Assembly (NCBI GenBank): GCA_031308135.1 | Contig: JAHLJT010004567.1 | Coordinates: 129,465,356 to 129,529,355, forward strand | Origin: Acheta domesticus | Lineage: Eukaryota > Arthropoda > Insecta > Orthoptera > Gryllidae | Reading direction: 5' to 3' | Length of the DNA stretch: 64,000 nucleotides | In this document: positions 1 through 64,000 of the stretch, in pieces | How the letters are laid out: each line of letters starts with the position of its first letter | Position numbering within the stretch: position 1 is the first letter of the stretch | The notes under the pieces: model-generated | The model's database searches: none | Seen by the model: only the letters and a program-made list of their open reading frames with translations | What the model was told of the DNA's origin: nothing | Position numbers and translations under genes: made by a program

Positions 1-537
1 TACTAATAAATTTGTCTTCTTTTTGTAGCTCTATCAATGTACTTCGTACTAACTGCTGCCTGATTTTGGCTGACGGCCCTGTGTCTAAACATGGCGAGGG
101 GCTTCAGGTACGAAAAATGTATTCGATTCTGAATGAAGTGCAATAGCTGTTCCAACTGCTACACGCATTCCTGTCAGTATGCTGCTTCTACCATTTTCAC
201 GGTTGTCTACAATAATACTTTCTTTTTTGGCTTTAGTGGTACGAAAAGGCAGATGTTGAAACTGTCGTACGGAAGTATTAAAACAATGAAATCAGCACTA
301 AATGTACCACTAATGATTCGTTTCTACCATGGGAAAATAAAAAGTGAGTAAATGTAAAAAAACGTACTTTTGGCGGAAATAGATGGCAGCTGGCAAGGGG
401 GTCAGGCAAGACTGAAAAGCTAGCTAAGACGAAAGTAATTAGAAAAATAGTACGAGAAAGTCTGTGCCACTCTGTAGCACCCACTAAATAATATTTATAT
501 ACATATTTTATTGTAATTTTTATATTTATACATATTT
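1..537. other. AT-rich sequence without recognised feature
   Basis: No coding exon, repeat or RNA that I can name. The short open frames here have no recognisable motif and overlap on both strands. Confidence 0.4.
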
Positions 538-905
538 TTACTTTCTCGCTACAGCTTGCGCAGTAGAGAGAAATTTATGTAATGCTGGAGAGGGAGAAGT
601 GGCGAATTTTCGGTAGGAACACTCTCATTGCCAGACCCTGGTAACACAAAAAGGGGATAAATTCATTTGCTAAAATGAGAAAAAGTCCTCTAACACAAGC
701 TGTATCAAGAATCCATGGTATGTTAGTTCTTGATACCGAACAATCGATTGACTGCAAAACGTATGTCTTGTGTGTCTGCCTGTCTGTGAACAATGCTAAC
801 GGCTAAATCATTCAACCTATTTTCTCCAACACTGATATTCCTTAACGAATCTGATTGATGTCACGGTATTTTGAATTTCAAATCGATATTTTAATTTTGG
901 GAAGG
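538..905 (+). repeat. Dispersed repeat family A, copy 1
   Basis: Begins with a TTTACTTTCTCG-like terminus and runs through the family's landmarks in order: AGTTATGTAATGCTG-like segment, 'CCTGGTAACA..AAAG', 'CTTGATACCGAA', a short run of (GTCT) repeats, 'GTGAACAA.GCTA' and 'TTTTCTCCAA'. The same order occurs in at least six other places in the window. I do not recognise a coding function; the family is either a non-autonomous transposon or an untranslated part of a larger element. The start is clear, the end is approximate. Confidence 0.65.
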
Positions 906-1158
906 AAAAAAATGCTCAGTTTAGACTGTGTAGTGTGTAGTGTATAGGGCGTTAGAGAATTGTGCAGGTCTCATGATCATTGAAAACCCAATTTTTCGAA
1001 AATTGCAAAAATTTCAATTTTTTTGGCGCCTTCCTACAACTCAAATTCTGAACATAGATGGAATGTGTTTCTTAAAAATTAATTTAAAAAATAAGAGCAT
1101 GTATAATTTCAGAAATTCCAGTACTCTTCACGTAATTATGCGTAAAATATAGGCAATT

Positions 1159-1470
1159 TTTACTTTCCCGTATACATACGTAGATACGTAGTATAGGAAA
1201 AGTTATGTAATGCTGCGCGAAAAAAAACGTATTTTCGGCACAAAAATTTATTGCCGGGCCCTGATAACGAAAAAGTTGATAAATCCAGTTGCTACATTTA
1301 GAAAAAGAACTCTAGCACGTCTTGTAGTCAGAAACCCTCATTTGTGGGCCTTGATACCGAAAAACAAATTTACAGCAAAACGTCCGTCCGTCTGTGAACA
1401 ACACTATCGCCTAAACCATCGGTACAATTTCAGAGCAGAATCGTTGGACTGTAATCGGTAGAGCGCGCGG
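1159..1470 (+). repeat. Dispersed repeat family A, copy 2
   Basis: Starts at TTTACTTTCCCGTATA and contains the family landmarks through 'CTTGATACCGAAAAAC', 'AAAACGTCCGTCCGTCTG' and 'GTGAACAACACTA'. It is cut off near 1440 by an unrelated GC-rich patch. Confidence 0.7.
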
Positions 1471-2403
1471 CCGTTGGGCCGGCGAAATCACGCCACCGGA
1501 AGCCGCTCCGCTCCCACGACTTCTCCGAAAGCCGTTTACAGTCCGCACGTGCGCGCCTCCCTATCTCGCCCCGTCTCCAGGGTTGCCAGATCGTACCATA
1601 ATTATGGAATCGTACCATAATTTTTATTCCAACAAATAAATGTACCATAATGCCATAATTGTACCATAGTTTTTTTAAAGATCAAAAAATGTGAAATGTT
1701 ACTGATTTTATACTAATGGCATATTTGGAAACTAATATTTTTCTCAGACAAAAAGAATCTATCCTTTATTTTCTCGTTAGTAAGATTCAGTTGGAGCGAG
1801 ATAAAAGTGCATTCTCCGAAGACACCCGTAACCGAAAATTATTAGTTCTGAAAAAGGCATCGCGAGAGTTGGACGTGTGTCAAGAGCTCCGTGCAAAGCA
1901 CGTAATGTAATGTTCAATCGTGCAACTTGAGCTGTTAATAGTTCGCACTTCAATTGATCCAATCGTGACAGTATGCGTGTAATATGCATCTGTCACTCCC
2001 GCGTAAAGTCTACGCGCGTCATTATTACCTTCATTGTGCGACTTGCGGCTGCTTCCGGTTTGCACACAAAGGTATTTATTGCCGTGTGCAAAGTGCCTGC
2101 ATCAATGTACTTGGACATAATGTCAGCTAGTGCGCTCCAAGTGACATCTTTTGTGTTTAATGTACTGTGCTTCTGTAAGTGAGAACTTAGCAAATGTGTT
2201 AATTAAATCTTCTTTGTGCAAGAACTTTTCTTACTGTGAAACCTGTAACTTCTGCGCCAGTCCCATATGAGCTATCAAAGGGTTTCGGGATTACTGTACT
2301 CCATTTTCATCAATCATACAGTCCACAAATAATCTATTAAGAGTATAGTACCCCGAACAGGCAACACAGGAGTTTGAAATTCAGAGAATGAGGTCTCATT
2401 TTT
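1471..2403. other. GC-rich patch followed by AT-rich unannotated sequence
   Basis: About 1440-1580 is strikingly GC-rich and CpG-rich compared with its surroundings; I could not assign it to a known gene, rRNA or tRNA. From 1580 it is followed by repeated 'GTACCATAAT' variants and then ordinary AT-rich sequence with no supported gene. Confidence 0.35.
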
Positions 2404-2945
2404 GATTGATAGATTGATTGTTAGTGATTCCGCGCGCAAGCGTCTACTGCCATTTTCCTGTAAGTGTAATGTATGTTTTTCTCCGAGATGAGGCGATGAT
2501 GTCGAGATGTCCCGCAGGATGGCGAGATCCGGTGCCGACCTACCGTTGAATAGCGGGACTTACCCGATCCAAGTGTCTCCCACCAGCAGGGCACCACCCC
2601 AGCCTGGACACGCTCTAAGCTCCCGACCACTCTCCCGTCATGTGTAGTAGTGTGGCGCATTTTAGTGTAAGAATGTGTGTAAGGAGTGAGGATAGGACAA
2701 GGAAGAGGAAGGGATGTTTGGCCAAGGTCCGTGGCCCGTTTGTTTGGGTACCGCCAGTGTTCATCCGGAAAACTACCGATCAGAACAGCCGGCCGGTAGA
2801 ATTCATTTCCAGACAGCGGTTGCATACGACCTAACTTACAAACTAGCCTCGAATATCCTGCCACCGTCGGAACTCGAACCTAGGACCTCGCGGTCAGAAG
2901 CACTGCAGAGACATCATTTGATGCTCTGAGCCACCTTTCCCGACT
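2404..2945 (-). mobile_element. tRNA-derived SINE family 1, copy 1
   Basis: Read on the minus strand, a tRNA-like head at about 2945-2860 has an A-box-like GTGGCTCAGAGCATC and a B-box-like GGTTCGAGTTCC, followed by a body of about 400 bp and a 3' tail of CAATCAATCTATCAATCA type. The second copy at 4606-6270 on the other strand shares head, body and (AATC)n tail. Internal RNA polymerase III promoter boxes plus a simple-repeat tail are the hallmarks of a SINE. An apparent 147-codon open frame lies within it but is not a protein gene. Confidence 0.8.
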
Positions 2946-3197
2946 TTCCCGAACACCGTCTCATTGTTGGTCGATAATATTTCTAGTAGTAAGGAACGAA
3001 GTTTTTGATTGTCGACTTTGTGTAAATGTATTAGCTTCCGAAGATTACATTTTCGCTCCTCATGCGCCACGATTAGCAATGAGTAGGAGGCGGATTTTAA
3101 TAAAATGTCATTATTTTTCTTTTCACTTTAGAACAGCCCCGTTTAGTTTAGTAGTTAATTTTTTGCCGTGAGAACAGTAAATGACCTATTTTTATAT

Positions 3198-3813
3198 GTC
3201 ATTAGCTGTCCCGGCAAACGTTGTTTTGCCATTTAAATTATTCCTAGAATTATTTTAGAAGAAAAAAATGACTAACTTATTGTCAGTGTTTGAGGATGTG
3301 ATATATGAATTGAAGAGGCATGGAGCGCTGTGAACGATGATGAAATATAAAAATAAAACAATACCAAACATTTATATTTTTAATTTATTGTAATTTATTT
3401 TTTGAAATGATAGTCATCTTAAATGCCAATCTTAACGGAAATTGAAGACGTTTAAATTGAATTGGCACATCTGTGGGTATAATAGGGAACCGTAGCAGTT
3501 CCGAAATTTGCCATTTAAAATGATGGCTTCGATGACGTTTTCATTACAGCCCTGCAAATTAATTATAAATTATTTAAAAATTACACCGAAATAGAAAAAT
3601 GGAGGAGGTTGTGTGTAGCGGGTTGCCTAAAAAGTTTTGTCAGAAAAATTAAAAAAATTGGGGTGGACCACCCTTATCACTAAGGGGTATAAAAATAGAT
3701 AACAACCTATTCTCAGACCTACTGAATATAAAATTTCATCAAAATCGGTCCAGCCGTTTCGGAGGAGAATGGTAATTAAAACTGTGACACGAGAATTTTA
3801 TATATAAGATTTT
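3198..3813. repeat. Dispersed repeat with LINE-like 3' motif
   Basis: Contains 'AGCTGTCCCGGCAAACG' near 3206 and, at about 3738-3813, 'AAAATCGGTCCAGCCG' followed by 'GAGAATTTTATATATAAGA'. These phrases recur at the ends of truncated non-LTR or related elements in many arthropod genomes. No coding domain remains here, so the class is uncertain. Confidence 0.4.
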
Positions 3814-4605
3814 AATGCATTTTTCGCTGATTTCATCAATTTTAATACATCATTTCAATGGTACTTGCTTCAAACAATTTTTACGAGAAATAAGAAATGG
3901 TCTCCACAAAATTCCTGAGTAGCCTATTCGACTACTTCCCTCAGAAATTGTTATGTAAGCCGTTGATAAAAATCTAAGGTTCCTGGGACATCTAACAGCG
4001 CCATTGTCGGTTCGGGCAAGTTTTTCGGAAACCAGACAGATTTCCTGGTAAAACACAGTCCAAACCAAAAGTTTGAAAGCTGAGTGCACTTGAACGAAAG
4101 GGAAAAGTCTTAATTACATCAGTAAGATATCGAAAAGCTTCAGTTGTTCATCTGAAACGGTTTTGATCAAAGATTTTACGTTTTTCTTTTATTTTAGGTC
4201 ATTTTTAAAACATTTTATTTATCATTTTAGGCGTTGTTTTAGGTCACCAAAATCTACCCCTTAGTAGTGAGTATTAAAAAGATGGCTGAGAGGAGATAAC
4301 ATGGACAAACATTTTGCGTTATTATAATATTCAATAACAGTTACTAATGCAAAAACTTTCGTTTTGTTATAGCACTACTAGTTTAATTTACATTTCTTCT
4401 GTAGATAGCTCTTGGTACGTTTGGATAAAGGACATAAAAATAGATTCTCCAGTCGTTCAGCATTCGCTTGGGAGTTGCTACTATTACTGAGGATACATGT
4501 TTCTACTCAATTTTTAATGGAGTTACGGAAAGGAAAGAGAACATTAATTCTTAGTATGCCACATCCCTAGCGGAATCAACTCACGTCGTAAATAAAACTG
4601 GCAGA
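3814..4605. other. No recognised feature
   Basis: AT-rich sequence; no exon-like open frame or repeat I recognise. Confidence 0.35.
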
Positions 4606-4660
4606 GATGGCTCAGTGCATCAACTGATGTCACTGCGGTGCCTCTGACCGAGAGATCCTA
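4606..4660 (+). mobile_element. SINE family 1, copy 2, head half
   Basis: tRNA-like head (GATGGCTCAGTGCATC, then 'CTCTGACCGAGAGATCCTA') of the same SINE as at 2404-2945. It stops in the middle of the region leading to the B box, where a 1.1 kb element has inserted; the remainder resumes at 5776. Confidence 0.75.
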
Positions 4661-5775
4661 AGGTCCGTTCGCTGTAACTTCACTCCGCATGTAAACAAAC
4701 TTTGAGTGTATCCCTCCGCTCTGTAGTTCGTGATTGGCTACGCCATTCGCGCCACGACCGTACTCAAATGCCCGCACGTGTCACAGCCAGAACTGTTATT
4801 GCATATTATTTTCACTAGTACTTCTTTATTGCGCCCAAAATACCAGCCAAAATATGCAGATATTTTGCGTTAATATCACAGAATTTACATTTACGAGTGT
4901 TCTTGTAAGGTAGCAGAGAAATCCCACCCGAAGCACGAATTTAAATAGAACATGCAGTGACGTTCTTTTAAAATTTGGCAGTCTTGAATCTTCATTAACC
5001 ACATCAAGAATTTTATTTTATGTTGGAAATTCGTTTCTACGAAAAAATGTGCATATGAATACGAATGGCAGATTAACAAATTCATCGCTCTCGCCCTCCA
5101 CTTGTTTTGCTCTACATATCTTCTTACGTGGAGAAGTTACCTTTCCAATAACTTAATGCATTACACAGTTTTCAATCACTTCTGACACCGACACCTGCAA
5201 TTCAGCAGTCATTTATTCCACCTGCCACAAAGCCATTGACGGATTTTTAGCCGCTAATTATTCAAACACATCATTACAACCTTCTCACCACTTTTAAGGG
5301 ATTTTCCCTGCGAATGTTTCAAACCGGATTATCATGGGAACTGCTTCACTTATTGTGTTCGATATGGAAACAAAAATCAACTCAATGAGAAAACACACCT
5401 TTCACTAACCAAACAAAAATATAGCAGTCTTTGAGAACTTTCTCATTCGAGAACGGAACTACTACTGATAAAATTTGGCAGGAGAGGCGCCATCGCGACG
5501 GCCTGGCGAACGAACGTTATCTCAAAGAGGTCCGTTGGCAGCTGAAGGTTGGCAGTTAAGGTCACGCTTGGTGTCTGATTTTACTTCAAAGCAAAGGAGA
5601 AATTTATTTCGACTGTTTGTGTAGAAAGTCAGGAAATAAATCAATTTTGAAAGGGACCTAACTCCTATAGCGCACGACGCCCTGAAGGGGAGTATGGTGT
5701 CGGTCAGCCAATGAGAACAAGTGACGACCACGTGCATTTGTTTACGTGCTGAGTAAAGTTAGAGCGAACGGACCT
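4661..5775. mobile_element. Inverted-repeat element with TA duplication (MITE-like, Tc1/mariner type)
   Basis: Ends are inverted repeats: the left starts AGGTCCGTTCGCT and the right ends AGCGAACGGACCT, with weaker match continuing for about 40 bp (shared 'TAAACAAA'). TA dinucleotides at 4659-4660 and 5776-5777 flank it, as expected for Tc1/mariner-type insertion. It contains no open frame longer than about 70 codons and no transposase motif, so it would be non-autonomous. The insertion interrupts a SINE, which gives its relative age. Confidence 0.75.
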
Positions 5776-6270
5776 TAGGGCCCCACTCTCGACGGCGGGA
5801 GGATTTTCGACTCTAGCTGGTCAGCTAGGTCGAATTCAGTCGCTGTTTGGAGGAGAATTCTAGCGGCCGGCTGCTCTGATCGGTGGTTTTCCCTGGTTTC
5901 TCCGATCAACACCAGGTGAATGCCGGAGCGGTATCCTAACAAACGGGCCCCGGACCGCGCGCGATCTTTCCTTCCTCTTCCTTGTCCTATCCACACCCAG
6001 ACACGAGTATTCACTACACTACCACACATGCCGGGAGACCAGTCGGGCGGTTAGAGCTTGTCCCGGCTGGGGCTGTGCCATGCTGGTGGGAGATATCTGG
6101 TTGGGGGATTCGATACCGTCGTTTAGCGGTAGGTCGGCGCCGGATCTCGCCATACAGCGGGGAAAAGATCACCGCCACCTCCCCAGGAAAAACACGCACT
6201 AAACTTACGGGACTAATGGCCTCTGTAGTTGACGCGCCCGGAATCACGAACAATCAATCAATCAATCGAT
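5776..6270 (+). mobile_element. SINE family 1, copy 2, body and tail half
   Basis: Continues the SINE interrupted at 4660: remainder of the B-box region, then the family body ('GCTCTGATCGG', 'AAACGGGCCCCGGACC', 'TCCTCTTCCTTGTCCTATC') and an (AATC)n tail at about 6250-6272. Overlapping open frames on both strands are shadows. Confidence 0.75.
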
Positions 6271-6303
6271 CGTAAATAACTGTTACTTTTCTTTGTTTTG
6301 AAG

Positions 6304-6506
6304 GTTGCACATGACACGTCTCAATAAAGGAAGCGGAAAGAGATTCCTGTGGATTTCAGCCTTCGCGTGGGGGTTGCCCGCAGTGCTCACAATAACGTCT
6401 TCCATTTTATTTATTCAACCGAAGGCGAGGAAGATACCACCATGGTACACCCCATCGTTTTTGGAGACAAGAATGTGTTACATTGAACCACTTGTTCACA
6501 TTTCGG
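6304..6506 (+). CDS. Methuselah-like GPCR, exon containing TM4
   Basis: Internal exon of a secretin-superfamily receptor of the insect Methuselah type. It follows a pyrimidine-rich stretch ending in AG (6302-6303) and ends at a GTAAGT donor at 6507. The protein includes a hydrophobic TM4 (RFLWISAFAWGLPAVLTI), then an extracellular loop with a cysteine (MCYIEP), where the family carries its conserved ECL2 cysteine. The exon leaves one base, which joins correctly to the two-base start of the exon at 8189. Exons for the ectodomain and TM1-TM3 were not found in 1-6303 and presumably lie upstream of the window. Ligand and biological role cannot be told from the sequence. Confidence 0.85.
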
Positions 6507-8188
6507 GTAAGTGTAGGACGATCACCATAAGGAAATTCAGCTGGTTAGAAGTCTTAGGCAGAATGTAATAATATGACAATATATATTGGGGAATGTTGGG
6601 GTGTAAAGGAGTTATACCACCGTAAAAGTGAGGTTGGTGGGCCAAATCGGTAGATGTCGATCTAAGAAATGTTGGAAATGAAGACCATATCGATTTATTA
6701 AGATTAAATATTAATTTAATGTTATTGTTGAGGCATATTCTGTTTTTGTCATTTACTTGAAATCTGGTTACTACCTGCGGATCGGTGAAATAAGCATGAT
6801 TGACGCTTGAAATCAATGGAAACAAATCAGGCATGCCCTGTTTCTTCTCATTAACCTTCCTTTGCTGTGGTTGTAGAAGTGGGATATTTAAGTCTCTGAA
6901 AACCTTAGTTCTTCCTCATCCCCTGGTGGTTTGAAATTTTACTCTGTAGAAATCAATGACTTGATTTAAGGTTTACTTTACATAATTATAAAATATTTCT
7001 TTTTTGACAAACCTACCATCTAATTTTTAGCCAGTTACTAAACCATTTTTTTCATTCCTTTTGCTGAAATTGTACTAGGCTTTGCCTGAGGCAAAAATGT
7101 GTACCTTCAAATGCGTAGTTTTATTTGTTAACTATTTGCAATTTAAAAAAATCAGAATTCGGAGTGCATGGGACTAGCACTTTTTCAATTCCCTTGATAC
7201 ATAGGAGAAAATGTATACAAAAAGTTGGAACTCTTTTTCAGAAATAAAATTAAACATATTTAATTGCCTATTTTTCGGTCAAAATTAAACAAAAATTCAT
7301 ATTTTTGAAAAATTGGACATTTCCATATTTGACGACCTGATTTTAAAGAAAGATTTCATTAAGGACATAAATCTGTATTTTCAAAATTCCAAACGCTGGT
7401 ACGGTCAAAAAGCACCTTTTGCAATTTTGGGAGAGTAAAGAAAAGCACTTTTGCAATTTTAGAAAACTGGGATTTCAAGGAACGTGAGACTTGCAGACTT
7501 CTTTTATACGTCCTTTACTTTAACCAATGACAGAAATTACTAACAAAAATATGGTCCCCCTTTTGAGAAAATTTTGAAAATGTTTGCGATTCTTCATGTT
7601 ACGTACCCTCAAAAATTAAAATATCTGGCTTAAACTCCCAACGCCTTGAGAGCGTTCAGATCGTCCAGGGAATAAAATTTTGGAGAAAATCGGCTGGTGC
7701 TACCATTGACCCCACACGGACGGGCTGAGACACACAGACCTTTCGCCGTCAATCAATTTTTCTGCAATAAGGACCCACAAACATGAATTCTATCTACACC
7801 ACGTGTTAGAAGTAATTTACTACCTACAGACACAGGATATTTTCACTTTTTCATTACCAGGGTCCACCAATAAATTTTCTGCCGAAAATTTGCCGTTTTG
7901 CGGCGTACGATTACATAACTTTCGCTTCTTACGAAGTAAGTGCAAGAAAATACAAACATACATACAAAATACAATGGATTCAAAATGTGACACCATGTAA
8001 TGAATTTGAAGAAAAATAACATTATATACAATTAGTAAAACTGCGTTCCATCAATCAAATCAAAATAACTTTATAATTCTAATAGAAGTTTGGAGGAAAT
8101 CTTTATACCAATTTCGTATATTGAATTGAGATTTTGACTTTGCGGTAATTATAAAAAAAACATTTTTTGAACCTCTTTCATGTTTCAG
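6507..8188 (+). other. Intron of Mth-like GPCR with repeat copy
   Basis: Non-coding interval between two phase-compatible exons, bounded by GTAAGT at 6507 and a TTTCAG acceptor ending at 8188. Its middle to 3' part (about 7330-7952) is a family A repeat in reverse orientation. Confidence 0.75.
7330..7952 (-). repeat. Dispersed repeat family A, copy 3 (intronic)
   Basis: Reverse orientation: on the minus strand it shows 'GTAATCGTACGCCG', 'TGGTAATGAAAAAG', the 'GTGTTAGAAG'-side landmark complement, 'GAAAAATTGATTGACGGCG' and 'GATTTTCTCCAAAATTTTATTCC'. Lies in the intron of the receptor gene. The outer edge near 7330 is approximate. Confidence 0.6.
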
Positions 8189-8468
8189 TTGATTATGGAG
8201 TTACTTTCAAGAAATCTGGAACCGCGCTGTTCTATTATGGCCCTATGTGCTGTCTAGTGCTGTGTAATATCACAAGCCTCGCGCTAACCTTGCGGAAGGT
8301 GCAGTACCTCAAGCGAGGAAACTTTGTTCTTCGCCGAGAGAAGGACCAGATCCCCCTGAGTCAAACATACACAGAGGGAAACAACCCTCCCACGGCACAC
8401 ACTGCGACGGACAATGGACAGATACCAAGGGGTAGGAACAGAAGTGGATCTACAGTCGACGCGAAAAC
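8189..8468 (+). CDS. Methuselah-like GPCR, exon containing TM5 and ICL3
   Basis: Acceptor TGTTTCAG ends at 8188 and a GTAAGA donor begins at 8469. The reading frame continues from the previous exon (joined codon gives Val). The protein has TM5 (ALFYYGPMCCLVLCNITSLA) followed by a basic region (LRKVQYLKRGNF) and a long polar third intracellular loop of about 60 residues rich in Thr, Asn and Arg. The FYYGP start of TM5 and following N-T pattern fit the family (known family feature, not tested by alignment). Two bases are left over, consistent with the exon at 8549. Confidence 0.85.
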
Positions 8469-8548
8469 GTAAGACAATATTTGATAATTCTCTAAAATAC
8501 TAAAGATACTAATAAAATACAAATATTATCTCATCTCTTTTGTTACAG

Positions 8549-8984
8549 AATTAAACTTTATATTAAATTCGTACTTATTTCGGGAGGTATTGAACTGCTC
8601 ACTGAGGTTATAATGTGGTTCACTATACACGACAATTTCAAGCAGCCTTATGGATATGGATATAGGAATGCTTTTCCTCATATGGATAGGGACTTGGCTT
8701 ATCGAGCGGCAGGTTACGTCACGGACTTCTTTCGGGCGGCTGACGTCACTTGGTTGGCCGCTCCTGAAGGGGGCTACTTGGATCTTATCATGGGAAAGCT
8801 GCATCGTGACAGAAGAAATCAGCAGGAGCGGACAACGCAGGCAGAAGGGAGCACAACGTTGCGTAGAGGAGCTCCGACCAGGACGACACCTGGCGAGCAC
8901 GAGTGCACACGCTCGCTTGCCCCTCTGCGCAACGGTGGTCGAACGTTCACTTTGCCAACTGTAGAAGTTAAAAGAGGACAGTAG
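8549..8984 (+). CDS. Methuselah-like GPCR, exon containing TM6; no TM7 seen
   Basis: Acceptor TTGTTACAG ends at 8548 and the phase matches the preceding exon. The first about 35 codons encode IKLYIKFVLISGGIELLTEV..., a good TM6 leading into a short extracellular loop (FTIHDNFKQPYG). After about 8670 the frame stays open to a TAG at 8982-8984 but becomes polar and Arg/Thr-rich, with none of the family's TM7 pattern. Either the true exon ends before 8720 at a donor I cannot identify, with TM7 elsewhere, or the gene has lost TM7 and reads into unrelated sequence. The 3' limit given is the longest open frame, not a proven exon end. Confidence 0.6.
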
Positions 8985-9096
8985 TTCTAAATGCATCGCG
9001 TAAAGGACAATACTTGATATCTTGAACATTGCTTTCAACAGGCATGTCAAAGGGCATCGCAAGAGCTACCTGCCAATACTCTACCTTTAAAGCATC

Positions 9097-9160
9097 AAAT
9101 GATCACAGGTGTTGTCATTGCCGACAATGTTGTTGGCAATGACAACACCTGTGATCATTT
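9097..9160. repeat. Perfect 26-bp hairpin
   Basis: Left arm 9097-9122 (AAATGATCACAGGTGTTGTC...) and right arm 9135-9160 are exact reverse complements around a 12-base loop. Partial matching continues outward (TTTAAA...). Could be a small foldback element or a miRNA-like precursor. Confidence 0.8.
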
Positions 9161-10429
9161 AATTTTAAATGCCAACGACCACTAAAAAAATATTTAAAGC
9201 ATCGTTTACACGAAGCATGTCATACTGACACGCACAATCTACCTGCCACTTCCCCTCAATCCGCTCACTTTCCCCTCCCAACCAGAGACTGTACACTAAT
9301 TGCAGCGTGCAAGGCAAAGCGCGCTCGTATTATCACGACGAATGGTTGCTTTCGACGAAAGTATGCCTGCAGGATGTTTTCCATCAAACAAACGAGATAA
9401 TAATGGTTATACACTGTATTACATTATTTCACGTTTAATTTTTTTAAATGTTGCCCAAGGGAATGAAATATATTTGGAGGGTAAATTCTTTGGTGTTTTC
9501 TTTGTGTTTTTATTAAATGACTCTCGTGTTCGTCGTACCTAGCAATAATGTGAAATAAATGAATTAGTCTCTATGAATTTTTTCTCCTCCAGTATAGTAA
9601 AGCTTCCTCTCAGATTAATTATATCATTCTTATGAGTGGATAACTCATAAAATAATCTTTTCCTCTAAAGCTTTAGAGAATAATTTTTTTCTCTAAAGTG
9701 AACGTAGGAAGTTACTGCAACTATTGCTTTCTTAAGTAAACGTGATTATGAAAGTAAGGTAATTTCGATGAAAATATTTAAGTTTTCTTGGAATTGGTAA
9801 TTTCAAATATTCCTGATGTTTTTTATTTATAAACTTAATATAGTATTTGCTTTAGTAGAGAAAATTAAAACTATTATATTTTATATTAATCCCGTACAAT
9901 CGCTTTCGGGCAAAGGCCTCCTGGAAGTCGACGATGATTTCTGAGTAATCATCAGAGCAGCCACTTCTGATGTTACGAGTTGGTAGCATCTGTTAAATTT
10001 AATCCAAATATTTGAACTTTCGTTAGCACTAATGGTTAGTTTATACAAAAAGACTAGTCATTAATCAATAATCCTTAAAATCATTAAAACTATACAAGCC
10101 TACATTATGAATGAAAATTAATGTCACTAAATTTCTGCTGCAATGACTGTAAACTGACGTGTGCATGAAACTGTCGTGGGCCAGGAATTTAGTGATGAAA
10201 CTAAACTAGTGGTGATAAAAAAGCACGTACTTTCTCGCCTTTAGTAACAGTTAGGTAATACTATTATACCACAATTTCTCTCCGAATCGGTTTTTGTGAA
10301 ACTCCTTGCAAATCATAGAACACATTTCACTAAGAACACATTTCTTTAAGAAAACAGATGATGCTAAAACAATAAGTACTTTCACGCCCGTATTTTCACG
10401 CAAAATTACGCGAAAAGTACTCGAATTGT
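9161..10429. other. No recognised feature
   Basis: AT-rich sequence; the 80-codon open frame at 9300-9542 has no recognisable motif and is not supported as a gene. Confidence 0.35.
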
Positions 10430-11037
10430 CGAAAAATTATACCTGACCTTCTTTCAAACATATCTTTATGAAAAAGATTTCATTAAGGGAAAAATGTCTC
10501 TCTTTAATATTTTAGTTGGCGGAAGACTCCGAAAAACGTTTGAACGTTTGCAATTTTCGAAAAATCAGGGTTTTTAACGAACTTGAGCCTTGCACCATTC
10601 TCTTAAACGTCCTTAACATTATCCAACAATAAAATTTAATAGCAAACATTGGAGCGATTTTTTGAAAGTTTGGAAAATGTCCCAGAGGCTTCATGTTAAC
10701 CCTCAAAATTAACTATCAGTTTCAAATTCAAAGGTCCGCGATATCAGCCAGATGGATTGGGGACTATCAATTTTGGAGAAAATCGGCTGAACGGTTTAGC
10801 CTCTAGCGTAGTTCACAGACGGATGGACAGACGTTTTGCCGACGTTCGATTTTTCGGCATCAAGGGTCCACAAAACATGGACTATGGCTGCACCATGTTT
10901 TAGAGGAATTTGTTCTATATTTATCAACTGGATTTACCTACTTTTTATTATTAGAGTTCTTGTGTTGAAAATTCACTTTTTCCCCCGCACCATTACATAA
11001 CTTCCTCTATACTGCGTAAGCAGTAGCGAGAAAGTAA
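10430..11037 (-). repeat. Dispersed repeat family A, copy 4
   Basis: Minus-strand copy ending at its TTTCTCGCTACTGC terminus (11037). Landmarks on the minus strand include 'GTTATGTAATGGTGCGG', 'CTTGATGCCGAAAAATCG', 'AAAACGTCTGTCCATCCG' and 'GATTTTCTCCAAAATTG'. It lies just outside the compound element. Confidence 0.65.
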
Positions 11038-11226
11038 CTATGGAGGCATATTATCGCTGTTTTAAATTCAATATTAGGCCGTTTAAAACGTTTTTATCTG
11101 ACGTCACATTGTGGAAAGAAATGAGTGAGCCACTCCGGCCAACCGATTTCTGATCGTTCTGCGCAGCATCAGTTTACGTCACGAACCACGTGACTACAAC
11201 ACGGGCACTTCGTTTGGAAAACAACA

Positions 11227-11235
11227 CCAGACGTT
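11227..11235 (+). repeat. Left 9-bp target-site duplication (CCAGACGTT)
   Basis: Identical to 41726-41734 and directly abutting the outer foldback terminus. A 9-bp duplication is typical of MULE-related foldback elements. Confidence 0.8.
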
Positions 11236-14186
11236 GGCTATGTCAAGCTGGCACAACCACTATAGCGAAATCGCACCAAACCAAATGGAATATTTAGTAC
11301 TCATTCATTACTAATTCATTACCCAAAAATTAAATTTATTACTCTTGTCATTATTGAAAAACATGTGGTTGTGCTGGCGTGACTGTCAAGCTAGCACAAC
11401 CATTTTTAAAAAATTAGCAAAATCGATTAAAACTAATACAAATATTTAGTACTCATTTATTAATAATTTATTACACAAAAATTAAATTTATTACTCTTGC
11501 CATTATTGAAAAACATGTGGTTGTGTTGGCGTGACTGTCAAGCTAGCACAACCATTTTTAAAAAATTAGCAAAATCGATTCAAACTAATACAAATATTTA
11601 GTACTCATTTATTACTAATTTATTACTCAAAAATTAAGTTAATAACTCTCCCCGTTTATGAAAAATAAATTGTTAAACACATCGTAGATATGCAACTCGC
11701 CTGACACCATGCCTAAATTACAAATACAATTATAGAGAGAACCGATGATCCCAATGGAACGAAACCAAAAACATTATTAAATACACATTATATACTACTT
11801 TATTATTACAAAAAATAAACATAATACTGTAGCCGTTTATGAAAAAAATATTGTTAAAATCTGAATCACAGTTATTCAAACATACCAGAAATTCAAATAC
11901 GATTATAGACGGAACCAACGAGCACAATCGAACCAAACCAACCTCATAATTAATCCCACATTACATACTAATTAATTACTCTAAACAGACATTTATTACT
12001 CTTGCAATTAAAGAAGAAAAAAATGTTAAAAAATTAATCATATTCAGCCATGCCAAAAATTCAAATACGATTATAGAGAGAACCAACGAGCACAATCGAA
12101 CCAAACAAAACTCATAATTAAGCCCACATTACATACTAATTAATTACTCTAAACACACACATATTACTCTTGCCATTAAAGAGGAAAAAATTGTTTAAAT
12201 ATGAATCATATTCAGCCCTGCCAGAAATTCAAATACGATTATTGAGAGAACCAACGAGTACAATCGAACCAAATAAATCTCATAATCAAGCCCACATTAC
12301 ATACTAAATAATTACTCGAAACAGACATTTATTACTCTTGCCATTAAAGGAGAAAAAATTGTTAAAAAATTAATCATATTCAAACATGGCAGAAACTCAA
12401 ATACGATTATAGAGAGAACCAACAGGCACAATCGAACCAAACCAATCTCATAATTAAGCCCCTATTACATACTAATTAATTACTCGAAACACACATTTAT
12501 TACTCTTGCCATTAAAGAAGAAAAAATTGTTTAAATATGAATCATATTCAGCCATGCCAGAAATTCAAATACGATTATAGAGAGAACCAGATAGCACATT
12601 CGAACCAAACCAATCTCATAATTAAGCACACATTGCATACTAATTAATTACTCTAAACAGACATTTATTACTCTTGCCATTATAGAAGAAAAAATTGTGT
12701 AAATATGAATCATATTCAGCCATGCCAGAAATAAAAATACGATTATTGAGAGAACCAACGAGTACAATCGAACCAATTATATCTCATAATCAAGCCCACA
12801 TTACATACTAATTAATTACTCTAAACAGACATTTATTACTCTTGCCATTAAAGAAGAAAAAATTTTTTAAATATGAATCATATTCAGCCATGCCAGAAAT
12901 TCAAATACGATTATAGAGAGAACCAGATAGCACATTCGAACCAAACCAATCTCATAATTAAGCACACATTGCATACTAATTAATTACTCTAAACAGACAT
13001 TTATTACTCTTGCCATTAAAGAAGAAAAAATTGTGTAAATATGAATCATATTCAGCCATGCCAGAAATAAAAATACGATTATTGAGAGAACCAACGAGTA
13101 CAATCGAACCAATTATATCTCATAATCAAGCCCACATTACATACTAATTAATTACTCTAAACAGACATTTATTACTCTTGCCATTAAAGAAGAAAAAAAT
13201 TTTTAAATATGAATCATATTCAGCCATGCCAGAAATTCAAATACGATTATTGAGAGAACTAAGGAGCACAATCGAACCAAACCAATCTCATAATTAACCC
13301 CACATTACATACTAATTAATTACTCTAAACAGACATTTATTACTCTTGCCATTAAAGAAGAAAAAATTGTTAAAAAATGAATCATATTCAACCATGCCGG
13401 AAATTCAAATACGATTATAGACAGAACCAACGAGCATAATCTAACCAAACCAAACTCATAATTAAGCCCACATTATTGGTTCTCTCAATAATCGTATTTG
13501 AATTTCTGGCATGGTTGAATATGATTCATTTTTTAACAATTTTTTCTTCTTTAATGGCAAGAGTAATAAATGTCTGTTTAGAGTAATTAATTAGTATGTA
13601 ATGTGGGCTTAATTATGAGATTGGTTTGGTTCGACTGTGCTCGCTGGTTCTCCCTATAATCGTATTTGAATTTCTGTCATGGCCTAATATGATTAATTTT
13701 TTAACAATTTTTTCTTCTTTAATGGCAAGAGTGATAAATGTCTGTTTCGAGTAATTAATTAGTATGTAATGTGGGATTAATTATGAGGTTGGTTTGGTTC
13801 GATTGTGCTCGTTGGTTCTGTCTATAATCGTATTTGAATTTCTGGTATGTTAGAATAACTGTGATTCAGATTTTAACAATATTTTTTTCATAAACGGCTA
13901 CAGTATTATGTTTATTTTTTGGAATAATAAAGTAGTATATAATGTGTATTTAATAATGTTTTTGGTTTCGTTCCATTGTGATCATCGGTTCTCTCTATAA
14001 TTGTATTTGTAATTTAGGCATGGTGTCAGGCGGGTTGCATATCTACGATGTGTTTAACAATTTATTTTTCATAAACGGGGAGAGTAACTTAATTTTTGGG
14101 TAATAAATTAGTAATAAATGAGTACTAAATATTCCATTTGGTTTGGTGCGATTGTGCTCTAGTGGTTGGGCCAGCTTGACATAGCC
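11236..14186. mobile_element. Left foldback module
   Basis: Two head-to-head arms. The plus arm (11236 to about 13473) starts with two about 150-bp units containing 'GTCAAGCTAGCACAACC', then tandem units of about 166 bp ('TTTATTACTCTTGCCATTAA', 'AAATTCAAATACGATTAT'). At about 13474 the same units continue in reverse orientation to the inner terminus at 14186 (CCAGCTTGACATAGCC). There is almost no loop between the arms. No open frame of note. Structure matches foldback transposons such as Drosophila FB or Galileo, whose long inverted repeats contain internal tandem repeats. Confidence 0.8.
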
Positions 14187-14800
14187 GGGATTTTAGCGGG
14201 AAATGGAATCAGAGTGGCGGGTCTTGATCGTCCGCACCTGGCAACACTGGCTGCAACCAAGATGATGTTCGAGAAAAGATTATTAATGCAGTTTCTAGCA
14301 GGTCTGAGAGAGGAAATAGGTCGGTTCGTTTCGGTGCGTAATCCAAACACAATGCTAGAAGCAGTAGCGTTTGCAAAACAAGAAGAAGCGATTGCTAGGA
14401 ATTATGCATCTGCGACACGAATAGTCAACTCGCTGAACTCTCTTGGCGGCAACCCCTCTGCAAGAGTACGCACAGTGGGCAACAATGCCGCAATCGGCGG
14501 TACAAAATTCTTTTTATGCGCCCAACTCGCCGTAAGGGTATACGCAACAGGCAATACCGCCACAACCGTCTGTGCCGGAGCAGAGTTCCGCCTTTCCCTC
14601 TTATGGTAATATAAGAGAGGGCAACCGAGATTCCTCATCGGCATTGCCGTTCGGTGCAGGTTCCGAGTTCTTTGCCATTCAGCATCCACCCCGAGGTCGG
14701 AGCCCGGGATTCGCACAGTAACCACCGCCACCTCCTCGACAATCACTCGCAGCGAGAGTGTGCTATCATTGCGGAAAACCAGGCCATTTTTCAAATTGTA
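14187..14800 (+). pseudogene. LTR-retrotransposon gag fragment (left copy)
   Basis: Begins at the foldback boundary without its own start. Residues such as MMFEKRLLMQFLAGL and FVSVRNPNTMLEAV fit the C-terminal capsid region of Ty3/gypsy-type Gag. The frame then shifts and has a TAA in the proline-rich stretch, after which a CCHC zinc knuckle (VCYHCGKPGHFSNC) is encoded near 14757-14796. The knuckle is where the nested insert begins. The matching downstream zinc knuckles and protease are at 21935-22214, over 7 kb away. Gag packages element RNA in particles; this copy cannot make a full protein. Confidence 0.75.
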
Positions 14801-15592
14801 TTATTTTTCAAATAGCTGCCGACGTTTTTCGTACATACCCCCACCATGCCTCCAACACCGGAGTTGAGTCTCCTCCTTGTAGACTTCGTGCACACAACGC
14901 TGTCTCAAACGAACATCGATGTCGGCCATCTTACAAACTTCTGCTGTGCTGCCACCTGTTGACGCAGAAAGTTACTACTGCAGTGGATTGCAGGTTTGAG
15001 GAATGGCGCCAAATTCAAATTTTTCACTTAACTTAATTTTTTTAAGTAGAAAAAAAATAGAAAGCATTACTTTTTGACTGACCTACGTAATTGTAACTAA
15101 CACAAGTGGTGCTGCGGAATACCACAGACATTTCGCACTATTAAATACGTATGTAATATGCAAGAAAGTAAAAATCTAACGCAGAAACAATGAACCTAAA
15201 TTTTGTTTTAGTATTATGTACTTAATGTTTATATTAATTATGTAATAATTACATAAAAAATGATTTTATAATAATTATGTTCAAGTATTATATATTGCGG
15301 ATCTTACACTACTGCGCATTACTTTCGAAAAACAATGACTAATAAAGTAAAAGTTTTCTAAATGTTCGAAGTGATACATGAAATGGTATAATACTAGTGT
15401 AAATGATTTTTACGAACTAAAAGCAATACACGTAATAACAATAAACCAATATTCAATGTTTTCAATTGGCCGTAGGGCTGACAAATGTAGTTATTAAATT
15501 AATTCGATAAAACAATCGAATGCAACATGCAGTAAATTATTTCCCCTTCAACTAGTTTAACTCGTTAATATAACTCAAAATATTTCACTCAC
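14801..15592. other. Arm segment, no recognised gene (left); mirrored at 33566-34357
   Basis: Includes at 15062-15081 the inverse of GGTCAGTCAAAAAGTAATGC, a phrase that resembles mariner inverted termini; the partner terminus was not found. Otherwise AT-rich with no supported open frame. Confidence 0.4.
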
Positions 15593-15681
15593 CTTCCCGG
15601 TTCGGAGGGAAATCTGAAGAAACGTATTTCTCTTCTCTGCCGAATAGCGTTGGCACAGCCTGGAACCCAGCATTTCGCCAT
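15593..15681 (-). pseudogene. THAP-domain first exon (left copy)
   Basis: Mirror of 33477-33565. Encodes MAKCWVPGCANAI... and ends at a GTGAGT donor. See the right-arm copy for detail. Confidence 0.65.
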
Positions 15682-16289
15682 CGATATTTTCCAAATTTTA
15701 TTCAAAGTTCGCCAAACCAAATAACGCGCCCAAACAATATGACACAAGAAACACGTGATTTGCCCCCTTCTCCATTCTCCATCCCCACTAGTGGAGAGGG
15801 CAGTGCCTTGCCACGAGTTTAGGGGGCGTTGCCCCAGGTCGGGAACGTGTTTTCATGGAAAAGATGAATGGTAGAAGGTTCATAATCTCGTACCGCTACC
15901 TAACGAGCAAATTACCGAAGCAGCGTTTGAAATTACGCATGTACCTTAAAATAGATGTCGCCACATGGAAACGATGCTAGCGAAACCTTTAGTCCATACT
16001 CTCAAACAGCGAGAGTTTCCCCTCCTCTTATATATTCCTCCATGACAAAACCATAAACTTGAAATAATCGTCAAGTAATGTGACATATATACATCCTAAG
16101 GCTTAAAATTTAGATGGAATAAAGTAGCCAATGTTGGCTGAATTTTAACAATCAGTTTTTCACAGTTGACAACTTCCTAATCTTATCATATTTTATAAAG
16201 TTGTCATTTTTTATTTTAATGTAATTATTCTGTAAAATGTTTGTTGACACTTTCACTATATATGTCTCTAGATTTCATTTATAGCATGA
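15682..16289. other. Arm segment with promoter-like TATA stretch, mirrored at 32869-33476
   Basis: On the minus strand it precedes the THAP exon and contains a TATATAAGAGG-type sequence about 350 bp upstream of the ATG. No other feature recognised. Confidence 0.35.
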
Positions 16290-16530
16290 ACATTAAAACT
16301 TAATTCTATTAGAAAGAAAATTGTGCTGTGTAAGTGCTTTTTCATTGAAATTAATAACATCTCTTTGATGTTGAGTTTGCAAAAATGCCATTTCATTTTC
16401 AACAGATGCCAATTTCGGCACAGTAATATAATTTAAAATAATTACATTTACATCAGGCTGAGGATATAATAATCCACCCGTGTCTCTATTTTTCATTAAA
16501 TCAAATTTTAAAGTACTTTCAACTTCAAAT
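16290..16530 (-). pseudogene. P-element-like transposase C-terminal fragment (left copy)
   Basis: Mirror of 32628-32868. The open frame includes TGGLLYPQPDV, resembling the (R)GGLxYP motif near the C terminus of P/THAP9 transposases. Short and without flanking domains, so this is a weak assignment. Confidence 0.45.
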
Positions 16531-16765
16531 AATTTGTCTCATAATAGATGACTTCGACAAACTCCACATTTGATTTACTTCATCACACTGGCACAATATC
16601 CCCCTAAGTGTATTACTGGCAAGTACAGTGGGTAGACAACGAATTAGGAATTTCCGTAAGTTCTTATATTTTAAAGCTTTATGTCAGTTTGTATATTAGT
16701 TACAAATCTCTTACTATAATTAAAAAGTATTAACTAATGTACTTATTTTCACATTACTTTTGCAA

Positions 16766-17241
16766 TCTAATACTTGGTGGCACCACCTTTTGCTTTAATA
16801 ACAGCCGCAACGCGTCTTGGCGTGCTGTTGATACTCCGTGCCACAGATTCAGTAATAGCTGCATCCTGTTGCCATACTCGTTCCAGACGCTGTTTAAGTT
16901 AAGGAATATTAGTGCATGTTGAACCAATGACCTTGTTCTTCATAATATTCCATATTCCTTCTATGGGATTTAGGTCTGGGCTGTCCCCTGGCCAGGCCAA
17001 CAGTTGATGCTCAATTGCTGCAGATGACTCATGATAAATTTTGTTAGTATAGGGTACCCCATCCTGCATGAAGATACCATCCTTTTTTTGGATACCACTC
17101 GCTCATTTTGAGGAATTAGACAAGTATCTAGGACGAGTTTGTAATGTTCCTTCCTGATAGTACCGTCATCAAAATACAATGGTCCAGCGCCATGCACCAT
17201 GCGCCATGCATAGATATCACACTCCACACCATAAGTTTACC
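16766..17241 (-). pseudogene. Tc1-like transposase C-terminal relic (left copy)
   Basis: Mirror of 31917-32392; carries the same stops and frame breaks. See the right-arm copy. Confidence 0.8.
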
Positions 17242-19335
17242 GGGATATTTAACAGTTTCCTTGACCATAGCCCGCTAGTATGCCTAACAGCCGCGGCACT
17301 TCGCCAATCCTTATGGAAGCCAGCGAACGGACGAAGTTCACATTGTGGCCGCTGGAGCGCTGGTCGCCGACCATTCGCGAGACCTTCGGGCCGTTTTAAT
17401 GCATAGGGAAATGCCCGCGTTTCGGACGATTTTGGTCACTTACTGTGATATGAGACATTATAAACTCGTGTTGGTGGTAATATTAAACAATACTGAAATT
17501 ATATTTCACTGTGCCGTTTGCTTAAAAGAAATTGTGGAGTGAATGATGTCTTTAAGGTTTTTAAAGACAAGGGATGCAAACGAAAAAAATAGAAAACTAT
17601 TATTTTATCAGTTTTATACTATGTTTATATTTTCAAACTGTATTATTCTTCAATCTATATTACACGCTCAAAAAAGTAAAAATTCAAAATACAAGTATTC
17701 GGGAAAATAATCGCTAAATAACAGGGAGAAACTAGTTCTAAAACGGACGACGGGCGCTGTTGTAAATAATACTCAGGGAAGTTCACTCAAAAAAAGTACT
17801 CCAAATCACTATTGCCCTGGTAAAAACGTTCTCACCTAGAGATAGTCATAAAATTACTTTCGACTAGCGAAATTCATATTGGCGCTCTCATGGAGGTACA
17901 AGAAAAAGCTAGACATTTTCAATAAGAGCAACTAAAGTACAATGTAGACATTATTTCTAATTCTTTGCGTAGTCCGCTTCCAAATTCCACAACAATGATA
18001 GAACAATAAATCAAACATCAGAAATAAAAATCAACAAACAGACATCTCGTGATATCCAATGACGTTTGTGAGAAAATGTGTCACTTTTTGATTGACAAGT
18101 GTTACAATACGAGAAATATCCAAAACTGTCTCAAACGATCATTCCCAGTACATGGAGCCAGTATGTTTATATTGAACGTAAACAAAATTGTTTGTGCTAT
18201 TTGTGAGTGTTTTTTCAAGATTTGTATCGAATTTTGAGAATAAACTGAATTGTTAGGTTGCCGTAGGGTCAATCCATTTTAAGTGGTCCAGAATTTAATA
18301 AATTGGTCGCTCGGCCATCTCGAAAAAAATTCATATTTTGTACATAAATTTCCTTATGTTTTGGCTGTTCAAAACCATCTTTAACTTTTTTTATTGTACC
18401 TGGTTTACAAATGGCGGCCATTTTTGTTTCCCGCCGTGCGCCATTTTTCGCGTTCGCAGACATTTACTCGTTCCTAAATTGCTCAGCTCTCGATTGTTCT
18501 AGCACTCTAGAATAAAAAGCATTCGATTCAGCATACTTTGGCCTGCAAATCGAAATATTATTTATCTATTTACTATGTTTTTATTTGGGCAATATTTGTA
18601 ACAAAATCTAAGGAACGCGAATGAACGAAATTCGATATTCAGAGAGTAATTCCTCAAAGAAGGAATAGAATCTAAGCCTTAATTTTTTCTGTGCTTTTAC
18701 ACACAACAGTATAGTTACTTTTTGTAAAATATCATTGGTATATAACGTACCCCTTGAAAATTGCATCCTCTTGAAAATTGGAATTTTGGATTTTTTCCCA
18801 ATTTTGAACTGTAATATCTCAGTTGGGGGACCAGATAAAAATCTGAAAATTGCACACATGCTAGACCGCTATCATACCAAACTTCAGTAAAAATTACAAC
18901 TTTTAGATTTAACTCGAAGTATTTTTAAAAAAATTGAAAACTTACGAAAAAAAGGCTTCATTTCCCCATTGAGGTTACATTGTGCCAAGTAGTAAACACA
19001 TTATTTTGAAGCTATTTTAAACTAAAATCTACATTGATTTAAAATAATTAATTATACTTAATAATTAATGTACATAAAAGTGGCCTAATATATAATTTGC
19101 ATTATTACGTATATTTTTCTCCAAAACAAACTTACAATTTGACATCTACGTCCGTAATTGAAAAATGGTTATCTTGATTTTGAAATCTGAACCGCTTAAA
19201 ACAAAAAGTATTTATAAAATACAACAAATAAATAAATTCAGCGTTTTGTTTATGTTTTTGCGTTTAAATTTGCCATTTATTCATGCTTGAATGTACGTAT
19301 GATCATACTATACGTAGAATCATACGATAAAAACT
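17242..19335. other. Arm segment without recognised gene, mirrored at 29823-31916
   Basis: About 2.1 kb of AT-rich sequence. Several 60-85-codon open frames exist on both strands and are duplicated in the mirror copy, but none shows a known domain. Near 18400-18440 (minus strand) there are 'ATGGCCGCCATTTG' and 'ATGGCGCACGGCGGG' stretches of unknown meaning. Confidence 0.4.
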
Positions 19336-20067
19336 ATGGCGTTGTTGAATTTACGAGCACCGAAAAACTTCCGCCCTCCCATTATTACATCTGAAATTGA
19401 TTACCGGGAGTTATTTAGATGTGATAAGGAAAATGTGGAGTGGTTAGCAAACCACTTCCGTGGCGAATCTACGGAGACGAACGTGCAAAGACTGGAAATT
19501 TTCCTTCGTTTTGTAAGTGATCCAGGTTTTCAAATTGGATCACTTACAAATCGCACAGGAAAAGATATTGCTGTTCATCGTTCCACAGTATCAAAGACTA
19601 TTCAAAACTATTGTAAACCAAAAAATAAATGACAAGTCCCATATTTGGATAAAATTTCCAAAACGCAATAATGTTAATATTGCACAGGCAGAATGGGTTC
19701 AGCGTTTCAACTTTCCTAGCGCAATTGGCGCCATAGACTGTACTCACGTACGAATAATGAAACCGTCTACACATGGAGATGAATACCTCAACCGCGAGGG
19801 ATTTATGTCCATTAATGTTCAGCCACTTGTAATTATAAGGAAGAGTTTACTAGTATAGATGCCCAGGGGTCAGCTTTGTTCATGATAAGAGAATTCTAAA
19901 ACGAAGCAAGCTCTATGGCGTAATGAATCGCCAACGAAGTGATGCTGTTCTGCTAGGGGACAGCGGATATGGCATTACTTCTTGGCTACAAACTCCATTC
20001 AGAGATCCACGAACGCCACAAGAACGTGCTTATAATTATCTGTTAAAAAAAGAAAGACCCGGGCGAC
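19336..20067 (+). pseudogene. PIF/Harbinger (HARBI1-like) transposase relic (left copy)
   Basis: Harbinger transposases cut and paste DNA using a DDE nuclease. Here an N-terminal helical segment (19336-19630, MALLNLRAPKNFRPP...) is followed, after a frame break, by the DDE_Tnp_4 signature AIDCTHVRI and YLNREGFMSINVQ (about 19720-19830), then another frame break and LLGDSGY...WLQTPF (about 19950-20000) carrying the second catalytic Asp. The sequence ends at RERPGRP-like residues before the third acidic residue region, beside a poly-G tract. Two frame breaks and loss of the end make it inactive. Identical in the mirror at 29091-29822. Confidence 0.85.
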
Positions 20068-20935
20068 CCACATCGCCTGTAAACAGCCGCGGGGGGGGGG
20101 GGGGGAACTTCGGAGACCCGACTGAGTACTGTACTATTCAATACAAATTACATGTAATACATATGAACAAAATACATGTAGTGTAAGCTCTTAAATACAC
20201 AGATAACCAAAAAATGAATAAAACGGTACCACAACAAAAGACATAAAAAACAAAATAATTGAGGAAAGGCATGACACATTAAAAAACACTGGACAAGAAG
20301 GCATAATTCGTAGATATGTACAACAGTCACTTAAAAAAGGGCAAAAATATGTAGCATAAAGAGATGCAACATGAAATAGACACCTAAAGAGGCATAACAC
20401 TTGACAGAATAAAAGAAACGAATCTACTTATGACATAAAACAATATTCTTTGGCTTGCGTTTGTTTTGCAGATCTTGCATTAGTTCATGAGTCTATTAGT
20501 CCTTTTGATTTCAACTACTATTTTATTTACATTTTGCGTCACTTTCTTCTTGTACTTACAATTCACTATCACACAATAACTTTTGCACTTAAGTTTTCAG
20601 CATAACAATATTTTCTTGTACGTTCGCAACACAAAACTAATAACTATTTACGGCTTCAACACATACACAAGGAGGCCTTTGCTTTCCCTTAGCGCCAGGT
20701 CCTCGATTATTGCCTTGGTAAAGCCACATGGATTAGGCGAAGGTTCTGTTAAACTGCGGGTGGTTCTGTCCGTTGCTTTGTCGTTTGCGGCTTCAGCGGT
20801 GTTTGGCGGTCGGTCAGCCATCATCCGTCAGTCATACACGCGCGCCTCCGGCTGGGGACGCAGACCGTGCGCGTATGACGGCAGGTCCATATCGCACGCG
20901 GTGGGCATCTCATCTGCCGGCGCATTCCTGTTGCC
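20068..20935. other. Arm segment with poly-G tract, mirrored at 28226-29090
   Basis: A 15-base G run at 20091-20105 separates the Harbinger relic from AT-rich sequence. From about 20690 the composition turns GC-rich and leads into the repeat-bearing ORF on the minus strand. Overlapping open frames of 155 and 213 codons on the plus strand are shadows of that GC-rich stretch. Confidence 0.45.
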
Positions 20936-21910
20936 CTACGATAGTGACTGCTTGCCCCACAGGCAGGGCCTGCGCTCGAACCCAGGAGTGCCCGGCACAA
21001 GCAACGGGAAGTTCATCTCGCATGTGGCGGCCAGCATCTCGCCCGCCAGCACGTTCGCGTCGCCCGTCACCAATAGCAGCAAGTCACGTAGGCAGCATTT
21101 GCGCTCGAACCGAGAAGTGTCCACGACGCGGTCAGGGCTCCACCGCCGGGACCTTCTCGCGCCTTCCACACACCAGCAAGTGGGCAGGATCGAATTCGGC
21201 TGCAGATTCTGCGGAGGCGAGTAGGCCAGGAGGCTCGTGATGAGCGTTGGCCTCACAGTATGTTGGGCCAGACACTCGGTCATGCCTCGCTGCTCCTCCG
21301 CCGCAACGCCGGCCTCCGGCTCCAGCAGCGACGACAATCGCGCCAATTCGCCACTTTGGAAAGTAGTAGGAAGTTTTGGATACCATCTAGGATCTGAGAC
21401 ACTGGACTGAGATGCAGCTGCATGAGGCACAATTGAAGCAAGTCCTTCTTTTGAGTCAGAAGTTACACTATGCAAAATACTGGATACGTCAACACGTTCT
21501 AATGTATCAATTTCTTTCTTTTTGAATCCCGGAATTTTGGAATTGGTAAGCAGCGCTGCGCGAGGATCAATTTTTATATTATTGGTCTTAAGTGTTCTAC
21601 AAGGGGCAACTACGGGAGAATCCTCAACCTCATTTGACACCTCTACTAAATTTATTAAAACATTGGAAATCTTCTCATTAGGCGTACAGGCACATTTACC
21701 CTCTGTCCCGCCCACGTTCATCTTTCTAACCGGAAACACATGAGCTTCCCCTTCGGGCATACAAGCGCATTTCTCTTCTGTCCCGCCTGCGTTCATCTTA
21801 CTAGCGCGAAAAACGTGAGTTTCCCCTTCGGGCATACAAGCGCGTTTCCCCGCTGTCCCGCCCGCGTTCATCTTACTAGCTCGAAAAACGTGGGTTTCCC
21901 CTTCGGGCAT
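20936..21910 (-). CDS. ORF of unknown function with 25-residue repeats (left copy)
   Basis: Mirror of 27251-28225 on the plus strand, 324 codons here because the upstream repeat units are missing at the spacer edge (21930). One visible residue difference from the right copy (FPVRKMN against FQVRKMN). See the right-arm copy for the description. Confidence 0.45.
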   Translation of the reverse strand: MPEGETHVFRASKMNAGGTAGKRACMPEGETHVFRASKMNAGGTEEKCACMPEGEAHVFPVRKMNVGGTEGKCACTPNEKISNVLINLVEVSNEVEDSPVVAPCRTLKTNNIKIDPRAALLTNSKIPGFKKKEIDTLERVDVSSILHSVTSDSKEGLASIVPHAAASQSSVSDPRWYPKLPTTFQSGELARLSSLLEPEAGVAAEEQRGMTECLAQHTVRPTLITSLLAYSPPQNLQPNSILPTCWCVEGARRSRRWSPDRVVDTSRFERKCCLRDLLLLVTGDANVLAGEMLAATCEMNFPLLVPGTPGFERRPCLWGKQSLS

Positions 21911-21930
21911 ACAAGCGCGTATCTCCGCTG
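21690..21930 (-). repeat. 75-bp tandem repeat array (left copy)
   Basis: Three or so head-to-tail units of about 75 bp, each encoding a variant of ACMPEGETHVFRASKMNAGG. The unit sequence 'CGCGCTTGTATGCCCGAAGG' (minus strand) recurs in the spacer and right arm. Confidence 0.85.
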
Positions 21931-21934
21931 AAAG

Positions 21935-22214
21935 TGTTGTAACTGCGGGCAGTCAGACCACAACATACTGAAATGCCCATTGATAATACGTAGTAAATGT
22001 AAAGAATCCGGCCACAGTACGGTAGACTGTCAAAAACAGGACGTGAATTTCGGAAACTGATAAATCCCGATCACGAGGTCTGGGATGAAGTATTAGCCGT
22101 TACCCCGTCGGAGGGCATGACAATTAGTGTAGGTATTTTAGGACGTCAGCACCAATTTCTGGTCGACACAGGAGCTGCGGTTACTTTATGCGATTCCAAA
22201 ATTTTTCGAAACGG
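21935..22214 (+). pseudogene. Retrotransposon zinc knuckles and aspartic protease fragment
   Basis: Single-copy segment between the arms. A perfect CCHC box (CNCGQSDHNILKC, 21938-21976) is followed by a second (KCKESGHSTVDC) in which the first Cys codon reads CGT. After a frame change comes FLVDTGAAVTLCDS with the catalytic DTG at 22165-22173, the signature of a retropepsin that matures Gag-Pol. It ends near 22214 by running into the 75-bp repeat. With the knuckle at 14757 this continues the gag fragment split by the insert. The mirror side lacks this piece. Confidence 0.8.
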
Positions 22215-22305
22215 ATACGCGCTTGTACGCCCGAAGAGGAAACTCACGTTTTTCGCGCTAGTAAGATGAATGCGGGCGGGACAGCGGAGATACGCGCTTG
22301 TACGC
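22215..22305 (+). repeat. 75-bp repeat unit, plus orientation, left of P-like element
   Basis: One unit and a fraction, in the orientation of the right-arm array, separated from that array (27108 onward) by the P-like element. Removing the P-like element would join the two into one array. Confidence 0.75.
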
Positions 22306-22563
22306 TTCGAGCCCCTACCAACCCCTACCTCTGAGCACTAGCGCCAACCGTACAAATTGGATGATGCGTTCGTCGCCATATTAGGGGCAAGAACAGCACG
22401 TGCGAGATTGTGAATCAGTTGTGAATGGACCTTTTACGTGCTTCTGTGCTGAACAGGTGCTGAATAAAGTGCGTTTGTGAGCATTCACGTGTGTTTTCAG
22501 TGATCACATGCTTCTTTGTTTGTGTTCAGTGTTGTTTAACACATATTCCAAAAATATTGAAAA

Positions 22564-22823
22564 ATGGTAAAATCGTGTGCTGCATTTAATTGCACTCTTA
22601 AGAACTCTGGTATATCATTTCGTAAGTAAGTACATGGAATTCTATTCTGTGTGAGGTTATTATTATTCCTTGTTACAGTTCTCATTGTCCTTTTACTCTC
22701 AGGTTTCCTCTTAGAGATGCAGAAAGACTTGCAGAGTGGCTGGGAAGAATCAGGAGGGAGAAATTTACTCCCACAGAACACAGTGTGTTATGCAGTGAAC
22801 ATTTTGAAGAAGAACGTTTTTGA
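22564..22823 (+). pseudogene. THAP DNA-binding domain of P-like transposase (two exons)
   Basis: Exon 1 22564-22625 starts MVKSCAAFNC and exon 2 starts at 22703 after TACTCTCAG; using the donor GTAAGT at 22626 restores the frame as ...SFRKFPLRDAERLAEW. The C2CH zinc residues are visible: C5, C10, then C and H in SVLCSEHF. The FP (KFPL) motif and WxxRI-type spacing are typical of THAP domains, which bind transposon ends. A TGA at 22821 interrupts the frame right after the EERF stretch, before the expected AVPTIF-like box. Choosing the donor at 22622 instead gives a non-THAP frame. Confidence 0.85.
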
Positions 22824-23244
22824 TTATAAATTCTATATAGGTTTACGGAACTTTATGACCCCTTATTTAATGTATTTAAAAAATAACAGCACTGTATTAA
22901 TTTTGTGTAACACAAAATTCACCTGTTGAAACAGCATTCAATTATATACTGCTAATGGTTTTCAAAATATTTACATTCAAATTAGGGCTCTGAAAAAAGT
23001 TATATGAAACTGCTAATCATTTTCAAATATTTACATTATTAGGTGGCTCTGAAAAATATATAATCAATTGTTTTCACAATAAATATGTGAAAGAAACATT
23101 ACGAAAAATTATGCAGCTATACATTTATACAAGAATTAATTTATGCAGTTTGTCTTGTAAGTCGTATTTTGTATTTTGTAAATATATTTTGTAGTCTCCA
23201 CATATGATCAAATGAAATATTGTTCTGGATTTATTATATGTATT

Positions 23245-23335
23245 TACTAGATCCTGAAGAAGAAGGGAAATGTCCTTCGAAACGTTGGGAAAGGTTGTTT
23301 AATAAAAATATCAATATTGTGTCTGCCTGAAAATT
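23245..23335 (+). other. Nested repeat motif inside the P-like element
   Basis: 'CCTGAAGAAGAAGGG' followed by 'CCTTCGAAACGTTGGG' and an AATAAAAAT stretch. This pair of phrases is widespread in animal repeats; it probably marks a small insertion between the THAP exons and the catalytic region. Confidence 0.4.
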
Positions 23336-23771
23336 ACTAGACATACATAGAATTTATAATCATTAAAAAGTCAGTCTTTGACAAATAAAATTGATATTAC
23401 TCTCTGCAAATAACAATGTTTAGGAAAAATGGGAACAATAGAATATTGAAACCAACTGCAGTTCCTTCTATATTTAAGTTTCCTGAACATTTGTTAAAGG
23501 TAGGTATTAAGAATTTTTTTTAATTCTCATATTTTATTTCAGATGTAAGATATTTGACTAGCAAATCCACATATTGAAGAAAGGAAAAATATGAGAAAAT
23601 GTATATCATAACATAAACCAAAATCAGTATAATTGCCAGGGAAAAAAGTCATATTTTTTTCACAGACACATATACACACAATCTTCTGTATTTTACCTTT
23701 CTGGAGACATGGTTTCATTGAATGAATTATGTACGGAAATAGTAAGATTTTGATACAAAATATATAGGAAA

Positions 23772-26067
23772 ATGCACAAAATACTTGTACTCCTGTCCAG
23801 AAAAAGTGTTCGAATCGACCACCACCAAAGGAGAGGACTACTAACACCTGATGCTAGTGATACAATTAGTAATGATCTGCTTTTTTCCAACGTGCATAGT
23901 GAAAATTCATATGATATTTCAAAGAAGGAGAAGCTACGTAAATGTGAAGCTGTCATGCAAAGAAAGACGAAGAGCCAAGAAAAGTACAAAGAAAAATATA
24001 AAAAGGAAGTGGGGAAAAAATATTACTAACTGTAAAACTTTGAAATCGATGGAAGAGTTAGTGAGAGAATTGAAAACAAATAGCCTAATTTCTGTGAAGG
24101 CTGAGAAATTATTTCAAAATTCATTTTGTGATATTTTCAGTGAATTGGTGACTTGTGCAAAGATTTCTGGCTATAGTGAGAGGGTGAAAGCATTTAGTTT
24201 AACTTTGTATTTTCTCCAGCCGCATACAGATTTGTAAGAGTTTGTTTGATAAATGTTTACCTCATCCAACAACCTTGAGAAGGTGGTACAGTGTGGTGGA
24301 TGGAAATACAGGTTTTTCAGCTGAAAGTTTTGCCCTAATTAAAGAGTATTTTTCTGGATCAAAACACAAAGTTTATGGGGCATGTTTGATGAAATGAGTA
24401 TAAGGAGAGGAGTCATTTGGGATGGTCAGGAGTTTGTAGGATATGTGAATATGGGACACGTAGATTGCGAACGCCAAGTAGAGGGAAATGAGGCCAAAGG
24501 GGTACTCATAGTAATGGTTGTGGGAGTAAATACTTCATGGAAAATGGCAATTGCTTATTTTTTAATACATGGAATTAGTAGAAGTGATAAATGTAATATA
24601 GTCTTAAAAGTTTTGAATTATTGTATGAAGTAGGTGTTACAATTCTATCACTAACATTTGATGGACTTCAGTGTAACATTAGCATGGCAAGAGAGCTGGG
24701 ATGTAGTTTTGAACTAAATAATTTCAGGTCACATTTTGAGCACCCAGTCACTAGAGAAAGAGTATATATCATTTTAGACGTTTGTCATATGCTCAAAATA
24801 GCTCGTAATGTTTTAGGAGATTTAAAATTCCTTACTGACGTTGAAGGAAACTTGATTCAATGGCAGTATCTTTCAAAACTTTCTTGCCTTCAGGATAATG
24901 AGGGGCTTGTGCTGGGAAACAAACATAGTAAGAGACACATACATTATAAAAATCAGAAAATGAATGTTAAATTGGCTGTGCAGACACTCAGTTCTTCAGT
25001 TGCCACAGCACTGAAATTTTTAGATGAAGACCTGAAACTTCCAGATTTCCATGGGAGCAAAGGAACTGCAAAGTACTGTGAGGTGTTTGATCGTTTATTT
25101 GATATTGGAAATTATAATAACTATCTCGCTAAAGGTTACAAAAGGGCATTAAATATAGATAATTTTCCATTTTTGGAACTTTTTTTGAATATTCAGAGAG
25201 TTACCTCAGGAACTTAAAACAAAAAGATGGGAAATTGCTGATCGAGTCTTCCAGAAAGACATTTGTCCTAGGATTTCTAGTACTGATTAATTCTGTTCGG
25301 GGCTTGTTTCGGGATTTTGTGGAAAAAGGAAAGTTAAAGTACTTGTTAATGTACAGGATGAGCCAGTACCATTTAGAAAGGTTTTTTGCTTAAGTGCGAG
25401 GTCGCCTGGGGTGGAATAATAATCCAAATGCAGTGCAATTCATAGCTGCTTACTAACAGCTGCTTGTTAAAAATAATATTTCAATTCAGGGAAGGCAGAC
25501 AAATTGCTCTTCTCAAGATGGATAAAAAATCCTTACTGTAAGCAAGAAAATTACTTTTCATTGGGACCCAGTTATGTTTAAAAACATCAGACCCACTGAT
25601 CAGGATCCAGTAATGCTCATAACATCAAATGAAGAGGATTCTTCTGTTTCAGTTTTTGAAGAACCATTATCATTGTACAAAAAAATGTTATGTACATAGC
25701 GGGTTATGTTTCAAAAAAAATTTCAGAAACCTTTCCCTGTGATGTATGTGTTGGATCTCTGTTCAGTGATAATCATGATATGAGCAGGGCCTTTTTGAGA
25801 AAGAGAGACAATGGAGGATGGCCATCTCAGAGAGTAGTGTCTGTTTGTGAAACTACAGAATTGAATATAAGGAGAATTGTTCTGCTTCACAATGACAGGC
25901 TTCCTCAAGGAAAACTGAGGGACAAGATACTAATTGAAATATTAATGGATTGTAAATATGAATGCCTGTTTACAGAACTGAAAGAATATTTGCTTGACAA
26001 TGTTTTTCCAGAAAATCATGTTGTAACAATGATAAAGAAAATAATTCTATTCTTTTTTAAGGATTAG
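23772..26067 (+). pseudogene. P-element/THAP9-like transposase, catalytic and C-terminal region
   Basis: P transposases excise DNA with an RNase H-like nuclease that contains a GTP-binding insertion. Conserved family blocks appear in order but in changing frames: GYSERVKAFSLTLYF (about 24170-24225), LPHPTTLRRWYSVVDG (24258 on), FDEMSIR with the catalytic Asp (24388), GYVNMG, TFDGLQCN, LDVCHMLKIARN (24773 on), YHLERFFA and GWNNNPNAVQF (about 25370-25430) and YIAGYVSKKI (25693 on). Frame breaks or stops occur near 24237, 24630, 25217, 25290, 25390, 25455 and others, so no full protein can be made. It lies downstream of the THAP exons in the same element. Confidence 0.9.
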
Positions 26068-27008
26068 AATGTTTTACATTTCCAAGAAATTTAATGTAAA
26101 AGAGAAGATGCCAATCAGGCAAAAATTAAATAAAACAATTTTATTTAGTAATGAATAAAATGTGCAGTATACATTAAACCCTGATTTATTTAAGATACTA
26201 CCTCAAACTAAATCTGTCCAATACTTTTAAGCAATATATATTAATTTTTGTTGAGAGAAATAAGTTTTGATGACTAAAATATTTTTTTTATAAAGTGCCT
26301 TGTTTCATTGCTCCAGTACTTTAATACTTTATTTCTCAATGATTTTACATGTTTTCTAGGAATTAGTTGAAGGGTTCAGTGCAAGGTGTTAACTCAAAAG
26401 AATAAAAGGACATTAAATTTTCAATAAACATCCCTGAAGGTTTTTTTTTAGATCCCTAAACATCTGATTATTTTTAGTATTCTTTCTTCCCATGGTCTAA
26501 TTAAATTAATGTACCTTCTGAACTTTTATTTGTAACGTTTCTTCAAAATATTATCCTCCTTAATGGGAGGTGTTAATTCACTAAGTTAATGTATAATATG
26601 CTAATATGTAAGACTTGATTGCAGTACAATGGGATATTTTAACATTTCTCAGGGAAATATTTTTAATATTTCTTATAGAATTTAATCTGATTGCAATTAT
26701 TGCTTTTCATTTGCTTAAAAATACCAATTTAATTGAATTTTCACGGTTAATTTTTTTCTAATCAAATTAGCAGTCCTATAAATTATACATTGGCATGGTT
26801 CATCGGAAATTCTCAACGACGGGTGAGGAACAAGATTTTTTTACTCACAAGTTCAAGAACGTCTTGAAAATACTTAGTACCATTCCTTGTTACAAGAGTT
26901 CAAAGTGAAACAATCTAAAACTTCGGTAATAATCGATAATACACCGTATTTGCGTCGTAGCACTACATGAATTAATACCCGTATAGGCGTAAGCATCTTT
27001 CTTGTCGA
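26068..27008. other. 3' non-coding part of the P-like element
   Basis: AT-rich sequence between the end of transposase homology and the right inverted repeat. No further coding motif. Confidence 0.6.
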
Positions 27009-27107
27009 CTTGCCCCTAGTATGGCCGCGAGCGCATCTGTCAATTTGGGGTGCGACACTAGCGCTGTTGCTCCTTCTAGTGTATAATACAACTTCTTTGG
27101 AACGACC

Positions 27108-27475
27108 TAAGAGGAAACTCACGTTTGTCGCGCTAGTAAGATGAACGCGGCCGGGACATGGAGATACGCGCTTGTACGCCCGAAGAGGGAACTCACGTTT
27201 TTCCCGCTAATAAGATGAATGCGGGCGGAACAGCGGAGATACGCGCTTGTATGCCCGAAGGGGAAACCCACGTTTTTCGAGCTAGTAAGATGAACGCGGG
27301 CGGGACAGCGGGGAAACGCGCTTGTATGCCCGAAGGGGAAACTCACGTTTTTCGCGCTAGTAAGATGAACGCAGGCGGGACAGAAGAGAAATGCGCTTGT
27401 ATGCCCGAAGGGGAAGCTCATGTGTTTCAGGTTAGAAAGATGAACGTGGGCGGGACAGAGGGTAAATGTGCCTGT
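27108..27475 (+). repeat. 75-bp tandem repeat array (right copy)
   Basis: About five units. The first two (27108-27250) have no counterpart in the left arm. Each unit encodes 25 residues around ACMPEGETHVFRASKMNAGG with the spacing kept in frame. Confidence 0.85.
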
Positions 27476-28225
27476 ACGCCTAATGAGAAGATTTCCAATG
27501 TTTTAATAAATTTAGTAGAGGTGTCAAATGAGGTTGAGGATTCTCCCGTAGTTGCCCCTTGTAGAACACTTAAGACCAATAATATAAAAATTGATCCTCG
27601 CGCAGCGCTGCTTACCAATTCCAAAATTCCGGGATTCAAAAAGAAAGAAATTGATACATTAGAACGTGTTGACGTATCCAGTATTTTGCATAGTGTAACT
27701 TCTGACTCAAAAGAAGGACTTGCTTCAATTGTGCCTCATGCAGCTGCATCTCAGTCCAGTGTCTCAGATCCTAGATGGTATCCAAAACTTCCTACTACTT
27801 TCCAAAGTGGCGAATTGGCGCGATTGTCGTCGCTGCTGGAGCCGGAGGCCGGCGTTGCGGCGGAGGAGCAGCGAGGCATGACCGAGTGTCTGGCCCAACA
27901 TACTGTGAGGCCAACGCTCATCACGAGCCTCCTGGCCTACTCGCCTCCGCAGAATCTGCAGCCGAATTCGATCCTGCCCACTTGCTGGTGTGTGGAAGGC
28001 GCGAGAAGGTCCCGGCGGTGGAGCCCTGACCGCGTCGTGGACACTTCTCGGTTCGAGCGCAAATGCTGCCTACGTGACTTGCTGCTATTGGTGACGGGCG
28101 ACGCGAACGTGCTGGCGGGCGAGATGCTGGCCGCCACATGCGAGATGAACTTCCCGTTGCTTGTGCCGGGCACTCCTGGGTTCGAGCGCAGGCCCTGCCT
28201 GTGGGGCAAGCAGTCACTATCGTAG
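27158..28225 (+). CDS. ORF of unknown function with 25-residue repeats (right copy)
   Basis: 355 codons from ATG 27158 to a stop at 28225. The N-terminal about 105 residues are four and a half copies of a 25-residue unit (consensus R/C-ACMPEGETHVFRASKMNAGGT). Then an acidic/hydrophilic region (VLINLVEVSNEVEDSP, SILHSVTSDSKEG), then a GC-rich C-terminal half containing LARLSSLLEPEAG and two FER/RxC stretches. No domain, signal peptide or membrane segment recognised. The uninterrupted frame in a repeat array and in the mirror copy suggests recent coding or recent duplication. It may be part of a transposon's accessory ORF; the neighbouring retroprotease frame runs into the first repeat. The start is the first ATG and could be artificial. 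Confidence 0.45.
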   Translation: MEIRACTPEEGTHVFPANKMNAGGTAEIRACMPEGETHVFRASKMNAGGTAGKRACMPEGETHVFRASKMNAGGTEEKCACMPEGEAHVFQVRKMNVGGTEGKCACTPNEKISNVLINLVEVSNEVEDSPVVAPCRTLKTNNIKIDPRAALLTNSKIPGFKKKEIDTLERVDVSSILHSVTSDSKEGLASIVPHAAASQSSVSDPRWYPKLPTTFQSGELARLSSLLEPEAGVAAEEQRGMTECLAQHTVRPTLITSLLAYSPPQNLQPNSILPTCWCVEGARRSRRWSPDRVVDTSRFERKCCLRDLLLLVTGDANVLAGEMLAATCEMNFPLLVPGTPGFERRPCLWGKQSLS

Positions 28226-29090
28226 GGCAACAGGAATGCGCCGGCAGATGAGATGCCCACCGCGTGCGATATGGACCTGCCGTCATACGCGCACGGTCTG
28301 CGTCCCCAGCCGGAGGCGCGCGTGTACGACTGACGGATGATGGCTGACCGACCGCCAAACACCGCTGAAGCCGCAAACGACAAAGCAACGGACAGAACCA
28401 CCCGCAGTTTAACAGAACCTTCGCCTAATCCATGTGGCTTTACCAAGGCAATAATCGAGGACCTGGCGCTAAGGGAAAGCAAAGGCCTCCTTGTGTATGT
28501 GTTGAAGCCGTAAATAGTTATTAGTTTTGTGTTGCGAACGTACAAGAAAATATTGTTATGCTGAAAACTTAAGTGCAAAAGTTATTGTGTGATAGTGAAT
28601 TGTAAGTACAAGAAGAAAGTGACGCAAAATGTAAATAAAATAGTAGTTGAAATCAAAAGGACTAATAGACTCATGAACTAATGCAAGATCTGCAAAACAA
28701 ACGCAAGCCAAAGAATATTGTTTTATGTCATAAGTAGATTCGTTTCTTTTATTCTGTCAAGTGTTATGCCTCTTTAGGTGTCTATTTCATGTTGCATCTC
28801 TTTATGCTACATATTTTTGCCCTTTTTTAAGTGACTGTTGTACATATCTACGAATTATGCCTTCTTGTCCAGTGTTTTTTAATGTGTCATGCCTTTCCTC
28901 AATTATTTTGTTTTTTATGTCTTTTGTTGTGGTACCGTTTTATTCATTTTTTGGTTATCTGTGTATTTAAGAGCTTACACTACATGTATTTTGTTCATAT
29001 GTATTACATGTAATTTGTATTGAATAGTACAGTACTCAGTCGGGTCTCCGAAGTTCCCCCCCCCCCCGCGGCTGTTTACAGGCGATGTGG
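28226..29090. other. Arm segment with poly-C tract (mirror of 20068-20935)
   Basis: GC-rich first part, AT-rich second part, 12-base C run at 29056-29067. No gene recognised beyond shadows. Confidence 0.45.
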
Positions 29091-29822
29091 GTCGCCCGGG
29101 TCTTTCTTTTTTTAACAGATAATTATAAGCACGTTCTTGTGGCGTTCGTGGATCTCTGAATGGAGTTTGTAGCCAAGAAGTAATGCCATATCCGCTGTCC
29201 CCTAGCAGAACAGCATCACTTCGTTGGCGATTCATTACGCCATAGAGCTTGCTTCGTTTTAGAATTCTCTTATCATGAACAAAGCTGACCCCTGGGCATC
29301 TATACTAGTAAACTCTTCCTTATAATTACAAGTGGCTGAACATTAATGGACATAAATCCCTCGCGGTTGAGGTATTCATCTCCATGTGTAGACGGTTTCA
29401 TTATTCGTACGTGAGTACAGTCTATGGCGCCAATTGCGCTAGGAAAGTTGAAACGCTGAACCCATTCTGCCTGTGCAATATTAACATTATTGCGTTTTGG
29501 AAATTTTATCCAAATATGGGACTTGTCATTTATTTTTTGGTTTACAATAGTTTTGAATAGTCTTTGATACTGTGGAACGATGAACAGCAATATCTTTTCC
29601 TGTGCGATTTGTAAGTGATCCAATTTGAAAACCTGGATCACTTACAAAACGAAGGAAAATTTCCAGTCTTTGCACGTTCGTCTCCGTAGATTCGCCACGG
29701 AAGTGGTTTGCTAACCACTCCACATTTTCCTTATCACATCTAAATAACTCCCGGTAATCAATTTCAGATGTAATAATGGGAGGGCGGAAGTTTTTCGGTG
29801 CTCGTAAATTCAACAACGCCAT
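29091..29822 (-). pseudogene. PIF/Harbinger (HARBI1-like) transposase relic (right copy)
   Basis: Mirror of 19336-20067 with the same frame breaks: N-terminal part 29526-29822, AIDCTHVRI block about 29330-29440, LLGDSGY block about 29160-29210. The shared breaks show that inactivation came before the inverted duplication. Confidence 0.85.
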
Positions 29823-31916
29823 AGTTTTTATCGTATGATTCTACGTATAGTATGATCATACGTACATTCAAGCATGAATAAATGGCAAATTTAAACGCAA
29901 AAACATAAACAAAACGCTGAATTTATTTATTTGTTGTATTTTATAAATACTTTTTGTTTTAAGCGGTTCAGATTTCAAAATCAAGATAACCATTTTTCAA
30001 TTACGGACGTAGATGTCAAATTGTAAGTTTGTTTTGGAGAAAAATATACGTAATAATGCAAATTATATATTAGGCCACTTTTATGTACATTAATTATTAA
30101 GTATAATTAATTATTTTAAATCAATGTAGATTTTAGTTTAAAATAGCTTCAAAATAATGTGTTTACTACTTGGCACAATGTAACCTCAATGGGGAAATGA
30201 AGCCTTTTTTTCGTAAGTTTTCAATTTTTTTAAAAATACTTCGAGTTAAATCTAAAAGTTGTAATTTTTACTGAAGTTTGGTATGATAGCGGTCTAGCAT
30301 GTGTGCAATTTTCAGATTTTTATCTGGTCCCCCAACTGAGATATTACAGTTCAAAATTGGGAAAAAATCCAAAATTCCAATTTTCAAGAGGATGCAATTT
30401 TCAAGGGGTACGTTATATACCAATGATATTTTACAAAAAGTAACTATACTGTTGTGTGTAAAAGCACAGAAAAAATTAAGGCTTAGATTCTATTCCTTCT
30501 TTGAGGAATTACTCTCTGAATATCGAATTTCGTTCATTCGCGTTCCTTAGATTTTGTTACAAATATTGCCCAAATAAAAACATAGTAAATAGATAAATAA
30601 TATTTCGATTTGCAGGCCAAAGTATGCTGAATCGAATGCTTTTTATTCTAGAGTGCTAGAACAATCGAGAGCTGAGCAATTTAGGAACGAGTAAATGTCT
30701 GCGAACGCGAAAAATGGCGCACGGCGGGAAACAAAAATGGCCGCCATTTGTAAACCAGGTACAATAAAAAAAGTTAAAGATGGTTTTGAACAGCCAAAAC
30801 ATAAGGAAATTTATGTACAAAATATGAATTTTTTTCGAGATGGCCGAGCGACCAATTTATTAAATTCTGGACCACTTAAAATGGATTGACCCTACGGCAA
30901 CCTAACAATTCAGTTTATTCTCAAAATTCGATACAAATCTTGAAAAAACACTCACAAATAGCACAAACAATTTTGTTTACGTTCAATATAAACATACTGG
31001 CTCCATGTACTGGGAATGATCGTTTGAGACAGTTTTGGATATTTCTCGTATTGTAACACTTGTCAATCAAAAAGTGACACATTTTCTCACAAACGTCATT
31101 GGATATCACGAGATGTCTGTTTGTTGATTTTTATTTCTGATGTTTGATTTATTGTTCTATCATTGTTGTGGAATTTGGAAGCGGACTACGCAAAGAATTA
31201 GAAATAATGTCTACATTGTACTTTAGTTGCTCTTATTGAAAATGTCTAGCTTTTTCTTGTACCTCCATGAGAGCGCCAATATGAATTTCGCTAGTCGAAA
31301 GTAATTTTATGACTATCTCTAGGTGAGAACGTTTTTACCAGGGCAATAGTGATTTGGAGTACTTTTTTTGAGTGAACTTCCCTGAGTATTATTTACAACA
31401 GCGCCCGTCGTCCGTTTTAGAACTAGTTTCTCCCTGTTATTTAGCGATTATTTTCCCGAATACTTGTATTTTGAATTTTTACTTTTTTGAGCGTGTAATA
31501 TAGATTGAAGAATAATACAGTTTGAAAATATAAACATAGTATAAAACTGATAAAATAATAGTTTTCTATTTTTTTCGTTTGCATCCCTTGTCTTTAAAAA
31601 CCTTAAAGACATCATTCACTCCACAATTTCTTTTAAGCAAACGGCACAGTGAAATATAATTTCAGTATTGTTTAATATTACCACCAACACGAGTTTATAA
31701 TGTCTCATATCACAGTAAGTGACCAAAATCGTCCGAAACGCGGGCATTTCCCTATGCATTAAAACGGCCCGAAGGTCTCGCGAATGGTCGGCGACCAGCG
31801 CTCCAGCGGCCACAATGTGAACTTCGTCCGTTCGCTGGCTTCCATAAGGATTGGCGAAGTGCCGCGGCTGTTAGGCATACTAGCGGGCTATGGTCAAGGA
31901 AACTGTTAAATATCCC
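29823..31916. other. Arm segment without recognised gene (mirror of 17242-19335)
   Basis: AT-rich; open frames of up to 83 codons without recognisable domains. Confidence 0.4.
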
Positions 31917-32392
31917 GGTAAACTTATGGTGTGGAGTGTGATATCTATGCATGGCGCATGGTGCATGGCGCTGGACCATTGTATTTTGATGACGGTACTA
32001 TCAGGAAGGAACATTACAAACTCGTCCTAGATACTTGTCTAATTCCTCAAAATGAGCGAGTGGTATCCAAAAAAAGGATGGTATCTTCATGCAGGATGGG
32101 GTACCCTATACTAACAAAATTTATCATGAGTCATCTGCAGCAATTGAGCATCAACTGTTGGCCTGGCCAGGGGACAGCCCAGACCTAAATCCCATAGAAG
32201 GAATATGGAATATTATGAAGAACAAGGTCATTGGTTCAACATGCACTAATATTCCTTAACTTAAACAGCGTCTGGAACGAGTATGGCAACAGGATGCAGC
32301 TATTACTGAATCTGTGGCACGGAGTATCAACAGCACGCCAAGACGCGTTGCGGCTGTTATTAAAGCAAAAGGTGGTGCCACCAAGTATTAGA
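31917..32392 (+). pseudogene. Tc1-like transposase C-terminal relic (right copy)
   Basis: Tc1/mariner transposases are DDE enzymes that insert at TA. This fragment starts with a VWSVISMHG-like segment before a frame break and then encodes FMQDGVPYTNKIYH (second catalytic Asp codon 32095-32097) and AWPGDSPDLNPIEGIWN (catalytic Glu codon 32197-32199), about 34 residues apart as expected for the DD34E group. An in-frame TAA follows NIP, after which LKQRLERVWQQ... continues to RVAAVIKAKGGATKY and a stop at 32390-32392. The N-terminal DNA-binding part is missing. Same lesions in the mirror copy at 16766-17241. Confidence 0.85.
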
Positions 32393-32627
32393 TTGCAAAA
32401 GTAATGTGAAAATAAGTACATTAGTTAATACTTTTTAATTATAGTAAGAGATTTGTAACTAATATACAAACTGACATAAAGCTTTAAAATATAAGAACTT
32501 ACGGAAATTCCTAATTCGTTGTCTACCCACTGTACTTGCCAGTAATACACTTAGGGGGATATTGTGCCAGTGTGATGAAGTAAATCAAATGTGGAGTTTG
32601 TCGAAGTCATCTATTATGAGACAAATT

Positions 32628-32868
32628 ATTTGAAGTTGAAAGTACTTTAAAATTTGATTTAATGAAAAATAGAGACACGGGTGGATTATTATATCCTCAG
32701 CCTGATGTAAATGTAATTATTTTAAATTATATTACTGTGCCGAAATTGGCATCTGTTGAAAATGAAATGGCATTTTTGCAAACTCAACATCAAAGAGATG
32801 TTATTAATTTCAATGAAAAAGCACTTACACAGCACAATTTTCATTCTAATAGAATTAAGTTGTAATGT
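32628..32868 (+). pseudogene. P-element-like transposase C-terminal fragment (right copy)
   Basis: Open frame LFEVESTLKFDLMKNRDTGG... with TGGLLYPQPDV and VENEMAFLQTQ, ending at a stop near 32865. The GGLxYP motif resembles the end of P/THAP9 transposases. It lies 600 bp upstream of a THAP first exon on the same strand, the wrong order for one gene, so the two are separate remnants. Assignment rests on a short motif. Confidence 0.45.
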
Positions 32869-33476
32869 TCATGCTATAAATGAAATCTAGAGACATATAT
32901 AGTGAAAGTGTCAACAAACATTTTACAGAATAATTACATTAAAATAAAAAATGACAACTTTATAAAATATGATATGATTAGGAAGTTGTCAACTGTGAAA
33001 AACTGATTGTTAAAATTCAGCCAACATTGGCTACTTTATTCCATCTAAATTTTAAGCCTTAGGATGTATATATGTCACATTACTTGACGATTATTTCAAG
33101 TTTATGGTTTTGTCATGGAGGAATATATAAGAGGAGGGGAAACTCTCGCTGTTTGAGAGTATGGACTAAAGGTTTCGCTAGCATCGTTTCCATGTGGCGA
33201 CATCTATTTTAAGGTACATGCGTAATTTCAAACGCTGCTTCGGTAATTTGCTCGTTAGGTAGCGGTACGAGATTATGAACCTTCTACCATTCATCTTTTC
33301 CATGAAAACACGTTCCCGACCTGGGGCAACGCCCCCTAAACTCGTGGCAAGGCACTGCCCTCTCCACTAGTGGGGATGGAGAATGGAGAAGGGGGCAAAT
33401 CACGTGTTTCTTGTGTCATATTGTTTGGGCGCGTTATTTGGTTTGGCGAACTTTGAATAAAATTTGGAAAATATCG
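32869..33476. other. Arm segment upstream of THAP exon (mirror of 15682-16289)
   Basis: Non-coding. TATATAAGAGG at about 33125 could be a TATA box for the exon at 33477 but the distance (about 350 bp) leaves room for a 5' UTR or intron. No other feature seen. Confidence 0.35.
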
Positions 33477-33565
33477 ATGGCGAAATGCTGGGTTCCAGGC
33501 TGTGCCAACGCTATTCGGCAGAGAAGAGAAATACGTTTCTTCAGATTTCCCTCCGAACCGGGAAG
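33477..33565 (+). pseudogene. THAP-domain first exon (right copy)
   Basis: ATG at 33477 encodes MAKCWVPGCANAIRQRRE... with C4 and C9 of the C2CH zinc site, then FFRFPSEPG, the usual FP-containing stretch, and stops at a GTGAGT donor at 33566. Start, zinc residues and donor are all intact, so this looks like a real first exon of a THAP gene or THAP-bearing transposase. No second exon (with the CxxH half and AVPTIF box) was found downstream within the arm. It is therefore treated as an orphan exon. Different in sequence from the THAP exon of the central P-like element. Confidence 0.7.
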
Positions 33566-34357
33566 GTGAGTGAAATATTTTGAGTTATATTAACAAGTTA
33601 AACTAGTTGAAGGGGAAATAATTTACTGCATGTTGCATTCGATTGTTTTATCGAATTAATTTAATAACTACATTTGTCAGCCCTACGGCCAATTGAAAAC
33701 ATTGAATATTGGTTTATTGTTATTACGTGTATTGCTTTTAGTTCGTAAAAATCATTTACACTAGTATTATACCATTTCATGTATCACTTCGAACATTTAG
33801 AAAACTTTTACTTTATTAGTCATTGTTTTTCGAAAGTAATGCGCAGTAGTGTAAGATCCGCAATATATAATACTTGAACATAATTATTATAAAATCATTT
33901 TTTATGTAATTATTACATAATTAATATAAACATTAAGTACATAATACTAAAACAAAATTTAGGTTCATTGTTTCTGCGTTAGATTTTTACTTTCTTGCAT
34001 ATTACATACGTATTTAATAGTGCGAAATGTCTGTGGTATTCCGCAGCACCACTTGTGTTAGTTACAATTACGTAGGTCAGTCAAAAAGTAATGCTTTCTA
34101 TTTTTTTTCTACTTAAAAAAATTAAGTTAAGTGAAAAATTTGAATTTGGCGCCATTCCTCAAACCTGCAATCCACTGCAGTAGTAACTTTCTGCGTCAAC
34201 AGGAGGCAGCACAGCAGAAGTTTGTAAGATGGCCGACATCGATGTTCGTTTGAGACAGCGTTGTATGCACGAAGTCTACAAGGAGGAGACTCAACTCCGG
34301 TGTTGGAGGCATGGTGGGGGTATGTACGAAAAACGTCGGCAGCTATTTGAAAAATAA
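33566..34357. other. Arm segment, no recognised gene (mirror of 14801-15592)
   Basis: Contains GGTCAGTCAAAAAGTAATGC at 34077-34096, resembling a mariner terminus. Otherwise nothing supported. Confidence 0.4.
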
Positions 34358-34971
34358 TACAATTTGAAAAATGGCCTGGTTTTCCGCAATGATAGCACAC
34401 TCTCGCTGCGAGTGATTGTCGAGGAGGTGGCGGTGGTTACTGTGCGAATCCCGGGCTCCGACCTCGGGGTGGATGCTGAATGGCAAAGAACTCGGAACCT
34501 GCACCGAACGGCAATGCCGATGAGGAATCTCGGTTGCCCTCTCTTATATTACCATAAGAGGGAAAGGCGGAACTCTGCTCCGGCACAGACGGTTGTGGCG
34601 GTATTGCCTGTTGCGTATACCCTTACGGCGAGTTGGGCGCATAAAAAGAATTTTGTACCGCCGATTGCGGCATTGTTGCCCACTGTGCGTACTCTTGCAG
34701 AGGGGTTGCCGCCAAGAGAGTTCAGCGAGTTGACTATTCGTGTCGCAGATGCATAATTCCTAGCAATCGCTTCTTCTTGTTTTGCAAACGCTACTGCTTC
34801 TAGCATTGTGTTTGGATTACGCACCGAAACGAACCGACCTATTTCCTCTCTCAGACCTGCTAGAAACTGCATTAATAATCTTTTCTCGAACATCATCTTG
34901 GTTGCAGCCAGTGTTGCCAGGTGCGGACGATCAAGACCCGCCACTCTGATTCCATTTCCCGCTAAAATCCC
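34358..34971 (-). pseudogene. LTR-retrotransposon gag fragment (right copy)
   Basis: Mirror of 14187-14800, with the same truncation at the foldback boundary, same frame shift and stop, and the same zinc knuckle (CYHCGKPGH, near 34362-34402). No zinc-knuckle or protease continuation exists on this side. The long open frame at 34364-34756 on the plus strand is a shadow. Confidence 0.75.
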
Positions 34972-36489
34972 GGCTATGTCAAGCTGGCCCAACCACTAGA
35001 GCACAATCGCACCAAACCAAATGGAATATTTAGTACTCATTTATTACTAATTTATTACCCAAAAATTAAGTTACTCTCCCCGTTTATGAAAAATAAATTG
35101 TTAAACACATCGTAGATATGCAACCCGCCTGACACCATGCCTAAATTACAAATACAATTATAGAGAGAACCGATGATCACAATGGAACGAAACCAAAAAC
35201 ATTATTAAATACACATTATATACTACTTTATTATTCCAAAAAATAAACATAATACTGTAGCCGTTTATGAAAAAAATATTGTTAAAATCTGAATCACAGT
35301 TATTCTAACATACCAGAAATTCAAATACGATTATAGACAGAACCAACGAGCACAATCGAACCAAACCAACCTCATAATTAATCCCACATTACATACTAAT
35401 TAATTACTCGAAACAGACATTTATTACTCTTGCCATTAAAGGAGAAAAAATTGTTATATAATTAATCATATTCAACCATGGCAGAAACTCAAATACGATT
35501 ATAGAGAGAACCAGCAGGCACGATCGAACCAAACCAATCTCATAATTAAGCCCACATTACATACTAGTTAATTTCTCCAAATACACATTTATTACTCTTG
35601 CCATTAAAGAAGAAAAAATTGATTAAATATGAATCATATTCAGCCATGCCAGAAATTCAAATACGATTATAGAGAGAACCAGAAAGCACAATCGAACCAA
35701 ACCAATCTCATAATTAAGCACACATTGCATACTAATTAATTACTCTAAAAAGATATTTATTACTCTTCCCATTAAAGAAGAAAAAATTGTTTAAATATGA
35801 ATCATATTCAGCCATGCCAGAAATTCAAATACGATTATTGAGAAAAACAACGAGCACAATTGAACAAAAAAGAGATCATAATTAAGCCCACATTACATAC
35901 TAACTAATTACTTGAAACAGACATTTATTACTCGTGCCATTAAAGAAGAAAAATTGTTAAATTATTAATCATATTCAACCATGGCAGAAACTCAAATACG
36001 ATTATAGAGAGAACCAGCAGGCACAATCGAACCAAACCAATCTCATAATTAAGCCCCTATTACATACTAACTAATTATTTGAAACAGACATTTATTACTC
36101 TTGCCATTAAAGAAGAAAAAATTGTTAAAAAAATAATCATATTCAACCATGCAAGAAACTCAAATACGATTATAGAGAGAACCAACGAGCACAATCGAAT
36201 CAAACCAATTTCATAATTAAGCCCTCATTACATACTAATTAATTACTTTAAACACACATTTATTATTCTTGCCATTAAAGAAGAAAAAATTTTTAAATAT
36301 GAATTATATTCAACCATGCCAAAATTTCAAATACGATTATAGAGAGAACCAACGAGCACAATCGAACCAAACCAAGATCGTAATGAAATGCACATTATTT
36401 ACTAATTTATTATTCTAAACAAACATTTATTACTGTTGCCGTGTATTAAGATATTTTTATTGTTAATTTTTAAATACTGCATAACTATG

Positions 36490-38098
36490 CAACCATGCTT
36501 TCAAAATTACCTTCGTATGGAATCCGTGGTATTGCTCTAGATTGGCTATGTTCGTACCTTAAACAACGATCTCATAGAGTAGAAATACTGGAATGATGGA
36601 ACTTTATGTACACACCTTTCCGGTTCTTTGCCAATTGTATGTGGAGTTCCGCAAGGATCGTTTTTAGGCCCTATTCTCTTCCTATTATATGTAAATGACA
36701 TGCCCTTAGTGATTCGAAACGGAAGAACAGTTCTCTTTGCGGATGATACAAATATTCTTTGCAACAAAGAAACCGTAAATAGTACAATATCAGACGTTTC
36801 AAATTGGTTCCGTAATAACAAATTAAAAGTAAATGAAAATAAAACAGTTTCAATGCAGTTTTCCATATCAAATAAAAAATTCTGTTCTCCATTGAAAATG
36901 AACGGTGTGCCATTGACTGATGTTAATGTAACAAAATTTTTAGGTCTATCAATTCAGTCAAACCTCAAATGGAATGCCCACTTAAATGAATTGAACACAA
37001 AATTAAGCTCATTATGCTACGCGTTCAGAATTCTTTCAAATTCCGTCAGCCTTCATACAGCTCGTTGTGTATATTTTGCCAATGTTCTCTCCCGCCTGAG
37101 ATATGGCATAATATTTTGGGCAAACACATCTTATAGTTCACAGACTTTCAGATTACAAAAAAGAATTGTACGAATAATAAGCAAATCCAACCCACGTGAT
37201 TCTTGTAAGTCACTCTTTATTAATCTAGGAATTTTACCATTACCTTGTCTCCTGATTTACGAATCAGTAGTTTTTGTCAAAAATGACTTACTTAAGGACG
37301 GGAATATATTTTCAGCAAACGCCGATGTCTATAAGTATAACACACGACGTAGTAATCATATTCACCAGGTGGCAGTATCAACAGCTCACTACAAAAAATT
37401 CACATACAATTCATGTACATTACTCTACAACACTTTGCCAGAAGACATTAAACGATTAAATTCAATAGAAAAGTTTAAGTCCCAAGTAAAATCTTTTCTG
37501 CTGCATAACTGTTTCTATTCAATTCGAGACTATACCGAGCATCAAAAAGGAAAGTAGAATTAATTTTAACAATGATAGTTAATGTAATTATTTATCATTT
37601 GGACTGTATAATTCTAAAGAACCTGTAACAAGTATTGTACCAGTTTCTGGGTTGATGGCCCCCATCTCGATCAGGTTTTTCGTCCAGTTTCCCTAATCCT
37701 TGAGCAAATGCTGAGATTGTCCCTTGTTTTGCTTCTGGACATAAATGTAACTTCATTATTTGTGCACGTCTTCTGAATTTCAGTGGGAAATGTAGTTATT
37801 CAAATTATCGTTTTTCATATTATCGCGGCAAAAAGTATTATTCTTTCATGAAGAACATGAGGGTTCAGGGCAGAAATTTATAGCTAATTTACCTTTGAAA
37901 ATATATTTTATTATATAGGAGCGAATATTTTGTCAACAAAAATTGAAAAAAACCTCTCTTTTCTGTATTCAAAATTCCTGTAAAATATGGTTTAGGATAG
38001 AGACCACAGAATTATGAAAACGTGCACAAAATTCACTTCTCCCCATAGCTCGTCATACGCAGTTTTTAACTGTTTTTGACGTAAATAAATAAATAAAT
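36490..38098 (+). mobile_element. 5'-truncated LINE in the foldback loop
   Basis: Homology starts around 36490 (LPSYGIRGIALDWLCSYL, the segment before the RT active site), has one frame break near 36590, and continues in the open frame at 36628-37557. A (TAAA)n run at about 38084-38097 is a typical LINE 3' end. A LINE copies its RNA into a nicked target and often leaves such 5'-truncated copies. Confidence 0.8.
36601..37557 (+). CDS. LINE reverse transcriptase, C-terminal part (CR1/Jockey-like)
   Basis: 309 codons open from 36628. Blocks in order: PIVCGVPQGSFLGPILFLLYVND (RT motif with GVPQGS), VLFADDTNI with the catalytic Asp pair at about residues 39-41, WFRNNKLKVNENKT, TKFLGLSIQ, then the thumb and a C-terminal domain ending in YNTRRSNHIH ... 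YNTLPEDIK ... FKSQVKSFL, characteristic of CR1/Jockey-type ORF2. The endonuclease and the first RT motifs are missing, so it is not functional, yet this frame has no stop, suggesting a recent insertion compared with the other relics here. Confidence 0.9.
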   Translation, partial: TLCTHLSGSLPIVCGVPQGSFLGPILFLLYVNDMPLVIRNGRTVLFADDTNILCNKETVNSTISDVSNWFRNNKLKVNENKTVSMQFSISNKKFCSPLKMNGVPLTDVNVTKFLGLSIQSNLKWNAHLNELNTKLSSLCYAFRILSNSVSLHTARCVYFANVLSRLRYGIIFWANTSYSSQTFRLQKRIVRIISKSNPRDSCKSLFINLGILPLPCLLIYESVVFVKNDLLKDGNIFSANADVYKYNTRRSNHIHQVAVSTAHYKKFTYNSCTLLYNTLPEDIKRLNSIEKFKSQVKSFLLHNCFYSIRDYTEHQKGK

Positions 38099-39182
38099 GA
38101 AATATCATTCATATTACTGCAACACGCAATTCATTATGTAAGTTAAGTTTGAAATTTGACCGAGAGAAAAACAGTGAATATATCTGAAAGTTAGTTCGTT
38201 TTAATGTATCATAATATTCATTCAATAATTTTTACTTACTACTACAATAAAATAATTTATTCTCAACCATTTTATGAAATTCAAATTGAGATTTTTTGTA
38301 GAAAAATAGACGTACAACAAAATTATTTATTAGTGAATTTTTAAAATTTTAGTGCAAAATTAATTATGAGTAATTACCTAGTCTTATTGTAATACATTAA
38401 TAATCAAAACATACAATGGTTGGTATAGATACTCACTATAGTTAAACACACTCTAAGACTTAAGTCCGATGTTAAGTCTGAAGTGAAAATAGATGAGAAA
38501 ATCAAGTCCCTTTTTAATTATAATTATCAACATTTTGCATAAATGGCTAAAAAAATTCTAATGCAATGGTAGTAAAAGTACTCATTCATTCTAACTAAAA
38601 AAATGTTGCAAGCATTTAAAATATTAATAAATACTTTTGTTAAAATTCATTGAAATACAAATTTTTTTATTACAGAACTGAATAAACCAATTTATTTTAT
38701 TGGGCCAGAATCCTACATCCCTGAAAAAAATTGTCTAAATAGAGGATACAAAACAGGGTCTCTCCCAGGGATTCAAACAGGATCGACGGAATTTTGAAGG
38801 GTGTCAGTGCCGATCGTGGGGCCCCTTTGGCACGTTGAATATAGTTAAGAGCATTTATTTTTGTGTGTCACATATCGAATTCTCTAATGACTCCATATTT
38901 AAAAAATATCAATAAACGGCAACAGCAATATATTTCTATTAAGAATGATAAATTAGAATTCAAATTGCAATTAATTATCCATTTAGTTTAGGATGATTAT
39001 GCCCCTTATTATTCACCGATCAAGTTCTGGCATGTTTGGAAAATAATTATTTTGTTTTTAACAATATGGAAATATTAATAAAATTATCTCTGTAGAAATT
39101 AATATTGAATGAGTATTTACTCAACAATTACGTTTTAGTTATTCCTTCCCCTTCCTTATCTACAATTAATACTCAAGGCTCA
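38099..39182. other. Rest of foldback loop, no recognised feature
   Basis: AT-rich sequence between the LINE tail and the right arm. Contains a short GC-richer part at about 38740-38850 that I cannot assign. Confidence 0.4.
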
Positions 39183-41725
39183 AGCATGGTTGCATAGTTA
39201 TGCAGTATTTAAAAATTAACAAAAAAAATATCTTAATACACGGCAACAGTAGTAAATGTGTGTTTAGAATAATAAATTAGTAAATAATGTGCATTTCATT
39301 ACGATCTTGGTTTGGTTAGATTGTGCTCGTTGGTTCTCTCTATAATCGTATTTGAATTTCTGGCATGGTTGAATATGATTCATATTTAAACAATTTTTTC
39401 TTCTTTAATGGCAAGAGTAATAAATGTCTGTTTAGAGTAATTATTTAGTATGTAATGTGGGATTAATTAGGAGATTGGTTTGGTTCGATTGTGCTTTCTG
39501 GTTCTCTCTATAATTGTGTTTGAATTTCTGGCATGGCTGAATATGATTCATATTTAAACAATTTTTTCTTCTTTAATGGCAAGAGTAATAATTGTCTGTT
39601 TTGAGTAATTAATTAGCATGTAATGTGGGATTATTTATGAGATTGGTTTGGTTCGATTGTGCTTTCTGGTTCTCTCTATAATTGTGTTTGAATTTCTGGC
39701 ATGGCTGAATATGATTAATTTTTTAACAATTTTTTCTTCTTTAATGGCAAGAGTAATAAATGTCTGTTTAGAGTAATTATTTAGTATGTAATGTGGGCTT
39801 AATTATGAGATTGGTTTGGTTTGATTGTGCTCCTTAGTTCTCTCAATAATCGTATTTGAATTTCTGGCATGGCTGAATATGATTCATATTTAAAAATGTT
39901 TTTCTTCTTTAATGGCAAGAGTAATAAATGTCTGTTTAGAGTAATTAATTAGTAAGTAATGTGGACTTAATTATGAGATTGGTTTGGTTTGCTTGTGCTC
40001 GTTGATTCTCTCAATAATCGTATTTGAATTTCTGGCATGGCTGAATATGATTCATATTTAAAAAATTTTTTCTTCTTTAATGGCAAGAGTAATAAATGTC
40101 TGATTAGAGTAAATAATTAGTATGTAATGTGGGCTTGATTATGAGATTGATTTGGTTCGATTGTGCTCGTTGGTTCTCTCAATAATCGTATTTGAATTTC
40201 TGGCATGGTTGCATATGATTAATTTTTTAACAATTTTTTCTTCTTTAATGGCAAGAGTAATAAATGTCTGTTTAGAGTAATTAATTAGTATGCAATGTGT
40301 GCTTAATTATGAGATTGGTTTGGTTCGATTGTGCACGCTGGTTCTCTCTATAATCGTATTTGAATTTCTGGCATGGCTGAATATGATTCATATTTAAACA
40401 ATTTTTTCTTCTTTAATGGCAAGAGTAATAAATGTGTGTTTAGAGTAATTAATTAGTATGTAATGTGTGCTTAATTATGAGATTGGTTTGGTTCGATTGT
40501 GCCTGCTGGTTCTCTCTATAATCGTATTTGAGTTTCTGCCATGGTTGAATATGATTAATTTTTTAACAATTTTTTCTCCTTTAATGGCAAGAGTAATAAA
40601 TGTCTGTTTCAAGTAATTATTTAGTATGTAATGTGGGCTTGATTATGAGATATATTTGGTTCGATTGTACTCGTTGGTTCTCTCAATAATCGTATTTGAA
40701 TTTCTGGCATGGCTGAATATGATTCATATTTAAACAATTTTTTCTTCTTTAATGGCAAGAGTAATAAATGTCTGTTTCAAGTAATTATTTAGTATGTAAT
40801 GTGTGCTTAATTATGAGATTGATTTGGTTCGATTGTGCTCGCTGGTTCTCTCTATAATCGTATTTGAATTTCTGGCATGGCTGAATATGATTCAGATTTA
40901 ATCAATTTTTTCTTCTTTAATGGCAAGAGTAATAAATGTCTGTTTAGAGTAATTAATTAGTATGTAATGTGGGCTTAATTATGAGGTTGGTTTGGTTCGA
41001 TTGTGCTCGCTGGTTCTCTCTATAATCGTATTTGAATTTCTGGCATGGCTGAATATGATTCAGATTTAAACAATTTTTTCTTCTTTAATGGCAAGAGTAA
41101 TAAATGTCTGTTTAGAGTAATTAATTAGTATGTAATGTGGGCTTAATTATGAGATTGGTTTGGTTCGATTGTGCTCGCTGGTTCTCTCTATAATCGTATT
41201 TGAATTTCTGGCATGGTTGAATATGATTCATTTTTTAACAATTTTTTCTTCTTTAATGGCAAGAGTAATAAATGTCTGTTTAGAGTAATTAATTAGTATG
41301 TAATGTGGGATTAATTATGAGATTAGTTTGGTTCGATTGTGCTTGTTGGTTCTGTCTATAATCGTATTTGAATTTCTGGTATGTTTGAATAACTGTGATT
41401 CAGATTTTGACAATATTTTTTTCATAAACGGCAACAGTATTATGTTTATATTTTTGGAATAATAAAGTAGTATATAATGTGTATTTAATAATGTTGTTGG
41501 TTTCGTTCCATTGTGATCATAGGTTCTCTCTATAATTGTATTTTTAATTTAGGCATGGTGTCAGGCGGGTTGCATATCTACGATGTGTTTAACAATTTTT
41601 TTTTCATAAACGGGGAGAGTAATTAATTTAATTTTTGGGTAATAAATTAGTAATAAATGAGTACAAAATATTCCATTTGGTTTGGTGCGATTGTGCTATA
41701 GTGGTTGTGCCAGCTTGACGTAGCC

Positions 41726-41734
41726 CCAGACGTT
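41726..41734 (+). repeat. Right 9-bp target-site duplication (CCAGACGTT)
   Basis: Identical to 11227-11235 and immediately after the outer foldback terminus. Confidence 0.8.
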
Positions 41735-42272
41735 GGCCGCCATGTTGCATGGAGACTAATCAAACTTAGCACGATGAAGGTGTAAGTGAAATGAAAATTG
41801 CAATATTAAAAGAAAGTTCTTGATAAATATGTTTCAATGATGATAACTTTGGCATTTAAAATTCCTGCCAATATTGTGACGCAAGCTGGTGCCTGAAGCT
41901 TATTGGCTAAAGGCGGAGACGATGCGCAAGTTAAACAGAAGTGATTGTGGGAACAGCACTTAAGATAGCACAGAACAAAGTCCTGCGGCTCATAGCGCGC
42001 CTTCCGTTTCGGAAACGGGTGAAAGTACTCAGGAAGGAACTCGATATCGGGTCCTTCACTCAATGGTGAAGATGGCTATCTTTTAACGAAGTCTACCATG
42101 CCTTTGAAACCAGCGAAGCTCCAGTGACACTTAAACAACTAACTCGACACTATAGGACAAAAAGTAACTATAAGACAAGCACTTTCCTCGGATATTTTGA
42201 GGGCATAGTGCAACATACACCGTCACACAACCAAGTCACAAAGACGACTAAACACAAAAGCCGATTTGCGTA
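41735..42272. other. Host sequence right of the compound element, no gene supported
   Basis: Would be contiguous with sequence left of 11235 before the insertion. An 85-codon minus-strand frame at 41806-42063 has no motif I recognise. Confidence 0.35.
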
Positions 42273-42534
42273 TATTGACTAAGGTCCGACTATCATATTG
42301 ACAATAATATTGACTAAGGTCCGACTATCATATTGACAATAATATTGACTAAGGTCCGACTATCATATTGACAATAATATTGACTAAGGTCCGACTATCA
42401 TAGTGACAATAATATTGACTAAGGTCCGACTAGCATATTGACAATAATATTGACTAAGTTCCGACTATCATATTGACAATAATATTGACTAAGATCCGAC
42501 TATCATATTGACAATAATATTGACTAAGGTCCGC
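42273..42534 (+). repeat. 35-bp minisatellite, about 7.5 copies
   Basis: Unit TATTGACTAAGGTCCGACTA plus TCATATTGACAATAA. Copies are nearly identical with isolated substitutions (for example GTTCC or GATCC for GGTCC). Confidence 0.95.
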
Positions 42535-43102
42535 CAAGAACCCACACCAGCCACTTACACATAGCAGTTAAACGCTAAATGCGTGCGAACTGTTACGCAA
42601 AAGAAACACAGACCTTCGTCTAGCCCCCCCCAAAAAAAGAAAAAAAGGCAGCATTTCCTCCAAAGATTCTGACGAACTTGAAAAACTGTTAACCAATTTT
42701 AACATTCGAATAAAGTCGAGCGGCAAAGGTAACACTCATGATCTTTTAATATAATGATTAATTTCATTTTATGTCAGCGGAGCCTAAGTGAGATGTTAGA
42801 AATATTTAATATACTTCAACATATAAAGTCATATTTTCTCTCTTCATCATCGCCTCAAAACGCTCCAAAATATCATAGAATTCAAAAAATATCAAAACAG
42901 ATTTTCCTACAGATCTCGTTTTTACAGCGTGCCCCAAATCTGCAATGGTCCTTGACTTCCTTCTCAGGATGCCAAAACCTTTTCACTTCAGTTCATTTCT
43001 AACGCTCATCTACGTACGCATATTGTATTAATTAGGAAAACCGTTGACAAGATTTTCTCTTACTACAATACTCTATTACATAAAAATAAAAATTAATTTG
43101 CC
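42535..43102. other. No recognised feature
   Basis: AT-rich. Short poly-C/poly-A tracts at about 42626-42646. The 82-codon open frame at 42754-43002 has no motif. Confidence 0.35.
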
Positions 43103-43200
43103 GATCCCCGGTGGCCGAGATCGCTAAGCCAGTAGTGTCGTAGTGATCTCGGACCGAAAGGTTGCGGGTTCGAGTCCCGCCGTATGTCGCTGTAGAATAA
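43103..43200 (+). mobile_element. tRNA-like SINE head, family 2, copy 1
   Basis: A box-like TGGCCGAGATCGCTAAGCC (43112-43130) and B box GGGTTCGAGTCCC (43167-43179) with spacing of a Ser/Leu-type tRNA head. The acceptor arm does not pair and an AT-rich tail follows, so it is a SINE and not a tRNA gene. A related head lies at 56585. Confidence 0.65.
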
Positions 43201-43224
43201 AAATCTAAATATTTATGTTAAATG

Positions 43225-43465
43225 CAACCCGATACACTCGGAAGATTTTTTAATCTATTTCGTTAAATAACTCCTAAACGAAGCGTTCTGAGGCATTAAC
43301 AACTAAAATATTGAGGCCAAAGGCCTCATAGAAATGGTTCTCACACCGTAATCTACAGGACGAGATCTTCTTGAACATTACATTTTTGCTGGTCCGCCGC
43401 TTCTCGGTATCATCTCACCAGCTCAGAGACGTGCAGAATCTGCAACTAAATGTGAATGAAATGGA
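43225..43465 (+). repeat. Dispersed repeat family B, copy 1
   Basis: Shares with 50125-50375 the phrases 'CGTAATCTACA.GACGAGA', 'CTT.ATGAACATT' (CTTCTTGAACATT here) and 'GGGACGTGCAGAATCTGCAACT'-like end (AGAGACGTGCAGAATCTGCA here). A third, weaker copy is at 54640-54830. Function unknown. Confidence 0.6.
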
Positions 43466-43662
43466 CAGAAAGCAACAGAGGCAGAGAGCACAGAGACACA
43501 GTCAGACACTGAGACAGGGACGAAGAGAGAGAAAAAGACGGAGAGAGAGAGAAGTGGAGAGAGATGGAGAGAGGAGAGACGAGAGAGAGGGAGAGAGTGA
43601 GTGAGACGGTGAGAGAGCCGGAGAGAGATAGGGAGAGGGAAGGCGTTATGAGAGAGATGAGG
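43466..43662. repeat. GA-rich low-complexity tract
   Basis: Polypurine (GAGA)n-type sequence on the plus strand. The open frames of 77 and 82 codons on the two strands are products of the simple repeat. Confidence 0.9.
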
Positions 43663-43831
43663 GCAGAACAACGTCCGTCCGGCTCCGCTAGTTTATTTTT
43701 TTCTTAAACTAGCACTAATAAAACACTTGTGAAATCAATAGACTTATTAGCAGCAAAAATAGCTGTTACATACAGCATCATTGAACCTTTTGTCTAGATT
43801 CTACTTTGTATTAAGAACAATACAATAATTT

Positions 43832-44335
43832 TTACTTTCCCGTATACTATACGTACGTACGTATGTATAGTCCCTTTAGACTCTCTCTCCGTCTTTAGTA
43901 GTATAGTACGTACGTATAGTCCGTTTAGTTATTCCTTTAGTTAAGTTAGAAAAACGGCGTATTTTCGACAGAAAAACCCTTATTACAGGGCCCTGGTAAC
44001 GAAAAAGAGGATAAATCAAGTTGCTAAATTAAGAACAAAAAATCTCCTTACACGTGGTGCGTCCAGAATCCCTGTTTTGTGGGTCCTTGATACCCAAAAA
44101 CCAATTGAAAGCAAAACGTCCGTCCGTCCGTCCGTCTGTCTGTCTGTCTGTGAACAACGCTAGCGACTAAACCGTTCAGCCGATTTTCTCCAAAATTGAT
44201 ACTCCCCGATCGATCTGAATGATCTCGCGGTCCCTTGAATTTGAAACCGTTAATTTTAATTTTGGAGGGTACTTTATATGAGGCACCTGGAACATTTTCA
44301 AAATTGATGAATCATTATGAAAAATAATGATTATG
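43832..44335 (+). repeat. Dispersed repeat family A, copy 5
   Basis: One of the clearest copies: TTTACTTTCCCGTATACTAT start, CGTA-rich segment, 'GGGCCCTGGTAACGAAAAAG', 'GGTCCTTGATACC', (CCGT)n/(CTGT)n run, 'GTGAACAACGCTAGCGAC', 'CCGATTTTCTCCAAAATTG' and 'GGAGGGTACTTTA'. Confidence 0.75.
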
Positions 44336-46132
44336 AAGAATGATACCTAAACTTCTGCGTGTGACACACCTGTTGTTGACAATTTCATCCAATCGGGAGC
44401 TTGAACATCACCATAATGACATGACTGTAGCGACATATAAGCTCCCAATTAGATGGCAGCGAAACAGCTGATTTCTGTCACAAGCAGAATAAGGAAAATC
44501 ACAGAATTGTTAATGTTCTTTGTTCTTATATGCATTCCTTGAAAGCAAAACCTCTTAGGCGAAAAATGATAATTTTGCAATAAACAGCAATGAAACAAAT
44601 ATCCAGATTCACTCTCTTAATAGTTTCTTTACAAATATTTTATGAATGTCGGACCCTCCGTATCTGTGAAAAAAACATACATGATAATTCGAAAATGCTT
44701 TTATCATTCAAAATTTACCTTGAAATTCCCTCCTATGTAAAATGTAACAAAAATTAAGAACATTTTAAAACAGTTCTAATAAAAATTGTTTGGTAACCTA
44801 TTTTAGGATCCTGAAATATAGGGAATGAGTAATGAATATACAATATTTTAAATACATAAAATTCGACAAAAAATTCCATTGATGTTGGTATTGTAACGTT
44901 GGCATGGCTTATGTCAACTTTCTTTAGAAGTAAAAATACACGAAAAAATTTGTCTTCGATCCTCTTCTGCACGACAACTTAGAATATATGCACCTAAATA
45001 TTCTGCGTAAATAAAAATATGCATTTAAAGAAACAAATTCAGAAATATGCAATTATGCTAAAAAGTGGGGTACTTTCGTTTTATGTTTGGTGATAGGTAA
45101 AGTTATTTACATTTCCTTTCGAGATGCGCAATAAGTAAATATATGTACTTGGATGAAGTTGTTCGGTCTAATTATAACATCGAACTTTATTTTCATTTTC
45201 AAAAACGTGGCAACGTTCCGCGACGACATCACTGCACTGCATTAGAGGTAGTGATTCCTTATAAATATTTTCTGAATGTCGGATAATATTCCGTATCTGT
45301 GAAAAAATGAAATATAATTGCAAGATAATTATTTCTGCATTGCCCACAAAAATATTATTCAAAAGGGGTTGAGTGCAACACGCTATTTACCAATTTCACG
45401 GACATTACGGTGTTGCGCAATTTACCAATGAGTTTTCACATTATTCAGACAAGGAAGTTTTGGCAATTATTAGCTATCATTGAAAATATCTCACAAATAA
45501 ATGTCGGGAATAATACTTTTTCATAGTTTTCATAATGATATTTGTGTAAATATTCAATTTTCCCTGCCTGGTCACTCGATCAGTTGGTACATGTACAGAA
45601 ACTAATGAACAGAACGTCTTCGTGTAGTATTTAAAAGATTATTTTCCGCCAGTGATTCAAAATTAATTAATTTAATTACACAAAACTCTTTATTAGATCC
45701 CATTCTTAATCTATATGTTTCTCAAAAGCCACTTTTTTCGTAAATAATTATTTCTAAACGTAATATGGACAATTTATTTAGTAGGGAATATCTAGCTCTA
45801 ACTAGCGTTAGTTGTGCACAATATTGTCATTGTGCTTGAAGAGCAAGATTCAGAGAAGGTCGTGATTACACGTTTTTCGTAAATATTCGTAATTTATTTT
45901 GTTTTAGTTTTTTAGTTTCAATTTACTTGTTGTTTGTTGTTAAATAGTAATAATAGTAATAAATAGTAATAATAATAATAAATTCATTACAGTAATAGTC
46001 TTAGTAGTAATTAAGTTAGCAATCAGTTTTATTTTCTAGATACCACGTTGTAATATGTAAGTTTTATATTTATTATTTTTATTGTTAATGTAAACTGTAA
46101 AGAAATTGTGTGATTTAGATTTGTACTTTCTC
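44336..46132. other. AT-rich sequence without recognised gene
   Basis: No coding motif. A (TAATAG/TAATAA)n microsatellite lies at about 45945-45985. Confidence 0.4.
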
Positions 46133-47320
46133 GTATACAATGCGAACGTACGCTGCGTATATTATACTATAATATATTACGTACGTATAGTATAGAGAAA
46201 GTTATGTAATGCTGCGCGAAAACCAGGCGGATTTTCAGCAAAAAAAAAACTCTAATTACAGGGTACAAACAACGTATTACAGGGTTTTTTACCTGGTAAC
46301 AAAAAAGTGGATATATCTCGTTCCTAAATTAAGAAGAAAAGTCTCCTAACACGTGGTGCAGCCAGAATCCCTCCTTTGTGGGTCCTTGATACCAAAAAAC
46401 CAATTAAAAGCAAAACGTCTGTCCGTCAGTTTGTCTGTGAACAACGCTAGCGACTAAACCGTTCAGCTGATTTTCTCCTAAATTAAAACTTCCCAATCGC
46501 TCTTAATGATCTCGCGGTCCCTTGAATTTGAAACCGATATTTTAGTTTTGGAGGGTACTTTACATGAAGCTCCTGGAACATTTTCAAACAAATAGCGCCA
46601 ACAATTTTGACTATCTTTTGTTGTTGGATATCATTTAAGAAAGTGGCGTAAGCCTCATTTTGGCTAAAAACTCTGATTTTTCGAAAATTGAAAAAATTCA
46701 AACTTTTTTCGGCATCTTCCTACAACTACAAAGATGAAGACACAATTTTTTTCTTATTGAAATGTGCTCATAAAAAATAGGTCTTCGAATAAGGTCATGT
46801 TCAATTTTTCAAAAGCAAGTATTTTTTTCGAAAAATTGTCAAACACATTGTTTTTTATTTTCTTTAAACAATTTAAAAATAAAAACCGCACAACGTGTTT
46901 TGATTAAATGGCGACCTGAGATAGCATATAGGAAGCTTAAGAGAATGGTGCAGATTTCACGTTCGTTAAAATGCCTGATTTCGCAAAAATTTTAAAAAAT
47001 TTTAAAAAATTTGGCGTCTTTCTACAAGTACAATTGAGAAGTTACGATTGTTTTTTTAATGATATATTCTCATCAAAAACAGATCTTCAAATAAGGTCAT
47101 GTTGAGGTTTTTGGAAATGTGAGTAGTTTTTCTATAATTTTCTGGCAAACGTAATAGCCCGCGTAAACGTAATTGACTGCGCTTCGTTTTCTTACAACTA
47201 CAATTTTAAAAATACAATTTTTTCTCAAATGTATTTATCAAAACTACATCTTCAAATAAGGTCATGCTTCATTTTTTCAAAAAAACTAGTAATTTTTCTA
47301 TAATTTTGTGACAAACATGA
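46133..47320 (+). repeat. Dispersed repeat family A, copy 6 (long)
   Basis: Starts GTACTTTCTCGTATAC and has all landmarks to 'GGAGGGTACTTTACATGAAG' (about 46550). It then continues for about 700 bp in which 'TCTTC.AATAAGGTCATG' recurs three times (about 46782, 47086, 47251), showing internal repetition of about 165-300 bp. This is the longest copy on the plus strand. Confidence 0.65.
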
Positions 47321-47649
47321 TAGCCCGCTGCAAATTTACTGCACTTGGGACTATTGGATGCGTCGTAAATTAGAATTTGCAATAATGTATATTACTTCTT
47401 TGTTCGTTTTTTCTATTCGACCTTTTGTTATACATTTACAGATTAATATTTTAGAAATTGTTTATTTTGAAATATTTGAAATAAAAAGTAAAAAAAATTA
47501 ATAGCTCTCAAAATAGCGACAATGCTGCGTCTGCAACAATGGAATTATATTATATTGATTTTTTATTGAATAATTACATGCCTTTGATCAGTTAGGCCCT
47601 AGGCAGCAGAAGATGAACTGATTGAGTATTATAAACAGAATTGAGTATC

Positions 47650-48230
47650 AACAAAGAAAGTTCACGCATCTAGAACAATCTATTTTGTGTTAAAATTAAA
47701 TTTGAAAGGAGATTATGAGGGTTGAAGAATTGTTTGGGCAATTTACGTTTTAGTCGGTTGCGATGGGGATTGTGTTTACCAAGTTCAAAATGAAGTGCAG
47801 ATGGAATTTTATTAATTTTGCCGTAGAATTTTACTGAAATTTGTAGAAAAAAGTTTTTAATTGGATTTATACCTAACTCAGAATGAATTTGTAGATTACA
47901 AATATACCAAGGGGCTTTAGCAATGGTTCTTAGGCAGGTATTCTGAAAAATTTGTATTTTATTAATGTTCGTTTTAGATGCTGATCCCCAAATTGGACAC
48001 GCATAGGATAGTATAGGCCGAATCATTGTTTTGTAAACATGCAATTTAGTCAGTATACTTAACGAAGAAGAGTATTTAATCAGAGGATGAAGCTGATGCC
48101 ATCGTTTATTAGCTAACGAAATTCTGTGGGCGATATTATTTCGCCAATGGAATCTTCTGTCCATTAATACTTTTAAATATTTTACAATCTCTGTGGAGGG
48201 AAGCCATTTTATTGCACTATTAGAATTCTA
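47650..48230 (-). pseudogene. Jockey-like LINE ORF2 C-terminal fragment
   Basis: From 48228 down: IKWLPSTEIVKYLKVLMDRRFHW, then HKLHVYKTMIRPILSYACPIWG-type text and CLRTIAKAPWYICN, the typical region after the RT domain in Jockey-type elements. The open frame ends at 47670. On the same strand, upstream, lies the ORF1 relic (48690-49755), so the two probably form one internally deleted LINE. Confidence 0.85.
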
Positions 48231-48689
48231 TTTGCACTCGCAAATTTCTGTGAATTACGTGTCATTGTTGTGACCTAATGGAGCTGTAAGAAATGAAGTT
48301 ATAATTGTCTAATTTATGTTGACATTTGCATGAAAATATTTAGTTTTTGCACCGAATGCTGTACTATTTGTAGTGAGCAGAGCATGGTTTTAGAATACTA
48401 TTCTCTAATCATGGCCCTATGGAATGCATTTCTATATTGTCCAGGGTATCAGGCTTATTTTTCCCATACTCGTTTACATGACTTTTGTATTTTATTTTTG
48501 TGCAGTTGTAGAATTCACATACTTCTGACAACACTGCGATGGAAACAAGAGTTGTTCGCTTCTTGGTTGAATTGGACGTTTTCAAATAATAGTTAAGATG
48601 TTAGTAGCGCATAAGGTGCAACATTTCAGTACTACTTAGCTATTTCCAATAACGCGGGAAAGTATGTGCTGTTGTTGCACCACTAGTTA
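48231..48689. other. Interval between LINE ORF1 and ORF2 relics
   Basis: No domain recognised; probably remnant or deletion junction of the same minus-strand LINE. Confidence 0.4.
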
Positions 48690-49755
48690 TTTCAGTCGCA
48701 TCCTCTTCTGTCATGATTACTAGCACATTCTTTTCATACAATTTCTTTCTTACAATCTTCACTAAAATGATTAAAACCCCAAACTTGAAACATCTGCCAA
48801 CACTTACACATTCATAAACCGGACACCTCTTCCATCTTAATGTTCACTTTGCCCTTTTCTATTAACAATTTGAATATCCCTGTATCTGTCACTAGAATAA
48901 TATTACCTGTTTCATATTTTCTGTTAGCTTGATTAGTATTAAATCTTTTTACCAATTTCATGTCATTATCTTAACTCGTTTCTATTTCATTTTGAAACTT
49001 AATATTACCTTCGTTGTTTTTCTTCTAATTTAAACCATTCTTTTCCTACTCCGATAATTTTAAATTTAGGTTTAATATTCTTTGGAGTCAAAACGTCTAC
49101 ATCTTTCGTTAATTTTTCCTCTACTTTCTTTTTCAACTGCTCTCTCTCTCTTTCTCGTTATTACATTCTACAATCACTACTCCCTTATTTCCTTTCTTGA
49201 TTTTAGTTAGACCATAGACTAAGGATGTATACATCTTTACTCTATGGTTAGACCTAAAGGAAGTTTAACATTCTCCCTGAGAGTTTGTTCAGTTATATTA
49301 CTATCTTGTGTTATTTTCGGTTTTATTACAATATTGTTTTTTCTTTTCTAGCTAATTCGGCATAAGTTACTGGTTGGAATTCGTTTTTAATCATATTTAC
49401 ATTTTTTATTATTTCTGTCACCTGTAGTTTTATAATATTTATTTCTTCCAAAACTACTTCTCAGAGATTTTCTTTCAGTTGATCTATACTTTGCTGTTTA
49501 TTTTCAATCTTAATGATATCTTGTATTATTAAATTTAATTTGCTTTCAAACATACTTTTAATGTTTCCATTTGAATTTCCTCCTTCATCTTTCTTATTTC
49601 TATCATTCTCAACGACATACTTCTCTCTATCTCCATCACAATTCACAAGTTCATCTCTAGTATTGAACACATGGAGTTCCTTTCTCTTCTACTGTGGAAG
49701 TATTTCATTTCATACATTTCTTACAATAGATGCCTTCTGAAATTATTTTTTTCTT
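48690..49755 (-). pseudogene. Jockey-like LINE ORF1 (Gag-like) relic
   Basis: Reading the minus strand from about 49670: VNCDGDREKYV, an Asn/Lys-rich coiled region, FQPVTYAELARKEK, IIKPKITQDSNITEQT, then KKGNKGVVIVECNNE, and an RRM-like middle (KPKFKIIGVGKEWF). Near 48690-48790 Cys/His residues (C..CW.MF..., HFSEDC, CASNHDRRGC) match the CCHC knuckles at the end of Jockey-clade ORF1, which binds element RNA. Many stops and shifts (first in-frame TGA after QLKENL at about 49461). Recognised from the order of motifs, not from an open frame. Confidence 0.7.
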
Positions 49756-49766
49756 ACACCGCCCTA

Positions 49767-49993
49767 TACTTCGGTTTTTCTTTCTTGGCGCGTGGAGGTG
49801 TGTCATCAAAATGGAATATCTCACTGTATTTCGCGTTGTTTTCGGTTGTGCCGCTAGGATTCGCATGATCGCGACTGTATCGAGCAGTGCTGGCGATCAT
49901 GCGACTCCTAGTGGCACAACCGAGAACGACGCGAAGTGAGATATTCCATTTTGATGACACATCCCCACGTGCCAAGAAAGAAAAACCGAAGTA
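49767..49993. mobile_element. 227-bp hairpin MITE with TA duplication
   Basis: Ends TACTTCGGTTTTTCTTTCTT / inverse, with TA at 49765-49766 and 49994-49995. The two halves are inverse over about 100 bp each with a few mismatches, so the RNA would fold into one long hairpin. Open frames inside are hairpin shadows. Confidence 0.85.
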
Positions 49994-50124
49994 TAAAAGA
50001 GGGAACCTTCTCCTTCGCCACTTTTCGCTTCGTTTTTTTCTAAGCTGTTGAGCTATAGCGACTGATATGGAAGGGCGTTATTCCCAACTGCTTCCGTCAA
50101 TTTTCTGTGACATTCCAGGTCATT

Positions 50125-50375
50125 TCTTCAACGGGGAAGGACTGTTTTGAAGTAGGAGCGTTGCTCGAAGGGGTTATATTCATCTCCTTAAAATTTACAA
50201 AAATCCGGAAGTTTGAAGCCGAAGGCCACAAAGAATCGTTCTTCGCCACGTAATCTACAAGACGAGAGCTTCATGAACATTCTATTACATTTTGCTGAGT
50301 AGGCTCTTCTCTATACTACCCCACCTGTTTAGGGACGTGCAGAATCTGCAACTGTATATGAAATGAAAATAATTA
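50125..50375 (+). repeat. Dispersed repeat family B, copy 2
   Basis: 'CACGTAATCTACAAGACGAG', 'CTTCATGAACATTC' and 'GGGACGTGCAGAATCTGCAA' as in copy 1. Confidence 0.65.
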
Positions 50376-50411
50376 CTTAAGGCGATTAAATTGCACAGGT
50401 ATACCTCTCAG

Positions 50412-50545
50412 TTTTTAAAGTTAAATAATATTGCAAAGAGTAGGGTTATGCTTTCCCAATCCTCTAATTTTGCATGGACAACATTAAGTAGATTTCTGGA
50501 GAGTAAAAATCGTTTGTATTATTTTTGTGACTATTTCCTTGGGTC
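50412..50545 (+). repeat. Dispersed repeat family C, copy 1
   Basis: 'ATTGCAAAGAGTAGGGTT' to 'GAGTAAAAATCGTTTGTATT' and 'TTTTTGTGACTAT'; matches 55522-55625. Confidence 0.65.
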
Positions 50546-50990
50546 TTCGCTAGCTATTCGGAATTGCCAAGTACACTTTCTTGCCAGCTACCATCTATCA
50601 CCACCGAAAGTACATATTTTTGTCATTTTCTTAATTTTTCGGTTTCCTATTGGTAGAACGGAAATATTAATTTTATAATATTAAAAAACAGAAAAACCAC
50701 GTCCTTAATGGCAATTTTCTTTAAAAATTAGGTGCGGTTTTAAAGAAAATAATTTATTTTAAGTTATTTGAAGCACTTGCCCTCAAAAATATAATAATCT
50801 TTCCAAATTGCTGGTAATTTTCATCATAAAGCTGTGAGAGATTTAAAACAAATCACATTTGTGTGATTTTTGGAAAAACAAAAAAATACTTCAAAATAAA
50901 ATTTACGTCATATTAAAGAGTGCAATTAGCACTATTCGATCGCATAGTTAGAAGAAATTTTTTCTAGCCATATATGAGAAAATGGCGTTT
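50546..50990. other. No recognised feature
   Basis: AT-rich sequence with no named repeat. Confidence 0.35.
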
Positions 50991-51660
50991 GAGCGTTTTT
51001 GAAAATGCGGAAATTTGAACTTCTTTTCACAGAAAACGGTTTGTGTTTTCGAGAAACTTTATTTGACATTATTTAAATCACATGTACTCATAAATATATT
51101 AATGTGAACAATTCGCCGCTAATGTAAATATAAAAGACGTGAGAGACAAGTCAAAAAAATTAATTTTTGCAATTTTTGAAACAACAAAAGAATACAGCAA
51201 TATGTCGTTGATGTCATATCATAGGGTACATTTTGTACTATCCGTACCAAAAGTTTAAAGAAAACAATTGGAGCCGTTTTTGAAAAAATCTTGTTTTTGT
51301 AATTTTTTAAAATTGCATATACTGCACTCCATAACACGAAAACTACTAAAGTTTTCAAAACAATGTGGCTGACCTGAAACAAAGAACTAATTTTGGAGAA
51401 CAAATTTAATTTGAAGGAAAAATCTATATTTTCAATTTTGTACTTGGAGGAAGACGTCGAAAAAATTCAAACTTTTGTAATTTTCGAAAATTCAGAGTTA
51501 TCCGTGAAAATCGGACCTATGCCAGCTTAGTAAGTGTATTGAACTCAATTCTGACAAGAAATTTAAAGAAAAAATTTGCAGCCGTATTTGAGAAAATTTT
51601 GAAAATGTCCGGGGGGCTTCATGTAAAGTACCCCCAAATTTTATAGAATCTTGTTGGATA
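50991..51660 (-). repeat. Dispersed repeat family A, copy 7, inner part
   Basis: On the minus strand this has the inner-family phrases found at 46550-47300 (about 51655: 'GGGGGTACTTTACATGAAGC', 'TTTTCAAAATTTTCTCAAA', repeated 'AATTTTCGAAAATTACAAAAG'). It is separated from its outer part (52259-52514) by about 600 bp of unrelated sequence. Confidence 0.55.
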
Positions 51661-52258
51661 TAGCGAAGATGTCTCTCTTTGTGCCTAACTACTTTGACCC
51701 GCGCCGAGTGGCACATCTTTCCCCGGACGGGCTAAGAGGACCAACAATCGCCAGGCCGGAAGTTCTCCCCAGTTCTACTCAGTTGGTCGAGATGTGCGGG
51801 CGAGTGTGTTCGGAGCTGGGCTTCTTGTGATGCAAAAATGGCGAGGCTTCTGGTGCAATTACACACCACCTCTCATCCACAAATATCCAGTTTGTCTTGC
51901 TAAGTGCGACATTGATTATACGTTTATTAGAGAGTCGCAAACATTGCAAACGAACACAACTGTTCGTTTTCCAGTATTTATTGGCATACCAAGCTATGTA
52001 GTTTTGGCACGTGGTAAATCGCTTGGGCAGCAGACATGCTTCTCATTTGTAAGTTTGGTGTTTAAGCCATTTTCCAAGGCTTGTACGTGAGTAAAACTGC
52101 ATTCAACATTACCACCGCTTTGTGTGGCATTTCTCCGTCCTGGGTCTGCTAAATCCATTACGCACGTCAAATTACGTGTTCACATACGACCCAAACTGGC
52201 AAACTCCAGGAACTTTGGTATCCTCTACAAATCTGTAATGTTTTTAATTGTTTAATTG
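51661..52258. other. Unassigned sequence interrupting repeat family A copy 7
   Basis: Possibly an insertion. A 98-codon plus-strand frame at 51794-52090 (MRASVFGAGLL...) shows no motif I recognise. Confidence 0.35.
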
Positions 52259-52514
52259 TATATACAATCTATACATTTTGGAAGAAATCGGACAAACGGA
52301 CGGACGGACAGACGGATGGACGAACAGACGGACGTTTTCCTTTTAATTGGTTTTTCGGTATCAAGGACCCACAAAAGAGGGGTTCTGGCTACATCATGTG
52401 TTAGGGGATTTTTTTCTTAATTTAGCAACTGGATTTATCTACTTTTTCGTTATCACGGCCCGGCAAAGAATTTTTTGCTGGCGAAAATTGGCCAATTTTT
52501 CGCGCAGCATTACA
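52259..52514 (-). repeat. Dispersed repeat family A, copy 7, outer part
   Basis: Minus strand: 'GTAATGCTGCGCGAAAAATT', 'CCGTGATAACGAAAAAGTAG', 'GGTCCTTGATACCGAAAAAC' and a (GTCC)n run. Ends directly against LINE sequence at about 52515. Confidence 0.7.
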
Positions 52515-53215
52515 TTATATCAGAAGAACAAAAGGGATTTCGAAAATGCAGATCGACTGCAGATGCCATTTTCACAGTAAAAAGAATAATAGAAGAAAGA
52601 CGTGAACACAACTGTGAAATACACCTAACATTTGTGGACATAGTAAAAGCTTTTGATAATGTTAATAGAAGCCTTCTGTGGAACATAATGGAAAGAAGGG
52701 GGTATCCAAAACACTTGATAGATGTGATAAAAGGACTATATGAAACAACGAGCATTAAGCTGAAAGAGATATAGATTTTAGATAAAAGATTAAATACATT
52801 CATAAATATATGCGGCACGAGACATCTAAAAAATAATTAAGGATAGAAAGAAGAATAAAATTCTCCAACGCATTAGCTGTTCCAGTATTAATGTATGTAG
52901 ATGAAGCAAGAAAACATCAAAAAAAGATAACTCTAAAATCTAGGCAGCTGAAATGAAATTTTTGAGAAGCACTCTAGGTTATAATATCCTACATAAAAAT
53001 AAAAACACAGAGATAAGAAATAAACTGGGGATCGAACCATTCCTGGAGAAACTGGAAAGAAATCAGAAAAGATGGTATGAACACCTTGTACGAATGCCCG
53101 ATAGCAGATTACCAGCACTCTCATTGGTCTACAGATGCAGGGGAAGAAGAGATGTAGGAAGGCCCAGAAGGAAGTTGACACCGGAACAGGTTCTTGAACC
53201 TAATCCTTGAAGTAC
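52515..53215 (+). pseudogene. LINE reverse-transcriptase relic with internal deletion
   Basis: The first part (to about 52775) has ISEEQKGFRKCRSTADAIF and HLTFVDIVKAFDNVNRSLLW, the early RT motifs with the first catalytic Asp. The second part (about 52930-53210) jumps to the C-terminal KRWYEHLVRMPDSRLPA and GRRDVGRPRRK. The intervening segment with the FADD active site is absent, so this is a deletion derivative. Clade probably of the R2/RTE/CR1-like group common in arthropods; not resolved. Confidence 0.85.
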
Positions 53216-53667
53216 AGAAAAAAGAAAGTTTATTAAAGGTTCTATTATGGCGAGATCTATTACAATATATGATGTTTTTTAATCAAACGCTTAAAAGAAT
53301 GGTGCAGGTCGCGTTTTCTGTTTATCTCTGAATTTTCAGAAGAATAGCAAATTTTGAAATAAGCAGAGAAGGTTTATGTGTTGTTTTAGCACTACTATTT
53401 ACATTTGTAGGAGTAAAAAATATTTACGTTATTTGTGACTGCATATGGTAAACCTATATTTCATGTACAATTTCTCACATAATTTAAGAGTCTTTCAACG
53501 ATTAAATTTAGCAGGCGTATTAACAGTGTTGTCAAGATCGATGCCACGAGCGAGACTCCGTGGACCGAGTGCCACGACGAAATCGCCCCTGCATGCTGTT
53601 CATCACTCCGCCACCAGAGACCCCTCCATCTCTATTGTAAAACGGAGGGGTTACTACTACTCGTAAT
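53216..53667. other. No recognised gene
   Basis: AT-rich then a GC-richer stretch (53520-53645) next to the copia-like 3' end. The fragment 'ATGGTGCAGGT' near 53302 resembles part of repeat family A. Confidence 0.35.
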
Positions 53668-53715
53668 TGTTATCACTATTTTCCAAGTAGAAGGCACGTT
53701 TGACTGATGATAATC

Positions 53716-54388
53716 TTTTACGAGCAACATGTCTTCCGCACACACAACAAGTTTTCTTTTGTTCTTTAGCCTTGAAAACATTCATTTCTCCGTGTAAATA
53801 TTGCGCTTCTCTTTTACTTTCGAATCTAACTAAAGATTCTTTCATTTGCTCAAATGACATATTAAGATTTGCAAATAAAGCTGTAACTACATCATCGTAC
53901 TGTTTCGGACGACCATTCAATACGTAATGTATCAATTCAGTGTCGTCAATACTCGTACCAAGTTCTTGAATCTCGCATCTTATTCCTTGGACTCGTGTTA
54001 AAAAGGCAGTGATCGTTTCTCCTCTCTGTATTTCTATTTTTGCGAGTTTAATCCTCAAATTAATTAATTTTCTGAATACCCTCGTGATGTTTACGCAGAT
54101 GTTACCATAAATCCATTGCTCTATCCATCCCATGGCAATTCATTCAAGTTGTTCGTCCGACAAAGCCATAACCAATAAAGCCATCGCTTCGTCGTTCATT
54201 CGGCGCCAGTCTTGCCAGACTTTCAAGCTCATCTCGTTTACCGCGGAATATTTCGGTTCTCCCGCAATTACTATTTCGTCATACAATTGTCTTGAACGTA
54301 ACAGCGTTGACATTCGCATACTCCACATCATATAGTTATTGTTGGTAAGCGTACCAATTTTTCCGCACGCCATCGTAACGTTATCCAT
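53716..54388 (-). pseudogene. Copia-type gag (UBN2-like)
   Basis: ATG at 54386-54388. MDNVTMACGKIGTLTNNNYM then WSMRMSTLLRSRQLYDEI fits the 'L.G.NY..W...M...L' start of copia Gag; LIHYVLNGRPKQYDDVVTAL and ESLVRFESKRE follow as in UBN2-family Gag, ending with a partial zinc knuckle CCVCGRHVA cut by the deletion. One in-frame TGA (54140-54142) breaks the protein after DEQLE. Gag would coat element RNA. Confidence 0.8.
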
Positions 54389-54405
54389 CTTGATTATTAA
54401 ACCAC

Positions 54406-54417
54406 GCTCTGCTACCA
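54406..54417 (-). promoter_or_regulatory. Primer-binding site for initiator Met-tRNA
   Basis: Minus-strand TGGTAGCAGAGC is complementary to the 3' end of insect initiator Met-tRNA (…GCTCTGCTACCA), five to six bases after the LTR end, where reverse transcription of copia-type elements can start. Confidence 0.8.
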
Positions 54418-54639
54418 GTTTTGTTATCACTATTTTTCAAGTAAAAGGCACGTTTGACTGATGATAATCCTGTCTCCTGTATTATTTCAGTAGTATACCT
54501 TTTCGTTCCGGCTCTTACACGCAACCAATCTTTATAAATGAGGGCTCTAAAGAAAGAGAAGTTTACGGAGACTTGACGAATTGCACTTTGACTTTGAAAA
54601 TATGAAGGATTTGTTAAAAAAAACAATCCAATTATTGAA

Positions 54640-54830
54640 GACAAATGCAACCCGCAGTACTTGCCAAAGTTTGTTGTCAAATGACTTCTAAACAAAGCGT
54701 TTTAGGGCCTTAAAAACTAAACTTTTTCACATCATAAACTATAAGATGAGACATTGTTGGACATTCTTCAATTAAATTTTCGGTTCGTCGCATCAATACC
54801 ACCAATTCCTCCTAAATATTTTAGCCCTTC
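54640..54830 (+). repeat. Dispersed repeat family B, weak copy 3
   Basis: 'GCAACCCGCAGTACTTG', 'ACTTCTAAACAAAGCGTTTT' and 'AGATGAGACATT' align with the order of copy 1 (GCAACCCGATACACT, ACTCCTAAACGAAGCGTTCT). Confidence 0.5.
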
Positions 54831-55521
54831 TTGCTGGGAGCCATTTCTGTGGCGAAACGCTTAGAAGGCTTAGATTCGTCAATCTTATATTTACGCTTTC
54901 TGTATACACCGTGGTTTGTGTAGTCTGACGAGATTTATTTGCACAATCATTAATTTAAGATTTGCTCTCCAGCAACAACTAGAAGTACTATTATAGTTGC
55001 TTGATACCTATGAAGATTGTTTCTTATGCGTGGAGTGAAACCATTCAATTAACGTTTTACGTTAACTGTCAAAGAATATTGAATAATTACTTCAAATGTT
55101 GTCTTTAAGGAAGTGTTGTGAATTGTTCCATGATACTGAATAAATATTTATTGAAAACTTCTTTTAAACATCAACTGCATTGTTTTCTATTTTATTTGAT
55201 ATTGTGTTAATACATTGCAAGTTACCTTTATATATTTTTAAACAAATAAACACGTTTCGTTAACATTCCCATGTACCGAAATGAAGTCTAAGCCTATTAA
55301 ACTGTTTCTAATGGTATTAAATGGTACTTAGTACTCAAAAGTGGAAATATTAGTTTGATTATATTTCGGCTTGGAATTGCTTTTCTTGAGGTATGTAATA
55401 ACGCAGAAAATATTCCAACGTTTTGGTATACAAATACTTTTTCAATTTTCGCACCCCAGCAGGCTGGAATCCTGACTCTCCAAAACCCCCTCTGTTCCTC
55501 ATAACAAATCAAGGAACGTTA
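54831..55521. other. No recognised feature
   Basis: AT-rich, no supported coding or repeat assignment. Confidence 0.35.
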
Positions 55522-55630
55522 AATAATGTTGCAAAGAGTAGGGTTGTATTTGCTCGATCCGATATTTTCGCATTACTTTGCTTTCTTAAGAGTAAAAACC
55601 TTTTCTATTATTTCTGTGACTATCAAGAAA
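55522..55630 (+). repeat. Dispersed repeat family C, copy 2
   Basis: 'AATGTTGCAAAGAGTAGGGTT' region, 'GAGTAAAAACCTTTTCTATT' and 'TTTCTGTGACTAT' as in 50412-50545. Confidence 0.6.
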
Positions 55631-56299
55631 AGCGAAAAGCTAACTCTTAAGGAATCATGAATAATTTCTTGAAATGTTGTTTTTAATGAAGTATGAATTG
55701 TTCCAAAAATATTTCTCTATAATGCTGAATAAACCTTTATTGAAAATTTGTTTCTAACATCAATTACATTGTTAATTTAGTTTCGTATTCAGTAAGTACT
55801 ACATTTGAAGTTACATTTGTACATTAAAAAATCGTTTCATTAACAACTTTCCTTCTTAATGGAAAGCATAGACAAAAGGATAGGGAAAGGATGGGTTTTA
55901 ACATGCGAGAGTTCTCGCACGGGTACGCTAGTCTTTTAATATTTTGTTCAACCTAATACATCGTACACCTCGTTACATGTTTCAGTTCCTTTTAGAACAC
56001 AATGAATACATAGTAACGCATTACATGGAAATGCCTATATCTCTTCTTTTGTCTCGCGTATCACCAAAGGTAATAGTTCTCTTTCCCGACGCTAGTGGCG
56101 CAGAGAAGCTCGTGGTATGCTACGGTGCCACGACGCGTGCCACAGCCACCAGTAGAAGACCCTGACACCACTGCTTATTAACTTCGCGTTGTAGGTTTGA
56201 GACAGAGGCACCAGGCGCAATGACTGAGAATCAGACTTTGGATTTTTCGGCCGACCGCTTATCGCTCCTTGGGATTCAAAATCTGGTCGTACTGAGGAA
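55631..56299. other. No recognised gene
   Basis: AT-rich then mixed sequence. No domain or repeat named. Confidence 0.35.
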
Positions 56300-56437
56300 T
56301 TGAATGGCCGCGGTATATTGACCGTGCAAAGGTAGCATAATCATTAGTCTTTTAATTGGAGGCTGGAATGAATGGTTTGACGAAATAATAACTGTCTCGG
56401 AGTGATGTATCGAATTTTACTTTTGAGTTAAAAGGCT
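56300..56437 (+). pseudogene. NUMT: nuclear copy of part of mitochondrial 16S rRNA
   Basis: Contains GCGGTATATTGACCGTGCAA, AGGTAGCATAATCATTAGTC, GAATGAATGGTTTGACGAAA and TAATAACTGTCTC, the most conserved stretch (peptidyl-transferase domain) of animal mitochondrial large-subunit rRNA, ending at 'GAGTTAAAAGGCT'. It is only about 140 bp and sits in nuclear repeat DNA, so it is a fragment transferred from the mitochondrion and not a gene. Confidence 0.88.
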
Positions 56438-56584
56438 GGAGGATCTTGTGTGTACTGCGTTGGTTGGGCATCGACTTGTGCAGGACTCGAAAGCAGAACT
56501 TCCGTTGTGCCAATTGCGGCCAGCAGGAGCTCTTGCTTGAGTTTCAATCAGGAAATGAAAGAAAAATCAACAGGAAAGTGAGCT
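56438..56584. other. Unassigned sequence after NUMT
   Basis: No match recognised to the mitochondrial gene or to repeats. Confidence 0.35.
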
Positions 56585-56800
56585 GCCCATCCGGCTCACC
56601 GCGGTCGCCAAGGCAGTAGTGCCATGGCGGTCTCGGACTGAAGGATCGAGCATTCGAGTCCCACCTCTGGCATGCTGATGTTTGGGTGTGTCTCTGCGTG
56701 CTCGTGATTCTTCATTTCATCCTTCTTCTCCATCATCATTTCACCTCATGCCCTAGGACTAACAAATCTGAGTGTTGTAAAAAGTGCAAATGCTGATCCC
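56585..56800 (+). mobile_element. tRNA-like SINE, family 2, copy 2
   Basis: Head 'CACCGCGGTCGCCAAGGCAG', 'GCGGTCTCGGACTGAAGGATCG' and B box-like CATTCGAGTCCCA (from 56651) align with 43103-43190. A pyrimidine/CAT-rich body follows. End approximate. Confidence 0.6.
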
Positions 56801-57298
56801 CCCCATTAACGTCACATGCACATACTGTAGTGATACCGAATCCATTACGGCTGCGAGCCTGAGAATTGCTCCGTGTTGCGCGACATAGGGGTCGACGGCG
56901 GCGCCAGGGTTCTGTCAGGCCACCCGCTGGACCCGCCCCCCTAACGATTCGTCGCACCCAAGTGTCCCGCAGCCTGGGAGGTCTTCCCGTGTATGCGGCA
57001 CGACAGTACTTTTCCGCGGCGCTCCTCGCCCTCCCCATCCTCCCTTGAGATTTTCGTCCCCCCCAGTCATTAATTTCTGCACCTATTTGACAGAAAATTG
57101 AAGCGAGAGAGAACGAGTGCAGGTTTCTCTCTCATCTCTCGGCCCCAAAAACTTCCGATGATTGGGAAGAATTATTCTACGACGCAATACCCTTTCGCCA
57201 ATAGCCGTCGGACGTGGACAAAGCTCTAGGATGTTCTAGAACATTCTGAGGGAATTTGGTGGGGGAAGGGAGGCTCGAAGGACTTGGTGCAGGCGACA
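56801..57298. other. GC-rich sequence, unassigned
   Basis: 56840-57060 is GC- and CpG-rich. Open frames on both strands are compositional. Could be the body of a repeat or a CpG-rich promoter fragment; nothing decides. Confidence 0.35.
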
Positions 57299-57372
57299 TC
57301 ACAGAGAGAAGGTGTGAGGCCACCACAGAGAGAGGGTGTGAGGCCGTCACAGAGAGAACGTGAGAGGCGGTC
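57299..57372 (+). repeat. 24-bp tandem repeat, three copies
   Basis: Unit CACAGAGAGAAGGTGTGAGG plus CCAC, three copies with few changes. Confidence 0.85.
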
Positions 57373-58364
57373 AGGGGGACGAGACGTTATTGTGGAGGCG
57401 CCCGGCGTCAGAGATAACGTTTTGTTTCTTAGTTGGACTTATAAGAAAACGTTGAGTTTTCGAGAAGAATTTGTGTGCGGTTCTTAAATAAGGGTAGACC
57501 GAGGATTGTGAAAAGTTTTATTGACATTCTAATAGTTCAGAAAAAGTATCTGACCTGTGCTCGTGTTTGGAACATTATCGTGGAACTATTTGATCATTCA
57601 CGAACTTGCTACGAACTCTAAAGTACCGTGCGGTGAACCGAAAGTGACAAGGTCATTCAGCTGAGCAGACATTATCTGAGCATTAGCGACAGTAAGTGAG
57701 CGGCGCTGTGTGTTGGGTCAACACTCCTGCGACCACGCTTTCTACCTGACTCGGCCCTGCGCGACCCTTTGTGCGGCGCCCCAAGACGTCCCATGCCACC
57801 CCTGCCAACCAGCTGGAGGCTCGAGGTCGTTCAACTCTGGTTTGTTGTGCTCGCCGCCCCGCTGAGACGGTATTTTTTTCGTTCTTTTGGCGCGCCCGTG
57901 GTCGAAAGGCATAAACAGTTTGGTGAACAATTTTTAATTACCTTTGACCGGGCGACGAAGAGAAGATTCCCGGCCGCGCTTGGCTGTCAAGAGGGAATCA
58001 GCGTAGAGGAAAATATTGTTCTTTTTTTATTGTAGTAATTTTCACTTTTCAATTTATTTTATTATTTTATGTGTGCATGTCATATTTTGGAATTGGGAAA
58101 GGGGAGCATGCTCGCCGACATGAGTGGTAAAATCTTGCAATTCATTTTTTAAATAAAAGCCACCTATTTGTTAACATGAGTAAAAGTTTCTTATTTTACA
58201 CCGGCCACCAACTTCCTCCATCTTCATCAATTTAGGCAAGCCCTTCTATCGACTGAGCGAGCCGGCTACCACGTCTACGGCGCCCAACCGACAGACGGGT
58301 AGTCGCAATACCCGTGATAAATATAACTGAGCCCCAGTGGGTTCTACGTACGCGTGCTCCCGAG
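57373..58364. other. Unassigned, LTR- or leader-like sequence
   Basis: Mixed composition. I saw no protein domain. 'CTCGCTCAGTCGATAGAAGG' on the minus strand near 58230-58265 resembles a tRNA A box and could be another SINE head. Confidence 0.3.
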
Positions 58365-59256
58365 TTGGCCAATTCACGACCAAATTTATCTCTTGTTCGT
58401 CTGATATGGGAATATGGAACAATTTGTTGGGATCCGCACAAGATTATGCTGTGTAAACAATTGGAAAGGATTCAGCATAGGGCAGCTAAATTTACTTTCA
58501 GGGACAAGAAAATGGCAGGGTGGGATTCACTCAAAAACAGGCGATCAGTAGCAAGACTCTGCGCCTTGTATAAAGCTTATAATAGTCATCCAGCCTGGAA
58601 AGAAATTAATCGGCGGCTATGTACTCCTACATACATCAGTAGAGTGGATCACAGGCACAAAATAAATTTAAGACAGTAGAGAACGGATGTCGGGAAATTT
58701 TCTTTTACAAATCGAACGATTACGGAATGGAATAGATTGCCTGCAAAAACCTTTGAACCCTTTCCTCAAAGCGTTCAACCGTTTAGGAAATTAATTTAGG
58801 GTATTATTAAGTAAATGATGGAGAATAGTGGGTTATATAGCGATGCATAAGAGTTCTATTGTGAAGTGAGATGCCGTGCAGTGTATAGCAGAGAAATAAA
58901 GAAGGAAATGTTTTCAGATCTTAGTGAAGTGAAGTGTAGTGTGATCCTGACTGTATAAACATTCAGTGCGGAGTTAGAGTATAGAAGTTTTTTTCTTTCT
59001 TTTTCTTTTCTTTTCTCTCTTAATGTAATTTAATGTTTAATGAATCAGTCGGTTTTTATGTTATTATCTTTATTTTCCAATTATTATTATTACTATAATT
59101 AGTATATAATTTGCTAGTTATATTATCTTAGTATTATTATTATTATTATTGGTATTAGCGTTCTATGTTACTGAGAGACTGTATTTTTATGTTTTTGTAG
59201 TTAGCTGCCACCGGGTTATACCCATTTGCAGTTTAAATAAATCTATCTATCTAAAA
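58365..59256 (+). mobile_element. LINE 3' fragment with (ATCT)n tail
   Basis: 58365-58800 encodes LIWEYGTICWDPHK, QLERIQHRAAKFTF, WDSLKNRRSVARL and, after a stop at 58678-58680, FSFTNRTITEWNRLP: the C-terminal domain found after the RT in CR1/L2/Jockey-like elements. An untranslated region follows, ending in TAAATAAATC and (TATC)n at about 59236-59254. Everything upstream in the LINE is missing, as in 5'-truncated insertions. Confidence 0.85.
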
Positions 59257-60104
59257 CAAAGAAAGTGATCTATTTTAAGATCTAAAATTCCTATCCCTTG
59301 AAACAAATTATTACCTGTAGTCACTGAGCCACTTCATGTTAAGCAAGTAAATGACAGAAGGGGATACTAAAAACAATGGCATAATAAAAAATGTTGTAAA
59401 ACTGAAAATAAATTTAAACAAGGACAAAAATATACAAAACTATTAAACAAAATATTGGGAGTCTGGGATTGTGTTAAATATTTTAGAAGCTCCTGGGGCT
59501 TAAGTTAGTAAAAACCACCAGAGGCAAAATCTTTAGGTGAAATTCATATTTTTTAAGAGATGGAACAAATAACTTAAAAGGGAAAGATGTTTAGAATTTT
59601 TTGTATGTTGTTAGTAACCAGGTTGCTGTGAGCAACATAAATGTTGCTTAAACAGTTGAACATGAATTTTAGAAATACAACACGCTATTAAGTAAGAGTA
59701 ATTTCATTTAATATTAATGAAATAAAACATAGCCGTCCACACTTTCGTTGTGATAGGTGGGTTTTTTGTTGAAGACCACATCCTTAAACCGTTGGCCAAG
59801 AGGAGGTAGAAAGAGGTGCGGCATCCTGCAAAAAGGACAAACATTTCCTCATCGCCTCTGATGCACACTTTCCTTCTTTACACCTCTGTGTCTGAAGGCA
59901 ACGGTCGTCCCCGCCAGCATATACCTTTTTCCCTGTGTCTACAACATTCACAACTGCCCTTTCGGGTACACTTCACTTCGTTAATCGATTTCCATACTTA
60001 TGAATATAACTGAAAATTAAAACTTCCCAAATCACGCATTAAGTTTGCATATGTGACATTTGAGTGAAGGAGACTTCTTATAGTGAACACAAAATCCATT
60101 GTTT
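59257..60104. other. Upstream region of second Mth-like gene, no feature named
   Basis: AT-rich; probably intergenic. No core promoter could be assigned. Confidence 0.35.
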
Positions 60105-60461
60105 GAAGTGCTATCAAGGGAGAGGTTCGCTCAACCACCAGTGCAACTCCGTCTTCGCTCTTCTCTCCGGCGAAATGCAACCTTAGAGGACAACCATTCT
60201 ATTCCTCGTGGTCTCTCAAAGGAGATATTAACTCAACCACCAGCGCCACTCGTCCGTCTTCGCTCTTCTCTCCGGCGAGGGGCAACCTTAGAGGACAACC
60301 ATTCTATTCCTCGTGGTCTCTCAAAGGAGCCAGCCAAAAGCGCCACTCGTCCGTCTTCGTTCTTCTCTCCGGCGAGGGGCAACCTTAGTGGACGAAGACT
60401 TCGTTACTCGAGGTGCTAGCAAGGGAGACGTTCGCTCAACCTCCAGCGCCACTCGTTCGCA
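60105..60461 (+). repeat. Tandem repeat of about 105 bp immediately upstream of the Mth-like start codon
   Basis: Three units and part of a fourth: each has 'CTCAACCACCAG(C/T)GC', 'CTCTTCTCTCCGGCGA', 'GCAACCTTAGAGGACAACC' and 'TTCCTCGTGGTCTCTCAAAGG'. The last partial unit ends at the ATG at 60462, so the array is promoter or 5' UTR of the receptor gene. Confidence 0.85.
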
Positions 60462-61483
60462 ATGCGTTCGTCTGCAGTACTCACTCTGATACTGCCTCTT
60501 CTGGTGGCTACCGTGGGGATTGGTGATTATAAAGAGAATGAGATAGAGGTACACAAGTGCTGCAAAGTACACCAGATGCTTGCAGCTGACGGAGAGTCTT
60601 GCGTAGAAGCTAACTGGCCAAGCAACTTCTCAATTCAAAGAGGGAAGAACGGTCGAGAAGTTGTGCCTCCTCTGGACAGCGAGTGGGTGCGGCGCTGGCT
60701 GCCGCCCGGTCTCCCGATGCACAACATCAGTTCAGTGGTGGACGAGACGTTTACTTCAAGAGAAGAAGTCTCTTCCGTAAACGCGACTTCCCTTTGGAAT
60801 CGAGATGCTCTTGACGACGAACTATCGCGGAACACCATCGTCTTCCTCGGCGAAGAGCGAAGACGGAGGATCGCTAGACCCAAGCCGGGAGGAGGCCACA
60901 GGGAGGTAGTGTGGATGCCGCACCACCACCTCTGGGACCCTTTGCGATCCGGGTTCGAACTCAGTGCAGTAATGAGGAATGCGCGAGAACTTGCTGTCCT
61001 TTCGGCCGACTGCGGAAGGACAATGAAGGACGCTGGAGATGCGGTTTTCGTCATCAAGTCTTCTGGCTGCCGCATAATTCCTCCCTCGCAGTCTTCGATC
61101 CGGAGTTTCCCTATACTTCCTACGAGTTGTGCGAGAACCTCCGTCTTTTACCCTTTGATAGACAGTTCGCTGAGTGGTCTCACCTTACCGGAGGTTTCAA
61201 CCACTTCCTCTTCTCCACCTGGACCACTTGTTTTGCCTTCTACCGCAGCAGCAACGGCACCTCAAAGGAAGGGATCTTCTACTGCGAGTACTCGCGTATC
61301 ACCAGAGCCGTCTACTGGCTGCTCCGACCACTGTGCTTCCTCTCCGCTCTGCTGTTGTTGGTGTCGCTCACGTCTGTAGCATGCAACAAGAACATGCGAC
61401 GAAATAACCACGGTCGTTGTCTCGCCGGTCACGCAGCCTGCCTGTTTGCTTTCAATACCCGGCAGATTTGGTATTACATCGCA
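60462..61483 (+). CDS. Methuselah-like GPCR, first coding exon (ectodomain, TM1, start of TM2)
   Basis: MRSSAVLTLILPLLVATVG is a signal peptide. The ectodomain has Cys patterns of the Mth family: VHKCCKVHQML...SC near residues 28-48, later CSNEECARTCCPFGRL, ELCENL, and TTCFAFY...FYCEY before TM1 (LLRPLCFLSALLLLVSLTSV), then RNNHGRCLAGHAACLFAFN, the TM1-TM2 loop and TM2 start typical of Mth receptors. The frame changes between 60911 and 60965 (frame of 60462 into frame of 60911), which a one-base indel would explain; sequencing error or pseudogenisation are both possible. The exon probably ends at the GTGAGT donor at 61484. Later exons are beyond the window. Same strand as the receptor piece at 6304-8984. 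Confidence 0.85.
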
Positions 61484-64000
61484 GTGAGTGACCGATTGGA
61501 CAAAGAAAATAAACAAATCATACCGCCGGATATTCAAATTGCATGCAAGCATTTTGGTGAGTATATTCATAAGAGAGTTGTATACTAGAGATAGTGATGA
61601 TTAAGGTTTTTCATACATATCATCATTTCTCAAGTTATTGCGTGGATGTAATTGTAAGTTTGAAGTGATGTAACAGACAACACTGTCCAACAACTACTTT
61701 CTCTAAGAATGTTAATCTACACTACACCATTTCCCTAGTCACAATGGTCGCAACGTTCCATATATTAATCGTGTAATCGCCACTACGTGAAATTTATTTT
61801 TCGAACAAATTACTCGATTTTTATATCAAAATAGGAAAATAACTTTTTTAAGTTTTCAAATGTACAACAATTTTTGACTACTTGAATGAATTTTCCTTCT
61901 TGTGTGCATCCAGTGACATTCTATTTTGCTTCAACAACTATTATTCTAAATATTTGAGTGTACTGATATAAAGGTAGTTTATACAATACATCTACATTAC
62001 ACTTTGCTACACTTTGTACGTCTATTTAACTATTTCATTGTCCGTGAACGAGAGCTGCCATTCGAATTTGTGCTGCTGCTTGTTCCTCTTGTCCATTCGC
62101 GCAGCTTCTCCTTCACCTTACTCTCCCTGTAATAGGTGTCCGATCGGCCATGTCATTCGAAAACCCGTGTGGAAAAATCCGGAAGGGACATGTAAGGGAC
62201 CCTTCAATTTCGTTCGTAAATTTCTTCACATTCCCCGTCCACCATGCTTGCAAAATATTACTACACACATCAAATCAAAATGCAAAACATACAATATATA
62301 GATCACAGTGGAATGTACAATCTCCCAAAGTTTTAGCACTACGGTGGATTTACTACCACCAAGTTTGGTTTACTGCGTATGACTAAGGCAGAGTGATAAC
62401 TCACACGTTTCGGAAAACGAAAAATCACGATGGGTAGTTGTATATTTCTAGAGATTTAGGAATAAGTTGTTTTATTACTCACAAAATTTCGAAAATTTAA
62501 GAAAACAAGGGGACATTTTCACTATTAGCATTAAAGGTGTGATGATACACGGAATTTTCTGAGAGTTTCAGCCGAACTGCTAGCGACCAATCAGAAGTCG
62601 GTTAGCCCAGCGTCTCAGTGAGACAAGATTGGCGGTTTCGATACTCAGAATCAATTTATGAAGTTTTATCTACCCTTGAGCAGAGCTAGTGTGACTTCCT
62701 CGCATACTACTTGCGTAATATAGGCGTATGAAAGAGGTATTCAGACCTCAGTGAATACGAAAAATAGTGTATTTAACACATTATACACTAATGTACATAA
62801 TATCAAACTTGTGTCGGGGAGCTTTCCCAAACTTCAGTGGTTCAAGCAATATTATTGCCAAAAAATATCTAAAATATTAAGAAAAGTACAATTTACGAAA
62901 TGTATTTTCAATTTTTTTAAATTATCGATTTCAGTGGAGATAATATTTATTGAGGTAACTTGGTTATATATGTAGAGACTTCGGAAGCAGAATTCACCAA
63001 CCATATTAAGTAGAGAAGCCATTTTATCTATAGTTAGTGTGGGGTGGGATGGGGGTAAGGATAGGAAGTAATAAATTCATAAGTATGCTGCATTTTACAT
63101 CTGTTTCTTAATTTAGGCACTTCATCTAAGGAACTTAAAGTAATTTTGTAATTTCTTAATTTTCAAAAATATTTAATACTAGCTGAATGTGGCGTCGCCG
63201 ACGCTGTAAACTATTTTAAAAGTATCTTCCTGTGCAGAAAATTTCTTTCATACTTCATTTCGTTCATGCGTAACTTTCTTCAAATATGTTCTTACAGTAT
63301 CTAGCATTGGACTTACCAATTAATCGTAGTAGCTGATAATGTTACACTCGCCTTCAAAAATTCCCAACATCCAATGGTCTTGTATGTTACATTCACAGGG
63401 GATATGAAGTTGTAATATGCAACTTCATATCCCCCAAGTTGCCATTTAAAAATTGTAATTTTCGTAAGAAATACTTGAAGGTATTGAAGATGTGAGTAGT
63501 TAAAGTTTAGTCAAGCTACACTATTTACGATTTTTGCTTATAAGCACAATAATGCACAAAGATCACCTGTAAGTTGATATTCTAGGTTATTCTCTAATCT
63601 TAACGTAAGATCATTCTCAATTAGTTAGAAAAATCTTCCACAAAATCATCTACAACATTAAATGTAGTTGTAAATGATTAAGTAAATTCTTTCCCAAATT
63701 TGCTTAACACTTCCATATTTTCCCCATAATTTTTTAAGAGATTAAAACTCCTTAAACCCAGTCTAATTTGTGTTCACTTCCACTTTTGCAATTGCTCTAT
63801 TAATCGTTTCCTATGTGAATCTAAATAAATATTAAAAGACAACTGTTTTGTATGTTTATGTTAATCAGCTAATAGTTACCTTAATAAGGTGGGGGTTACA
63901 TTCATTTGAAAGTCGGTATTTGTATTGGTATCGGTATTGGTACACTTAGGAACGTAAAAGTGAGAATTCGAATAATTCATTCATTCTCTAACATTAATTA
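61484..64000 (+). other. First intron of Mth-like gene (to window end), no exon seen
   Basis: AT-rich and without a TM3-TM7 exon, so the intron continues past the window or the gene is broken. Holds a short perfect hairpin at 63398-63434. The open frame at 62014-62301 has no supported function. Confidence 0.55.
63398..63434. repeat. Perfect 15-bp hairpin
   Basis: GGGGATATGAAGTTG and its exact inverse (63420-63434) around a 7-base loop (TAATATG). Confidence 0.8.

What the first reader, a model, noticed from the sequence alone, without database searches (positions are those of the whole stretch)
11227..41734. 30.5 kb compound foldback transposon with a single 9-bp target duplication
Seen: the outermost termini at 11236 and 41725 are inverse copies (GGCTAYGTCAAGCTGGC...) and are directly flanked by CCAGACGTT on both sides, while the two inner termini (14186, 34972) have unrelated flanks. 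Removing the block restores one uninterrupted host sequence. Known: MULE-related foldback elements make 9-bp duplications, and pairs of Drosophila FB elements can mobilise large DNA between them. Inference: this is a very large FB-bracketed unit carrying an 8 kb palindrome and relics of at least five other transposon types. If it moved as a unit, it would be a natural large-cargo transposon.
Basis: partly seen in the sequence, partly recalled or inferred. Interest (0 to 1): 0.9.

Follow-up and report, generated by a model that had tools for sequence, protein, structure and literature searches.

The report
Foldback-ended block around a palindrome
In what looks like an insect genome, a 30 kb patchwork of dead transposons built around a near-perfect 8 kb mirror repeat sits between two foldback transposon ends that share one 9-base target duplication; it is either a foldback element that filled up after landing or a rare case of a large block moved by foldback ends.

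Summary
The window has four foldback (FB) termini (11236, 14186, 34972, 41725), and only the two outermost are flanked by the same 9-mer, CCAGACGTT. I add three facts. (1) The two inner flanks are one retrotransposon gag junction in inverse copies. (2) The near-identical palindrome is 13734-21930 / 35424-27231: 8 substitutions and one 3-base length difference in about 8.2 kb. It ends inside the FB arms, 453 bp from the inner termini; beyond that the arms differ at 24 of 257 sites. (3) The two outermost arms share a collinear order of 168-bp units (2 of 3000 shuffles as good); pairs with the right FB's inner arm do not, but that test is weaker.

I lean towards one FB that inserted with the 9-bp duplication and was filled later by template switching or FB-FB recombination, a giant "Pack-TIR". 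Movement of the whole block as a unit is not excluded, nor is an assembly error through the FB arrays. The own-genome search did not complete (19 of 19 tries), so empty site, copy number and donor locus are untested. The kind is known; the size and the palindromic filling are unusual.

The parts
11227..11235 (+). left copy of the 9-bp target duplication CCAGACGTT
   Evidence: 9 of 9 identical to 41726-41734
11236..13475 (+). arm A1 of the left FB: terminus GGCTATG, 2.4 copies of a 152-bp sub-terminal repeat, then an array of 168-bp units
13476..14186 (-). arm A2 of the left FB, inverse; 13734-14186 is identical to 34972-35424 (453 of 453), 13477-13733 differs from 35425-35681 at 24 of 257 sites
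13734..21930 (+). left palindrome arm (FB arm end, gag fragment, nested transposon relics, 75-bp array)
   Evidence: 8 substitutions and one 3-base length difference against 35424-27231
14187..14815 (+). LTR-retrotransposon gag fragment directly abutting the FB terminus; right edge approximate, read from the sequence
   Evidence: zf-CCHC E 1.2e-4 on 14722-15033; Ty3_capsid E 0.0032, below Pfam's cut-off
16902..17102 (-). DDE_3 transposase relic (also in the other arm)
   Evidence: PF13358 E 5.6e-7
19854..20183 (+). DDE_Tnp_4 transposase relic (also in the other arm)
   Evidence: PF13359 E 6.9e-7
21681..21918 (-). 75-bp tandem array at the inner end of the left palindrome arm
21931..27230 (+). 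5,300-bp palindrome spacer: gag-protease piece, 75-bp repeats in the opposite orientation, P/THAP9-like transposase relic (about 23.8-26.1 kb)
   Evidence: TNP-like_GBD E 9.1e-44, THAP9_C E 2e-8, Tnp_P_element E 1.3e-6; gag-asp_proteas E 0.0085, below cut-off
27231..35424 (-). right palindrome arm
   Evidence: inverse copy of 13734-21930
34972..36508 (+). arm B1 of the right FB (inner arm), inner end approximate
36509..39181 (+). loop of the right FB with a non-LTR reverse transcriptase fragment at 36583-37554
   Evidence: RVT_1 E 2.1e-14; relatives up to 98% identity over 72% of the query
39182..41725 (-). arm B2 of the right FB (outer arm), array of 168-bp units, terminus GGCTACG
41726..41734 (+). 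right copy of the 9-bp target duplication CCAGACGTT
   Evidence: 9 of 9 identical to 11227-11235

Best explanation
One foldback element, whose arms are now the outermost ones (A1 and B2), inserted into host DNA and made the 9-bp duplication. Its long inverse arrays of 168-bp repeats later broke or stalled replication. Repair copied in DNA from another locus where an FB sat inside a retrotransposon gag: out from the FB arm through gag and a nest of dead transposons, back again after a switch between inverted 75-bp arrays, which gives the palindrome, and closure within FB repeats. The block is then a giant Pack-TIR made in place and not a unit that moved. Shown: termini, duplication, palindrome, mosaic edge, unit order. 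Inferred: the order of events, the break, the turn-back and the donor locus.
For: Both inner termini abut the same gag base in inverse orientation, so they are copies of one FB/gag junction. Identity between the inner arms drops from 453 of 453 to 233 of 257 at 13733/13734, inside the FB repeats (Fisher p 1e-11). The outer arms A1 and B2 share unit order (2 of 3000 shuffles as good), against 352 of 3000 for A1-B1 and 667 of 3000 for B1-B2; mean best unit identity is 95.8% A1 to B2, 92.7% A1 to B1 and 93.6% B1 to B2. The palindrome edges at 21930 and 27231 lie in 75-bp repeats, and a further copy in the opposite orientation starts near 22213, about 290 bp from the left array. The left FB's arms meet abruptly at 13475/13476 without loop or inner arm ends. 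In PMC8277862 (section 8 and passages) repetitive FB4 arms are linked to template switching, and in 91 of 97 primate Pack-TIRs the transposon without filling stood at the site in outgroups.
Against: The B1 comparisons have only 6 usable units, and 6-unit pieces of A1 against B2 themselves gave 9, 4, 72 and 248 of 2000 shuffles, so failure for B1 is weak evidence. A family-wide unit order would also make A1 and B2 alike. One unit group joins B1 with A1 (support 95), and the groups of the d, e and b types include B1 units. The terminal 450 bp does not favour any pairing. The inner ends of B1 and B2 match at 97% over 78 nt, as two arms of one element would. I see no microhomology at the 13475/13476 join. 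The filling would be about 90 times the published median of 224 bp.
Confidence: 0.45

Rival explanations
1. The block moved as one unit. Transposase used the two outermost FB termini around a palindrome, either by macrotransposition of a pair of FBs or by alternative transposition during replication, in which donor flanks are copied again and the two copied ends fuse; it made one 9-bp duplication at the new site.
For: Outer termini share the duplication and inner termini keep a donor flank, which is the layout of maize composite insertions (PMC4270019, passages and section 8). Donor flanks that are the same sequence inverted fit use of two sister copies of one FB, whose ends are alike. FB-bracketed mobility has been reported (Ising TE, cited in PMC6431247).
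Against: As they stand the two FBs are not sister copies: loop present in one only, unequal arms, 24 of 257 differences next to an identical 453 bp, so later exchange with other FBs must be added. No second copy, donor or empty site could be looked for.
Confidence: 0.33
2. Assembly artefact. A simple FB insertion with its duplication is real, but the assembly path runs through the shared FB arrays and 75-bp arrays into another FB locus, and the palindrome joins two haplotypes or copies of one stretch.
For: All critical joins (13734, 21930, 27231, 35424) lie in tandem arrays. The arms differ by 8 substitutions and a homopolymer length, a level that could be heterozygosity.
Against: No N in 64 kb, and two 8.2 kb arms at 99.9% are kept apart around a 5.3 kb unique spacer, which suggests long reads. 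The sequencing method is not known to me.
Confidence: 0.15
3. An old palindrome kept alike by gene conversion between its arms. The FB differences then show the true age, and the near-identity of gag and relics is recent homogenisation. This adds to either history above and does not by itself explain the duplication.
For: The near-identical stretch covers 8,197 of the 8,454 bp of inverse homology and stops 257 bp short of its end; differences inside it are thinly spread.
Against: One recent copying event gives the same pattern.
Confidence: 0.07

Closest known systems
Pack-TIRs of animals, including Ssk-FB4 (PMC8277862; abstract, section 8 and passages seen)
   Same: Foreign DNA inside a TIR transposon with one target duplication outside; FB4 arms named as repetitive and prone to template switching
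   Different: Median filling 224 bp there; here 20.8 kb between inner termini, mostly transposon relics, in palindromic form; no parental copy found here
Composite insertions of maize Ac/fAc (PMC4270019; passages and section 8 seen)
   Same: Outer termini share a target duplication, inner termini keep donor flanks, the two flanks are joined in the middle; sizes of 19.3 and 23.2 kb given for two alleles
   Different: Known alleles derived from two neighbouring hAT elements with 8-bp duplications and two different flanks; here both flanks are one sequence inverted and the two FBs differ
Ising TE of Drosophila melanogaster (cited in a passage of PMC6431247; the original papers not seen)
   Same: DNA between foldback elements
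   Different: There cytologically visible segments of hundreds of kilobases with observed movement; here no movement shown
Anopheles gambiae 2Rj 14.6 kb module (PMC1952172; passages seen)
   Same: Long arms over 99% identical (5.3 kb there, 8.2 kb here) around a spacer (4 kb there, 5.3 kb here), made of degraded transposon relics
   Different: No FB ends with sub-repeats and no ordinary target duplication there; sits at inversion breakpoints
Galileo of Drosophila (PMC2775673 and PMC4168063; passages seen)
   Same: Long-armed elements, chimeric copies and exchanged target duplications through ectopic recombination
   Different: P superfamily with 7-8 bp duplications; produced chromosomal inversions
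Tetris of Drosophila virilis and Tm1 of Meloidogyne (PMC4079207, PMC3169594; passages seen)
   Same: Foldback elements with tandem repeats in the arms and mostly 8-10 bp duplications
   Different: Other repeat units (about 220 bp; 13-15 bp); single elements, not a block

Membership tests
Foldback-type TIR transposon | long inverse arms built of tandem sub-repeats | tested here: met
   168-bp arrays in inverse arms
Foldback-type TIR transposon | target duplication at both ends of each element | tested here: not met
   left FB alone 1 of 9, right FB alone 2 of 9; only the outer pair of termini gives 9 of 9
Foldback-type TIR transposon | dispersed copies in the genome | not tested
   own-genome search not answered in 19 of 19 tries
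Mutator/MULE superfamily | about 9-bp target duplication | tested here: met
   9 bp; other superfamilies are not excluded by this
Mutator/MULE superfamily | MULE-type transposase | tested here: inconclusive
   none among the 19 open frames given to Pfam (10, 9); a non-autonomous element would lack it
Pack-TIR | foreign sequence between the arms of a TIR element with a shared outer duplication | tested here: met
Pack-TIR | parental copy of the filling elsewhere, and unfilled element at the orthologous site | not tested
   no genome or relative could be searched
Composite insertion by alternative transposition | outer termini share the duplication, inner termini keep donor flanks | tested here: met
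Composite insertion by alternative transposition | as I apply it here (use of two sister FB copies): the two element copies should be alike | tested here: not met
   loop in one FB only, unequal arms, 24 of 257 differences beyond the identical 453 bp
FB-bracketed macrotransposon (Ising type) | FB elements on both sides | tested here: met
FB-bracketed macrotransposon (Ising type) | movement of the whole unit between sites | not tested
   needs empty site or second copy

The most novel reading that the evidence does not exclude
A natural 30.5 kb mobile unit: transposase paired the alike ends of two sister copies of one foldback, inserted them at one site with a 9-bp duplication and dragged in their re-copied flanks, which fused into an 8 kb palindrome; FB arms were reshuffled afterwards. 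This would give a transposition route for palindromic transposon graveyards such as the Anopheles 2Rj module.
Probability: 0.25. Interest if true: 0.75.

Novelty: new variant of a known kind. Interest (0 to 1): 0.5.

Why it matters
If the block moved as a unit, long symmetric FB ends can carry tens of kilobases and can make palindromes on the way. If it filled in place, it is a Pack-TIR with a filling about 90 times the published median of 224 bp, with FB repeats as likely break and switch points. Either way it offers a link between FB elements and large palindromic insertions of transposon relics such as those at an Anopheles inversion. An empty-site test would go far to decide between the two.

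Tried and rejected
Rejected or set aside. (1) Two independent FB insertions around an interval: both inner flanks are the same gag site inverted. (2) An unchanged palindrome of two sister FBs: outside the identical 453 bp the FBs differ too much. (3) Grouping the arms by their terminal 450 bp: only three distinct sequences there and a star-like pattern; the MAFFT alignment also paired A1 at its third sub-terminal copy, so many of the 22 sites private to A1 are an alignment effect. (4) A first split into units missed most of them and was replaced; the matrices are not used. (5) tRNA and Rfam scans found nothing. (6) The terminus pattern gave 0 exact matches in viral contigs and 0 in genome contigs, collections where an animal genome is hardly expected. 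(7) Literature: eight searches of the held open library; I recognised no listed paper as describing this block, but I opened only eight papers, all in part.

Corrections of my own notes: the notebook entry and the script counted one arm difference too many; searches give 8 substitutions and one 3-base length difference.

Rows dropped before counts: the first unit, the innermost unit and partial units were left out (used: 9 of 11 A1, 12 of 14 B2, 6 of 8 B1 units). The random-pair control drew only from the window outside the block.
Full report
Setting. The window looks like insect DNA: the open frame at 60453-61376 has 2 relatives at E up to 1e-3, both from the cricket Gryllus longicercus (best 49% identity over 47%). 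There are no tRNA and no Rfam matches and no N. The species is not known to me.

The observation. Four copies of the FB terminus lie at 11236, 14186, 34972 and 41725. Outside 11236 and 41725 stands CCAGACGTT, 9 of 9; across each FB alone the match is 1 and 2 of 9. Random pairs of positions outside the block match in 29 of 2,000,000 draws. The 12-base direct repeat CCAGACGTTGGC occurs only at these two places in the window; its last three bases are element on the left and host on the right. The block is 30,490 bp: left FB 2,951, right FB 6,754, and 20,785 between the inner termini.

Anatomy of the FBs. The arms are arrays of 168-bp units. The right FB has two arms whose inner ends match at 97% over 78 nt, around a loop with a reverse transcriptase fragment (RVT_1 E 2.1e-14; relatives up to 98% identity over 72% of the query). 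The left FB has no loop and lacks the innermost unit type; as I read the sequence, its arms meet out of phase at 13475/13476. Its outer arm also holds 2.4 copies of a 152-bp sub-terminal repeat.

Anatomy of the palindrome. BLAST shows 13477-21930 against 35681-27231. The differences are uneven: 24 of 257 sites in 13477-13733, 0 of 453 from there to the inner terminus, then 8 substitutions and one 3-base difference in a G run up to 21930 (Fisher p 1e-11 for 24/257 against 0/453). The fresh inverse copy thus starts inside the FB arms. Its cargo includes a gag fragment (zinc knuckle E 1.2e-4), a DDE_3 relic (E 5.6e-7) and a DDE_Tnp_4 relic (E 6.9e-7) (4 of the 9 frames sent had a match, 5 had none) and a 75-bp array. 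The 5,300-bp spacer holds a gag-protease piece (E 0.0085, below Pfam's cut-off), 75-bp repeats in the opposite orientation and a P/THAP9-like relic. That DDE_3 and DDE_Tnp_4 stand for Tc1/mariner-like and PIF/Harbinger-like elements is recalled, not tested.

What the inner junctions say. Both inner FB termini abut the same gag base in inverse orientation. They are copies of one FB insertion in one retroelement. The far side of that insertion is not at any of the four FB termini of the window; I did not search for the missing part of gag in other ways. Two independent FB insertions around an interval are therefore not the simple history, and the palindrome was made with the FB end in it.

Which arms belong together. 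Unit by unit, A1 and B2 share order: score 26.2 against a shuffle mean of 18.3 (s.d. 2.7), reached in 2 of 3000 shuffles. A1-B1 is reached in 352 and B1-B2 in 667 of 3000. The unit tree has A1-B2 groups with support 98, 94 and 84, but also an A1-B1 group with 95, and groups that include B1 with both (96, 89). The B1 tests have less power: 6-unit pieces of A1 against B2 gave 9, 4, 72 and 248 of 2000. The terminal 450 bp does not resolve the arms. I read this as moderate support for A1 and B2 being two arms of one element, or copies of one arm. A family-wide shared order would give the same and could not be tested.

Mechanism. My leading account is a single FB insertion, filled later by template switching from an FB-in-gag locus, with a turn-back between inverted 75-bp arrays making the palindrome (0.45). 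PMC8277862 gives the frame: it links the repetitive FB4 arms to template switching and finds that most single-copy Pack-TIRs were filled after insertion, 91 of 97 in primates. The median filling there is 224 bp, so this would be extreme. The main rival is movement as a unit, best drawn like the maize composite insertions (PMC4270019), at 0.33. Its weak point is that the two FBs as they stand are not sisters. An assembly error through the arrays stands at 0.15, and an old palindrome kept alike by gene conversion at 0.07.

Known or new. DNA between foldbacks moving as a unit is on record (Ising TE, cited in PMC6431247). Palindromic collections of transposon relics are known from Anopheles, without an ordinary duplication (PMC1952172). 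Chimeric FB-like copies with exchanged duplications are known from Galileo (PMC2775673). The combination of FB ends, one 9-bp duplication and a large, nearly identical palindrome is, as far as my eight searches of the open library showed (listed in Tried and rejected; most hits seen only as listings), a new variant.

Limits. The own-genome search did not complete in 19 of 19 tries, so copy number, donor, empty site and family-wide unit order are open. MULE membership is not shown: it rests on the length of the duplication, and no MULE transposase was among the 19 frames scanned.

Noticed in passing
20936-21952 (-) and 27140-28225 (+): The 75-bp array reads through as a 25-residue repeat within long open frames (338 and 361 aa); apart from a weak CopK hit (E 0.051, below cut-off) the first had no Pfam match.
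   Followed up: partly
42272-42533: A 35-bp tandem array, 7.5 copies at 96% match, shortly right of the block.
   Followed up: no
53660-54139 (-): Copia-type gag fragment (Retrotran_gag_2, E 2.6e-8).
   Followed up: no
10391-11037, 538-1149, 46302-46810: A dispersed repeat with copies in the left flank of the block and at other places in the window, 65-73% alike over 500-680 bp.
   Followed up: no
60453-61376 (+): An open frame whose only listed relatives are two uncharacterised proteins of Gryllus longicercus; no Pfam match.
   Followed up: partly
11226-11235 / 41735-41800: The joined host site reads GTTGGCCGCCATGTTGCATGG, which resembles a promoter or 5' end motif; this is recalled, not tested.
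   Followed up: no
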